A stretch of DNA of 64,000 bases from Pseudofabraea citricarpa (lineage: Eukaryota; Ascomycota; Leotiomycetes; Helotiales; Dermateaceae). Under the pieces are notes generated by a model. That model was not told the origin of the DNA. It saw nothing but the letters and a program-made list of their open reading frames with translations, and searched no databases. Positions 1 through 64,000 of this stretch are shown here, one piece after another. The position numbers were made by a program, and so were the translations under genes. Location of the stretch: positions 1,178,001 through 1,242,000 of the forward strand of contig JAPWGK010000002.1 in NCBI GenBank assembly GCA_029641185.1, given 5' to 3'. Position 1 is the stretch's first letter. Every line of letters begins with the position of its first letter.

Positions 1-2
1 CT

Positions 3-173
3 GTGAATCAAGATTTGGTGAAGAATATTAATTCCACGAGGAAGATCTACGTCAGTGGGACGAAATGGGATGGCAAACCAGCTGTGAGGATTGCAGTTAG
101 CACTTGGAGGGTAGATGTCGAGCGAGACTTAAAGATTGTTCAAGAGGTGTTGGAAGAAGTGTCTAAGGCATAA
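3..173 (+). CDS. C-terminal end of a PLP-dependent group II amino-acid decarboxylase (partial)
   Basis: The window opens inside a plus-strand reading frame that ends with TAA at 171-173. The 56 visible residues contain the segment RKIYVSGTKWDGKPAVRIAV followed by W-R-V-D and a final amphipathic helix. This is the usual ending of pyridoxal-phosphate group II decarboxylases (aromatic L-amino-acid, tyrosine or tryptophan decarboxylase type), in which this strand and helix form the small C-terminal domain. The PLP lysine and substrate pocket lie upstream, so the substrate cannot be named. The gene is convergent with the cupin gene, with only 44 bases between the two stop codons. Confidence 0.7.
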   Translation: MNQDLVKNINSTRKIYVSGTKWDGKPAVRIAVSTWRVDVERDLKIVQEVLEEVSKA

Positions 174-217
174 ATGGCTGATGGATACGGAATATGTTGC
201 GAGAACTAGTGGCCAAG

Positions 218-1042
218 CTACTTTGTTGCCAAAGGACTAAGCAACCACTTCAACTCCTGGTTTTTTTTCTCACCAGCAAGCTCTTCCAGGCCACTTGCAC
301 TCAGAAAATCGTGATCACAGAACTCAAACCCCGGGACAACCGTCTCGCTAATCAATAGGCCACTCTTGCTTTCTTCTCCATCCGCTTCATCCGGTAATAA
401 GAAGCTGGCTTTATACTTGCCACCTTCAACGATCCATTGCAACCTCTCTCCTCTAGCAACATTTTGGCCTACAACAAAGGTCTCGACCCGTTTCTCTTTG
501 CCGGACTCATCGGCATGAATGAGTACGTATTGGCCACGACCTCGATGTAGAGTATGCACTGTTCTTGCGGCATTTCGGTGGAAACCACCTTGCGGACTGG
601 ACGGAGTCAGGAGATAGTAGATGGTTGTGGATGCATTTCTAAGCTTGGGATCGAAACCTAGGAATTATCAGTCGGATTTCGATTCCGAAAAGCGTCTCAA
701 TGCAGTTTTGGCGAAACAAAATTATATAGCTGTGCTTCTGCATCGTCAAATGAAACCTGCGATTACAAATCTGACTAGGATTGACATGAAAATATTCCGA
801 ACCATCCGATCGATATTCGACTTACCGGGTCGTTGAGGTATTATCTCTGAGGTGTTGGATTCCTTGACCGGGAAGGGCGAAGGCACAATAGCGGGATCCC
901 GATCTGTCTCGACATAATAGCCACCTTCAATGTTTGGTTGCATTTGTAAGGCCGCAATTAGTGATTGGATATTTGTCGGCTCTTCCCTATAGGTAGAGGA
1001 TCCAGTAAAGGACGGCTTGATTGGCAAGGTTGGGGAGGACAT
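218..1042 (-). CDS. DUF985 (cupin_5) family protein
   Basis: Two exons, 1042-826 and 657-218, give 218 residues. The donor is a perfect GTAAGT; the CCTAG acceptor keeps the frame and restores the conserved block N-A-S-T-T-I-Y-Y-L-L-T-P. Family marks are IEGGYYVETDRDP in the N-terminal half, then GGFHRNAARTVHTLHRGRGQ, which carries the cupin histidines, and a C-terminal beta barrel ending PGFEFCDHDF. Proteins of this family are small, soluble, single-domain cupins; their substrate is not established. The start chosen is the first ATG giving a family-like N-terminus (MSSPTLPIKPSF). I infer an ordinary intact gene, not linked to the metabolite cluster. Confidence 0.85.
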
Positions 1043-2027
1043 TATTATTGTAACTGATGGCTTAACGAACAAGCACTCGCTAAGGAGAAGGAGGGCAGAA
1101 GAAATCTTTGGAAGTACAAGAACGTAAAGCTTGTCGACTTTTTGACAGATGAAGATGTAAACAAGCAAGTGTCAGCACTAGATAAGGTGTTGGTAGTGCC
1201 GTGAGGTTTTCATCGTCAGCATGGTCATGGTAAGCAGTGGTGTCAAATGGCGTCACCGTGATTGCTACTGTGAATTTCAGATAAGGGCGAAATCGGAATC
1301 AGAATGGATACGGCTGTGGCTGATATCTGTCTCCATCTCGGATAGGCTCTTTATTGAGCATGGTTCAAGGGATTGCCAATATCGAGAGCAGAAAGGCAAG
1401 GAGAGGCCAAAGCTGGACATGGCTGCCACATGGTTACTTCTGCAAATGCGGTGGCGGTCTCGTGCGATGCAGCAGTAGGGGGCACGCGTGAGCCGTTGGA
1501 GGACAGGATGAGATGAGATGTGATTGATACAGTAGAATTGGTGTGTGTGTTGTAGAGTGGCGGTGCGGGGGGTTGGGTTGGCTTAGGTTGGGTTGGGGCC
1601 GTGATAAGAGCTGGTAACTTATATTTAGGATGAGCAGTTGAGCAGCTTTCAGGTCACCGTAGAGGGCCAAAGAACGCGCTTAGAAGCCTCCGCCTTTCTA
1701 TTGAGGGTCTTAGCGTTGCTGCATCTGGCGATGGCCCAGGGTCTCTCCGAATTACCTGGGCCGAACCACAGACCACAGACCACAAGATCCACCGACCAGC
1801 TTTCTGCTCCTCCTTTCCTTCAGATTTGCTGTTTGACGCCCATATCACGACTGGACGACCTTGGATGCGCCTTGTTCCTGTTGAACACTGTCCTGGATGC
1901 CGTGTATTCATCTGTAGTAGCAGCGTGTCGAGTGTTTTGGTTGCTGTTTGAGACGCTTTGGCTATTTTGCAACGAGCAGCAGTAGCAGCAGCATCTCCTC
2001 CCCGTCGAACCTTGAATACGATACGCC
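1043..2027. other. Intergenic, shared 5' region
   Basis: This stretch separates the divergent cupin and ArfGAP genes and must hold both promoters. I see no convincing coding frame. It contains a short TG run near 1541-1551 and T/C-rich tracts upstream of 2028, but no recognisable regulatory motif. Confidence 0.5.
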
Positions 2028-4260
2028 ATGTCGAGCAAACGCCAGCAGGCGCGTAACGAGCGCATTCTGCAAGATCTCGTAAAGACGGTACCGGGAAACA
2101 GCGTGTGCGCCGATTGCCAGGCGCGGAATCCAGGTATGTTTAGCTATTCAGAAGAAGTAGAAGCATGCTAACTGTGTCGTGCAGGATGGGCGAGCTGGAG
2201 TGTATGTACATCTCGAATCCACAGCTTTCAATTATGCAGTTGAGCCTCGAGTACAATGCTGACATGCTGGTAGCTGGGAATATTTCTTTGTATGCGATGT
2301 GCAGCTCTGCACCGGAAGTTGGGTACACACATAACAAAGGTTAAATCACTGAGTATGGATTCTTGGTCAAACGATCAAGTCGAGGTACGTTGAGGAGGTT
2401 TGGTGGCTGGCCAAGGCTGACTTCAAGCAGAACATGAAGCGGGTTGGAAATACTGCATCAAATAAGGTTTACAATCCTAAGAACACTCGACCTCCAATTC
2501 CCATCGATGCAGACGAAGCAGACTCAGCCATGGAGCGCTTTATTCGACAGAAATATCAAGAGGCAGCAAATTCAAGGACGCAGATACCAGTACGTCATAA
2601 TACTGGAAGCACGACATCTGACGACCATCCTCCCCCGCTACCTCCAAAGACGGGAGCAAGATTTGGTTTCAGGTCAGCATCATCGATATTTCCACTTTCT
2701 TCGAAGGCATCAAAAGCGAGACGGGAGGCAGAGGCTACAGCTAATATCGAGTCTCGCGGGAATCATTTCGACCAATCACCTTCTCCACCAAGAAATAAGC
2801 CTTCGAGAATTTTTGGTACATCCGTAGGCAGTGAAGTGCCAGATGACTTGGATACGAAGCTGGCGAGGTTGCGAGATATGGGGTTCAGAGACGACACTAG
2901 AAATACTGCCGTTTTGAAAGGACTGGGAGGGAACATGGAGAAAACCATCGAGACTCTGGTCAGGCTTGGTGGAGTTGGAGGCGGGGGAGTTGTGTCGATT
3001 GGAAAATCAGGGGACAACTCCGAACCTCTATCGCGGGCACGGTCGCCTTTGACCTTAGGTGCTGGATTGTCCATCAATCGAACTAAAGATACAAAGAGCC
3101 CTCCAAGGTCTGCTCGATCCGCAACTTCAAGCAATCCTTTTGACATGCTCGATGCGATGCCAGCCCAGCCTCAATCGTCCCAGTCAACAGGAGCTCTTGG
3201 CCCACAAAGCCAACAGAATCCATACCAACCTCCCGCATCATCCAATCCATTTGGAGTCATGCCATCTCAATCTCAATATGGACTGAATCAAGCATTCCAG
3301 AATATGTCTGTTCAGTCTACACAGCCTCTCTTTCCAAATCACACAGGCGGCTTCCCAGCTCAGCAGCAGCCAAATCAACCATATCAACAAACCATGACAC
3401 CACCAGTACCTTCAATTCCTCAACAATACCATCCTCCTGTTATTTATGAAAACCAAGCACAACAAAGTGGTCAGCAAAACTACAACCCATTTATGCAACA
3501 AATGCAACAGCAACAACAGCAACAAGCACCTTCTCTCAATACCAATTTTCAATCCAATCCATATGCTGCTCAATTACAATCGCCTGCAGCGCAATACTAT
3601 CAAAGTCCTATAACTCAATCTCCTCAAGTACAGCAACAGCAACAACAAGCTGCATTTTACGATACTGGATATCAACAATCTCCACAGTCTCTTCAGCCTC
3701 AACAAAACCCATTTTTCCAAAACCATCAACAGCCACAACCTCCTCAGCAGAGTTATGGATACCAGCAACCTCAGCCTCAGCAACAACAGGCTCAACAGGC
3801 TCAACAGCAAGTGCAGTATGACCAGTTTAGACAGCAGACATACCCAGGGATAGCTCAGCAGACATTACGACCTGACAAGAGAAGTATCCTCGATCTTTAC
3901 AACTACCCACAGCTGGCTCCTACCCCACCTCAGCAGCCTGAGCAGAATCAACAGCAAGCTTTCGGTGCTCCTGCTGCCGTGGCCAGTCAACCACAACAAC
4001 AAGCGAGCTCATTTTCAAACACTTTAGCAACACATATGGCAGGGAGTAGAAATCCCTTTGGGGGGAATATGACCGGGGGTGTAGCTCCGATCCAAAACGG
4101 AAGTGAGCCATTAGGTGGAGGGGGGAACCCCTTCCCACCCAAGAATACTAGACATGTCAGTCAAGAAAGTATCAGTGTCGACAGTGGTGGATGGATGAAC
4201 GGAAATGGTAGACACAGTCCAGATGCATTTGCAGGACTCAGTGCAAGGTCATTAAGATAG
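2028..4260 (+). CDS. ArfGAP + UBA + Gln-rich protein (Gts1-like)
   Basis: Four exons: 2028-2133, 2185-2201, 2274-2384 and 2431-4260 (687 residues). Residues 10-120 are an ArfGAP domain: zinc ligands C27, C30, C47 and C50, and the catalytic arginine R55 in CAALHR, followed by THITKVKSLSMDSW. Residues of about 219-257 form a UBA domain (L-R-D-M-G-F and a second helix). The remainder is a long Q/P/N-rich tail with several N-P-F/Y motifs. The combination ArfGAP-UBA-polyQ is that of yeast Gts1 and fission yeast Ucp3, GTPase-activating proteins for Arf acting in vesicle trafficking; NPF motifs suggest binding to EH-domain endocytic proteins. Exon 2 is only 17 nt; skipping it would break the zinc finger. 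The start agrees with the family N-terminus. Confidence 0.9.
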
Positions 4261-5181
4261 TACTGTAGGAATATCGAAAGAAATATCTGAAGCTCATTTG
4301 TCCAAGATTTATTTATTGATCAGGATCGGCATATTAAGAAGATATACCTTCCTAGGTATGCATATGTCAGCCTCATAATGATGGTAGTGCAGAGCAAGGA
4401 CTAGGTATAGTAGAGTACTACCTCGGACAAAGCCGAAGCCAACCAGCCACGCCAGCCACGTTGATTTTCTGTGACAAATGCCAAATGTCGACTGCAATGG
4501 ACAAGCAGTCGTCATTCGTCGTCGGGTGAGAAGGGCCGAAGAACGCTGAAAGGCTGTCTTGGGGGGATTGGATTGTCTGTGTCTGGAGCTCCTCCAGCAG
4601 CTCTAGCTTTCTCCGCGCTTGTTATGCGGGGATGCTGCTCGGTAATTCCACTAATTGGGCTGCTGCTGCTGGTGGCCGCTTGTTCCTGGATTTCTGGATG
4701 CAAGAAGTTGGGCGATCAGTTCCCCACAAAGAAGACGACAATGCCGTCATCGTCAGAGGCGTTTTTCTGGCTTCGTTTTTTCTTCTTCTTTTCTTGCCAA
4801 AGTTCTTTCGGTCATGCAATTACTCCACCGTTGTTGGGTGTTGTTGGTGGATCCCTCGGCTCTCTCGAGTATCTCATGACGCTGTATCACTGGTAGCGGG
4901 GTATTATTCAGTACTTGAATCTTCGCATCTCGGACTTGCTGCGAGGTTGCCTGTCTACCTGTGCCCTTTTCTGTGCTTACAATAAAGTAAGGTAACTTGG
5001 CTGTTTTTGCGAGCTAACTTTCCTCGTTACTCCTCTTTTCTCCGTGTCTTGAAGTATAGATACGAAGCTACCCCGCCCAGCCCCTTTGCTTTAAGTCCCA
5101 CCTCTCTCGAAGCTTGGTGCAATTCATCTCGTTGCTACTTACTAGCGGATAAGTCGCAATTGTTTGCGCGAAGGATATAGA
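4261..5181. other. Intergenic
   Basis: This is the 3' flank of the ArfGAP gene and the promoter and leader of the trehalase gene. The last 300 bases are rich in CT tracts, as is common in leaders of strongly expressed fungal genes. I see no coding frame with family features. Confidence 0.5.
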
Positions 5182-8100
5182 ATGCCTATGCTTACACTGT
5201 CGTTCAATTGGCTGCGTCTTGCAGTGTTCTTCTACTTGGCCATATGTGTTGGAAGGGTGACGGGGCAGACGGATTTCTCTGTCGTGACGGGGGATCTCTC
5301 GGTGTGGAACCAGAGCGATTGGTCTTTGACCAGTACTGTGCTCACTCAGGGACAATATCAAGCTAGATTGTCGCTTTCCAACGGGTAAACAATTACTTTC
5401 TTTCCTTCCATATTTTTTTGGAATTGTTTATTCTGACTTGGTTTTCAGCTATGTCGGAGCTTCACTCTCGCAAGCTGGGCCATTCTTCGAAAAGGACGTT
5501 AATCAGTCGGACTCCGCGGGAACCATCCCAATTAACGGATGGCCATTATTCGATGAGCGATTGAGTTTCTCGACCATCTCCGGCTTCTTCAATGTGCAGC
5601 AGAAGTAAGGTTTATTCAAGAAATTGCCACGCCACATGCTGACTTGTCACACTTAGTACCACGGGCTCTAATTACCCCTGGTTGTATCAGTATGGTTATG
5701 ATTCGTTCATCTCCGGGATTCCCCATCCAACCGCTATAATCTTTTCTTTCGGCGACGAATATCTCGATGCCACTGTGAGCAACGATACCATCTCAAATTT
5801 CTCCTCGAAGATTAGCTTCAAGACGGGTGTGGGAGAGTGGTCGTACACGTGGGCACCAGAAAATACAGATGCTTCTTTCAACGTGACATATACCGCTATT
5901 TTCAGTAGAGCTCGACCGAATGTTATTGCGGTCAAGGCGGATATCGTTCCCTCGGCAGATATCAGCGGCACGGTTACGGATTTGCTAGATGGCCAGAGTG
6001 CATATAGAGCATATTTGAATTCCAAGGGACTAGACGAGAACGGAACAACCATCTATTCGGCCTTGCACCCACTCAACTTGGCGAATATTACCGGCGTCGT
6101 TGTTTCTGGCGTTAACTTTTCAAACTCGTACACGGATCTCTCATCGCGCGCCTCTGCAGAAGGCGCCGCTTTTCTCTTCGATAATGAGACAACTATCGGT
6201 CAGACTTTCGATATCAGTCTTGTAGCTGGTGAAACTGCTACTTTCTTCAAATATGTCGGAGTTGCGTCTACGGATAAATTTCCTGACCCGTTTTCGATTG
6301 CTCGTTCGCAGCAGTCGGATGCCCAATCAGCTGGGTGGGATGCATTGCTTGCTGAACATATCGAATCCTGGGCAGAAATTCTCACCGATGACTCTGTGGA
6401 TGATTTCAGGGACCCTGAAACTGGAGAGCTGCCAGAAAATCCAGCGATCGAGATATTGCAGATCTCAAGTGTCGCAAATCCATACTACATACTTCAAACC
6501 ATGCAGCCAGATGGGAGCGGACTGAATGACGACGGTATTGCCGTCGGTGGGTTGGTTTCTGATTCATACTCCGGCCAGACCTTCTGGGATATGGATTACT
6601 GGATGGCACCAGGATTGAATCTCGCCTTCCCGAGCTGGGCGAAACAGATCACGAATTTCCGAGTCAAGCAGCATCCGCAAGCGCTCGCCAATGCAGAATT
6701 TAATGGATTTCCCGAGGGGAGTGCTCTTTATTCTTGGACTGCTGGGAGATATGGAAACTGCACTGGCACGGGACCTTGTGTTGATTACCAGTATCATTTG
6801 AACCATGATATCGCTTTCAATATTCTCCAGCTAGATGCCGTGATTGGTAATAGCAGTTGGTATGAAGATGGACCAGCCGATGTCGTCAATAGTGCTGCTA
6901 TTATGACGTCTCATCTTTTGGAGTTCAACGAGACGACTGGAACTTATTGGATCTATAACATGACGGATCCGGATGAGTATGCTGTAAGTTTACCGCGGTC
7001 TTCTGAGGAGTCTGTACTGACTTCTTCGTAGAACAACATCAACAATGGAGCCTTCACTATGGGCTCATCAGCGAAGTTACTAGCCGAGGTCAATTCTTTG
7101 TATACAGCTCAAGGACAAGCAGTCAACGAGACTTGGATTGAGCAGCAGGAGAATATCGAGTTCCCCAAAGCAGAATCATCCATCACGCTCGAGTATACTG
7201 GAATGAATAATAGTGCTGCAGTTAAACAAGCCGATATTGTTCTTTTGACCTATCCTCTGGATTTTACTCAGAATTACAGCGCGTCTGACAAGCTTTTAGA
7301 TTTGGATTATGTTCGTATTCCAGCTCCGGTTTGGTTTATGAAGCTGACAAGAAACAGTACGCGAATAAACAGAGTCCTGACGGGCCAGCCATGACATATA
7401 GTATCTTTGCCATAAACGCTAATGCTTTGTCTCCCTCTGGTTGTTCGGCTTATACTTATACCCTGAATGGTCTCTTGCCATATCTCCGAGGCCCATGGTA
7501 TCAATTCTCTGAGCAGCAAATCGACGACGTGACTCGAAATGGTGGAACCAACCCAGCATTTCCTTTCCTCACGGGAAGCGGTGGAGCAAATCAAATCGTT
7601 CCCTTTGGGTTTTTGGGAGTCAGAACCGACCAGCCAGTACTCTATCTGGATCCATCTCTGCCTCCTCAAATCCCTCAAGTAAGAGTTCGTACCATCCATT
7701 ATGCGGGAGCTTCTCTCTCTGCATTCATCAACCAGACACATACAGTCCTCACTCGTCTTGAGACACCCTCATCAAAAGGGATCGTGGATGCATATGCCAA
7801 TGGCACATTCCCATTCATGCTCGGACAGCCCTCAACTTCAGACCTTGCAATCAGCTATAACATCTCGATCGGTGAGAGCGTCACGCTCCCCAACAGACTC
7901 TACTGGCAAAACATCACCGTCCCAGGAAATCTCCTACAATGCCTGCCCGTCTCATCCGAAGATGCCTACGCAGCCGGCCAGTTCCCCGTGGCCGTCAACG
8001 ACGGTGCCACATCTACGAAATGGCAACCTCTAACCAACGACTCAGCATCCTTACTCATCAACACAACCTCGCTTCCGTCCTCGCAGCCCATCTCAGGCAT

Positions 8101-8611
8101 CTTCATCGACTGGGCCGGAAGACCTCCACGATCAGCAACCGTCTACATCGGCAACTCGACAACGGACTTCGAATCCGGTGACCAGATCGTACTTTCCCTT
8201 GGCGAGATCCAACCTTCTCTCTCGTTCAACGCGACCGCTTCGGCGCTCGATCCGCAGAATGTCGTCCCCGTCGAGGGCAACACGACGTCGGTTGACGTCC
8301 AGGGAGCCTGGACCGGCCAGTTTGTCAGGTTGGTTGTGGAGGGCTGCTGGGAGGAAGACGGAGAGGGCTCTACGGTTTCCGAGTTCGTCTTGCTCGGTGC
8401 TGGCGATGATGGGAGTGCCGAGGGGAACGCGACGGCGACCGTCACCGCTGTGCAGACTAGTATCGCCCCGACTGCGACGGGGACCGCTCCCGTCGCGACG
8501 GCTACAGCGAATGCTGCCGCTCGCGGGGTTCAGATCTGGGGACTGGGGAGGTTGGTGGGGCTGGTTTTCTTGGTTTGGGGCCTAGTTGAGGCGGGAGTGT
8601 TTAATTCATGA
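5182..8611 (+). CDS. Acid trehalase, GH65, secreted and probably GPI-anchored
   Basis: Five exons: 5182-5384, 5449-5604, 5657-6983, 7032-7310 and 7358-8611 (1072 residues). The N-terminus is a signal peptide (hydrophobic LRLAVFFYLAICVG, cleavage near G-Q-T-D). It is followed by the GH65 N-terminal beta-sandwich (SVWNQSDWSLTSTV, GIPHPTAIIFSFGDEYLDATV) and the (alpha/alpha)6 barrel, with QTFWDMDYWMAPGLNLAFP, FPEGSALYSWTAGRYGNCTG and YQYHLNHDIAFNI. Later come QSPDGPAMTYSIF and LRGPWYQFSEQ. This matches fungal acid trehalase, which splits trehalose to two glucose in the vacuole or outside the cell. The C-terminus, a Thr/Ala-rich linker then a hydrophobic tail (VGLVFLVWGLVEAGVF), looks like a GPI attachment signal, so a cell-surface enzyme is inferred. 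Many N-x-S/T sites fit secretion. Confidence 0.92.
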
Positions 8612-9365
8612 ACAGGAGAGAGGTTTAGGAGAGCGAGGCAGATGTATCCCTCTTGTAAGCGAGCGGCAGGTCGACGTCTTAGGAGCTGAGGTCTTAGTCT
8701 ATATCGAAACCTCTATCGTCTATCTGAGACTTTATCCTAAATAATAATCGTTAGATATCGAGGTTCTTCTTCGTTACAACAAAGCTATATAATATCTTAA
8801 CCATGTTACTACTATATCGAGAGCGCGTAGCGGATCTCTCGTCGCCGGCGATATCTGTTACCGTTACGTCTTCCTTATCCTTATTCTTTTACCTTATAAC
8901 CTTTCCTCTCTACTTTAGAGATTTAGTAATATTATCGATAGTAAAGTCTAGTAAGAAGGTATATAGGCAGGCTAAGATACGTGTACGTATAGAAAAGCTA
9001 TAAACAAGTATACTTATTAATATTATTATAATATTATTTTACTTCCTAAATAACTTCCTAGCTAATAATCTTAAGAAAACTAAGACGATCTAGTCTCTAC
9101 TTAAGTATATAAGTATAAAAGAAAGTAGTTATATATTATATCTTATAATCTAATTAATCTTTTTAAATACTTTTTTATCTTCTTAAACTTAAATTCTTAT
9201 TTCGTATAATAAATTATAATAATAATAATATCTTAGTATTACTTAAGCTTAATAAGATACTAGCGTCTCTCTTTATTAGTATAAATTATAAGAATTAATA
9301 TATAATCGTGCTTCTAAGTATATTTAATAACATAACTACTATTATTAACGGTGTAAGGCGTAGGA

Positions 9366-9409
9366 TATCCTTAGAGGCCGCTATAAGTATCCTTAGAGGC
9401 CGCTATGAG
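9366..9409 (+). repeat. 22-bp direct tandem repeat, two copies
   Basis: Two adjacent copies of a 22-bp unit (TATCCTTAGAGGCCGCTATR + AG) begin at 9366 and 9388 and differ at one position. They sit inside the AT-rich island and are unusually GC-balanced for it. They could be a short duplication left by a mobile element; no function is visible. Confidence 0.7.
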
Positions 9410-10153
9410 TATCGCAAGTAGATCGCCATCCTCCTAAACCGCTACCCTAACATGGGTCGTAGAATACATAAAGAAGTCGTTGAAAGTAGCGGCTATCGAT
9501 GGCAGCAATGTGAGGTTAGCGGCAACACTATATGTATCGTCACCGGTGGTCAAAGGCTCGTTTACGTGGTTGGCGCCGACGCTGCTGTGGACATTGGTGT
9601 GTGTTAAGGCTGCAATAGGTTAGCCGGATGGCATAGTATATGGACAGATTTATACTTGCTATACGGATGATTAAGATCGATCGAGCTATGCCTGGCAAAG
9701 AAGATCCAGAGGGGGGGTATAATCCTAATAATAAAGATGATATAGTTGGTAGGGTAGATTCGGTGATATCGCCTTGCAACCCGGGCATCAGCTATCGTTT
9801 CTTGATTGTTCGAATATTCCGAGGTTGTAGATGTTTCCCGCATGATGTTGCGTGTTTGGTTGTTGCTACCGATATTGTTGGTGAGGTAGAGCAGAGTATG
9901 AGGATACGCGACGGGAAACGACCGAGGTTCGCTTAACACAAGCAACGACAGGCATGTATCGACCACCTAGGTAGGCTTTATACCATCCTCCGCCCTCACG
10001 ATTATTGCCATAAACAACGTCGCTACCACAACATCGATCTAACGCGCTTCTATCGTATCGAAATACAATTAATTACTATTAATTATAAAGTTGAAGACCC
10101 TCCCTTCGTAGAGTCCTAGCAGGGTTTTACTAACCTGTCTGTTAGCGATCAAC

Positions 10154-10468
10154 ATGTATCCGAGCTACACACCCGACGAGCAGTATGCGATTGTGCAGAT
10201 GATCCTAATCCTGTTATATAATATCGCCACATCTGTTGTAATAAAGGATAAAGATGTATGGTCTATCCTTGCAGCCTACGTGTTTATATCTATCGTCGTA
10301 GCTCAGGTTATAGATGCCGTTGCTTCATAGATCGACGTCAAGTTAGCCACAATCTGCGAGATAGACTACATACTACGATACTTAAAGAACGAGGATATTT
10401 CGATAATATCCCCTGATCGGGTGAAGGATTACGGTATATCCCATAACCTTATACATGATAATACCTAA
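10154..10468 (+). pseudogene. Degraded coding fragment with an internal TAG
   Basis: An ATG at 10154 opens a frame of 58 codons (beginning MYPSYTPDEQYAIVQMIL). It is interrupted by TAG at 10328-10330 and then continues in the same frame for another 45 codons to TAA. In the context of the surrounding island a CAG-to-TAG change is the RIP-expected kind. The residue mix looks protein-like (mixed hydrophobic helices) but I recognise no family. It may be a relic of a transposon-borne gene or a chance frame. Confidence 0.25.
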
Positions 10469-10801
10469 CCGCGAATATAGAATATACCATGCTACAAAAA
10501 GCACTCGCAGAGATACAAGTCATAAACGAGCTTAAACACCTAGCCACGAAACAAGAAATAGATTAATTCAAACTTTACCAGATCTACGAATATATAAATA
10601 ACCTATCCGAAGCAGATCAAGAGTCTATATCGAGTATGTTATAATATCTTACTATCGTGAATCGACCGCTGACACTAATAAAGCCGTTACCGCTTCTCAT
10701 CCTACCCCACCTCCAAGCGTTATCTCAACTGCATATAGCCTCCCAATCTCACAATCATTAAAGGATAGATTTATCGCAGTACCGAGAGCACTAGATATCC
10801 G

Positions 10802-10968
10802 ATGTTAAGTAGTGGAGGAGTCGCTCGACGGTTAAGGAATCTAAGAACACACTCTTTACTAGTTGAAAGACCAACATATACTACCAAATTGACAGCTCAC
10901 TCATTTGCTGTTTATATATTATCTATCTAGTATTATTATTCCGACCGGAGGGGCAAAGCGTTCAATAC
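10802..10968 (+). mobile_element. Possible solo LTR or LTR end followed by a primer-binding-like site
   Basis: The segment begins TGTTAAGTAG and ends TTCAATACA. Directly after it comes TGGTGGTATCAAGA, which resembles the primer-binding site (TGGTATCAGA type) that follows the left LTR of Ty1/copia elements. LTRs characteristically start TG and end CA. I see no second LTR, no intact gag or pol, and the downstream DNA is AT-rich, so at most this is one end of a destroyed element. Confidence 0.25.
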
Positions 10969-11489
10969 ATGGTGGTATCAAGATATTCTCGGCACGAGGG
11001 CATAGATTCCTTTTTATCTTAGGCGCATATAAATGAACCTCGGATTAAGATTTAGAGGATATTTCGGTAGAATATACAACAAAACTCTATATCCATTTAA
11101 CGATAATAATAGCAGTATTCAGCTACTTTTTCTATCCCAACCTCTATACTATATACAGTATTGAGAAATCTATGTCGAAAGATAAGCATGTGATTTACTA
11201 ATAATATTAATCAATCAGCGCTTGATTTATCAAACCGTGTCGCGACAGGCACACACGGGCATATAAGTATAAAATATTATAAGAAAACTAAGAAGAAGTC
11301 GTACTAAAATAAGTATAATAGTCTAGACACTGTAAAAGCGAGTAATTTAATTCCTTAGGATAAATAAAGCGTATAATAAAGGTTTTATTTATATAAGTAG
11401 TTTCTTTCTAACTTATCCTAAACAAGTATATAAGATATTAAATCTAAGGAAATATAAGAGAATTTCTTTATAATAAAAAAGTTATAAAG

Positions 11490-12077
11490 TTATTATAAAA
11501 GATATATATTTCTTAAGAATAAGAAATTAAGAGAGAAAGTTCTAATAGAGAGGTTCGACTTCTCACGGAGAACACACGTCTCAAAGTCTTGCTAGCCAGT
11601 ATTCTCCCAGGTCATCAGGACGAATCAGAATACGAGGATTGAGAACACCTTTAAAATCTCAAAGATATCGCTGTGGGTGAGATATTTGACGACGAAGACA
11701 ACGTGCTCCCTAGAATTCAAGAGGAGGATAGTATCAGAAGCTCTGCTCTGTCGATCTATATGGCAACTCAAAGCCCAGCAGATAACCAAGTATCTCAAGC
11801 TTTGAGACAGTCTGCCGTGCATAGCGCAGAGTCAGTTTATACAGGAGCTCAGCGGCAATCTCAAACATCTCAGAGCCATACAGTACCTACACCAGAGTCT
11901 GTGTATACATCGGCTCGTGGGCTGGGATCTCCTCAAGATCAGCTTCCATCCTCAGAAGTTTCAGGTCATGTCGCTCGTGGTCGTGGTGGCGTCCAGGCAT
12001 TTCAGGATGCGGATCAATACTCACAGGTTTCAAGCTTTGTTGCTCGTGGTCGTGGTCGTGGTTGTGGTAATGGATAA
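11490..12077 (+). pseudogene. Decayed Ser/Gln-rich gene with RIP-type stop codons
   Basis: A single frame can be followed from about 11510 to the stop at 12075-12077. It reads REVRLLTENTRLKVLLASIL then E-Y-E-D, a TGA near 11640, E-H-L, a TAA near 11652, then NLKDIAVGEIFDDEDN and an S/Q-rich tail ending in repeated ARGRG motifs. TGA and TAA here would be CGA and CAA before a C-to-T change, which is what RIP produces at the edge of the neighbouring island. The tail holds two imperfect repeats (ESVYTGAQRQ / ESVYTSARGL). No family is recognised. A translation start further down (GTG or internal ATG) cannot be excluded, so the 3' half might still be expressed. Confidence 0.4.
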
Positions 12078-12145
12078 CTGGGACGTGGTGGATAAGACGA
12101 TGTGATGGTCAATTATTTTCTCTTTTTATTTCTGAGAAGGATATC

Positions 12146-12196
12146 GAAGGATATCATATGCAGTGGCATAATATGGACCAGTAGGTTCTCTTATGC
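12146..12196 (+). repeat. Single copy of a 33-bp 3'-flank repeat
   Basis: Starting GAAGGATATC, then TGCAGTGGCATAATATGGAC and CAGTAGGTTCTCTTATG, this segment matches, on the opposite strand, the repeat block at 12905-13000. Both copies lie a little downstream of a decayed low-complexity gene, which suggests that the two genes and their 3' flanks derive from one duplicated unit. Confidence 0.6.
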
Positions 12197-12904
12197 CTCA
12201 GATATGTGTTGAATCATTTATGTTAACTCAATACTTCACAAACTACGTTGGCACTTATATACATGGACTCGGTGCTTTCTTTGACTTTGACTCTACTAAG
12301 AACAAATTGCACGTTATTAGAGTTAGTTTCCGAACTATGAAACTTTCATTGAGTGTCAAATTTTCAATGTGGCATGCCTCTGCTCCTCCATCTCTACCGG
12401 TATAACCACTCTGATTCTTCAGCTCGCCATCCCATTACCTCAAACCCTCTCTATACTCAAGTGCAGTGACCCCACTGACGAAGACGGCAATCCCTCCGGT
12501 CGAAACAATCTTTGTCGTAGCTACTAGCGCACTTTAGGGGTGGGCCGGGGGTGGGGGGGATTGAGGGAATGAAAAGTCTACTGGAATGATTGCTTGTTGC
12601 GTGTGAAGTAGCTCTATAGACATGAGATCAATATCAGGCAAGAAAGGCTCCTGCAAGATTTGCGTATGCTATCGGTTCTATTCTATCTATTTAGTACCTA
12701 TGTATTATCCCAACTCCCATAAATCTCTCCTGTTTAGTCAGGCAGAAGGGGGTAATCAGTCACAATAAAATGAATTGGAGTAGTTGATGACATTTGTACT
12801 TTCAATATGTGATGCTTTATTGTATATGCCCCTCTTGTATATATCTCTACATTACCCAAAGCTCCTGGTTTTGTGGCAGCAAGACTGACCAGCCTCTCAC
12901 TATC
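12197..12904. other. Intergenic spacer between two inverted gene relics
   Basis: No coding frame with protein-like features is seen. It contains a G-run (about 12538-12562) and otherwise unremarkable sequence. It is the centre of the tail-to-tail pair of decayed genes. Confidence 0.4.
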
Positions 12905-13000
12905 CGTGGTATGCCACTGTACAAGAACCCACTGGCCTATGTTATGCCACTACATAAGAGCCCACTAGTTCATACCATGCCACTACACGAGATATCCTTC
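12905..13000 (-). repeat. 33-bp tandem repeat, about three copies
   Basis: The string ATGCCACT begins at 12911, 12944 and 12977, an exact 33-bp spacing, and the intervening bases are 70-80% alike (ATGCCACTACATAAGAGCCC type). On the minus strand each unit reads TAGTGGCAT..., the same as the single unit at 12146-12196, and the array ends with GAAGGATATC at 13000-12991. On the plus strand the period equals 11 codons and stays open (MPLYKNPLAYV / MPLHKSPLVHT), but I take this as a by-product of the period. Confidence 0.75.
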
Positions 13001-13031
13001 AATTGACTCTTCAATTGGGTGCCACAAAACC

Positions 13032-13472
13032 TCAAAACACTGCATCTTGAATGCTATCATGTCCCCCACCACCATGACCATCACCACGACCAGATCCGAG
13101 GTATACCCTCTGCACGATTCTCTGTATTATCACCTCCTCAAGCATAACCACTCGACCATCCAAGCCAACCTGCCGCGGGGGTTGTCTAGCGCTTTGAGTG
13201 TTGTTCAATGATGCTTGACCTTGATTTGACTGCGTGTTGTTTCGTGAGTCTTGAGACGGAATTTGAGCGTTCTGAGAAGCTCTTGGTGCTTGAAGATGAT
13301 TGTTTGCGCTGACTTGGGCTTGTGCTTGAACTTGAGATTGACGAAAATTTTGAGGATTTTGAGAAACTTGACGCGGGATGTTTGCAGGAACCTGGGCGTG
13401 TGGGTGACGGTACGGTCGAGAAATGACTTGAAGGGCTTGGGAAGGCTGAGCGGGATGGATGATTAACCGTGG
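13032..13472 (-). pseudogene. Gln/Asn-rich coding fragment lacking a start
   Basis: An open minus-strand frame of 146 codons runs from just after a TGA (13473-13475) to TGA at 13032. It is strongly biased to Q, N, S and P (IPRQVSQNPQNFRQSQVQAQ) and ends with a Gly/His stretch before DSIQDAVF. There is no usable ATG near its beginning; a good acceptor (CGCTCAG near 13444) would allow it to be the last exon of a longer gene, but no upstream exon is visible. Its 3' flank is homologous to that of the decayed gene at 11490-12077. I judge it a remnant or a last exon. Confidence 0.4.
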
Positions 13473-13929
13473 TCAAACACACACTGCTAATTAGGCGAGA
13501 CAGAGGAAAGGGGGGAGGAAGCAAAAGAGGGAGGCACGCGGAAGAAATTTTGTGCCAGTAACTTTACATTTACACTTCTAAAAACACTAGATAGGCTTTA
13601 AAGGATTGTCTAGCTAGCAGTAAACCATATAGTTTGAGCATGTGCTTGTTCTTTACTCGCTATCTGGATTTAAGTATTCGAGTCTTAACTAAAGAATACT
13701 ATTACACGTGAGTTGCTAGCGCGATCTGACGCACTTCCGTCAAGACCAAATATCGTCTCGAATTCAAGAACAAGCTGAAGGTGAAAATATCACTGACTAA
13801 CGGCATTCTACCTAGGTAGCTAAAAGGAACTGACACTACCTTGGCAAAGATCCTCGCAGACAAGCTCTATTCTCGACTCTCAAGCTACCAGTTCAAATAC
13901 ATATTTAAATTATCCTTTGGAATGTGTGA

Positions 13930-14181
13930 GGTTTTGCTGGAGAGTCTTCTGTCCATCAAAACTTTATTGACGGGATCCGTACTCTGAAGAAAGAGAACCA
14001 GCAATTGGAACTTGCGTTCGCTATTTCTCGCTCGTGTCAAGTTTGCCAAGCATTTGAGCTTCTTACTGCCTTCAATGGAAGGCACGCGTTACAAAGCTTC
14101 TTGCATATCCAGTTCAGTGAAGGGTTTCAAAAACATGGAAAATGTTCTGTTGCAAGCTATCAGCTAGCATCCAAGACATGA
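13930..14181 (+). pseudogene. Coding-like fragment with heptad pattern
   Basis: An 84-codon frame without an ATG at its head reads ..IDGIRTLKKENQQLELAFAI, then S-R-S-C-Q-V-C-Q-A-F and onward to TGA at 14179-14181. The first part has a coiled-coil heptad pattern and codon use is gene-like, unlike random frames nearby. It is preceded directly by a TGA in the same frame. I recognise no family; it may be part of the same decayed low-complexity gene set as its neighbours. Confidence 0.25.
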
Positions 14182-15596
14182 GACAAACCAGCCTCAATCG
14201 TTAAAGTGTTGGACCCTTAAGATTCTCAAGATTCTCAAGCAGATCTTCCTCAACTACACATTTCTTGTCAAGCTAACACCCCTGCATTTTCGTGCCAAAT
14301 TCTCACATTGCTGGAGTTCTTGGTGTTGATCAAGAGAAATGAGGCGATTTCAGCCTGTATTTGAAGGTGTTAAGTTCTATTCCCCATCCAAATCATGGTG
14401 GACATGACTGGGCGAGAAAACTATGATAGTTCAAGATCTATTGTTTCTTTCTATGCCTAATGAGAATATATAGTAATATAATCAAAAAGCTGCAAGCAAA
14501 ATTTGAGGACTTCCTTTCTCTTAGTGTAACAAATCGAATAAACTTCCAACTTTTGTTATGTAATTTAGAAAAGTACATTGGGGCTGGACGATGTTTATCG
14601 GAGTCCTTGCCATGGCGAAACGGCTTAAGCGATCGAGCAATTGAATCAAGTAATTCAGCAACAAGCCGGAATGTACTTCCGCAGGCAACACCCTGAATCC
14701 GCAGGCAACGTCCTAAAAAGACCTGAGTGCCTGGTCATGCCCAAAGAGCCAGCTTATATACCACTCAGTGGAAATTATTCAATTTGAATCTCAATTTCAA
14801 TAATTTTTACCGACCAAATCTACTGTCATTTCATCCATCTTAACATTTCAAGAAAGACGCTTATACGATTTGAAGTTTCATTGCACCTCGTCCCTTGTTA
14901 TGTCCAGATTGTTATGAGTGAATAGATGTCTTGCATCATTTTTGATATTACTCGCATCCATTAGCCATAAAGTATAAATTAGCCGCGGTGGAAAGTATAA
15001 GGTAATTGGGAAGTAAAAGTCTCTCCACACGTGAGAAGGTTTAGCATTTGAAAGCGGCGAAATTCTTCTTCCAGTTCAGCTTTCTTCTAAAAGCTCTGCA
15101 AGAACTTGATGTCATCTTGACGCTCAAGTCGCCAGTCCTATTGTTACAAATTTACAATCTTCAGACCACTGTAACCATGCAGCCAAAAGGTCGGTGCGGC
15201 CACGAGGATGGCCAATCCTTGATCCGAGAGCGATCTAGGAAATTGGCGTAAGAAAGTCTCGACTTAGAAACGCCGAAAGCAGTTAAGCAAACTTAGATAA
15301 GAAGTCACTGGTTTCTCTCTTTGAACCAGAACGAGTCAGTGACCAATCAGGTGCTGTATGAGGGCCAAATTGTCGTGCTTCAAGATGATTCGGTTTGGTT
15401 GTCAAAGCGGAGCCGGTGCTGCCCGCCCACTTAGAGGCGATTGGCATTGCCTTTGAGTTTGGTTTAACGCTTTCGCAAATGCACTCGGGCGTCACTAAGG
15501 ACCCTGGCGGCGAGCCTAAAGTCACACGTGTCGCGGGAGATACATAACAAAAGGTCCGCCTGTTCAATTCCGATTTGGTTTCTTCGTGTCGTAAAA
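14182..15596. other. Intergenic
   Basis: Moderately AT-rich sequence upstream of the seven-helix protein gene. Short frames only; nothing with family features. It contains a duplicated phrase near 14680-14715 (CCGCAGGCAACaCCCTGAATCC / CCGCAGGCAACGTCC). Confidence 0.4.
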
Positions 15597-16967
15597 ATGC
15601 CCGACCCCGAATCGGTCCCTGTCCATCAGGCCCAGCTCTCCAGTCTTGCGGCTGGATTCACCGTTGGATTCGGAATCTGGACGGCCACTGCAGCGCTGAA
15701 GCAGACAAAGATTTGCCGATCGCCTTGGCAGAGCTTTTTCATCTACATGGTATGGTCGGATATGGTAGTAAATGTGCTTATGGCGCTTCTGATATGGCTT
15801 GTCATCAACCAATTTGTCGGACGTGGGTTAGTATCTCATTTGACAATGGCGGTATGGTGTATAGTTGCTCATGCCTCACAGATTGCCGTACCTCATTCTG
15901 GTATCTATTCTGTGGACCCTGGAACTTCAGCTTTATTATCAGATTATCATCAACAGATGCGCCGTAGTGACAGAAAATCCCAAATTGGTTACAAGACTTA
16001 AGGTATAGATATTGCTCCAACGTCTGTTTGCTACTAAATCTCAGTAGTGGATAACTGCAGTCTTCATTGGAATCATTAATATATCTGGTAAGTTTATTGT
16101 CTACAAGTAATACAAGATTGCATGGCTGACTTCGAACAGTTACCGTTTTCTGGATTCCATCGATGATAGCCCCAGATTCAATTCCGCAGTAAGTTATGAT
16201 CACCATTCGTTAAAAGCTCAACCTGACTTTCAAGTTCGGTTCAAATAAACAGTTACTGGGACCGGATATCTAAAGGGCTCCTTCTAATTTTAGATGCTGC
16301 TTTGAACATCTACTTCCTCCTAACCGTTCAAAGGCAGATAGTCAAATTTCACGGTCTCGTCAAATACAAACCACTTGTTCGCATTAACTCTTGGCTGATG
16401 GTTTTTTCAGTCAGTTTGGATGTATGTTCGCGCCATGTATGAAGTGCGTATTGCTAATGAATTCAGGGTATGCTGATTGGCCTCGAATCTATAGCTCTAA
16501 AGGAAAAATCTGTTTTATGGCAACAGTTCCATCCGCTTACCTATGTACGTTGAAACCCCTAGTCAAATCCACATACTAACATGTCTTAGTTTATCAAACT
16601 ACAGATTGAGCTCTCGTTGGCAGCTCTCATCGCGAAGCTTGTGAAAGGAAGTAACAGTGGACGGAGTGTATATTTCAACGATGAATGGATTCGAAATGAA
16701 AACGAGCCCTCTTCAAACTATTCCGAGTCCTTGAATACCGATATGGAACGATCAATTCACTGCGCAACATGCCGTACGACTTCAACTGCAGAGGAGAGAA
16801 CAAGAGTCCAGGCCTTTGCTCGTGCTAGCAGAACGGAAGACCGGCCAAAGGGTCCTAACACGGAAGAGATGGCTATTGAGACCCCCATTACAACTCCCGA
16901 AATCGAGTTTCCAAATCGTCCCAAACAAAGTTTTTTCTTCGAAAATCCCCAGGATAAATCTGCCTAG
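15597..16967 (+). CDS. Fungal seven-helix membrane protein of unknown function
   Basis: Seven exons: 15597-15826, 15882-16002, 16048-16087, 16140-16188, 16253-16421, 16467-16544 and 16590-16967 (354 residues). All junctions keep the frame. Hydrophobic segments lie at about residues 15-35, 48-72, 80-100, 118-140, 152-172, 188-206 and 225-245, so about seven helices with a cytosolic-looking polar tail of about 110 residues. The tail carries acidic and Ser/Thr-rich stretches. Similar fungal proteins are annotated only as integral membrane proteins; the topology resembles receptors, but I see no known receptor motif, so no ligand or pathway is proposed. Confidence 0.75.
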
Positions 16968-19757
16968 GTAGCAACGATTTCTTTCAGATTTAATTGAACT
17001 TCCAGGCAAGAAACCGGAAGAGAAGCTTGTCTAAGTAACTCTTGATACGCTACTACTCTATCAATAAGAGAAGCAAGGCTAAGAATTATGGGTATGGAAT
17101 CATGGGACATGCTTCGGGATCTCGAGCTCTATATCTATATCCATATAAACATCAGCCCCAGTTCAATGGTCCAGGCAGCGCACAAATGAACGCAAGAGAA
17201 TGGGAAAAACGACGGCTATTAAATCTACACAGCGCAACTGCCATAAGAGTAAGTAATCCTTGAATGCATACAATTAACAAACTCCTAACTAAAACCACAA
17301 GCAGATCTCGCATCTCTTGGTTCCAACTGCCCTTACAGAATTCAGGTCGAGGGGAAAACCGAACGGTAAAATCCTCTACAGGGATCGCACACTGGAAGTT
17401 GACGAATAGGCGGTATACAAAGCTTAAATACTGCAGCCAAACGGAATCTGGGCTTTTCATTCCCCCAAGTTGAGCATCAGGAGATACCATCGACTGGGCA
17501 TAGAAGCATGCCACCAATATCCCTCTCACCATGCAATCAACGCATCTCGTCGGTTCGCGCAAGTTATGAGACGAATAATTTCCATTCCAGAGTTTTTTTT
17601 TTTGCAATCTCACGACTCCTTTCTTTGAGCCAAGGAGGTTATTGGGATGCTCAGCATCGTAAATCTTGTTTCCATAGAGGTTGCCAGGGTTTGTTTCGCA
17701 CGGCTCTGCGGTGGCAGAAGAGTCATGAATGAAATTTACAGAGAGACAGTTGACCAATCACCCCAGGAATGCAGCAATTTTACAGTTGTTTCGTATACTC
17801 GCAATGGCTTGAGATACTCAAAGAAGAAATAGCGTTGGTAATTCTACCCCTCGCTTAAAATTGGGGTACAAATATACTGCGCGGTTGGGACACGAGTCCA
17901 GCAATTGGAAAGTCCGAACGCGATCCAGAAGCCGATCAGACGACAAAAATCAGATATGCGCCTGAAAGCATGTTCGGATTCGAGAAATAGGCCTGCGGCA
18001 CTTTGGATGTCCGACCGCTCCAGGTCTCACATTAGACTCCGACAAGCATTTAGCTTGGAGCAAAACCTTAAACGCTGATTTTCACCCCTCACAATTCGAC
18101 AAATCTTACAGTACAGCACCGTTTTGATTCAATAAATATCTCAGCCCGAACCTAGATCGGCTCGCAGCATCCTGGCAACATTAATCGATTTGCCCTTCTC
18201 AACAGCTACTTTCTTCAAACCTTCACCAATTTTGGTAAAATTTCCCAGTCTTGTTGGGGCTCAGGATTCAGTGTGCCATAGCCGACACGACCCAGTAGTT
18301 ATAGACGGAGAAGTTTCTTCGAACCGTAACTCCTGCGGCTGGCAGACGACTCGGCTTTTAATCTGTCGAGTAGAACTTGTTGGTGTTTACGGTATTGTGA
18401 ACACCGCTTGTTGGCTCTCGTCAGGACTTCTTTTGTGGCCAATAATTGGATCTTGAGAATTACTGCCAAATGCTCCCAATTTTTGAAGTGATTGAGCATT
18501 TTTCACTAAATAAGGCTGGTGTCTACGTATGACAACAGAAATATAATTGACAACAGCACAAAGAAATTCTCTGACAAATTCGCGTTAAAGAACTTCCGGC
18601 CGGATCACAGACATAAAGATCTCTTCTGTTATATATTGGCAGCTGCTCTTCTGCAGTTAGAGCGTTACGGGTATAATTTAGGGGATGTTGGGAAGTTAAG
18701 ATGTAGTAACAGAACAATAACTAAGAATAACTCCCCTACCATTTCAGATATCTCTATGTGTATCTACCCCATGTAACAATGTAAAAATTTACCAACACAA
18801 GTTATAAAAAGAGGATATTAAGATGTCAATATCATTCCATCCACTGAGTTATCTTCCATGTTATCAGTTTTGTTGGCTATATCACTGAATAGCATCTGTA
18901 GAATCTCCGTTGTTGTCGTTCGTAATTCGTGTTTTCTCTACTGTCGTCTCTTGGCCAGCAATGGTGCATAAGTTTGCGACTCTCTTTTCATCAAATCAAC
19001 GAGCGTTGGCTTGCATTGTATGGAGCGACATGAGACTTCGCATACTGTCTCGGCGTTTGAGTATTTTAACATCCACTGCGTTTCCCTGGTTGCGGGGACC
19101 TGCGGGGATCGCTTGAAGAATAGTGGACGCGTTGTGCCCTGGATTCTCCGGATTAATTTTAATGATCCCACTTGTCTGGGGAAGTTGGGCAGGATTTTCG
19201 GGCAGGATTTCTCATGTTGCGTATGCTCCGGGCGTTTCAGCCGAGCGGAAGTTCGATGTGGTGGGGATTGCAAAGGAGAATTGAGGCTATTGATGCTCTC
19301 GCTTGTGATGCGGCTACGCGTCCTGTCTCGGTGGGGTCATGTGACCATATATTTTGTGGCTCAATCTGCTTAGCAAGTCCAAGCTCCCAGATGCCTTTTT
19401 GGACATGATCTGAGCTCTCGGATGAAGCCGCGCAATTTCTGGATATCGATTGAGTACCGATTGTCATTCGATGATGGGCTTATCGACAGGGGTCATGTGG
19501 ATATTGGGTCTGTGCATAAGTCAGATTGCCATCAGCCTGTATCCTCAAATACTTCAACATCCTCCGCAGCTTCTGGAACCCCATCAAGCTTTAATACCCT
19601 TCACTTGGTCTCTCGGTTCTTCCCATTTCCGTCTGGAGTTGAGCATCCGTTTCAGCCACCCTGTGCCATCCCGATTCTACCATCCTTCTTGATGCCGGGA
19701 TTTCCCCGGTCCAGGTTTTTGTGATATAAGCACGCGCCGAGCGGGATTCCGGAATTC
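16968..19757. other. Long intergenic region
   Basis: About 2.8 kb with several open frames on both strands. The longest is about 200 codons on the minus strand at 17152-17757, but none shows a domain, signal or splice structure I can defend. The last 300 bases before 19758 are C/T-rich and are probably promoter and leader of the kinase gene. Confidence 0.4.
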
Positions 19758-21469
19758 ATGTCGCCCTCAATTGCTTCTCAGCATCCAAGTCCGTCAATGG
19801 CAGATAAATCGGTAGTGGTGGAGCCTGAGATAGTTGGACAAGACGGCGGCGAGGTTGTAGAAGAGCAGGCTTTCGATATCGAATCGACGTTGTTTATCAG
19901 CAAGAATGTTTCTTTCACATTGAGTCCCAAGTCATTGATAATTAGAGGTATGTTTGATAGTCAGGATATTCGAAATCGTGTTAATCCGAACCTAGCAAAT
20001 GATGCTGCCAAAAAGAGCGACAAGAAGACCGCTAAGGCTGCTGGCGCTTCTCGGAGGTCTGTGACTTTGGATGCTGCTGCATACTCTGAGCCAGTAGGAG
20101 GATCCAACACACGTGCAATTTCCCTCCACAATGTTCTGTGGGCTGAGTTGACCGAAAAGGAATTCATCATACATTATGCCAAAGAAACTTCCAAATCAGT
20201 GGTGCAAGCATCTATGCTCAAGTACGAGGTAGAGGAACGAGGTCGAGTGGAAAACTGGATAAACAAGCTGATAGAACGAGCATACGGACAATCTCAGTTG
20301 CGTAAGAGGGCTAAAGTACTAATAAACCCAAAGAGTGGTAAAGGAGCCGCAGAGAAAATATACTCTCGAGACGTGGAACCAATATTTGATGCTGCTCGTT
20401 GCGATATCGACCTTACGATTACCAAATTCCAAGGAGAGGCCATCGAAATTGCCGAAAATATTGACATTGATGCCTATGACATGATTGTATGTTGCTCTGG
20501 CGATGGATTACCACACGAAGTCTTTAATGGGTTGGGGAAGAGAAAAGATGCTACCAAGGCTTTATCGAAAATAGCTGTGGTCCAGATTCCCTGTGGCTCC
20601 GGAAATGCGATGAATTGTAACTCCATTGGCAATATCAACAGTCCTAGCTTTGCTGCCTTGTCTACTGTGAAAGGCATTCGAACGCCTCTGGATCTTATCT
20701 CGATCACCCAAGGCAATACAAGATTGCTCTCGTTTCTTTCTCAGGCTCTTGGAATCGTTGCGGAATTTGATTTAGCTACCGAGCATTTGCGATGGATGGG
20801 AGGCACAGCACGCTTCACGTATGGCTTCTTAGTCAGAGCGATCCAAAAGAAAGTTTACCCTTGTGATCTCGCTGTCAAGGTTGTCTTGGGCGATAAAGAA
20901 GAGATTAAGGATAGTTATCGTCAAGAGGCTGGCAAACAGGAAGTTGATCCCGAGTCAGGGAGGGACTTAGACACTTCTGTTGAGGGTCTCCCTGCTCTGA
21001 AGTATGGGACAATCAATGATGAATTGCCTGGAGATTGGGAGATGGTATCTGATGACAAGATGAGCAGCTTCTACTGTGGTAATGTAAGTGCTGCAGTCCA
21101 CAACCCCAAGTAATTAGTTACTGACGCGTCTTTAAGATGTCATGGATGGCCACCGATGTCAATTATTTTGCCGCAGCACTTCCTAATGATGGCTGTATGG
21201 ATTTGGTCACTATAGGCGGCGATATCAGTCGCGTATCGGCACTGGCTTTACTTCCAGCTGTGGAAAGCGGTAAATTTTATAGGCTGCCACATGTTTCCTA
21301 TCGAAAGATTGCTGGCTACCGAATTATTCCGAGGAATCAGGCAGATGGCTATATTAGTATTGATGGCGAGCGTGTACCCTTTGCACCTTTCCAGGCCGAG
21401 GTACATAGAGGCTTGGGGACAATTCTCACTAAAACGGGCCATATCTATGAAAGTCCTGGTCCACAGTAA
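19758..21469 (+). CDS. Sphingoid long-chain base kinase (DAGK_cat family)
   Basis: Two exons, 19758-21083 and 21137-21469, give 552 residues. The catalytic domain starts at about residue 190 with R-A-K-V-L-I-N-P-K-S-G-K-G. It carries the nucleotide site CCSGDGLPHEVFNGLGKRKD and the strand VVQIPCGSGNAMNCN, then GGTARFTYG and the C-terminal beta-sandwich ending DGYISIDGERVPFAPFQAEV. These are the marks of Lcb4/Lcb5-type sphingosine kinases, which phosphorylate long-chain bases at ER, Golgi and plasma membranes as the entry to sphingolipid breakdown. The N-terminal 190 residues are a lipid-kinase-type beta region (SLHNVLWAEL). Residues of about 65-90, rich in Lys and Ala, could be read as a retained intron remnant, but they stay in frame. 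Confidence 0.9.
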
Positions 21470-22962
21470 TGTTTAACTCTTCAGGATAGATTCTATTAAA
21501 ACAGCTGAAGTTATTGGTATCTTCTCAGTTGCTCAATGACCGAAGCACGAGATTGCTAAACATCTGAATGGTAGTCGCTTGTTTCAACCCTCCAACACAA
21601 CCTAGTAAACAGCGAAAAGGATAAGTATGCTCTTACGCCAGATTTCACAGGCTCAGTCGACTTGTTTAATCTTGCCTACAATGATCCATTACTACAGTTT
21701 GCGAGAACAGACTTTTGGACAGTGCTCCATTTGTTCTTGGCATTCATACACTCTAGCAGTCTTGTGGTCACAAACTTTATGTTGTAAAGCTACAGCATTT
21801 CAGCAAGGCTATTTATCTTTTCCTACAAGAATAACCGTCTGTCTCTACGGTTCTGTGTCGAAGTTTTCGAATAGGTACTGTCTGTTACCCACATAAATCA
21901 AGCAATTCAAGTTTCCGCAAAGCCACCGACGCTAGATTCTCACTTTTCACGCCATCCGATCGATTAAAATCAAGTACATCAAGCTTCTCACAGGCCAACG
22001 ACCCTGTATGTATTCTAGGTCAGATTATCATCAATGCCCTCATTGTGACGATGGATTTGGATCTCTGTCGTTGACCGATGTAAACCCATAGATATCAGTT
22101 GAGTGCAACTGAGGCCAGTTCAGTGGAACTGATGCCGGTTGAGATTGAAGAGTTGAGTGCAGCTGGTTGAGTGCAACCGATAACAGTTCAGTGGAACTAA
22201 AAGTTTATTCTCTATGGTATTCTGAGTCACAAATGGTCAAACACAAGAAGATTGGGCTAACTTCATGTACATAAATCCTCAGATTATCTTAGAAATCTGA
22301 TCTGCCACCAACAATTGCCAATACCACTGTGGCAAATGTGCATCTCAGCCTTAGGAATTAACAAGAAAACAAAAGAAAAGCGACAAGCCTTTGCACCAGA
22401 ATTAGCTTATTTAAATTGTTCAACTACCTAATTCTATGGTCCATGAAAGAAGATGGTACTGCTCGCTTGGCCTCTCGCTCCATCACAATTCATTCCCAGA
22501 GCATACGAGGAATGAAGCATAACCCCAGATTCCCCGTGTAGTAATATTTCCCACAGAAAAAACTCAAAATATAGTGTAGCATGGGTATTCCAAACTCTGA
22601 AGACTGAACAAGGTGTCTGGGAACCCAATTTCAGTTAGCCGCCGGTGTCGGTGATATCTTGGCGGGGGAATACACGGCTTACCCGGTCACGTGTGTTGTT
22701 GCCTCAACCTCAAATTCTTCTCCAAGGAATCCATAATCCCATCTGCATACTTAAAACTCACAATCTCCTGGACGAATCTACGGGAGATCCACTTCCGGGG
22801 CATCATCTCGATGTATCTCCAAGAGAGCTTTGAACCTCTGGGTGGAGAACACTTGAATGACTCATCACGCCCTTTGGTCAAACTCATTATCAAAGGGTTT
22901 CAGCGTCTTACAACTTTGACTCTTCCTCCTGATTATTAGATCCCTCTTTTTATGAGATCAGA
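21470..22962. other. Intergenic with a hairpin array
   Basis: No gene is seen. It holds the five-hairpin array listed separately at 22096-22198, and then the promoter and 5' leader of the Zn2Cys6 gene. Confidence 0.5.
22096..22198. repeat. Array of five short hairpins with a constant AGTG loop
   Basis: Five perfect or near-perfect inverted repeats occur within about 100 bases, each with loop AGTG. They are CAGTTG/CAACTG (22096-22111), CAGTTC/GAACTG (22116-22131), AGTTG/CAGCT with one G-T pair (22151-22164), GGTTG/CAACC (22165-22178) and AGTTC/GAACT (22184-22198). The stems differ by paired changes (G-C to C-G, A-T to G-C), so pairing is kept while sequence varies. Confidence 0.7.
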
Positions 22963-25217
22963 ATGTCGGCAGAATCGTCTACTGCTGTGCCAAAGCTGCC
23001 TCGAAGGCGAAATGGGCGCGAGCAGGCTTGCGAGCCATGTAGGAAATCAAAAATGCGCTGTGACCACACTCTCCCGACTTGTTTGAACTGTCAACGGAGG
23101 AAACTCGTGGAAAAATGCATATACCTGCCTGCTCCAGAGACACGACCAAACGCCAGACGTTCAGTATCGACAGTGCTTTCGACAACACGAGGGCATTCGT
23201 CAGTACCGGAACCAGCGGTGAACCATTCAGAGCCTTTTGCTTCTCAAACATCCAGCGAAGATGACAGCCCAGAAGATAATACATCGATATTCAAGCCGTC
23301 GTCGGGATTCTATGGCCCAACCAGCTTTTCGGCAGTGTTCCTGGATAACGAAAGCGACCTCGGTTCTAATGTTACGAGTCCAACCAGAGAAGAAGAGCCC
23401 GTGTTAAGCCCAACTGAACATCATCGTGTCGAAGAGCAATCAACGCATCTATCGCTTGGAATAAAAGTCCTCAACAAGATCCCTGATCAAGTAACTTGTC
23501 AAAGGGTTTTCGAATTCTATAATTCTACAGCAAATCAAGGCCTAGACAAAGGGTTCCACAAGCAAACACTAATTTATTGTATGTCATCGTTATGGACGAC
23601 CTTCGGAATTGTTCTCCGTCAGCCCAGGAGCTCACGAAACTTGAGGGAAATGGCAAAGATACTGAACAAGAATACCAAATCTGTTCTCAAAGACACAGAT
23701 TGTGGAGACGCCTGGCTGGCATCTCTGTCGGGCCGTAAGCTCCGGTGGGAAATGTTGGGCCTTTTGTTTGCTACATTGGGAAATGCTTTACTATCAATTT
23801 TGGATAATGATGCTTTCTGGGCGTCTCAATCAGATCAGCGGAAGCTACGAATCCCATTTGCGGTAGAAATGAAAGAATGTGCTGATGAGTGTACGCAGCT
23901 GAGCAATCAAATGGATAATATCAACGTCCTGATGGTTAGTCTTCTGTTCAAGAGAACCATTTTAGAAAGCCAATGTACCGGCGATACAAGTAAGTTTGAA
24001 ATGAGTGAGATTATATAGAGCAAAATGCTAACAATTATCATAGGTTTAATGCTATGGAGGCAACATGGCGACCTAGTCTCCGCTACCACCGGTCTCGGTC
24101 TTCACAGATCTCGGGATCCTATTGGCTCTGTCTCAATATCATCAGAAATGAGACGCCGTACATGGGCAGTTGTTTTCGCAATTGACAAAACTCTAGCCTC
24201 CTTTACAGGCAGGCCTCCAGGGCTGAGTCATAGATATAATTCATGCCCCTTACCTCTTGATATTGACGATGATGTTTTACTTTCAAGTAAACAAGAAATA
24301 GCATATGCTGTTAGCCAGTTAGATTCGAACGGATGGAACACGAAAGGGGAGTTGTACACTTCAACCAACTTGCGCGCGTCGATGATTCATTCTCTTCTTT
24401 TGAGCGAAGTTCTTGAGATTGCACTGGGATCTGATTCTCAGTATTCGGACGAGCGTTTAATGTAACTTCTTTCTGCCCAACATCACCTACAAAGCTGACA
24501 ATTAGCAGAGAACTCAAAATCCGCAACGAGCAAACCGTGTTACAATATCCTTCTTGGCTTCATTTCAACAGAGACACTGTTGCTTCACATAGGTTACAGT
24601 GGACGAGACTTGCTTTGCGATTTCGATACTTGAATTGCTGTCTACTTCTTGAGCAAATCTCTAGCAGGCGAGGACAAGGAGACAAACAGAAGCTGCTAGA
24701 TGTAGCTAGAGAAATGCTAGAACTCACAGTTGTAATGTGGACGGAAAGAGACCAGTTCAGGGATCAACATTATGATTACGACTTTTTGGTGAGTCTCACT
24801 GCCTTTGCATGGCTCTGTCTCTAACTGAATAAGATCATGCTTTATGGAATACCGTCCAGTGGTGTTATTTGCGTAGAGCTACTGAGACAAGCGAAGCAGC
24901 CTCGAAGTACACATTTTCATCTCCCGCGATCCGAAGTTATACCAAATCTGAGTCTTCTCGTGGGCTTCCTTGATTGGGTTAGGCCTATTGCTGCGAATAG
25001 TGAGCTATGTGGTCGCATGAGGAATGTTATCAAGAGTATTTTGGATCGAGTTCTGGATGCCCCACCTCTGCCAGAAGTTGAACCGAGTTTGGGGGAATTT
25101 GATTTTGGTGCGATGGAGATCGATGATTTGAACTGGTTGGATTCGATTGATTGGTCCAGAGGTCCTTTTGTGGATTTGGGTATGGAAGGGTTTGAAGGAT
25201 ATTCCCAATTTTCATAG
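22963..25217 (+). CDS. Zn2Cys6 transcription factor with fungal_trans domain
   Basis: Four exons: 22963-23989, 24044-24461, 24509-24788 and 24834-25217 (702 residues). The binuclear zinc cluster is at residues 23-52, with cysteines 23, 26, 33, 40, 43 and 52 and the basic run R-K-S-K-M-R. It is followed by a Pro/Arg linker, a Ser-rich region and the regulatory middle-homology domain. That domain includes HGDLVSATTGLGLHRSRDPI and SEMRRRTWAVVFAIDKTLAS, with R-R-R-T-W and the D-K pair typical of fungal_trans, and FTGRPPGLS. It is a nuclear DNA-binding regulator. It lies 558 bases upstream of a P450 in the same direction, so control of that gene is a reasonable guess, not shown. Confidence 0.92.
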
Positions 25218-25775
25218 GCGTTTGTACATAAAAGGATCCGGTTCGGCATGAGCATACATGGAACGATGGGAGATAAAATGTTTATTTATGAGGAAGCGGG
25301 TTTAGATATTGAGAGTCTTGCAATATATCCATGAAGTCGAGAGCGAGTAATTTTGTTATAGTCACTAGATACTGTCTGCTTTTCAACTGCTATGTGCTGT
25401 CGTTAGAATATTTCTCAATAACCAGTCCATTGGATTATTATCAATGACTCCAATCTTTGTCTTTCTAACGTGAAGAACGCGACTGGCTAAGAGTCACTTC
25501 AGTCTTCCCCATTATTCATCGGCAGAACTCACTTCTCTAAGCATAGCGAGAACCCACCACCATCTCTTGGCGTTCTCCCACTCTTCAAACTCAGCCCGAT
25601 CAGTGATCCCTGTTAGTCATCAAACTCACAACCATCACTCATACCGGCGTATCTCGAATCCATCCCATTTAGCAGGATCGCACTATAAAATAATATCTCC
25701 AACAATTCAGATTCTCTCACTCCCATATAAACAGATGACTTGAAAACCAAACACTCCGCCACAATCAAGCCCATC
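25218..25775. other. Intergenic, P450 promoter
   Basis: Spacer between the Zn2Cys6 gene and the P450 gene. AT-rich with no coding frame of note; it holds the presumed P450 promoter. I do not see a clear CGG-type Zn2Cys6 site pair. Confidence 0.4.
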
Positions 25776-27546
25776 ATGTCGTCCCAACCATGGCTTTTTC
25801 TTGTCCCACTATTCCTCCTCGGCATCCTAATAAAGAGAGTCTACTCTCCCGTCGCGAAGGTTCCAGGGCCTTGGTACTCGAAATTCACAAGTCTCTGGTT
25901 GATGTACCAGGAATATACAGCAAACCGAAGGGTATACATCCATGCTCTTCATGAGAAGTATGGACCTGTTGTCCGACTTGGACCGAATGAGGTTTCTTTC
26001 TCCTCTGGCGAAGCGATCAAGGAGATTTATACTTCTGGTGGCAGTGGATATGACAAGACGGAGTTTTATAGTTTGTTCAAGCAGTTTGGGTATCGGTAAG
26101 TAATTCCCTTGTCTTTCAGTGCTTTTCGGGAATGGTATTGATTTACTTGTTGTGGATAGGACTATGTTCTCTACCTTGTTCAAAACTGATGCATGTACTC
26201 AAATATCTGATGCAAGCGAAATTTTGACGGCTAACAGATGGATATAGCATAGCCAGAAGAAACGACATATTGCGGGTCAGTACGCAAATACGAACATCAT
26301 GCGTCCTGAAGTCCTTGGCGGCATTCAGGAGCGAGCGGATGTATTTGTTAGGAAATGTAAAGAGACAGAAGGATCGAGTACAGATATATATGTAAGCTTC
26401 TCACTTGATATCATCTGCATTTGCTAAACCAAAAAAGGTCTCTCTTCACTGCTACGCTCTCGACTGTGCATCCCATCATCTCTTCCATCCCCACGGGACA
26501 CATTCGTTAGAGAAAGAATCCGATCTGCAACTAATGCAAGAATTAAGTTATCACAACAGTCTCCAACGTACGCATTTCCCCTTCCTCCCCCTTGTCAGAC
26601 TAACCAACCAAAACAGGCTACCTAACACAATACTACTTCCCCTCAGTATGGAAATTCTTCATGCGCTTCAGCAAGCCCAAAAGATCACCACAATCAAACG
26701 ACTACGTGCTGGCCACATCACAAATCTCCCCCTTATTTCCAAAAGACGAAGAGGCATCGCCAAGCCCCTACTCCCTGCTCAACAAACTGCACACGTCTAA
26801 GTTCTTCCAGAACGATACTGAGATCGCAGCCGAGTGTATGGACCACATGGCAGCGGGGATCGACACGACTGGTGACGCGTTATGTTTTCTCATCTACCAA
26901 CTTTCTCTTCCCTCTTGCCAGTCTATCCAGAGATCCCTGCAGGAGGAAGCGCTCGCCGCTTCTGCTAATGGGGATTCAGAATTGCCGTACCTTGATGCAG
27001 TGATTAAAGAGGGGCTTCGCCTCTTCCCACCTATCCCCATGTCTCAGCCGCGATACGCGCCCGCGAAAGGAAGTGTGATCGATGGGTTCTACCTTCCTGG
27101 GCACACGATCGTAAGCGCGCAGGCATGGACGGTCCATCGCTTAGAGGGCGAGGATGGGGTGTTTGAAAACGCCGGAGAGTTTCGCCCTGAAAGGTGGCTT
27201 TTCACTTCCGAGTCGGAGCAGGAGAAAGAAAAGGAGATGAACAGGTTGTTTTTCGCCTTTGGCTTGGGCGGGAGAGGATGTACGGGACGGCAGTAAGCTT
27301 TTGTTCCTTTCTTTTTCTCTTCTTTTCTGTACACCAGAATCAGTTGAAAGCTAATGGCCAAAATCTAGTCTGGCGATGGCAGAGATGAAGATCCTGCTCC
27401 GAGAGATCTACTCGCGATTCGACACACGCATCGACGTGCAGGGAATGCAAGGGAAGAGTATGGAATTAAGTGATCAGATTATCTCAAGTCGACCACGAGA
27501 CCAGACGTGCCGGGTCGTCTTTTTGAAAATCAAACATTTGGAATGA
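25776..27546 (+). CDS. Cytochrome P450 monooxygenase
   Basis: Six exons: 25776-26095, 26160-26190, 26248-26391, 26438-26567, 26617-27292 and 27369-27546 (492 residues). An N-terminal membrane anchor (LFLVPLFLLGILI) precedes the K-V-P-G-P-W hinge. The I-helix has MAAGIDTTGD, the K-helix has K-E-G-L-R, and the heme loop F-A-F-G-L-G-G-R-G-C-T-G gives the axial ligand C430. It is a microsomal class II enzyme needing P450 reductase. Substrate unknown; the overall pattern resembles fungal secondary-metabolism or aromatic-hydroxylating families. The second intron (26191-26247) keeps the frame only if it starts with GC rather than GT (GCATGT..CTAAC..TAG). If that is not used, the gene is frameshifted. 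Confidence 0.85.
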
Positions 27547-28203
27547 ACTAAGAAGAAGAACTGAGCGGGAGGAAAATAAGAAATGGATATCTGATATATT
27601 ACCCTATACTTTCTAATCGCGTACCTAGGTAGCGTGTACTCATCCATCCAGGCTATATTCAGTGAGGAATGTAAAATATGATCTCACTTTTCATTGGCAT
27701 ACTATTCTGTTCATTACTTACCAAACGGTACCTACTTAACAGGACTTTCTTAAACGAATCTGACTCCGACTCTAATGGTAGGTTTAAATCATTATTTATA
27801 ACCTGAGAGCCAGGATATAGTCGGTTCTTTTGTTATATAACACCTCGAAACTCTCTTAATGCGGGGGAGTTAAGTTAAATAAAGGCTTTAAGTCTATGCT
27901 TGTTGCCCGTGTTATCGCGGTAGTACTTCGAGAGAAAAATGCAGAGAAGGGTGTCATATAAGTTGGTTACATGAGACCTCTTTGTTTGAAAGGTGATTGG
28001 CTTAGGAGCACGGATTTAATAACATCACACTCAAGATCTATGTAAAGTTCAACAATATACTGATTTTGTGCTAATAGTTACAGCTGAAAAAATGACTTCG
28101 TCAATTCCAGACTTCCTTTGTTAAATGCATAAACAGTTTTGCTATCTCACTAGGCACATTAGCCATCACGAGCTGGGTACTTTGAACACAAGACACCGAC
28201 CAC
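27547..28203. other. Intergenic
   Basis: 3' flanks of the P450 and the convergent coiled-coil gene. AT-rich with many TA steps around 27770-27900, possibly old mutated repeat, but too short to classify. No coding frame. Confidence 0.4.
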
Positions 28204-29719
28204 TTAACCCTCAAAATTACAAGAAATCACCCTGAAGCATGTTCCATCACCATCAGGATGTACCTGAACACAATAATAACTCAGGTCCTTCTTACAGTAT
28301 GAACACCGTTCCATCTTATCGTCCTCGAGAGGCTTGGCCGTGCTTAATCCATAGTTGATGATAACCTTTAGACATCTCCAGCCATCCTTTTCATTGACTG
28401 GTTGTTTCCTATACCTCGATAAAGATGCCAAACACCCCGGTAAACTGAGATGCTTCATGATTTGACCTCGAGCTATAATGAGGTCGATGTTATCATGATA
28501 AGGATTCAGGTGTTGAAGTGCATCCTTTATATCATCTATCATCTTGTACCAGGTTCGACGAGATGGACTTGACGAGCCGTGAGATCGCTTGAGAGGATTT
28601 TGGATAGTAGAACCTGGAGTTGTGTTGGGGACTGTCTGAAGCTCATACACCTTGTCTGGTGCTTGAGATAGCACTAGTAGAGCTGCATGTTCATCCGGCA
28701 AGGATCTGCTGATTTCATCTATTTGAATGTCTTGAGCTTGAACAGATGTTGACAGTGAATTGACTTGAGAGGTGAGAGAAAGGATGCATTGACGAAAGAT
28801 GATTTCTCTCGAATTTGATTCTTGTTGGAGGCCTTGTTTACCAACAAGAAGAGTACCAATGCACTCCTCGAGGACACCTATATTTCTTGAACTTTGTTCC
28901 TCGGAATGTTTCCACTGGCCGATTTTTTCATTGAAATCCTTGAGCTCTTTAGACAACCTTGAATTTGAGGCAGAGAGCCTCTTGTTCTCCTCCTTGTCGG
29001 CATTCATACTGGATACAGCATTCTTAGCACTCTGTTCACATTGAAGGAAGCTATGCTTGACATTCTCGAGCTCTCTAGATAGCTGTTTATTGTTTTCCTG
29101 AAGTGTTCGATTGCTTGTCTTGAGGGCCTGGTTTTCGTCTTTGAGTTGGGTAGTTGCTTGAGAATATCTGCGATTTTCCTCCTGAAGTTCTGCTGTGGCA
29201 GTTTCATATTGTTGTAGGTGCTTGTCCATCTACGAATAGATGAGCAAATTAAAATATGTGCGAGTCTGGTATACGAACACTGGCCCTAACTTGCACAACC
29301 TCTTCTTCCTTGACTTCCAGCTCCTTTGACTGTGCAATTACACGATCCACTTGAGTTCGTAAACGTTTGCCATCGGATTCAATTGCTTTCCCCAGGATTC
29401 CAAGGCGCTGAACCCCCTGGTAATACACACTCTCCAGGCTCTTGACTGATGTAGTCTTGTCTTGAAAACATGACTTGATGGTAACACTAGCATCCGTAAA
29501 TGCCTTTTCGAGGTCTTGAATATGAGCCTCGACTAATGAGTCGGTGCGAGCAATGAGATCCTCCATTTTGCTCTGGGATTGGGTGTGAGAGGGGTTTGTG
29601 AAACGACGGGAAAAGAAATTTTGACAACAGTAACTTAGCAAGCACACTAAGCCAATGAGTATGGGGAAGGTACGCGAAGGTACCATCACGCGAAAACATA
29701 CAGGGCAATACTCCAACAT
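28204..29719 (-). CDS. Coiled-coil protein with C-terminal Cys-rich end, function unknown
   Basis: Two exons: the first ends at 29291 (or, with a second donor, 29279) and the second is 29229-28204. Starting at the ATG at 29566 (MEDLIARTD) it has about 433 residues. An ATG at 29719 would add a 51-residue leader with a possible membrane segment (FPILIGLVCLLSYCC). Residues of about 20-190 have strong heptad periodicity, rich in Q, E, N, K and S (ENRRYSQATTQLKDENQALK), so a long parallel coiled coil is likely. After a Pro/Ser hinge comes a folded C-terminal part, including CLKVIINYGLSTAKP and C-S-Y-C-K-K-D-L near the end, a possible zinc knuckle. I recognise no family. It could be a structural or nuclear scaffold protein. 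Confidence 0.65.
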
Positions 29720-30186
29720 TTCTACTGACAATCAGAATCCCAATATAGCTACATGATATTAATTCAAAGAATTTCTTCGGAATTCTGGCAGTTGATAGTT
29801 ACCTGAGTTGCCCTTCTCCTATATGGCGGACTGAGGAGAGCTAACCGCGTTTCGGAAAAAGAGGTCTCGCGTATTGAACTGTTGCGAGACACTTCTCTGC
29901 ATCTTTCTCTCAGGCATACGACGATTGTACGCGCAACGATAATAGACGTAGAATTAGGCTCAGGGCCAGATCCGTCTATATATTATCCATGAAACTCGAT
30001 CCATCAAATGAATTAGAACTCTCAAGATTCAAATACCTTAGGCACGGCTGATAGATAGGTGGTCATGGAGGCTTGGAGTATAGGAAGTCGAGAATAATCT
30101 TGTATGTGTTGTCAATTTGGATAATGACAAAGTACGAATATATTCTTTAGATGAGATGAGATAGTGCGTGGCGAGATTAGCAACTA
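29720..30186. other. Intergenic
   Basis: Upstream region of the coiled-coil gene. No coding frame or motif that I can support. Confidence 0.35.
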
Positions 30187-30979
30187 CAAGATCAAGGAAG
30201 GGATATATGATGTGGATTCATGAATTGTTGAAGATCCAGGGACTTATATATTGTTTTACGTCGATGCGACTGGGCTTTGCTCACGTAGCTAACTTGATGT
30301 CTTGGAGCTTAAGAAGTCTGGTGAGTTGGTATTCAGGCCGTTTGAAGCATGGAATATCACAGTAGGAGTTGGATGGGATGGTAATTGGAGATTGGTGGCT
30401 TTCGAGGACGCTGCCCTCTCCTCACCCATATCCAAACAGCTATGTAGATATGTTTGAGACGGAGAAATGTGGCAGAGCTGGTTTTCAAAACAAGAGTGGT
30501 GCAGTATGTAGATATAGCACACAAGACATCACTCGTGAATTGGTAGTATTTCAGGACGCCGAGTCAGGATCGTTCATCAGAAGTCCGATAGGTCACTTTC
30601 CCGATACTATTAAACACGATTTCATGTATAACACATATTTCCCTCCGTTGTACTTTACTAACGAGACACCAGTGGCCTCACTGGAGACTTTGTGCATTGT
30701 GAGTTCAGTACTGATCTTCACATTAAGCAGTAGCTGAGATTACAGTCGAAGCAATTGCAGCTTAACTACCAGGCAAACCAACATCTTAGATGGAAACTTC
30801 TCCAAACTTGCAAGGCGACTTTACAATGCCTCCAGAATGAATTCCGCAATTACAGTTTGTTCATACGACTTTCTGCGTGCAAATGTCCGTATTTTCAAAG
30901 CCCACCTTTTCTCCCGTCTGACTTCGGAGAACCTGGCTATGACGAGATTCAACTTGAGCCACCGACAATTGATACTTGA
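30187..30979 (+). pseudogene. Apparently decayed gene of unknown family
   Basis: Several protein-like blocks follow one another on the plus strand but in shifting frames. The first is EDPGTYILFYVDATGL, then two stops, then ELVFRPFEAWNITVGVGWDG and N-W-R-L-V-A-F-E-D. In the next frame are RELVVFQDAESGSFIRSPIG and YNTYFPPLYFTNETPVASLE. After a plausible intron (donor GTGAGT at 30699) comes a C-terminal block ending PSDFGEPGYDEIQLEPPTID before TGA near 30979. The density of sensible segments argues for a former gene, with stops and at least one frameshift. An intron-rich intact model cannot be fully excluded. No family recognised. Confidence 0.35.
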
Positions 30980-33651
30980 TATATATCCTGAGTTTCAATC
31001 CTCCTGTACGTGGGTATCCTGCAGCCGACCTCTCCTTCTCATCTCACGGCCGAGGCGAAAGTTTTCACTTTTCAGGTCTCGAGGATCGTTCCAACTATTC
31101 AGGAAGCCTGGAAATCAAAATGGGGAGATGGGATCTTCAGAGAACAGCAGGCGCGGGGGCTCCATGGACAAGATGGGTCATGTTGAAGTGCAGATGCGGA
31201 GAATTGGAAATGACTGAGATTGAGATTGAGATTGTTGTTAGATGAGCTGGGGGCGGCTGTGCATCGCAACCCACTGAGCCGATTCAGCCCCAAAGGCTTG
31301 AGCGCATAAATGGTTCATCCGAAGTCTACGCTAGCCTCATTTGTCGCTCTCGCCTTCGCCAATTTGCCATCCATTTCCGTCCTGCCAAGGCCCCCTTGAT
31401 CACCTTTTAAAGCATCATAGCCCGATGTGACATGATTCATCCACCATGCTTCCAGAAAAAGCTCGCGGCTCGGCTGTCTCTCATTCTTCACGTACATTTC
31501 CCACTATAATGCGACGAACGTTAAGGACCGATAATGGCAATAGGACGGGAAGTGATATCACGGCGACACTGAGCGAATAGCTTGACGGGAGATATCGAGG
31601 TCACGGCAATTGCGAAATGGAAAACCTAGAACTAATTGTTGATAGGATCTTCTCCTATACCACGTCTTTGGAATAATCGAAATCGATCAATCTTTCCAGC
31701 AAAGTGAACGAACGGCTCACGGGCTGTGCTGTGCCGCAAATCACGATCAATGCGACCTTACCAGAGAAGGAATTGTTGAACTCGAGTCTAGAATCGAGCT
31801 GATCATTTCCACGGGTCAGTCGAACATCTTCATTGCCGATGATCATGGAAGACCTTGCTGCCCAAAATCATCAATAGCTTCTTTTTTTCCAGCCGTCTCA
31901 AATCAAACTGCCGGCAGACACGTCACGTCACACAAGATCTCAACGGTCGCCATGAATTTTATTTGTCTGGAATCGACGTCGACGCCACCAACATGCCAAG
32001 CTGCCGGTAGATAGCAGAATGTGCAATCTTTCAGAGCTGCAGATCTTATCTTCCGGTGGCTTTTCAGGCTGCTTCCCCTATTCTGATATCAAGATGTTCG
32101 AAGTTAAGCGATCGGTCGGCGACAGAAAAGTGTACGCGGTCAATCCAGCTCACTACTACCGTGCCGTACTACTCTCCGGCAAGCCGATTATTTTTGAGCG
32201 TCTATTTTAGGTCGGTAAAACACGGAATTTGAGTAAGCAATGGTAAGATGGATGGATACCTGGGTAAGAGAGCGAAACTGGCCATTTGACCCGGTCGACT
32301 TTCTGCTCCATACTACTGTACTCCATCGCATGACCATAATGGCCTGCTCACAAGTCACCATCTCCACGAATTACCCAATTCTGCATCAATCAGACCGGTC
32401 TGCGCTTTGACAACCAACAATCGTGGACCCTGTTACTCCATGTAAAGCAATCGTGATTATCACACCAGCACCGAGGCAACAAGCAGCAAAAAGGACAACA
32501 GCAAATGTCACTCTCATTATGCCGATCCCACAAAGCCTCAATCTTTGGAAGCGAAAGAGTGCGAGGGCTCAGGGGGAGGGATGATAGATAGCTAGCTGCA
32601 CTCACTAGCCCAGCAAGCTATACCAGAAGGTTTTATTGCAGTACCCTTCGCTGCATCCCCCGTACGGAACGTACCTTGATGACTGATCGCCGATGTTCAT
32701 AACTCTTCAGGGTTAAAAGGTTTCCCTTGAGCCTTGCGCGCGCGCGTTCTGACACTTGACACCCGCCCAAGGTACGACACTAATCCGAACGGAAACCCCT
32801 CTCTATTTCCCGAAGCGTAATACCCAGGAGCCAGGTAGCAGGCGGGCGGGCGTAGCGGCGCTCTCCGCGACAGTGGGAAAATGATGATTTTTAGCCTTCG
32901 TCACCCGCGTCCCTCTCGTCGACGCGTACGTACGGTACAGTATCAAGAACCAAATTATTGATTGAGAGGTTTCTTGTTTTTGTTTCTTGGTGACTCTCTC
33001 TCTCTCGGCACTTCCTTTCCTTGCTACTTGGGATTTCCCTGATCTTGGACGAGCTCGTCCATATGTGGAATTCGTCACTTACCGTACCACCGTCCTCTCT
33101 GTCTCTCTTAAGCCTATATCATATACCCTATCCAATAGATGTTCGCCAGATGCCATAACCCTGCCTGCGTGCCTGTGCCTGCAACCCGCGAAGGGAAGTA
33201 TGTGCATCGTGCATACCGCCGTGCCCTCCTGCATAGCGCTGCTGGGCTAAGAAAACACGGACAAGGTTCCGTACCCAGCCATGTTGGTGATGAGCGGCCG
33301 ACTTGCCTTCGTGGGGAGGAAGAGAGTTTTACCTGCTACATTGGAAAAGCCTTATCTGCGTTCGCTTGAAGGAAATGGGGACCAGAGGTGATACAGTGAC
33401 TTACAGCTCATCACATGTCTCTCTCTATGCACTGGCGTGTACCAGGAGAGAAGGATGAACGAAGTGAATATCAACATTTCATAAGCATAGAGACCAAAAA
33501 TGATAGAGGTGACAAAATCCATTCCCATTAAGACCCATGTTTTGTGATATATCCAGAGGTAAATACGCTATATGAACAACAAAGACAGACAGACAGAAGG
33601 CGGTATTAGATATACAAAGAAAGGCAAGGCTGCTGCTCGATCACGGCTCCC
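30980..33651. other. Long intergenic region
   Basis: About 2.7 kb without a defensible gene. It contains a GATTGA repeat near 31216-31232, a CG alternation (GCGCGCGCG) near 32737-32747, CT and CAGA microsatellites near 32995-33005 and 33583-33595, and GC-rich patches. Short frames on both strands lack family features. Confidence 0.4.
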
Positions 33652-34919
33652 TTAGTTGCGCTGCTGCGTAGAAACGGTCGTCTTCCTGATGCCCGAGCCC
33701 CAAGACTGCCCGTCATCGCTGCTCCCTTCCGTCTGCCAGTCCTGCCTTGCTCCCTTCTCGGCACGCTCGAGGTCCGCATCGATGACCGTCGTCACGCCCC
33801 CCGTCTTTCCCACGTCGGTCCGGAGCGCGATCTCGTCGTTGAAGGTGCCCTTGTTCTTGCTCTTGATGTACCCCGACGCGTTGGGCGTGTACTGTGGCCA
33901 CGGGCTCTGTCCTCCACGGCTCGACGACCCACCCATCAAATGGCTGCGAAGGAAGAAGTTCCTGAACAGCGGCCGCAGCGTCGCGATGCACGAGGCCGTG
34001 ATACCGATGCCCGTCTCACAGGTGCTCCAGATAGCTACGTCGGTTGTGGCGTACAGGAAATCAGCCTGGTTGGCGAGATCCTTGACATAGGGAATGCGGA
34101 TGATCGTTGCAGTGGAAGCACTGTTTCGAGATTAGCGAGCGTTACACAGGATGAGAAGTGACAAGAGTTGACTACTTACATGGCTCCCATTGCGAGAATC
34201 ATGGCTACCACGAGCTTGGTTCGCGAGTTCATCTGGAGATTCCATACCAGAAATACCGGGATGATACCGAGCGTCCAGTCGGCCCAACACGAAATCGCTG
34301 AGTAGACGTAGGTTGCGTCAACGGTGATTTTGGGGTTCATGCAGGTGCCCTTCCCGCCGGTGTACCGCGTCCAGAAGTATGCGGATGGGCGGCATTGTAG
34401 AACGAAGAGAAAGAAGAAGACGGTGCTGTAGACTTCGACCACAGCGACCGTGGTCCAAATAATCATGCGGTGAGTCTTTGCTACGGCGATTCGAAGCAAA
34501 AAGATACCAATGCTGAATTTAAGTGCCATGTTGGAGAGAACGTAAACCGGCTCGCATGCCCACCACCACTGTGATGCTCGGGTTAGCTGACTTCTACCAG
34601 CGGGGAAAACTTGCAATTACCTTCAACCCCAGTGGGATGTCCGCCGGTGGAATATCTTGGATATGTTGACCAGTTCCATGGTGCTCTGCTGTGATTGCAA
34701 ACGTACAGAAAAAAACGAAGAAGACCTAACCTGTCAGCAGGTATTTTTCCACCGGGACAAACGTAAACTTACCCAAGCAATAACAGCAAAGTAATCGTCG
34801 AGCCCAAAACTTTTGACGACGACAATTCGACAGTAAGTTCGCAACAAGATAGTGATGGTGCTCAGGGCCAGGAACAACCCTACGACACCAAGTACTTCTG
34901 GTCCTCGATTCTCAGGCAT
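33652..34919 (-). CDS. Rhodopsin-like (PTH11-type) fungal integral membrane protein
   Basis: Four exons: 34919-34773, 34725-34621, 34568-34180 and 34120-33652 (369 residues). About seven helices: residues 8-28, 41-62 (DDYFAVIAWVFFVFFCTFAI across the first junction), 88-108, 120-142, 168-190, 202-222 and 235-256. Family marks are L-R-T-Y-C-R, the D-D-Y motif, LSNMALKFSIGIFLLRIA, an extracellular loop with C-M-N-P, and a final helix with W-S-T-C-E-T-G-I-G-I-T-A-S. The C-terminal tail of about 100 residues is polar and Ser/Gly-rich. Members of this group sit in the plasma membrane; some (PTH11 relatives) sense surfaces or chemical cues, but most are uncharacterised. No CFEM domain is present. 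Confidence 0.88.
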
Positions 34920-37900
34920 GGTGTAAAGGAATGATGAGGGAATGGATAATTGTCGGGCACACCTAAAGCAAGATCCGTCGACGAGTATATGTACTTCTCC
35001 ACCTTAATCATGGCGTCCGGGGTTGAAGATGCAAAAGTACTCGAGCCGTGTCTCTCCACCCACGACGCCCAAAAGCTGCATCCTGGAAACCTTCCCCTGA
35101 CCTGTGCATTCCCGGTACAGCCCTCTGAGCAGGGCGACGTCGGTAGATCACGCGTGGAAGAATGAGGTGAGCTTCTTGGTTAGCCGTGTGTTCTTCTTGT
35201 CTGACGGTATATGCCTGAGGGATCAGCGATGCTGCTATCTTTCTTGTCTCTGTGCTTTCTAGCAAAAGCCTGCAGATTGGCAGCCCAGAAGCGGAATCTC
35301 CATTTCCTGCGGCGAATTAGCTCCTCATGCAAGCGTTGGGCCTCCCAAAACGGATTCGAGCCTTCGAGGTATATGGCCGAGGCCCTTGCATGCTGCTGCG
35401 CTGCTGTACGAAGAACGGGCCTGGTCGCAAATGAAACACATGCACCGAATGAATGCCACCACCGTCGGCCGCCGCTCAGCTTGGGAAAAACTGGGGAACC
35501 AGGGCGATGGCGATCTACAATCGATTGCGAATTACACTCGCAGAAGGAACAACAAGCTCATTCGAAAGATGCGTGGAATGTCGCTGGAACGGCTGGATGC
35601 TTCTGCCTCTTCCCGACGCTTTGGTCGATATGGCTCCCAATCTGGCGCAAAGACAGCTACAAAGTCGGCAGTTCTGAGAAGTATTGGATCATAACATCTC
35701 ATCTGCCCAACGCTTTCTGACGATGGATGGGCACGCGGGACGGAGCCACAGGAGCCAGAGACAGAGCCAGGACCAGGACGCCCCTGTTGATCAACGGTAG
35801 CAGCTTTACCACGTTTTACAATATTGACTGGGATGGAGGAAGATCTTAGCCACTGCAGAACTTCGGCAGATGACTTCGGTCGTGGTACCGTGGTTTTAAT
35901 CCCAGAGAGGCATCTGGACGAGATAAGCTGGCCAAGCTGGCCACAGTGACTTGTTCATCTAATAGGCCAGCAGCGTCGACAACTCGACGGACTCCGGGCC
36001 TCGCGAGGAAGGTTTAAGGTACGTTCCGGGTAGCTGTTCGTGGGTAAACAACATGCTGAAGGTTTACAGTAGCTTCTCCTAACAGGTGCCACCACTGCTG
36101 GGCTTTTTTTGGTACAGGAACCCAGGGATTCAACGGAAGGCACATCCTGAACTGCCCATCTCTCTCGCACCGACACACGCACACAGAGAGAGAGAGATGG
36201 CTTTCGAGTCTCGAACACTCTTGACACCTGCCCCCCGAGGCCATCTCTTCGCCCATTCATTATTACCCACAATGCCGGCCATGGCGGCAGCGACGGCGAC
36301 CCGATTCCGGACTCCCCACCGCCCACGGCTGAGTTATGATTCGTGAAGAGGAGATGACGTTCATACAACACTGTCATACACGACGAAGCGAACCCCCATC
36401 ATCGCCGCGCTGGAGGCAAAGGCCACGACCCACGGATGCTTCGTATCGAAATCGACACGCCATCAGACGAATCGATGAACCTGGATCACGGAGAGATTCA
36501 GAATGGCGCATCAGCGGGGACGATGGTGAGGGTGAGGGTGAGGGTGGAATTCACGATGGAAAGGCGTGGGCAAGCTGCTGGCCAAAGCTGCGAGGAAGCG
36601 AAAAGGGGAGACACGGCGATGACCCCATAGCGGCACAGTCGCCGATCAGAAAATTTTACCTTTGGCCTTGGTTCAAGCATCACAACCTGACCTGAGTAGG
36701 AGACACTACTCTACACAGGGTGCAGCCTTCAGACCTTGAATTCGCTGGCAGCAAGAAGAGGCGTGCGATCGACAGGAACACCAGGATATAACACTAGGAT
36801 ACCAGAGCAGGGAAAACCCACAGAAGCTGCAACGGAAACCTTTTGGGAAACCGATTTGGACAGGGCTGATGGCAGCAGCAGGGCCCTGGCAGCAAACAAT
36901 GGTCTTTGTGAAGGTGTCTTGTCTAGAGCCTGAGCCTGATGTGCTGAAGAGCGGGGTAGTGAACTCTAAGGGACAACATCTGATTCTTCTTTCTCGTGCT
37001 CTTCATCTGAGACTATCAATGCTTCACTACCACCTGGAGCATCAAACTCTGTCCGCAGTCGTCCACAGAGAGGGGCCGCACGCCATTTCAAAGGAGAAAT
37101 TTTCCAGTCCTCTTACAAAGAGATAATGGTGACGAGTGTCACTATGTGGGGCTATTAATCAGTGGGGTTGCTTACAGGTGAGGTGTTGGAATCTGTCAGA
37201 TTTCTTTCTTTTGGGGGATGCTGAGTGATACGAACGACGTACACCCTGCTGCCATGCAAGGGCAAGCGAATGCAGCAATAATGCAAATATTGCGTCTCCA
37301 TCACCTCCGAGGCACCGTGAATCTGTGGGAGATTCGATATGATTCAACGCATGTGCATCTTGTCAGCACTAATGACTTTTCTCGTTACCAAATTTTCAGA
37401 TCTCATCTCTTAATCTGCCGACGGTCACATTCTGTACCTGAAACGACAAAAGACTTCGGAGCCATGTTCGGAATCGGTTGTTTGCGAGCTGTATACACGC
37501 GAGAAGAAACATTTTACTGGCCGGGCTCAACAGCCCTACGTAACTCAGCAGTTTTGAGTGCTTCTGCTTGTTTCAAGTCCTCATCTTGATATCTTGACGA
37601 AAAGTGTCAAGTGACTCAAAAGGAAGAAATGTTGTGAAGTTATTGGATGGTACCTACCTCGTACCAAAGCCGAAAACCAAACTCAGGACTTGCCAACCCT
37701 TTTTCCTAAACCTTTCTAGCCGACTGTTGAAATGTTTCCAAACACCATTCGTGTCAGTGACTGACTATACGCCGAACTCGATAAGGAGGTAGTCTCTTAC
37801 CATACTCATGCCTTGAGTAAAGTTTGTCATTAATAATAAGGGATATGACGTTCTCGGGAATAGGTGTGGAAACTTTCGCGGACATTTCTGGACGGAATAT

Positions 37901-38338
37901 TAATCACTTAGCTCCTCATTCTTATTTGTGCATGATTAAGGAAAGCCGTTTGATATCTGAGATCTAGCTTTGGTCTCTGCTTCAGGTAGTAGATACTCAA
38001 AGCATCGTGTGGGCAATTGCCCCTTATCATGTGACAACCACTATCAACACGAACCTTGAAAATCTTTTGATCTTCAATTGGATCAAGTCGATTGATTTCA
38101 AAGAATCTTATTTCCATTTTTTCTATAGAGCGAAGTGGTGTGCATGCTCGTGGCGCAATAGTCTGCGCTTCTTTCTCTGCCTCTTTGGCAACGAATCAGA
38201 AGTTGCGCCCTTGGTGAGTCATATGTCAATGTATGACATTAAGGGCTTAAGGATTTTCTTATATCTACAACTCCTAAATTTTAAATACTATCAAACATTA
38301 TTTTCTCGTATCCTATTCACAGAAGTGTCACTATCACC
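34920..38338. other. Long gene-free region with low-complexity tracts
   Basis: About 3.4 kb with no gene I can support. It holds a CACACGCACACAGAGAGAGAGAG tract (about 36174-36197), a (GTGAGG)n-type run near 36522-36546 and purine-rich patches (35750-35780). Local GC is higher than in flanking genes. Open frames here are short and lack codon or domain evidence. It forms the left boundary of the proposed metabolite cluster. Confidence 0.45.
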
Positions 38339-39073
38339 ATGTGTCAACTCGCTAAGGACCACCAAGACGAGTCCACAGATACACCCAAGCTAGTCGGGTT
38401 GAAAAGCAAACCAGAATTCTCGACGCTAGATTCTCTTCCTCAGAATCCACTATGCCAGAAAGCTTTTGATTTTGCTTATTCCCATCTGCATCCATCTATC
38501 TTCAACCACTCAATCCGTGTCTATCTTCACGCTAAACAGCTCGCTTCTCAAGAAAAGTCCCCCCTCCCAACCTCAACCGATGCCGAGACACTGTTATTCG
38601 TCGCAGCCATGTTCCACGACATGGGCACCAGCGCCGAATTCGACGGGCCCGAACGGTTCGAAGTCTGCGGCGCCGATGGCGCCGTTGCCTTTCTCAAAGA
38701 ACACGCACCTGAGATCCCTGCAAGTGATGCCCACGACGTCTGGATCGCCATCGCGTGCCACACGTCTCCCGAGGTCGCAGAGCGCATCTCTCCCTTCTCG
38801 AAAACCGTGCGTCTTGCCATCTTGGTCGATTTCGATCGGCCTGGGTTGAGGCTGGAACACGGCCTCGAGCCCTTGGCCCACGACCTCGAGACCCGCTTTC
38901 CGAGACTCGATATCGAGAAGGTGCTTGGTGATTCCGTCATTGGATTTATCATGCTCCGGGAGGAGGGAGAGCAGAGGCTGAGGAAGGCGCCGAATAATAG
39001 CTGGCCTGGGAGCTTGCTGAAGGGGGAGTTAGAGAGGGAGGAGGGGGATCAGGGGGTTAATAGGTATTTTTGA
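38339..39073 (+). CDS. HD-domain protein, cyanamide hydratase-like
   Basis: Single exon, 244 residues. The HD-domain metal motifs are visible: F-N-H-S-I-R-V-Y near residue 57, A-A-M-F-H-D-M-G near 92 (the HD pair), A-C-H-T-S near 142 and LVDFDRPGLR near 163 (the last Asp). This layout is that of fungal cyanamide hydratase and the yeast DDI2/DDI3 proteins, Zn-dependent HD enzymes that hydrate cyanamide (N-C#N) to urea. Other fungal relatives have unknown substrates. It lies 1.2 kb from the MFS gene (convergent) at the left end of the isocyanide synthase cluster. A role in hydrating a C#N-type group there is speculative; it may simply be a detoxifying neighbour. Confidence 0.82.
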   Translation: MCQLAKDHQDESTDTPKLVGLKSKPEFSTLDSLPQNPLCQKAFDFAYSHLHPSIFNHSIRVYLHAKQLASQEKSPLPTSTDAETLLFVAAMFHDMGTSAEFDGPERFEVCGADGAVAFLKEHAPEIPASDAHDVWIAIACHTSPEVAERISPFSKTVRLAILVDFDRPGLRLEHGLEPLAHDLETRFPRLDIEKVLGDSVIGFIMLREEGEQRLRKAPNNSWPGSLLKGELEREEGDQGVNRYF

Positions 39074-40251
39074 GCGGCGGTAGAGTGGGTGGAGTGGCAA
39101 GGGAAAGTGTCGAGATATACTTCTGGTAATAGAGCTCTGGAATTCGGGATTCAGAACTCTTTGGTTGCATAGAAAGGTTTGATGGAACAGAGAAGAATCA
39201 AGCTTCAGATCTGAACCTTCCCTTGCCCTGGCAAAGTTCATTTTACGTCGCTTAACTTTTTACCCTACACTTCACTTGTATCTTGTTTGGACTTCTGTCT
39301 TTGGAATTAAAATCTCGCTTCTAGTTCAAAGATTCAAACTTGCTCTATTATCTGCGATGGAATTAAAGCATAAATTCATCACATTGTGGGATGGCTTTTT
39401 TTGTTTTAATGGCACTTCCTTCTTCACCCCTCTGATCTATCATATTCTAAGATTCAGATACTCTCACACGATATCATCATCTCGGCTTTGACTGAGAATC
39501 ATATCTACTAAATTTCCTCGCCATGTGTTCCTTTTGCTGTGTTTCTAGAGTCCGACTTAATTATCCCATGCATCAACGCGGCGGAATGTGTAAGTTTGGT
39601 GTAAGTTTGGTGGTAGGGACGTTTTGCGAAAAGGTTCATCAAAGACTCTATCGAGAGAGACAAATAGGCAGCTAAAAGCTTTGCTGGTTAGTCCTACTGA
39701 CTAGCCCAACACCTTTTGATAGTGTGCTTTCACAGATCCACTTATGAGAGAAAATAAAGGTAGCAGTATAAGTATTTCGTGATCTGACATATTTTTCAGT
39801 TGTATAATTCTGAAAACGTGAGTGCATTGCGATTCTCGGATATCTTTTGGAAACTGTATCTTTCTTGATATTCTAGCTAAGTATCTGATTTTAATTAGAT
39901 GGTTTTCATTCGGGGCTAAGCTACGTGGTAGCTATGATAAAGATATATTTTATAAGTGTTTTGCCTGAAATGAGTTAAGTGGTAGATGGGATTTTCCATT
40001 GGTCACTAAAGGGATTTAGAACTAGAACTGTGCTGTATCTCACCATGAATTGGCTTATTCGTCAATTATTATCAAAGCATGAAACACTCCTATTGTCGAA
40101 GGATCTGTTTTTAGTTCAATGAAATGTTTGAAGGGAATTGAAGAGAATGGCTATTTGGTAGAAACACATCTTTTCACTGCTTTTCATGCCTCACAAGGAA
40201 TGAGATGCAACCCGAGGTCTATAAAAAAGGCATATATTCATTATATTTTCA
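39074..40251. other. Intergenic between convergent genes
   Basis: 3' flanks of the HD-domain and MFS genes. AT-rich; no coding frame or repeat of note. Confidence 0.4.
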
Positions 40252-41734
40252 TCATCTGTTTAACACTTTCGTGAACCCAGCCACACCAAGTGCAACAGAA
40301 CCTATAAAAACAACAATCCCAGCAAAGACTGCTGCACCGGTATAGCCTAAGCTCGTAGTGATAATAGCTCCTGCAATTGGGGGCCCAGAGAGAAGTCCCA
40401 GCCCATTTATTGTCACAGCTAGTCCAAGTCTCGCCCCAAACTGCGACATATCTGAGGTTACGCTCCCGATTGTAGCTGGGGGAAGAGAGATAAAAGCACC
40501 GGAGAAGAATCCATAGAAGAGGGTGAAGATAATAAGGCCATGTAGGGTGAGAACGAATGGCCAGATGAATATCAGGATGCTGCCGATAAGAACACATGCC
40601 GAGTGAACGAAGACTGGACCGACTCTATTTTGAATGGTTAGCTGCATGACACCAAAGTAGAGCAATTCTCCAGGGTGACTTACTTATCTGCGATAAAATT
40701 TGGTAATATTCGCCCAAACACCCCTCCAGTGCTGAGCAAGCTGACGAAGTAAAAGCTCTGGAAGCCCTGTAAATCCACGCCCGCATCTCGCACTCGTGAT
40801 TGCAGAAAGTAATACGGTATATAGCAGCCGATAAAGCTAAACATCATTCCTATGACCAAGGCTCGATATTTCGGATCCGCTAATGCTTTGAACTGTACCA
40901 GCGGTGCTTTTGGTTTTGGCGGTAAGTCTCGTCGTTGTCGTATTAGAGCGCAGGCGAAGAACAACGTTACCATGGCCGTAAAACCCACAATGCGTAGAGC
41001 CCACCTGAAGTCGTATTTCTGTAGCAGGCGTTCGAACATGATGGGATAGATGATTCCTCCGATACTTGCCCCGGTTGTAACAAGACCCGTCGCCAATGCT
41101 CGACGCTTCATGAAATACGTGGCTGGTACTCCCACCGAAGTTAGAAAGGTCAACCCCATGCCGAATCCACCCAGAACGCCCTGGCTCAGTAGAATCTGCC
41201 AGTATACCAGATGCTCTTTCCCACTTTCTGCATCAGGCTTGTGTCCTTGCCCAGACAGCGAAGTCATGAAAAGCGATAATACGATCATGACGGATCCAGA
41301 GATAGTCATAGTTCGTGCGTAGCCGGCATCCATAGCCCGCCCCCATAATCCTCCACTCAGAAGTAGCAAACATGATTGAACCGACCCGATCCAAGAGATG
41401 GCAGACTGTGTCCCGAGTGCTGGCGATTGATTGTAGTACGTTTGAAAGATTCCCCACGCATTGATCAGGCCCCTTATAGATAGTCAGTCTCAGCAAGTTC
41501 GGAGCGAATATTCGATGCCTCTTACCAGGTACTGAACATAATAAGAAAACCCATGAGAACTTGGGTCCATGCTAAAACCCCTCCATCTGGAAAGATAACA
41601 GCTGCGGCTGTGGCGTTCCCTCCCTTCTCTTCTCCCGATACTGCCTGTGAGCTTGCTAAACTCTCGGCTGGCGTATCACGACCATTTTCTAGAGCTTCTG
41701 TGTCGTTAGAGATCTCCTGCGGGCTTTGAGACAT
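40252..41734 (-). CDS. MFS transporter, monocarboxylate-porter type
   Basis: Three exons: 41734-41526, 41472-40684 and 40624-40252 (456 residues). After an acidic, Ser-rich N-terminus comes the marker FPDGGVLAWTQVLMGF (the D-G-G-x-x-A-W motif of fungal MCT-like porters at helix 1). Twelve helices follow, with GVLGGFGMGLTFLTSVGVPA and Y-F-M-K-R-R-A-L-A-T-G-L, where the F-x-x-R-R-x-x-A-x-G motif is conserved. The second half begins with LADPKYRALVIGMMFSFIGC. Fungal MCT-like proteins sit in the plasma membrane and are frequent exporters in metabolite clusters. It runs in the same direction as the isocyanide synthase 0.9 kb away, so product export is inferred. Confidence 0.9.
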
Positions 41735-42644
41735 CGTCTCAAAAAGAATGCGCAAACCGGAGGACTGGGTGAGGTGAGGGGTAAAAAATCGCCGTATCCC
41801 TACTGCATCGTGAACCGGCTCAAGGAGGTGTCAATTGATTCTACAAATTATAACGCTCAAGAATAGACAAAGAGTTTCTTTTCACGAAATACAATATTCG
41901 AGGGAAGCTCTGGACCGTGAGGAACGTACGATAAGGATCGAGCATCAGTCCGAGTACGAAATTGATGCGAGTCATCCATCGTTAAGCGATGGCAGATTTT
42001 CTTTTCCATGGCGCCATCCCGTGGAAAATCGAATGAGGAAGTCCACTCTCGGAGAATTCCTAGAGAATCGATCGGCCCGCTTCAAGCGGCAGTTCACTCA
42101 TGCCATATCGTCATTTATTCCCGGAAGTGGAACGAACAAGGCCATTGATCGATCCTTCGGCAGAAAATCGGGCAGGTGGTTGAGGCGACTCTTGGTTGAC
42201 CCAGGACCGGGAACTGCCATTGCCCTGTTTCTCTCGAGATTGTCCCCCTTAGGACTTGGCAAAGGTGCCGTTCTTGGAGAACTTGGAGAACTTGACAGAT
42301 TGTGATTTATTAAGGCAACGTAACATGGATCGCTTGAGCGCATTCCTATTCCATATTAGCGATTGTTAGAGTAGCAGTTGCTTCTCTTTGGTGTAGCGGG
42401 CTCAATTCCGCCCTTTGTCGCTTAAATTGGAGAATAATTCATGTAGATTCTCATTTTAAGCATCTGTTATATGCTGATTTAGAAACGAATAAAGCTATTG
42501 AATCAAAGGCACACAATTATTAAGATGTTTGTTTTACACATGTCCAGAAGTTGCTTGACCTAGAAACTTTACAAAAACCACAAAGTATTCCCCCTGCCTA
42601 TTTTCCCTGCCTTCTTGAATCCAGCTCATAATCCTCCTTTTCAT
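41735..42644. other. Intergenic, MFS promoter and synthase 3' flank
   Basis: Holds the MFS promoter. A plus-strand frame of 156 codons at 41835-42305 is rich in Arg and Ser and has no family features; I leave it out as a gene. No motif recognised. Confidence 0.4.
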
Positions 42645-44874
42645 TTAATCAATGTGAATTCGCCACAGCTCTCTTGGTGCTCCTGGAATAAAACCAGTCC
42701 TTGTATGCATCATGCTAATATTATCGCTCAAGACCAAGTCTCCTTGAACCCACTCATGATAGTAGCATACTCTTCTATCATAGAGCAAGCTATCAATAAC
42801 CGAAATTATCTTTTCGCCTTCATCGGGGGCTATGTTATCAATCGTGACATCTGTCGGATCGAATCTGGTCCTGGTTGATGGCCAAGGCTCGTGATAACGA
42901 ATACATGGTGTGTTGAGAGTCGGGTGTGGCACAACTAAATCCAAATTCTCAATAGTGCTGTTATTAAAAGCAGTCGTTTTGACCGTCCAAGTCAACTTCT
43001 GTAAATCGGATGTTGTGTACTGTTTTGGAAGATGTGAAAATAGAAGGCGGGAAGAGGCAACCAGTGTAAGACCACAAGATTTAGGCGACGGCGTCGCAAC
43101 GGTAAACCACTGGAATCTGGTGTAGATGTTAGCTTCGTCTATGAGGAGAAGGGTAATTTGACTTACTTTGGTGGTTGTGGGACTAATCTCTCACGGCCTG
43201 CTTCGTCATTCACAGCTACCGTCTTGAATAAACCGTCGAAATGCATTGGCATTGCCTCAGCACTCAAGACGTTGTTCAAGCCACCGTTCTCACTTCCTGC
43301 ATCTTTCACCACTAAAACTTCACCAAACTTCCACGGCATGACTGGACCCATTTCTCGAGCTTTCGCAGCAAATAATGATAGATCTGTGGTATTTTGGAAT
43401 CCCCGGAGTACGATTGGAGAGTTATGTTCGGCGAGCTTTCGTATTTTCTCCATGTTAATGACACTCATTGAAAGATGTTCTTGATTGCGAGGCGAGATCT
43501 TGATGCCACAAGGATATAAAGGCGCGACGTCTATCTCAACACCTTCCCAAGAATACAAGTCTGATTTTTTGCGGTAGTACGATGGTCTCTCATTTTTAAG
43601 GATCAGCTCGTAGCTTGGGTCCTCAGCAAAGTTATGCTTATGTGCATATCGCCAGGAACCGTCAAGTTCTAGGGCACAAGAACAATGCCATGGTGTGGTA
43701 TATGCCTCTGCCCCAGAGAACAGTGAGATTGGAAGTTTGTATTGACTCTCAGACTCATGAATCGAGATTCGAATTGATGATGGGAAGGCTTTTTGGATAG
43801 CGAGCGCGAAGGCCTTTCGAACTGTTAGTTAGCCGTGCTATACAATCGGGTTTAGAAATACTTACAGCGCCCCGCTCAATCATTTTCTTAGCCACCACTT
43901 CATTCATCTTCTTTACTTGACTTTTGCTCTTCCCTTGTCGTGTAGATTCATGCTTCAAATCGGTTGCTAGAAATTTGATATAGCCACGGTACGTCATCAG
44001 AGAGTTGATTTGATTCTTAAGCTCCACATTGACATCGAAACCTTTCGGTAGGTGTCGCTTGACCATTTCAGATCTGTACCACTCTGCATTGGAAAGGTAG
44101 TCCTCGAGATTCAGTGGCTCTGGGCAGTCGTCTGCAATAAGTTTGCTCAAGCGAGCAAAGGAGATGCCTGGAAAACTTTCGCTTGCGAGTTGCCTCAATT
44201 GAGTACCATAATTCCATACATCTTCCTCGGACACACCAAGGAGATCTAAGAACAGAGAAGTTAGTCGCAATTTATCATTGTTGAGATTTCGATAACATAC
44301 CATTATAAACAAGACCGTCAGATACGATGCTGACAGTTGTGCCCGGATAAATCTCGTTGATCTGGGCACAAAGTCCGTCAAGGGTAGCCAGAGCAAGCTC
44401 TTCGCCCATATCTGGCAAAGAACCGAGCACTTTATCAATTCTATTTGGCGACTTGAATGGAAAGGCTGGAAGAATGAGGTGAAGAGGCTCATTCTTTTCC
44501 ACCTGTGATCGAACTAAGTCTTCCATGATCGGTCGCCTAACAGATTCCCGCGATGCTGGCGAATATGAGTATAAAGTAGCGATGATCTTTTCGGCAACTT
44601 GAGCAGATTGCTCATCGATGTGTGGTTGTCTGAGGCTAGCCCTGCTCACAAGCAAGTCCTCAATCGTTGTAACTTCATTGTCGATCTCAAGAGTTGTTTC
44701 GGTAGTGAAACTTTCTCCTGCTGAGGAATCTCCTTCAGAGTCACTCGAACTAGTATCAACGACTGGTGTTTGATCTGCTAGTATTGGTGTTGTTTTGGTG
44801 AGCACATCGCTAGGAGATGTGCTGTCCGATAGAATATTCCACAAGTTACAAGGCGTCGCTTGAGTTGCGTACAT
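42645..44874 (-). CDS. Isocyanide synthase fused to Fe(II)/2-oxoglutarate (TauD) dioxygenase
   Basis: Four exons: 44874-44301, 44245-43866, 43813-43167 and 43116-42645 (690 residues). After a Ser/Thr-rich, low-complexity first 70 residues comes a Dit1/PvcA domain at about 85-320. It has LILPAFPFKSPNR at 133-145, SLPDMGEELALATL, then the S-D-G-L-V-Y-N-D-L-L-G-V block at 185-196. PvcA and IsnA join C2 of ribulose-5-phosphate to the amine of an aromatic amino acid to give an isonitrile. Residues of about 370-690 are a TauD fold: iron ligands H509-x-D511 and distal H671, with the 2OG-binding arginine R686 (E-L-W-R). In bacteria and in fungal XanB this half decarboxylates to the vinyl isonitrile. 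All catalytic marks are intact. It lacks NRPS-like or transferase domains. This is the core enzyme of the cluster. Confidence 0.93.
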
Positions 44875-46500
44875 ATTTGCGTTGCTCCAGAAGATGGATA
44901 GTATTTTCAAGCGAGAAGTGAGTGTTGCAAGAGATTACTCCTTGACTAAGTAAAAGTATTATATCCAACAGTAAACGAACTTTTACTTGGCTGTTTTTGG
45001 AGGATCCGAGATCCGGGATACATCAAATACTTGCATATCAGCAGAGCTTTTTGAAACATGAGTACATGGGTAGAGCCGATGTCGCCACACCACCTTCCAG
45101 AATGGAGACATTTCTCAAAGTTTTCACCTTTTTTGCCATCGCAAGCAATCGAAAGGAAGTGTTTCTGTGCCAAGGACACTTGCCTTGATTTTGTGCCTTG
45201 TCATGCTTCGGTTATACCCGTCAGCCCTAGAAGATGGACACATCAGGTGGACCAGAAACATCGAACAACTGCCTAATTCAGATGGTTTCCGGGGTTGATC
45301 CATGGGATCCAATATGTTTGAAATTTGCATAAGATACGGATGGCACACAGTATAGGGAAAAGCTTAGCCGATCTTTCAGGAGAACATTTCAAATTTAGAA
45401 TCAACCGAGTCTTATCAAACAATCCATGTGACTAGGTGTCTACTCTGGAAATCCTCAGCCTTCTAATTTACTACATAGATTGAAATCACCAGAATCCTTT
45501 GAACCACATTTGCAGCCACCTCAGTGGATATTGTAGCTTTTTTCTGAATCGACCGATTGATATTACCTTGGGGAAACTTCGGCGATGAGTTTCTCATCTA
45601 CGTATGCCAAAGCATCCACACTCGACTATACACACCGTTGACTTAACAGTTCCACGCCATAATTTCAAGAGTTATCTAATAGATTCGCCTCGGCTCTTTT
45701 TGATTCAACAAATGAGGATCTCTTTGGTAAAATGGCGTCTTTTGTAGAAAAAGAAAAATCCACTTTAACTTCTACCACCCTATCCTTAGGCAAAATCATC
45801 ATAAATCAGCCTATATCTTGTAGTTTATGAGGTCACAGACACGTCGTATGTGGTACCACCTTCTGTTTCCTGGTTTGGAGTCTAGACTGACTCTCGTCGC
45901 TAATCGGACATCTCCATAGAGTTTGTGGAGTAGGCGATACGGTTTTCACCAAGACTTCGGCATCCCTTCGGCAGAACAAATCAGGCCAGATAAAGATTGA
46001 AACCATTGTTTGCCAGGGTCTGATAGCAATGACTTACTCGTTTATGTGTCAGAATTCCTGCGGAATGGCGCCGCTGTTGCTTATGAATACTAATCTAATC
46101 AGATCATGAGCACGACTCGCCTTTCATAAAATAAAAAATTCGCCAAGCTTATGCAGGAACGGATCAAGAGTCAACCCAGGTTACTCTGCAGGGTTCCATC
46201 ACCTACCTGCCTACGGAGTACATCGCCACAGAATGTGGATCACGGAGGCACGACCCTAATCTGAAGCATGAGATGGATCTTCCCGAGTATGCTGGATATC
46301 GCAAGACGCCGCCTGCACTGTACCCTACACGAAGGTTTTCGTCTTTCCATTAATAATTTTCGCAATCCTTCCATGATTTTGCTCGTACTCGCATTGTTTC
46401 TACATGAATGACTTACAAAACTTGAAATTTATCACTGAGATACACCCCATTCTGAGCATCCACACATCTACCTATTCTATTCATAACAAAAATATCCTTC
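44875..46500. promoter_or_regulatory. Divergent promoter region of the synthase and the first monooxygenase
   Basis: A 1.6 kb gene-free gap separates the oppositely transcribed synthase (minus) and FAD monooxygenase (plus), so both promoters lie here. I see no convincing coding frame and no repeated motif; the CCCCACA string of the neighbouring divergent promoter is absent. Confidence 0.45.
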
Positions 46501-48396
46501 ATGTCGGACTTTGATATTACAATTGTAGGAGGTGAGTTACCAGAAGTGACTAGTGATGAATTGTACAGAGCACTGACTACTAGATAGGCGGTCCAACTGG
46601 CCTCTTCTCCGCTGTGCTTGCTCGCCAACTTGGGTTGAAAGTCTGCGTTCTCGGTATGTTTTTTCCCTTAAAGTGAAACAAATATATACTGACACCGATT
46701 CAAGAGAAAAGATCTGGTCCATTAAAAGTTGGCCGAGCTGATGCATTAAATGCACGCACCCAGCAAGTCCTTGATGTTGCAGGAGTTCTCAAAGATTTAA
46801 GACCACATGGCCTTCAATGCAATAGTAGGTGAATAAATACGTGCTAGAAATATTACTAACTATCTTAACAGCCAGTTCAATCTTCAAGGATGGTGAATTC
46901 AAGAGCAGAAACAATCGTTGGTGGGTCAGCATCAAGAACTCTAAATACAAAGAGTTTTTGATGATTGGCCAATCTGATGTAGAGAAAGCTCTTGTTAAAA
47001 ATTTAGACGTCGATGTGCTGTATAACTCAGAAGTCGAAGCAGTCACTGAATCAGCTACTGGTGTTACAACAAAAACGAGTGCTGGAAACATTACATCAAA
47101 ATATGTCATTGCAGCGGATGGTGGTCATTCCCCAATTCGGAAGCAACTTGGAATCGAATTTCAAGGAGATAAGCCAAACATGTGCTGGGCGGTTCTAGAC
47201 ACTTTTATCAAAACAGATTTCCCAGTATGCAACGAAATTATCAGTTTTGAAGAAAATGGACAATCACGAGTATCATGGATTCCAAGGTATGTTTATTTTC
47301 ACTTTGCAATTGATTATTTTATGCTTTCTATTACTCTGTACTATAATATTGCCGGCCTACAAGTTATATCTTTCTATTTTGTTGCATTAAAACAGCTGAT
47401 AACATATTAAATTAGGGAGCGAGGAATGGCGAGATTCTACATCTTGCTTGAAGGCGAGGTTACCCAGGAGAAATCTGAAGCGTCAATTCGAAGCCACATG
47501 AAGCCATTTAATGTCGAATTTCAAAAGACAGAATGGTTCAGTACTTACAATGGTATCTATGAGAACTTTCCCAGACACTGATTGTTGTTAATTTTTAATT
47601 AGTCCAAGAACGCGTTGCCGCAACCTTTCTCTCGCCACTTTCCAGAATCGTCTTAGCAGGCGATGCAAGCCATATTCATGCGGTTAATGGTGGCCAAGGC
47701 CTCAACACCGGAATGGCTGATGCGTTTGCCCTTGTATGGCGAGTGGCTCTTGCTCTCAAATCCGAATCTGATGTATCTGCACGTCGACTTCTTGAGTCAT
47801 ATGATCTAGAACGAAGGATCACTGCTCAGACTGTGGTCAATGTAGCAGGTAAACTTGTCCGGAGCACTTTGAAAACAGCTCAGGAATATGTTCAACTGGT
47901 TGAAAAGAATGCTGCTAATATTACTGGGATGGGAATCACTTATGCTCCAAATTCTCTTACTGTTACGGAAGGCACTGTCGGCGATTTCACTGCTGGTGCA
48001 AGGTGTGCCGATATCGAATTCTTGAAGTCATCTGTGGTCAAATTACGGCTTTATGAGCTGGTGAAATACGGCGATTTCCTGGTACTAAAGGGCAAAGATT
48101 CGATTATTCAAGTGCCTCAATCACTAGAAAATAAGGTCAAAGTCTGGGTGGTTGAACAGGAACAGGATTCTTGGACAATTACTACAGAATCTGGATCAAA
48201 ACTGAAAGGAACCTTTGAGTTTAATCAAAGCTCAAGCATTGTTATCAGACCTGATCTATATGTTGGATTTGCTGGGAGCAACGCTACAAGATATCTGGAG
48301 GGCTTAGTTGCGGGACAAACTACCCACATGGTACCCAAGGCACTTCCAACTTATTACGATACCACTCGTAGGGTGCTCTCCCGCTTATTTTATTAA
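46501..48396 (+). CDS. FAD-dependent aromatic-type monooxygenase (FAD_binding_3)
   Basis: Six exons: 46501-46531, 46588-46653, 46705-46824, 46872-47286, 47416-47552 and 47603-48396 (520 residues). The dinucleotide fold is G-G-G-P-T-G at residues 10-15, split by the first intron. Next is VGRADALNARTQQVL, the class A hydroxylase signature after the FAD site, then Y-V-I-A-A-D-G-G-H-S (the D-G motif). The FAD-ribityl site is RIVLAGDASHIHAVNGGQGL followed by N-T-G-M-A-D-A. This is the p-hydroxybenzoate / phenol 2-monooxygenase class, NAD(P)H-dependent, flavin hydroperoxide chemistry on aromatic rings. A C-terminal thioredoxin-like domain seems present. The GG replacing the more usual P in GDASHIHA.. 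is worth noting. It probably hydroxylates or epoxidises the synthase product. Confidence 0.9.
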
Positions 48397-48591
48397 TAAG
48401 TTGTCGTTCTTAAAGGACTTTTATATATCAAATACCACTTGTATACTAAGAATAGTGACCAATAAAATTTACTCAGAGAGAAAATTAGCCTTCAGTCTAA
48501 AAGTCTTCAAGTTTATTACTATTTAAGTGAATATCATATCCATAAAAACACGCTCGGTACGACTCGGGTCGTCTGATCTAGCATCCATAAT

Positions 48592-49669
48592 CTAATAACC
48601 ATCTGGCCATGCCGTGCTCAACCACTCATAAGGTTCCTCTGGGACGTACTGATTTGTGACAGTTCCATCCCACTCGACAATGCTATCTCTTGTCAGGTTG
48701 TACAAGGCAAACTTTTCATCTGGTCCAGTGCCAACAGTAATTGGAACAGTCTGAACATTGTTCGCAATTTCCTTATCAACCATTCTCGTTAGATTACTGA
48801 TTTGACTGTTCTTAAGGCGGTACTCATCGCCATAATTTGGATTGATCTGGGGATTAAAGTTAGCGATGTGAATTTTCATCTTGGAAGTCAAAACTTACTA
48901 TGCCCATTCGTGTACCAGTGATTGCAATGACATTTTGAATTGTGGCATTGCGTTTTGCTTGATTCAGGCAGTTACCGCAGGATTGATAGAAGGTCCCAAA
49001 GTTCTCAGCGTAAAATCCTGTGATATTATACTTTCCCCCGAGAGAATTGTCCTGGAAGATCTTCGCTTAATTAGAGTATATCCAAACTCTGAAAATCTGG
49101 GGTAGACGAACCTTATCTGTAGCATTCCTTGCACCACCTCCAATGACACGTAGTTGAGTGTTCAATCCTTTAGATGTCAAAGCATCTTCGCATACATCTT
49201 CCCACCATACTGAACAAGGTTAGCACGTGATTAAAATGGACTTGTACTGAGAGGATTCGGATGTACCATTTTCAACCCAAGCATCACCAAGAGCATGAAT
49301 TCCCTCGGCCTGATTTGCACCAATGATGACATTACGAATAGTTGCTCCCGGCATCAAATTAAAAACCGTGTCGGCATCCGTGCCCTCGGCCTGTTCATTG
49401 CAGCTACCTTCTGGTCTTTCATACCGTTTCATGCCACCATCAAAAGTCTGCCCTGGCAAAATGTACAAAGCATCTTGCAAGACAACAGTTTCGGTTGCTA
49501 CTGGAAACTTTGCGACAGGAAATGGAAACCTTGGTGGAGGGCGCGCTGCAAGATCGGCTTGTGTGGAGTCTTGTGAGCCTCCAGGACCATCAAGTTGGCG
49601 AGGTTGGATAGCTGCTGCTTCGAGAAGCGCCGGTAGAAAAGCAAGCGAGAAGGTCGTGTAGAGTTTCAT
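48592..49669 (-). CDS. Secreted pectate lyase, PL3 family
   Basis: Four exons: 49669-49267, 49209-49112, 49060-48899 and 48846-48592 (305 residues). A signal peptide ([18 protein letters not shown]) and a Pro-rich linker precede the right-handed beta-helix, with [59 protein letters not shown] and [18 protein letters not shown]. This is the PL3 pattern: extracellular Ca2+-dependent cleavage of polygalacturonate by beta-elimination, used on plant cell walls. It is convergent with the upstream monooxygenase (195-base gap). It has no obvious role in isocyanide synthesis and may be a bystander or a co-regulated plant-infection gene. Confidence 0.92.
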
Positions 49670-50730
49670 TGCGAAGATACAAGATTACCGGTATTGAAAC
49701 AGGGAAAGACAATCAAAGTAGCTCAAACCTTAGAGTTTTTCAAACTTTACAAGCCCTTTTATACTTCACAATCATCTTTTCCCCAGCCACCACCTGATTC
49801 TTGCCCCAGATCTCCCCGCATAATCGTCGCATTCTGCTTGGGGTCTCTCCAGCTCATGAGGTACAAGCCGGGTCGTGTAGATTGAGATTGGCAGCCACGG
49901 GAAAACTTCAGTCAATTCCACGAATGATTGTTTGTTGAAAGCCTGTCGCCAAGTTTTGCCAATGCGTGGAGAAGCTTCTCCGCTTCAGTCACGAAGTCGC
50001 CAAGCTCCTAACACCTCAGCAGTCAACCGAGATGCTACGTAGGCAGCTTTGCGTGTAGTTCACCGTTCGATCCAACTAAATATGAGATGGGCCAAGCACG
50101 CCTTGTTGATTTGAGAACGCTGGTTCGTGTTAAAATCATGATAAAGTATAAGCCATCCAAGGGAGACCGGAAAATTCTTTCTCCCAAAGGACTCTTTGTG
50201 ACAGAATGAACCTGATAACTTGAGGATTAATACGGAAGATATTATGATCGGCTAAATGTTACAACAAGCCTGGTGAATGAAACATGACTGTGTAGCTTTT
50301 GGGCTCCAATTTGAACAATCTCCACTACCAAGAGCTGGGCCACTAACATGGGGGCTGTTACCAGACTTACTTACTAGGCTTTTGGCATGAAGACTAAACT
50401 GGTCGATCAGCTGACATTAGTTGATCGACACTCCGCATTTTCTTTTTGAAAAGCGGGGACGAATCAATTCAACAAAAAAGGGTCGATCAGCGATGAGCAG
50501 AGAAGTGCGAGAACAATTGATACTGCTCAGACAAGTCAACGATTCACTGCGACAGTCTTGCTACTCCACGGTGTAGAGGGGTGGTGAGATTAATAAATGC
50601 ATACCGTAGGGCTGCATATTTTCAAACAAATTAGATTCTCGATTATTTTCAATTGAATCGATGCTAATATGAAGACGCGTAGCTCGGGAAAGAACAAACT
50701 AATCATAATCGGAATGATCTATGCAAATTA
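49670..50730. other. Intergenic
   Basis: Promoter of the pectate lyase and the far 3' flank of the broken acyltransferase. A short imperfect inverted repeat lies at about 50400-50430 (TGGTCGATCAGCTGACA / AGTTGATCGACA). No coding frame. Confidence 0.4.
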
Positions 50731-52074
50731 TTAAATTGCCGTCTTCCGTGCGTACTTTTCAGTCTCAAATAATTGCTGTATTGTATGCGATCGAGGGTCA
50801 CCAAATGGAATCATTTGGCTCGCGTAAAAAAGAGATAACCCCGATTTCCTGTCTATCGTCCATAATAGATTCGGCAAGCCACTCCAAGATATAGTCCCCT
50901 GTCTTCTTCCACTTGGGAGATCAGACGAGAAGTAATCATCATGGTGCCAAGGCCCCAGTCAAGTTCAGTGCCAGGAGGTATACTCGAGAATGTGCCCCCT
51001 CCAAAGAGGCAATGACATCATGCTAGTGTAAATATTGCGAGCGTCGTCACTCATCTGTGGTTTGAATATCTCATCTGCAGTCTTAGGCTTCAATAACTTG
51101 CCATCGTTTGCACAAAGACTATGAAGTATTTTGATGAATTCAACAGGTGATCCATAAGCACCAGACCCACCATATTCATCGTCAGTTGAAATATCGTAAA
51201 GTTCTTCATTGAAAAGATAGGCTTTGCTTATTTTTAGATCTGTGCCAATACCTATCATTGGGTCTGGAACTCCTTCCCTTGTACTGAGGGCCACTAATCT
51301 TTTTCTCATATCCGGTCGTCGATCAAGATGAAAAGTCATGTCCTTGATATTAAGAGTTTCCCAAGTGTACCTTTCCATGAACTTTTGCAAACGCATTCCA
51401 CTCAAGCGAGCAATCAAGATACCGGCCCAGTCTAAGCCAAGACCATAGTTCCAGCTAGTGCCTGGGTCGAACAAAAGTGGAACGCTAACCCTGTCCAGGA
51501 TTGGCATTCCTTTGGTTACTGGATCTTCACCTCTTGACGTTCTCTAGCGAACCAGGAGTGGGTTTGAGATATCATAAGATATTCCAGAGGTATGGTTCAG
51601 CAGCATCTACAGTAGTCAGTAGTCAGATATTAAAGGACCGTCTTGCAAAATGGCAAAAATTTACCTTAGAGTGATTTTGTTCCTTCGTTTCTTAAAAGTA
51701 GGACTGTCATCCCATTCTGGCCAGCTGATAATCTGAATCTTTTCCAACTCGGTAAGAATCGGGAAACGTCGTCGTCCAAGCTGATCTTGCCCATCTCTAC
51801 ACATCTTAGAGTGGCTACCGTTGTCATTAATTTCGTGCATGATGCTAATCTAAAAATTGCGTTTACATCAAGGTACTTTGACGATGGTATAGAACTATCC
51901 AGATATTGTTTTCCAAATGCCTTTTTGTATTGTAATTCACCTTCATGTGTCAGTAGTTACCAGCTGTTAAGAAAGGCAAATCAGCATACCTTGTACATCA
52001 CGAGCTATAAGAGCAATACCGCCAAGGATCTGTGATTCACAGGCTGCTTGTACTTGTTCTTCAAAAGATGACAT
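50731..52074 (-). pseudogene. Broken class C beta-lactamase / LovD-like acyltransferase gene
   Basis: Homology to the LovD/EstB-type serine hydrolases can be followed from the ATG at 52074 to a stop at 50731. Landmarks are the nucleophile motif A-S-C-T-K-L-M (S-x-x-K), H-T-S-G-I-S-Y-D, VPLLFDPGTSWNYGLGLDWA (with Y-x-x-G), Y-G-G-S-G-A-Y-G-S-P, and the tail P-P-G-T-E-L-D-W-G-L-G with W-S-G-L-P-N-L. The frame is broken at least three times, near 51755-51762 (one base missing), near 51005 and near 50930. A TAG at 51546-51544 replaces the tryptophan expected before R-x-S-R-G-E-D. Family members transfer acyl groups in polyketide and other pathways. The motifs are still close to family consensus, so inactivation looks recent. 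Confidence 0.85.
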
Positions 52075-52499
52075 CTTGCTCTTGATTCACTACAAACGTG
52101 TAAAAATAAGTAACGAATTTGAAGACTGAATAGCACAGCATACTTTATTGAAGAGCTATTGATCATTGCTGCCTAAATTTAGTTGGTGCGGGGGGCTGTG
52201 GATTTGTGATCGACTTTTTCTAGGGCCTCGCTCACTGATCGGCAGAGCTGTGCTACCTCTCAACCATGCACCAGGCTGACTTGATCGCTAATTAAATTCA
52301 AACAAACAGAAATTTGCTTCAGCAAGGTAGTTAGGGTTAGACTACTAGGAGTCAGATACAAACATATCACAATTATTGTCTGATATAAAACGAAACTTAC
52401 ACCGTCATATAATCTAGGGATAAACATGTAATTAGACAACTGTAATTCTATTGAGTAAATTGGCTTGACAATTGATTACAACATGTAGCACATGTATTT
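52075..52499. other. Intergenic
   Basis: 5' flank of the broken acyltransferase and 3' flank of the second monooxygenase. AT-rich; no feature recognised. Confidence 0.4.
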
Positions 52500-53783
52500 C
52501 TATAATCTTGCTTCGGTATTCAGTCGCTTTTGTACCCTGGCTGAGAGCTCCTCCCATTGTTCTTCTGCAACCTTCTCTGCATCGTTTGCCCAAAGGTATG
52601 TGGTAGTTTGTCCAGACTTGGTGACATCAAAGTCTTCTTTAAACTGTTTGCTATCTTTATCGTGTAAGTTATGCCAAGTTTCTCTTTGTTGAATTCCCGA
52701 AGATTGAGCTTTGGCCACATAATCATGCCGAATTTCGAAACAGGTGTGCAAGGCAAGTGGAATGTTTTCTTTGCCAGCCTTAGCAAGACAGATGGCGATG
52801 GTTGCACCATCCTCAATTGCTTGACTTGCACCTTGGGTAGAAGTCGGTAGAAAAGGATGGGCTGCATCACCAATGATGGATATCAACCCGGAATCTGCAA
52901 CCCATTTGGAGAGACATGGTCGGTAAACCAACTTCCAGTCGATACATGAAGGCATCTTTTCCCATACTCGCACAAAAGCCGGATCCCATCCTTTTGCAAC
53001 TTTGAGGACGTCTTCGGTTCTTCCAGGCTTCGCCCAGTCTTCAATGATATCTTCAGAATCTTTGTGTGTTAGTACAGCATTGATTTCCTTTCCACCACGT
53101 AATACGGTAATGAAACCGTGAGCGTCTGGGGCAAGAAACAAGTGCATAGAGTCTCCTTCCCTAATAAACTTGCCCGCTATTGGGTCATCGCGAATCAAAT
53201 CTCCATCCATAAAGGCTCTATAAATGGCATATCCGCTGGCCATTGGTCTGTCTGGAATGCCCAGAACCATCTCCCTTCCTTTGCTTCGAACGCCGTCTGC
53301 ACATATCACAACATCTGAAACAACTTCTTCTCCACTATCCAAAATGACACTTGGCTTAGCCATGTTGTATTCGGAAATAGTTTGACCCATCCGGATGTCA
53401 ACCCCAAGTCTTTTGCAGTGTTCAAAGAAGATCAGATGAAAATCTCCCCTATGGCCAATCAAGCTTCGACAGCCGTATTTTTCTTCTGATTCTCCAAGTT
53501 GTTCGTCGAATGCTAGAACAGTGTCGGAGGTGTCATAGCTATGAATTGTAATTCTTGTTGCGTTGCTGGAAATCTTCGCTAGATCCTCTCCTAATCCCCA
53601 GCGATAGAGCAGTTTAGATGAATTAGGTCCAAATCCAATAGAGTCTCCGAGTCGCTGAAATTCATCGACCTTTTCGAATAGTGTGACCTGAAATCCTTGC
53701 TTACGACACGCTATGGCACATGCTAGACCACCGAGACCGCCTCCAACAACCGTAACTTTTAGGGTATCGTTTTGTGAGGACAT
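52500..53783 (-). CDS. FAD-dependent monooxygenase, salicylate hydroxylase-like
   Basis: One exon without introns, 427 residues. The FAD fold starts V-T-V-V-G-G-G-L-G-G-L at about residues 11-21 and has the acidic end of strand 2 (FEKVDEFQRLGDSIGFGPNS). It continues with the R-G-D-F-H turn, V-V-I-C-A-D-G-V-R-S, and the ribityl site ISIIGDAAHPFLPTSTQGAS followed by Q-A-I-E-D-G-A. This order defines class A flavin monooxygenases of the salicylate / 6-hydroxynicotinate hydroxylase group, also frequent in fungal metabolite clusters for ring hydroxylation or epoxidation. It is divergent from the O-methyltransferase across 390 bases, which suggests shared control and consecutive hydroxylation and methylation steps. 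Confidence 0.92.
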   Translation of the reverse strand: MSSQNDTLKVTVVGGGLGGLACAIACRKQGFQVTLFEKVDEFQRLGDSIGFGPNSSKLLYRWGLGEDLAKISSNATRITIHSYDTSDTVLAFDEQLGESEEKYGCRSLIGHRGDFHLIFFEHCKRLGVDIRMGQTISEYNMAKPSVILDSGEEVVSDVVICADGVRSKGREMVLGIPDRPMASGYAIYRAFMDGDLIRDDPIAGKFIREGDSMHLFLAPDAHGFITVLRGGKEINAVLTHKDSEDIIEDWAKPGRTEDVLKVAKGWDPAFVRVWEKMPSCIDWKLVYRPCLSKWVADSGLISIIGDAAHPFLPTSTQGASQAIEDGATIAICLAKAGKENIPLALHTCFEIRHDYVAKAQSSGIQQRETWHNLHDKDSKQFKEDFDVTKSGQTTTYLWANDAEKVAEEQWEELSARVQKRLNTEARL

Positions 53784-54173
53784 AGTGTATTTGGCTTTTG
53801 AGAAATTGACGAGATCCAGAACTGATAGGTTTCTTTTTGGGAAGAATAGCTGTCATTTGTGCTGTTTTTATCCTGCTGATTGTTCGTAGCATGGATTTCC
53901 ACCTCCACCTAACTTTAGGCGAGCAAGCAAATATTTTTCACCCCACACATGTTCCCCACAAGTCTTGGTATTTGAACTTGTAACAAGGCTCATACTACTT
54001 TATGTAGGTTGTTATTGTATGTGGGGATTACTGAGGAATAGGGGTGGCTTGTGGAGATTTGGGTTTATGAGATTGTCGACAGCCTAAATTCCATGGAGGT
54101 TTTTTCTTCCTTTCTCTTTTTACCAAATCTTGAACTTCAAAGAAGCAAGCAACGAAACAACAAACCCTTTATC
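53784..54173. promoter_or_regulatory. Bidirectional promoter with three CCCCACA motifs
   Basis: The gap between the divergent monooxygenase and methyltransferase carries CCCCACA at 53941-53947 and 53954-53960, and its complement TGTGGGG at 54020-54026. Three copies of a seven-base word in 86 bases is more than chance would give. C2H2 fungal regulators often bind C-rich sites of this kind, and a C2H2 regulator gene lies 3 kb away, so a binding site is a plausible inference. Confidence 0.4.
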
Positions 54174-55801
54174 ATGTCTCTTCTTCAGAACCTAGCAGCT
54201 TCTATTCAGGCCAATGTTGATCTATACGAAGCCGAGATCGGCTCTAAGCATATGCCACATCTGTGGGAAGCATATCCTTATTCTGAATTGGATGATGAAA
54301 CAACCCTTTCTTCTCGACATACATTCACATTGATGGAAAAGATTCGACTTGATCTCCATGCTTTAGAATCTGCAATCACTCCATCACGTTACAAACTACT
54401 TGATATTGTGCTAAGCCCTGCCAAGACAGCAGCCCTCAATGTCGCAGTATCGTTGGGTGTATCCGATGCTATCGTAGAGCTTGGAGGGTCGGCCGAACTA
54501 GACAATCTTGCCATGCGCTTGGATGTGAATGAAAACAAGCTAGGTATGATCAGAACGCCCTTCATCTCCAACCATGAGGTCTCAAATTAATGTCCATCAA
54601 GGTAGAATCTTGAGAGTCCTCGCTGCGGATTTCATTTATGCAGAAACAAGTAAGAACGTTTTCTCGAATACACGGCACAGTATGGCACTTCTCAATAGAG
54701 AGAATGCTGCACCATTCCTTTCCCTCACGTAAGTTACCTTACAAATAAAGTGTGCGCAACCATAGCTGAAATGTTGATATAAACAGAGCTGTCCAAAATA
54801 CCATTAGTACGACAGGGCTCTTGAACGACCTCACTAGTCCCGAAACCAAAGAATCATTCTCTGTAACCACAGCACCATTTACAACTACTGTTGCAAAAAA
54901 TGGAGAGACATTCTTAGAGTATATCGTTCAGCCGGAAAATGCTATGCTATTGGAAAAGGTTGCAAAGGGGGTTACTCCATGGCTCAACGTATGAACCTCC
55001 GAGCTTATAACGTTGTACAATGGCTAATTTTCGAAGAAAACGACACGTGCAGCCTTACTCGAAGACTATCCATGGTCGGAACTGGACAATGCAGTTATTG
55101 TTGATGTCGGATGTGGTCCAGCAGATAGTGCAATGGATATTATGAAGAAGTTTCCTAAACTTCGATGGATATTCCAAGATCTACAGCCCGTAATAAGCCA
55201 GTTAAAAGCGGTCAGTCTCTTTATAATCTCACCTCATTTAGCCAATCAACCTAACAAAAGATCAGAACATACCGCCCGATGTAGTTGAGAGGGTTTCTTC
55301 TGGCGACATCTCCTTTGTTACCCAAGATTATTTCGTCCCAAACTTTAGTTCAGCTAACGTCTGGTTTCTACGTGGAGTCATGTAAGTTACCTATGCGGAC
55401 CCCTTATCAATTATCATTCTCGTATGCAGTGGCTGACTTGGGAATTTAGAAGAGAATATGACGATGACGCGGCTCTAAAGATTCTTGCTAATATTGTCGA
55501 TGCCATGAAAAGGAGTGAAGGCGCTCGGGTTTTGATCAATGAGGTGCTGTGTTCTTCGCCTGTTGTTTTCCCTGTTTCTACAGATTCGAACATCGTGCCA
55601 TCAAACTACATTCCTTCGGATCAGTCTGCAATCACAGGAACAGCTAACTTGATGGCATGGAATGCGGTAGCGCTTTTTGGTGGGAAAGAAAGATCATTCG
55701 ATGAAGTTCAAAGGCTTATTGGGCAGGCTGGATTGAGGATTTCTCGTTTTTTTAAACTCCGCTCTATCACAGTAATGATAGAGTGCGTGTTAGCAGATTG
55801 A
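54174..55801 (+). CDS. SAM-dependent O-methyltransferase (plant-type OMT, PF00891)
   Basis: Six exons: 54174-54543, 54602-54728, 54787-54988, 55037-55210, 55266-55381 and 55450-55801 (446 residues). The N-terminal helical dimerisation region contains ALNVAVSLGVSDAIVELGGS and R-I-L-R-V-L-A-A-D, a winged-helix pattern. The SAM site is NAVIVDVGCGPADSAMDIM then F-P-K-L-R-W-I-F-Q-D-L (motifs I and II). W-F-L-R-G-V and R-V-L-I-N-E-V-L follow. The usual catalytic W-x-D-E stretch after R-G-V is replaced by R-E-Y-D-D-D, an unusual spot that may reflect a splice variant at 55382-55449. It probably methylates a hydroxyl introduced by one of the neighbouring monooxygenases. Confidence 0.88.
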
Positions 55802-57063
55802 GGTGTTAAGAAACCTTTTGGGATACCAGGTCGAGGATATTGCAAAAGAAAACAAAAAGATTCATTTGCTTAAGATATGTCTTGGAATGAATGTGACTGA
55901 TGGATGAAAATCAATTCAAGACCATGGTTCATAGACTTTTCAATGTTTCCAAGGAATACCGTTTCCATGAAACTAGGACTTTCAGAGTACACCGGAGTCA
56001 ACTCCATAGTATTTCATACAAATCAATTGAATCTCAGAAATTCATTATAAAAAATACTAATGGTTCTTTCCCTAAGTTTTGCTTGTCTTCATCCACTTCT
56101 TACATCTTCATATTTCAGAATGTCATTACATTCTAACAGTGTTATTTGTTAGCTCCATGGCATCGAGGATTTCTACTACAAAATAAATTAACCATGAAAT
56201 TAAAAGCAACTCGATTCTTGAAACTAAACATGAATACTTTTAAGGGAGAGGCGGCTGGCTATGTGGGGTGGGGTTGGTGGGGTAGAGTTCAACCCCCACA
56301 CACGCTAGAGACTTTGCTTGCTCTGGGCCATGACGAAGAACAACAGGCTATTTGCCGACAGTATCCCAGGTATGATACAAAACGAATAACTGGATCAAAT
56401 GACCTGTCAATCGTTATGCACAACGATGAAACACTTGGTGCAGTTACAAAAGCTAAAACTCCCCAGTAATTTTTACAATGCTTGGCAACTTTGACAAACA
56501 GGCTCAGATAACGAAAACGTCCATACTTAAAACGAAAACCCCTTCGTATAATTAGTGCACCTGAATAAATGCTGCACAAGTTTATATAGAAAATCACAAG
56601 TTTAGACTGACACATTGAGACATCCTCGTAATCGACGACAACTCCAAGTGGGTCACGGAGGCTGCGGAAAACATATTCTGCTTACGTCGAGCTTACCACT
56701 TTCTCTGTGATAGAGTTTAAGTTACGGTAAAGCGGATCCTTTTTATGGGTTCAAAAATTATGCTCGTCATTGTGAGCCTCGCTAAAAGTATAGAGTTCTG
56801 AGTTAAGCCAATTAAGTGTCTCTCATATACTACGAAGAGACAATAGAGGGTCAATCCCGGTGCCGAGTGCTAAAATAACATTTTCCCGTTCCAGCGTTAA
56901 TCATCTAAGTTAGACATTCCCCGCATTTACCAAAATCTCGGTCAAAAGCCTGTTCTGTCTCTTCAGATTTACTATTCTGCAAACCCCCGACATTTGCATT
57001 GCGCCCGAGGATGGTAGCTATCAATGATAAATAACTCAAAAAGTTCTTCTATGTTTATGTAAT
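55802..57063. other. Intergenic with a G/C-rich inverted repeat
   Basis: Contains the regulator's promoter. At 56262-56300 it holds TGTGGGG, an imperfect inverted repeat GTGGGGTTG (56268-56276) / CAACCCCCAC (56290-56299), and CCCCACA (56294-56300), the same word found in the divergent promoter upstream. No coding frame that I can support. Confidence 0.45.
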
Positions 57064-60026
57064 ATGACTACACCAGGTAAGTTGCTCTCAATTGACGCTG
57101 AGATAAACTAACATGAAGCAAGCCCCTACACCACGTCAAGGTGAAAAAGTTCGTTCTCATGTTTGCATATTTTGTGACTCGGCATTCACTCGTGCCGAGC
57201 ATCTTCGGCGTCATGTTCTTTCACGTGGGTGTACCTAACTGCCCCTTTAATGTCTAGCTAGCTAACCAGAAGCACGCAAAGATGAAAACAGGAAGACACA
57301 CAAATGTAAAATATGCAACATGAAATATGGTAGAGCAGATGTTTTGAAGAGGCATATGAGAAAATGTACCAGAGACAATGAACGTCGGACCGGATTTTTA
57401 AGTGGTCAAGGAACGGAACCCATTGGAAAAGAGAGGTAGGTAATTCACAGTTACATCTTAGCCTATTCTATCCGCGAAGATAATTCTATTGATTTCTTAG
57501 AATATGAAACTGATTGTACGGTTCTTAGCAGGAGGCCTGTAGAAGTAACCGGGTCTGAAAGTCATAAGCATGAGGCTTCTCAAAGGAGCTCAGGACACGA
57601 CAATAACCCTATGCCATCGAGTATAAATGAAACAAACTACAATGTATGCCATTCTTTTAGTAGATTTCATCAAGACACTCTACTAGAAATAATCTTGGTT
57701 TCACATTATGCTAATGAATACAAGTCCTTCTTACCATCTCCAACATCACTTCCACCATCAAGTCATGTTGAGGTTGTCCAGAGCTCCCAGAGTTCATATC
57801 TAATTGACAGAAACCACGAAACAGATCTCCAATCTACATACGACGTCTCTGAGAATTTCATGTTTTTAGAAGAGGCACTTCTTCCAGAATTCAATTATAA
57901 TTCTATGGACTTTCTTGCGGATATTTATCCCGAAGAGCCTCTTAATATTACAATCTCACCTCAGAGCTGTGAGATTCGGGATCAGTATCGGGAACTTAAT
58001 CTGACTTCGATATCACAAAATGATACCATGAGAGTTGACACGGATCCTAACGGAAATAAAGAACTACGAATAAGTACCGAAGATGTCAACTCATTTGAAG
58101 AAAATCTCATGTGTTCTGACACCTCCAACCGGCTGGCAGACTTTTGCTTTCCCAGCAGATGGAGGATTTTAAGACTTCTGACTGCCTATTTTGACTACTT
58201 TGATCCTCATACACCAATAATACATCGTGCATCTTTCAATTTGTCTGAGAACTCCCGTAAGTCTATCATGCCATTAGAAGGTTGCTTGTATCAACCGCTT
58301 AAAGTTCCAAGCTGCTTTAGTATTGGCGATGTTGGCCATAGGAGGACTTCACGTGCATGAACACGAATTTGCCAAAAAGGCATACGAAGCATGCAATGTT
58401 CTTCTTGCCGAGGTAAATTTAAATACTCCTAGTGATCGTTAAACTAATTATCTGCAGCATGAAATTGAGCGTGCGTCTGGCCAAAAGCAACCATTTGCTA
58501 TTTGGCCTATCCAGACAGCAGTTCTATGCGCCCAGTTTGGTGCTTTTAGCGACGACGAAGTTGAGTCTCATCGATCGCAACGACAATTCTCCTTTATTGC
58601 AACAGTAAGACTCCTGGACATTTTATGTTCTTGACTAAAATTGGATAATAGATGCTTAGGGAAGGCCATGATCAAGTTGCAAAGGTTCAAAGATTGCCAA
58701 TCCTTACATGGTCTGACTGGATTTTCCTAGAAACATTCAGCAGGTAAACTCTCCTGAGATAACAACAGTCCGCACATGTGTATAATAACTGACATTATAC
58801 AAGAGTCACAACCTGGACAGTGATTCTGTGTTCTGTTATCTTATCTTTCGATTCAGCTGCTGTTTGCATGGTCGCACATCAGCCAGTAGATCTCCCACTA
58901 CCCTGTGATCAAAATATATGGTATACTCAATCTGCGCACAAGTGGCAGCGAGCACGAGGTCACTCATTTCAACAAACAGGCATTGGACTGTGGACAGCCA
59001 CAAAGATGCTTCTACAGGGTGAGAATTTGTCAGTGGATTTGAGTCCCTATGGATTATTAGCTCTAATCGGGGCAATATCATCTTACATCTGCAGTCACGA
59101 GAGACTCTCTATGGGGTCAGGAGACAATGCTAGAAACTCATTTACTCATCAGCTCGAGCACACTTTAAATCTATGGGAAGAGCTTTGGCGCAAACATCCA
59201 CAAGCAGAGCAAGTTCCAAGTCGACAAGGTGATCCACTCATGTCTGATTGTTTTTCGATTCTTGGATCTGCATATTATCATCTATGGACTGGCTCCGAAC
59301 TGCAAACTCTCAAACAATTTACCAAAGAACCATCCATTTTCCCTCGGCTACCTGACTTCCGAGCGTCGCCAACTGCTCTGAAAGCAGTCAAGTACGCCGC
59401 TAACTCATGGTCTGTTCGCAGCAAATTGGGAATCTCGCATCTGGAGAAGACAGGGGCTTTGGTATTTGGAGGTCATACTTTAGTCACGGCATTCGAAGGT
59501 GGTAAGTATTTAAAGACTCTTTTCAAAATACTAAAGCCTGGTGCTAATTAACTTAAAGTTCTCCTGCTGGCCTGGTGGCTATACACCACAGATGTAGAGG
59601 CTCGTTTGGAGAGTACTCGCAATGAGCAAGAACGCGTCTTAGATCGTTTGATCCGAGAAATTTTCGAAGAATTGACAGATCAAGGTATTGAGATTGCACA
59701 AAAGCCACGTTCGGCTATTTTGATTGATTGTTATCAACGGCTTACATCCCCCTGGGTTTGGACCTGTAAGAATCTATTCCATTTCCACCAATTTTATTAC
59801 AAACGCTAATTTGATTAGACGCCAACATAGTTTCACAGGATCTCTCTACATTTTTAGACAAGTTAAACTTGCTTGCCATTAATGTGTAGATACCATGCCG
59901 CTTTCTGGTGAGGCATTTATTCGTACTTGGGCATGGAAATGGAACACAAGTGATTACCTTGAGGCATACAATGTGCCAGTTGTTCCAATAGACAAAAAGA
60001 TGATTGAACATACTGTAGAGCTCTAG
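57064..60026 (+). CDS. C2H2 zinc-finger + fungal_trans transcription factor
   Basis: Ten exons: 57064-57076, 57123-57224, 57270-57435, 57532-58256, 58312-58412, 58458-58604, 58652-58743, 58804-59501, 59559-59765 and 59890-60026 (795 residues). The first exon is only 13 nt. Finger 1 is C-I-F-C..FTRAEHLRRH, followed by V-L-S-Q in my splicing, where a second histidine is expected. Finger 2 is C-K-I-C..YGRADVLKRH with R-K-C after it. A long polar linker precedes the fungal_trans-type domain from about residue 300, with LRLLTAYFDYFDPHTPIIHR, LAMLAIGGLHVHEHEFAKKA, P-I-Q-T-A-V-L-C-A-Q and R-Q-F-S-F-I-A-T. Two N-terminal C2H2 fingers plus this domain is a known fungal regulator layout. Lying at the cluster edge, it is the best candidate for pathway control. 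Confidence 0.88.
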
Positions 60027-61771
60027 GTGGTTGTTTCGTGATATTTGAAATCAACGCCCATGCTACGTAAAGGTTTCACAAGGAAATATGTCGCGTGGTT
60101 TCAAATTTCCTCCACCCTGCAACCAGTTGTAAATACAGGCTTCATCCGCTCTTAAAGTATTATTTAAAATCAAATATAGCGGTAACAATATGCCTTTATG
60201 TTTGGATTGTTCCTCGGTATTAGCTGCTAAGATAGCTCGGTACAACTAATTCTTCAACAAAAGTTGACTAGTGTAAAGCAGAAGGAGTTTGGATTTATGT
60301 GATCTACAGTCTCGAGGAGTCGAATAGTCCAGACGTCTCCAACTGTCCTGTCGAAATTGTTCATGCGATGCTTCTAGAAACGGATGCGTGTATCCAGATA
60401 ACATCTCAAAGAGGACACTATTGGCGATTGCGTACCTTGCCACACGGCAGTATTGTTGTTCAACGCGGTTCCTGCCGATCATGTCTCTACCAGGTTAAGC
60501 TAAGGTTGGCGGAAATAAGCATTGCTTGGACGAAGCTGGGGTCAGAGTCACATCGATCTGATCTGAAACGACTCCCCAGTTTTCATCGCCTAGAATTTTA
60601 CTCAATTCGTGTCCATTTTACTTCATTTGATAACGTCAAAAGTCTTCACCACAGTTCAAATATGCAGAATCTTGCACATCTCTTAGAAGCCCATACTTAT
60701 AATGCCTGGATGAATGGTTAATGCGGGCCAGCGCAATTGCGCGATACGACATGGAAGATCTTCCTTTTCTCCGACAGTAGATTCGGCTAGACTCATCCGA
60801 CGAACGACGACGAATCTTTGTATCGCCTTGGTTTCTGTCGAGGATGTTGCTTCTGAAATTTTATGCTTCTCTACCGGTAGGGTCGGCCCTATCCTTAACC
60901 TTCTCTACCACACCGGATATTCCTCCTCGAACATATCTGCGGCGTTAGCCTACGAGATATTTGCTCACTGGACATGGAGTATTAGTGGAAAGTCACTATT
61001 GACTAGACTAGGAGATCTTACAATTCGGCAATTGTAGTTGGCACTTTCATCATAATCGATCCCAACCTATTTTGGAGATTCAATACGAATTGAATTATCT
61101 TCAAGAATGACCTTCCGTGACAGGAGGAAGGCTCTGAATCGTTTGGGAACCTTCAAGATCTTAAATGGTCAACAGCCTCTCAAGTTCTCAAATCCCATTC
61201 ATTTTCATTATGCAATTCATTCGGAGCATTTGTTCGAGTTTTTGACGTGTTCCTCGCTTCTGTGTCATAAACCATGTCTAGCGAGAGCAGGGAAATGTAC
61301 TGTATGATTTCTCAACCAGTAGCTTGTTCACAATGCCTGCACTACTCAATTCCTTGTCCTTGCGACCGGGAAAAGAGCAGGAATTCCCCTTCATCTGATT
61401 TCATCTTTCTCGATGCCGATCTTTATGTCTGATACATGAGAGAGGTAACATTTGGAGGTGGTGGCGTTTTGTCCCTTGATAGGATCGTCATCTGTGGACC
61501 TAGGTGGAGTTGTTATGGAGTATGGGTAGATCTTATAGATGGGGAAAGAGACGAGTAGCGTATTTTCCATCTCCTATTGAGTTTCGTCTGGTATAAGTTC
61601 CTCGAGAACTCTATCCCGTGTGGATATGGGATTCTTTCTTTTATATCTCTGTGCACTTTTCCTTCTACCCCACTGCCGCAGCTAACGGCCCGGAGAATCC
61701 TCTATTCATATTTATACTTCTACCAAGCCTTCTTAGTATCTTTACTGGTGGCGTTTTAGTTCGTTGCGGAG
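60027..61771. other. Intergenic
   Basis: About 1.7 kb. A plus-strand frame of 140 codons (60299-60721) and shorter ones show no domain or splice support. The final 300 bases are T/C-rich and probably hold the promoter of the membrane protein gene. Confidence 0.4.
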
Positions 61772-63251
61772 ATGCCTGTCAACATTGAGCAGTGGACTGA
61801 ATATGGCATTGGACAGTTCGTTTTCCTTCTACGTTTCTACTGTAGATGGAAAGTTGTAGGCATACGAAACTTTGCTTGGGATGATTTCTTCGCATTTGTT
61901 GCTATGGTAAATCGGTACGGATCCAGGAACTAGGCCATTGCTAATAGTTATTCGCAGTTGATGTGGATATCAGACACTGTCACAGTCCAAATTATAGGTT
62001 TGTCTCATTTTGAGGATCAATCTGCTGAGTACTAACATAATTTAAAGCTGATCATGGTGCCTTCGTTGGTCTTACTCCCGAAACCATCAGCGCACTTACA
62101 GATGATGAGATAGCCAATCTGGAAACTGGCTCCAAAGCTCTCTTCATTGCTTGGCTATCATATGTTACTCTCATTTGGTCTTTGAAAGCATCCGTCTTGT
62201 GCTTTTACGCTCGTCTTACGTATGTGTCTTATTACACAATCTTGTGAAACCATTACTTACTCTTCACCGCAGGCTTGGTCTCTGGCAACAAAAGTTTGTC
62301 AAGATCTTGATAGGTCCGGTAGTCCTAACATACTTGGCAAGCATGCTTACTCTGTTCCTCCACTGTACTCCTATTCAGAAGAATTGGCAAATCAAACCCT
62401 TCGCTGGTGGTCAGTAGCTAATCTTTCCATAAATCGATTCATTTGCTAACTTCAACGCAGAGAAGTGTACATTGTTCGTCGCGAACTACATAGTCGTGAT
62501 TATTGGAAACGTTTGCACCGATCTAGCAATCCTCTACATTCCTCTTCCCATGATCTGGGCCGTCAAAATACCCATCCGACGTAAACTGGCCATCAGTGTT
62601 CTACTGTCTTCTGGAATCTTCGTCATCATCGCTGCAATCCTTCGTTGCGTTCTCAGCCTCAAATATGTCGACGAAGTTGGTGCTTCTACAATCTGGGGGA
62701 TTCGCGAGACCTTTATTGCTGTGTTGGCCATTTCCGCTGCTGCAATCAAACCATACTTTTCACGAAATCGCTGGACGGGCACTTCGAGTAACAATAAGAA
62801 TGGTAATACGTCAACGGGCGTGCTGGACCGGTCCGATCTGAAGAAGGGGTCGGTCAAGATACCTAGCACCAGCGAACGAAATTTCACCAAGTCATGGCAA
62901 GACAAGAATAATTCAGACATCGAACTTGGTCTGACAAACGAACCATCACTTCACGGCAGCCAAGACGAGTTTGTCTCCACCCCCGATATCATCTCGGGCA
63001 AATTTCCAGGAAACTCTGGGAGCTGGAATGTTGGTCCTGAGCACAAAGACCCCAAGAAACTCAAGCCGAAATCGTCTTCGGGTGGTCCGATGCAGATTCA
63101 AGTTACGACAACGTTTATTCATGATGATAGTGAACTCAATTCTCCTATTACTGGCGGACTTCATTCAAGTAAGCCATCCGAAGTGTGGTCGCCTCATGGT
63201 GAAAGCACCACGATGGTGAGTGCGACACGGAACAAAATAAGAGACAGGTGA
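61772..63251 (+). CDS. Rhodopsin-like (PTH11-type) fungal integral membrane protein
   Basis: Five exons: 61772-61906, 61958-61997, 62048-62219, 62273-62409 and 62461-63251 (424 residues). Helices are visible across F-V-F-L-L-R-F-Y-C-R-W, the F-A-W-D-D-F-F-A-F motif, SYVTLIWSLKASVLCFYARL, KILIGPVVLTYLASMLTLFL then H-C-T-P, YIVVIIGNVCTDLAILYIPL then P-M-I-W, and the last two in LAISVLLSSGIFVIIAAILR and the W-G-I-R-E-T-F-I-A-V-L-A-I-S block. This order and the D-D, C-T-P and P-M-I-W marks are those of the fungal rhodopsin-like family. A 150-residue Ser/Lys/Gly-rich cytosolic tail follows. Likely a plasma-membrane sensor; ligand unknown. N-terminal residues before helix 1 are very few. Confidence 0.88.
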
Positions 63252-63843
63252 TCTTAGCGGGCTTCTGTTATATGGATACATAATGGATGTAATCAAGGAG
63301 TCTTTTTAGTTTTAATCTCATTGGAAAATATCAAACATTTCACCAAGTTATATATATGCAGCCTTTTTGCGGTGATGTTATGAGCCTTAAGAGGTACCTC
63401 ATGTTACTGAATAGCCTACACGCTAGGTAGAGAGAAAGAGCTTAGTGGGTTTCTAAGTCTAATAAATAAGAATGCGGTTGTTAGACATGGAATTATACAA
63501 CCAAGTATTTAAAGAGAGGGAGAACTTCCTACGTTGGATTACTCGGCATGTAAATGCATTTGGGCTACATTGAATTCTCAAGAAAGTAAAAATCTCAGTC
63601 TCACTCTCAAAAAGAATACATAATACCCAGACACTGTAGCATTTTTCAAGCCACCTATCGTTCTTGTTTGAGAAAAACCAAGTTGGAAAGTATAAACATC
63701 CGTCTCAAGTGATACAACATTTCCGAACTGAGATAAAACCATTGAAAGTTATGCGATCTCAATAGGAAAAGATAAGAGACCCTAAATGATAGTACAATTT
63801 CATATTGAAATAAACAATTAGCCCAAGACTTTACTCTTCCAAA
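63252..63843. other. Intergenic between convergent genes
   Basis: 3' flanks of the membrane protein gene and the edge gene. AT-rich, no feature recognised. Confidence 0.4.
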
Positions 63844-64000
63844 TCATGCGCTCTTTTCTTTTTCTTTCATACCAACCTCCGACCCAACCCATTCGTCACT
63901 ACCGCTTGCAAGATCTTCTGCCATGAAACCCGCAATATCTTCATATTTCGTTGTATATTTCCAAGCTCCAATAAGGCAAATATAAAGAATCGTTCCAATA
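63844..64000 (-). CDS. C-terminal end of a probable membrane transporter (partial)
   Basis: A minus-strand frame enters from the right edge and stops at TGA (63846-63844). The 51 visible residues start with a hydrophobic helix, I-G-T-I-L-Y-I-C-L-I-G-A-W-K, and go on with a short polar tail rich in Glu and Lys. This looks like the last transmembrane helix and cytosolic tail of an amino-acid-permease-like carrier, but too little is present to name the family. Confidence 0.4.
   Translation of the reverse strand, partial: IGTILYICLIGAWKYTTKYEDIAGFMAEDLASGSDEWVGSEVGMKEKEKSA

Follow-up and report, generated by a model that had tools for sequence, protein, structure and literature searches.

A 64,000-nucleotide stretch of the Pseudofabraea citricarpa genome (hereafter, the window) probably encodes a small isocyanide pathway. 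Its core would be an isocyanide synthase fused to a TauD dioxygenase (ICS-TauD) and a class A flavin monooxygenase (FMO1), possibly joined by an MFS exporter, and its product would be a hydroxylated vinyl isonitrile. The core enzyme itself is an intact fungal ICS-dioxygenase. A second class A flavin monooxygenase (FMO2), an O-methyltransferase (OMT), a putative regulator and an HD-domain protein also lie in this region and are best treated as neighbours of the ICS-FMO1 core.

Gene content of the locus

The features of the window are collected in Table 1. The gene models were built with a splice script, without RNA data, which means that some small genes could be absent and model ends may be off. 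Domain matches place an MFS transporter, two class A flavin monooxygenases and an OMT around the synthase, as the first-pass annotation had listed, and the two divergent gene pairs it described are ICS/FMO1, with 1,626 bp between the genes, and FMO2/OMT, with 309 bp. The C2H2 and fungal_trans regulator holds in part: the Fungal_trans domain scores over its cut-off, but its two C2H2 fingers both fall under theirs (23.3 vs. 25.2 bits and 19.8 vs. 27). The earlier gene list lacked two features, a gene for pectate lyase and a broken one resembling a serine beta-lactamase, which stand between ICS-FMO1 and FMO2-OMT-regulator and split the proposed cluster. No intact beta-lactamase-like model could be built under three intron penalties, the reading frame being interrupted, and we know of no connection between pectate lyase and isocyanides.

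Table 1. Features of the window, with positions counted from its first letter.
Feature	Positions	Strand	Description
P450 model	26299-27546	+	contains heme motif 27258
HD-domain protein	38339-39073	+	244 aa, intronless; PF01966 E 1.6e-7
MFS transporter	40252-41734	-	456 aa, 3 exons; PF07690 E 4.5e-29
ICS-TauD	42645-44874	-	690 aa; 4 exons: 44301-44874, 43866-44245, 43167-43813, 42645-43116
FMO1, class A flavin monooxygenase	46501-48396	+	520 aa, 6 exons; FAD_binding_3 E 5.4e-58
Pectate lyase gene	48592-49669	-	PF03211 E 2.4e-44
Serine beta-lactamase-like gene, broken	~50734-52071	-	two separate pieces match PF00144; limits by eye
FMO2, class A flavin monooxygenase	52500-53783	-	427 aa, intronless; FAD_binding_3 E 1.1e-16
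O-methyltransferase (OMT)	54093-55801	+	473 aa (446 aa from internal Met); PF00891 and PF08100
Putative C2H2 and Fungal_trans regulator	57064-60026	+	~771 aa, 11 exons (model); PF04082 E 6.6e-8

The core enzyme and a proposed pathway

ICS-TauD matches PF05141 (E 7.3e-88) and PF02668 (E 7.1e-24) in a single protein free of stops, which bears out the intact synthase-dioxygenase of the first-pass annotation. An equally long protein of Coleophoma crateriformis shares 69% identity over 99%, and the five solved relatives found are the isonitrile synthases 9dhm, 9dh4 and PvcA (3e59) and the dioxygenases PIsnB (7tcl) and PvcB (3eat). The Fe/2OG ligands H509, D511 and H671 correspond to H101, D103 and H250 of PIsnB, the substrate-anchoring R686 to R265 and W479 to W74 (PIsnB positions as given in excerpts of PMC9467999). 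All five residues are identical in 119 of 119 compared rows, made up of 118 of the best 120 of 436 ICS homologs (all but P0081 and P0118; about 8,000 candidates were scored) and the C15 paralog. In that paper, enzymes that form vinyl isonitriles carry K/R at PIsnB position 107 and N/H at 188. The pattern is correlative in the source, where two single mutants made at these sites in PIsnB-Ah gave an unchanged product (PMC9467999). ICS-TauD has K515 and H609 there; among the 119 compared rows, the first position is K in 116 and R, N and F in one each, and the second is H in every row. By this two-residue pattern, the dioxygenase is classed as PIsnB-type and not PvcB-type. Together with the iron ligands, the pattern makes a vinyl isocyanide, as anticipated, the likely first product of ICS-TauD.

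With its iron ligands and the two published residues, the enzyme favors, as the best model, a route from tyrosine through a vinyl isonitrile and ring hydroxylation by FMO1 to export. The PvcA-like domain would take an aromatic amino acid, of which tyrosine is the most likely, and join its amino nitrogen to a carbon of ribulose-5-phosphate to form the isonitrile, and the TauD domain would carry out CO2 loss and desaturation, giving a vinyl isonitrile (4-hydroxystyryl isonitrile). FMO1, which is phenol-hydroxylase-like, may then hydroxylate the ring, probably beside the phenol, so that a catechol results. The MFS transporter would export the product. The order of these steps is presumptive, as would be any copper-related role.

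Linked and neighbouring genes

Linkage across species singles out FMO1 from the other genes of the locus. A search that scored about 8,000 candidates gave 1,232 FMO1 homologs, and the best 120 of these share 45 species with the best 120 of 436 ICS homologs, counting rows that carry a species name. In 38 of the 45, the two genes are linked, either by the same contig (inferred from equal-sized contigs) or by neighbouring locus tags; in the other seven, no linkage was found by these criteria. Neighbouring tags account for 13 species, with 11 consecutive pairs, one pair ten apart in a series apparently numbered by tens, and one pair three apart. The other 25 are linked through equal-sized contigs only, where chance would give about one match (contig sizes summed over an assumed 40-Mb genome). 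Eleven of these 25 contigs exceed 1 Mb, so a common contig does not imply adjacency there. Across 39 taxa, the distance matrices of ICS and FMO1 are correlated (r 0.94), a value inflated by shared species history, and none of 1000 permutations was as high. In Neodothiora populina, which we take to be a Dothideomycete, the tags are consecutive, and both proteins are the nearest to those of the window among the 38 linked taxa. That 38 of the 45 species show this linkage supports FMO1 as a true partner of the synthase.

Among 11 close ICS species (the ten best named species plus Coleophoma cylindrospora), six do not appear in the best 120 of 1,232 FMO1 homologs under their own name, so FMO1 may there be lost, unannotated or ranked below the best 120. 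For Hymenoscyphus albidus, the top FMO1 row comes from the sister species H. fraxineus (73%). Some FMO1 homologs are also named after other pathways (FmpF-like, TerD-like). An ICS tree of 55 of the best 120 homologs and four sequences of this genome gives the C15 and C39 sequences long branches.

The MFS transporter may be a further core member, with a weaker fit than FMO1. In 4 of the best 120 of 1,232 FMO1 homologs, the annotation fuses a transporter of the same family to the end of the protein, at about 30-32% over the longer aligned stretches. Members of the family occur near three ICS loci of this genome: in the window, adjacent at C15, and at C39 with a single gene in between. With 50 matches, however, this genome has a large MFS family of this type, and C12:1520855, the paralog nearest to the window protein, lies away from any ICS locus.

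The outer genes behave differently. Scoring about 8,000 candidates yielded 17 OMT homologs, none of them on a contig matching any of the 240 ICS and FMO1 rows (best 120 each; contig identity taken from equal size). Their named species include none in common with the best 120 ICS homologs and one in common with the best 120 FMO1 homologs. The promoters of HD, MFS, ICS, FMO1, FMO2/OMT and the regulator share no 8-, 9- or 10-mer over chance: against 39 control promoters of the same genome, the observed values were reached by 137, 226 and 65 of 300 random sets, respectively, and the overlap of the 1-kb ICS and FMO1 promoters could only have increased sharing. Eight 9-mers occur both between ICS and FMO1 and between FMO2 and OMT, a number that 128 of 500 random stretches also reach. 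The promoters of FMO1 and MFS each contain one Mac1-like site, which is uninformative.

With somewhat less than an even chance, the region holds two functionally unrelated modules, MFS-ICS-FMO1 for an isocyanide and FMO2-OMT-regulator for another aromatic metabolite. The pectate lyase and the broken gene that lie in between and the differing species of the OMT homologs point this way, as do the best solved matches of FMO2, which are a MAK1-like monooxygenase (7cp6), an FAD monooxygenase (6pvf), decarboxylative vanillate 1-hydroxylase (8x38) and CtdE (7kpq). The right half, however, has no recognised backbone synthase, and FMO2, OMT and the regulator are tied to each other by position alone. 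This division is compatible with the small ICS-FMO1 pathway that we prefer and adds detail on the right half.

The reading of the first-pass annotation, in which a single pathway to a hydroxylated, O-methylated aryl vinyl isocyanide takes in every gene between HD and the regulator, both included, is unlikely, although most of the genes are of types frequent in secondary metabolism and lie within 22 kb. FMO2 and OMT, with their common divergent promoter, could be a lineage-specific addition, and the survey PMC10153163 gives a mean of 8.42 genes and 20,589 bp per ICS cluster. Of this proposal, the FMO1 link stands; the unlinked OMT, the promoter 9-mers at chance and the intervening genes speak against one large pathway, with membership of FMO2, HD and the regulator unsupported but not disproved. 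These same three results leave the O-methylated product without specific support.

The HD protein, described earlier as hydratase-like, does have an HD domain (PF01966), but its match to the cyanamide hydratase family TIGR03401 is weak (51.5 bits, where the cut-off is 109.85). It does not match the DJ-1_PfpI profile and has no solved relative at E 0.1. We rejected it as an isocyanide hydratase on the weak TIGR03401 match and the lack of a solved relative at that threshold.

Product chemistry and related clusters

Trichoderma makes dermadin and trichoviridin, cyclopentyl isonitriles derived from tyrosine. As an alternative to catechol formation, FMO1 might dearomatise and contract the ring to give cyclopentenyl isonitriles of this kind. 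Trichoderma has homologs of both ICS-TauD and FMO1, and isonitrin A appears among the fungal isocyanides in PMC5974471. T. longibrachiatum, however, the sole Trichoderma common to both best-120 sets, was not linked by the criteria used. The best solved matches of FMO1 are VibO, 3-hydroxybenzoate hydroxylase and phenol hydroxylase, none of which, to our knowledge, contracts rings. We consider ring contraction improbable, and slightly more so the broader proposal that ICS-TauD and FMO1 form an uncharacterised two-gene module across several Ascomycete classes whose flavin enzyme does this. If such a module were real, it would provide a genetic basis for the cyclopentenyl isonitriles of Trichoderma. 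The portions of the isonitrile literature searched (isonitrin, trichoviridin and dermadin; icsB; ICS with flavin and Trichoderma) contained no study of the ICS-FMO1 pair and no product of such a module. One published study of ICS with FAD concerns, in the part seen, a different pathway.

Compared by architecture, XanB and IcsB of Aspergillus fumigatus likewise fuse an ICS domain to a TauD dioxygenase, but their neighbourhood carries a P450 and a ThiJ/PfpI hydratase where the locus here has FMO1 (PMC5974471). That the locus is the xanthocillin cluster is very improbable despite this shared architecture and a nearby OMT that recalls the putative methyltransferase XanE (same excerpt of PMC5974471), and we rejected it by gene content: none of the nine DJ-1_PfpI matches of the genome lies in the window (one sits in the ICS locus of C39), and 38-64 kb is free of P450 heme motifs on both strands. 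Scanning the window in all six frames gave a single heme motif, 27258 (+), some 15 kb away from ICS. A PF00067 genome search (92 of 297 candidates scored) fails to return even the P450 model around this motif and thus is no test of P450 absence. The earlier remarks that no P450 lies beside the core and that the tailoring set is unlike that of xanthocillin are both confirmed.

The bacterial pvcABCD and PIsnB/rhabduscin systems likewise use an isonitrile synthase and then an Fe/2OG desaturase. The window differs from pvcABCD in its PIsnB-type dioxygenase, as judged from the two residues, and in FMO1, which is of flavin class A; PvcC belongs to another flavin class. Among fungal homologs, the best 120 of 436 ICS proteins span, by our own class assignments, the Eurotio-, Sordario-, Leotio- and Dothideomycetes, with at least one row from Panaeolus cyanescens, which we take to be a Basidiomycete. 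The same classes and a single Basidiomycete species make up the range of GCF 6, a widespread family with an ICS-TauD backbone described in Nickles et al. 2023 (PMC10153163). The locus possibly belongs to GCF 6, but families 7, 9 and xan also have this backbone (PMC10153163). The pvc product paerucumarin has a 6,7-dihydroxy ring (PMC3639982).

The comparison narrows a loosely drawn 22-kb cluster down to two or three genes, a core small enough to test, and the case illustrates how easily neighbouring oxidases and methyltransferases are drawn into a fungal cluster by eye. Isocyanides are reactive, metal-binding compounds, and an intact synthase for them is present in this fungal genome; its linkage to FMO1 provides a clear target for an isonitrile module.

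The ICS-TauD gene and its surroundings

The Pseudofabraea citricarpa genome comprises 44 Mb in 43 contigs, with the window inside contig C12. We rebuilt the gene models for the window with a splice-aware script and scanned them against Pfam. Every gene named in the first-pass annotation was recovered, but that inventory had left unmentioned a pectate lyase and a broken serine beta-lactamase-like gene, the latter probably decayed. G+C content is about 0.50-0.545 over 31000-38000 and 0.40-0.47 over 38-60 kb (2-kb windows), and the HD gene is at the border of the richer stretch.

Genes of the window and isocyanide synthase (ICS) loci elsewhere in the same genome
Feature	Location	Position	Strand	Basis
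HD protein	window	38339-39073	+	splice-aware model, Pfam
MFS transporter	window	40252-41734	-	splice-aware model, Pfam
Isocyanide synthase-dioxygenase (ICS-TauD)	window (C12)	42645-44874	-	splice-aware model, Pfam
FMO1, divergent flavin monooxygenase	window	46501-48396	+	splice-aware model, Pfam
Pectate lyase	window	48592-49669	-	splice-aware model, Pfam
Serine beta-lactamase-like gene, broken, frame interrupted	window	50734-52071 (about 50.7-52.1 kb)	-	
FMO2, second flavin monooxygenase	window	52500-53783	-	splice-aware model, Pfam
O-methyltransferase	window	54093-55801	+	splice-aware model, Pfam
C2H2/Fungal_trans regulator	window	57064-60026	+	splice-aware model, Pfam
Fungal-rhodopsin-domain gene, past regulator	window	61772-63309	+	splice-aware model, Pfam
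Second ICS-TauD gene	contig C15	630527-632614		
Divergent pair of single-domain ICS	contig C39	2073956-2077735		
More distant ICS	contig C9	872.4-874.1 kb		

The window ICS, 690 aa long, matches two Pfam domains: isocyanide synthase (PF05141) and TauD dioxygenase (PF02668). A homolog search found a Coleophoma crateriformis protein with 69% identity to it over 99% of its length, and the nearest relatives, among the best 120 of 436 homologs, are mostly from Leotiomycetes, pointing to that class for the window as well. The relatives with solved structures that were found comprise three isonitrile synthases (9dhm, 9dh4, and PvcA) and two dioxygenases, PIsnB (7tcl) and PvcB. Compared with PIsnB (PMC9467999), all three iron ligands are kept (H509, D511, and H671), and so are R686, the carboxylate anchor, and W479, which partners it. 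Two positions are described there as distinguishing vinyl-isonitrile formers from isocyanoacrylate formers; in the window ICS these are K515 and H609, residues of the vinyl type. Among 118 homologs and the C15 paralog, K occupies the first position in 116 of 119 and H the second in all 119. Because single mutants at both positions left the product unaltered (PMC9467999), this pattern is predictive without being proof.

Linkage of the synthase with FMO1 and other neighbors

ICS and FMO1 form a conserved pair. Linkage was read from database rows, as neighboring locus tags or contigs of identical length, comparing the best 120 of 436 ICS homologs with the best 120 of 1,232 FMO1 homologs. The lists have 45 named species in common, and the genes are linked in 38: 13 through locus tags, consecutive in 11 (including AAFC00_000749/000750 in Neodothiora populina and L3040_003039/003038 in Drepanopeziza brunnea), and 25 through identical-length contigs. 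For these 25, about one match would be expected by chance, given summed contig sizes and an assumed 40-Mb genome, and the contigs are below 1 Mb in 14. Neither locus tags nor identical-length contigs linked the genes in the other seven shared species. Evidence against the pairing comes from 11 close ICS species checked, 6 of which are without their own entry among the best 120 FMO1 homologs. ICS and FMO1 distances are correlated (r 0.94, 39 taxa), in part through shared species history. In the tree, the N. populina ICS (P0004) groups among Helotialean ICS, in a six-row set with the window (support 99/97). Because this species, a Dothideomycete, carries such an ICS and its FMO1 homolog (P0122) on consecutive tags, the placement suggests that the pair moved by transfer as one unit.

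The MFS transporter is a weaker candidate for core membership than FMO1. Fusions of FMO1 with an MFS of the same family are annotated in 4 of 120 FMO1 rows (best 120 of 1,232), the fused MFS sharing about 30-32% identity with that of the window over longer aligned stretches. A same-family MFS also adjoins the C15 ICS gene, and at the C39 pair one gene lies between. Counting against membership, the genome holds at least 50 matches to this family, and the closest paralog among them sits away from any ICS locus.

The first-pass annotation had drawn the outer genes, including the O-methyltransferase, into a single pathway, which our comparisons do not support. None of the 17 O-methyltransferase homologs found is on a contig whose length recurs in the 240 rows listed for ICS and FMO1, and the search for a shared promoter motif found none beyond chance. 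For FMO2, the regulator, and the HD protein, comparisons covered only this genome, solved structures, and family models, so these three may still be members.

Known cluster families and the proposed pathway

A survey of fungal ICS clusters reports 3,800 clusters in 200 families (PMC10153163). As outlined there, family 6 is built on an ICS-TauD backbone and resembles the window's homologs in its spread, so the window locus may belong to it; families 7 and 9 and the xanthocillin (xan) cluster have ICS-TauD backbones as well. Identity with xan was rejected: DJ-1_PfpI has nine matches across the genome and none in the window, and the sole P450 heme motif of the window is at 27258, in agreement with the earlier reading of a tailoring set unlike that of xan, with no P450 beside the core.

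Exon matches, as we read them, point to five ICS genes in the genome. The C15 ICS-TauD gene is intronless and has a long branch in the tree, and its product may differ, since F replaces the K of the vinyl-isonitrile pattern. The C39 pair is accompanied by DJ-1/PfpI (isocyanide hydratase type), MFS, and amidase genes (2067185-2077735) and may represent GCF 1, the survey's family with two ICS (PMC10153163). On C9 (872408-877294), a P450 match at 876833-877294 lies some 3 kb from the ICS gene, as would be expected for a locus of the dit1/dit2 kind; an upstream piece at 875710-876360 had no Pfam match.

The most likely pathway, whose substrate, order, position, and export we infer, leads from tyrosine to a hydroxylated isonitrile. 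The ICS domain would convert tyrosine, with ribulose-5-phosphate, to isonitrile-tyrosine, the TauD domain would yield 4-hydroxystyryl isonitrile, and FMO1 would hydroxylate its ring, with the MFS perhaps exporting the product. Such a route would run parallel to bacterial pvc, described as making 2-isocyano-6,7-dihydroxycoumarin (PMC3639982). In A. fumigatus, the xan and crm clusters are reported to respond to copper (PMC5974471), which serves purely as an analogy for the window locus.
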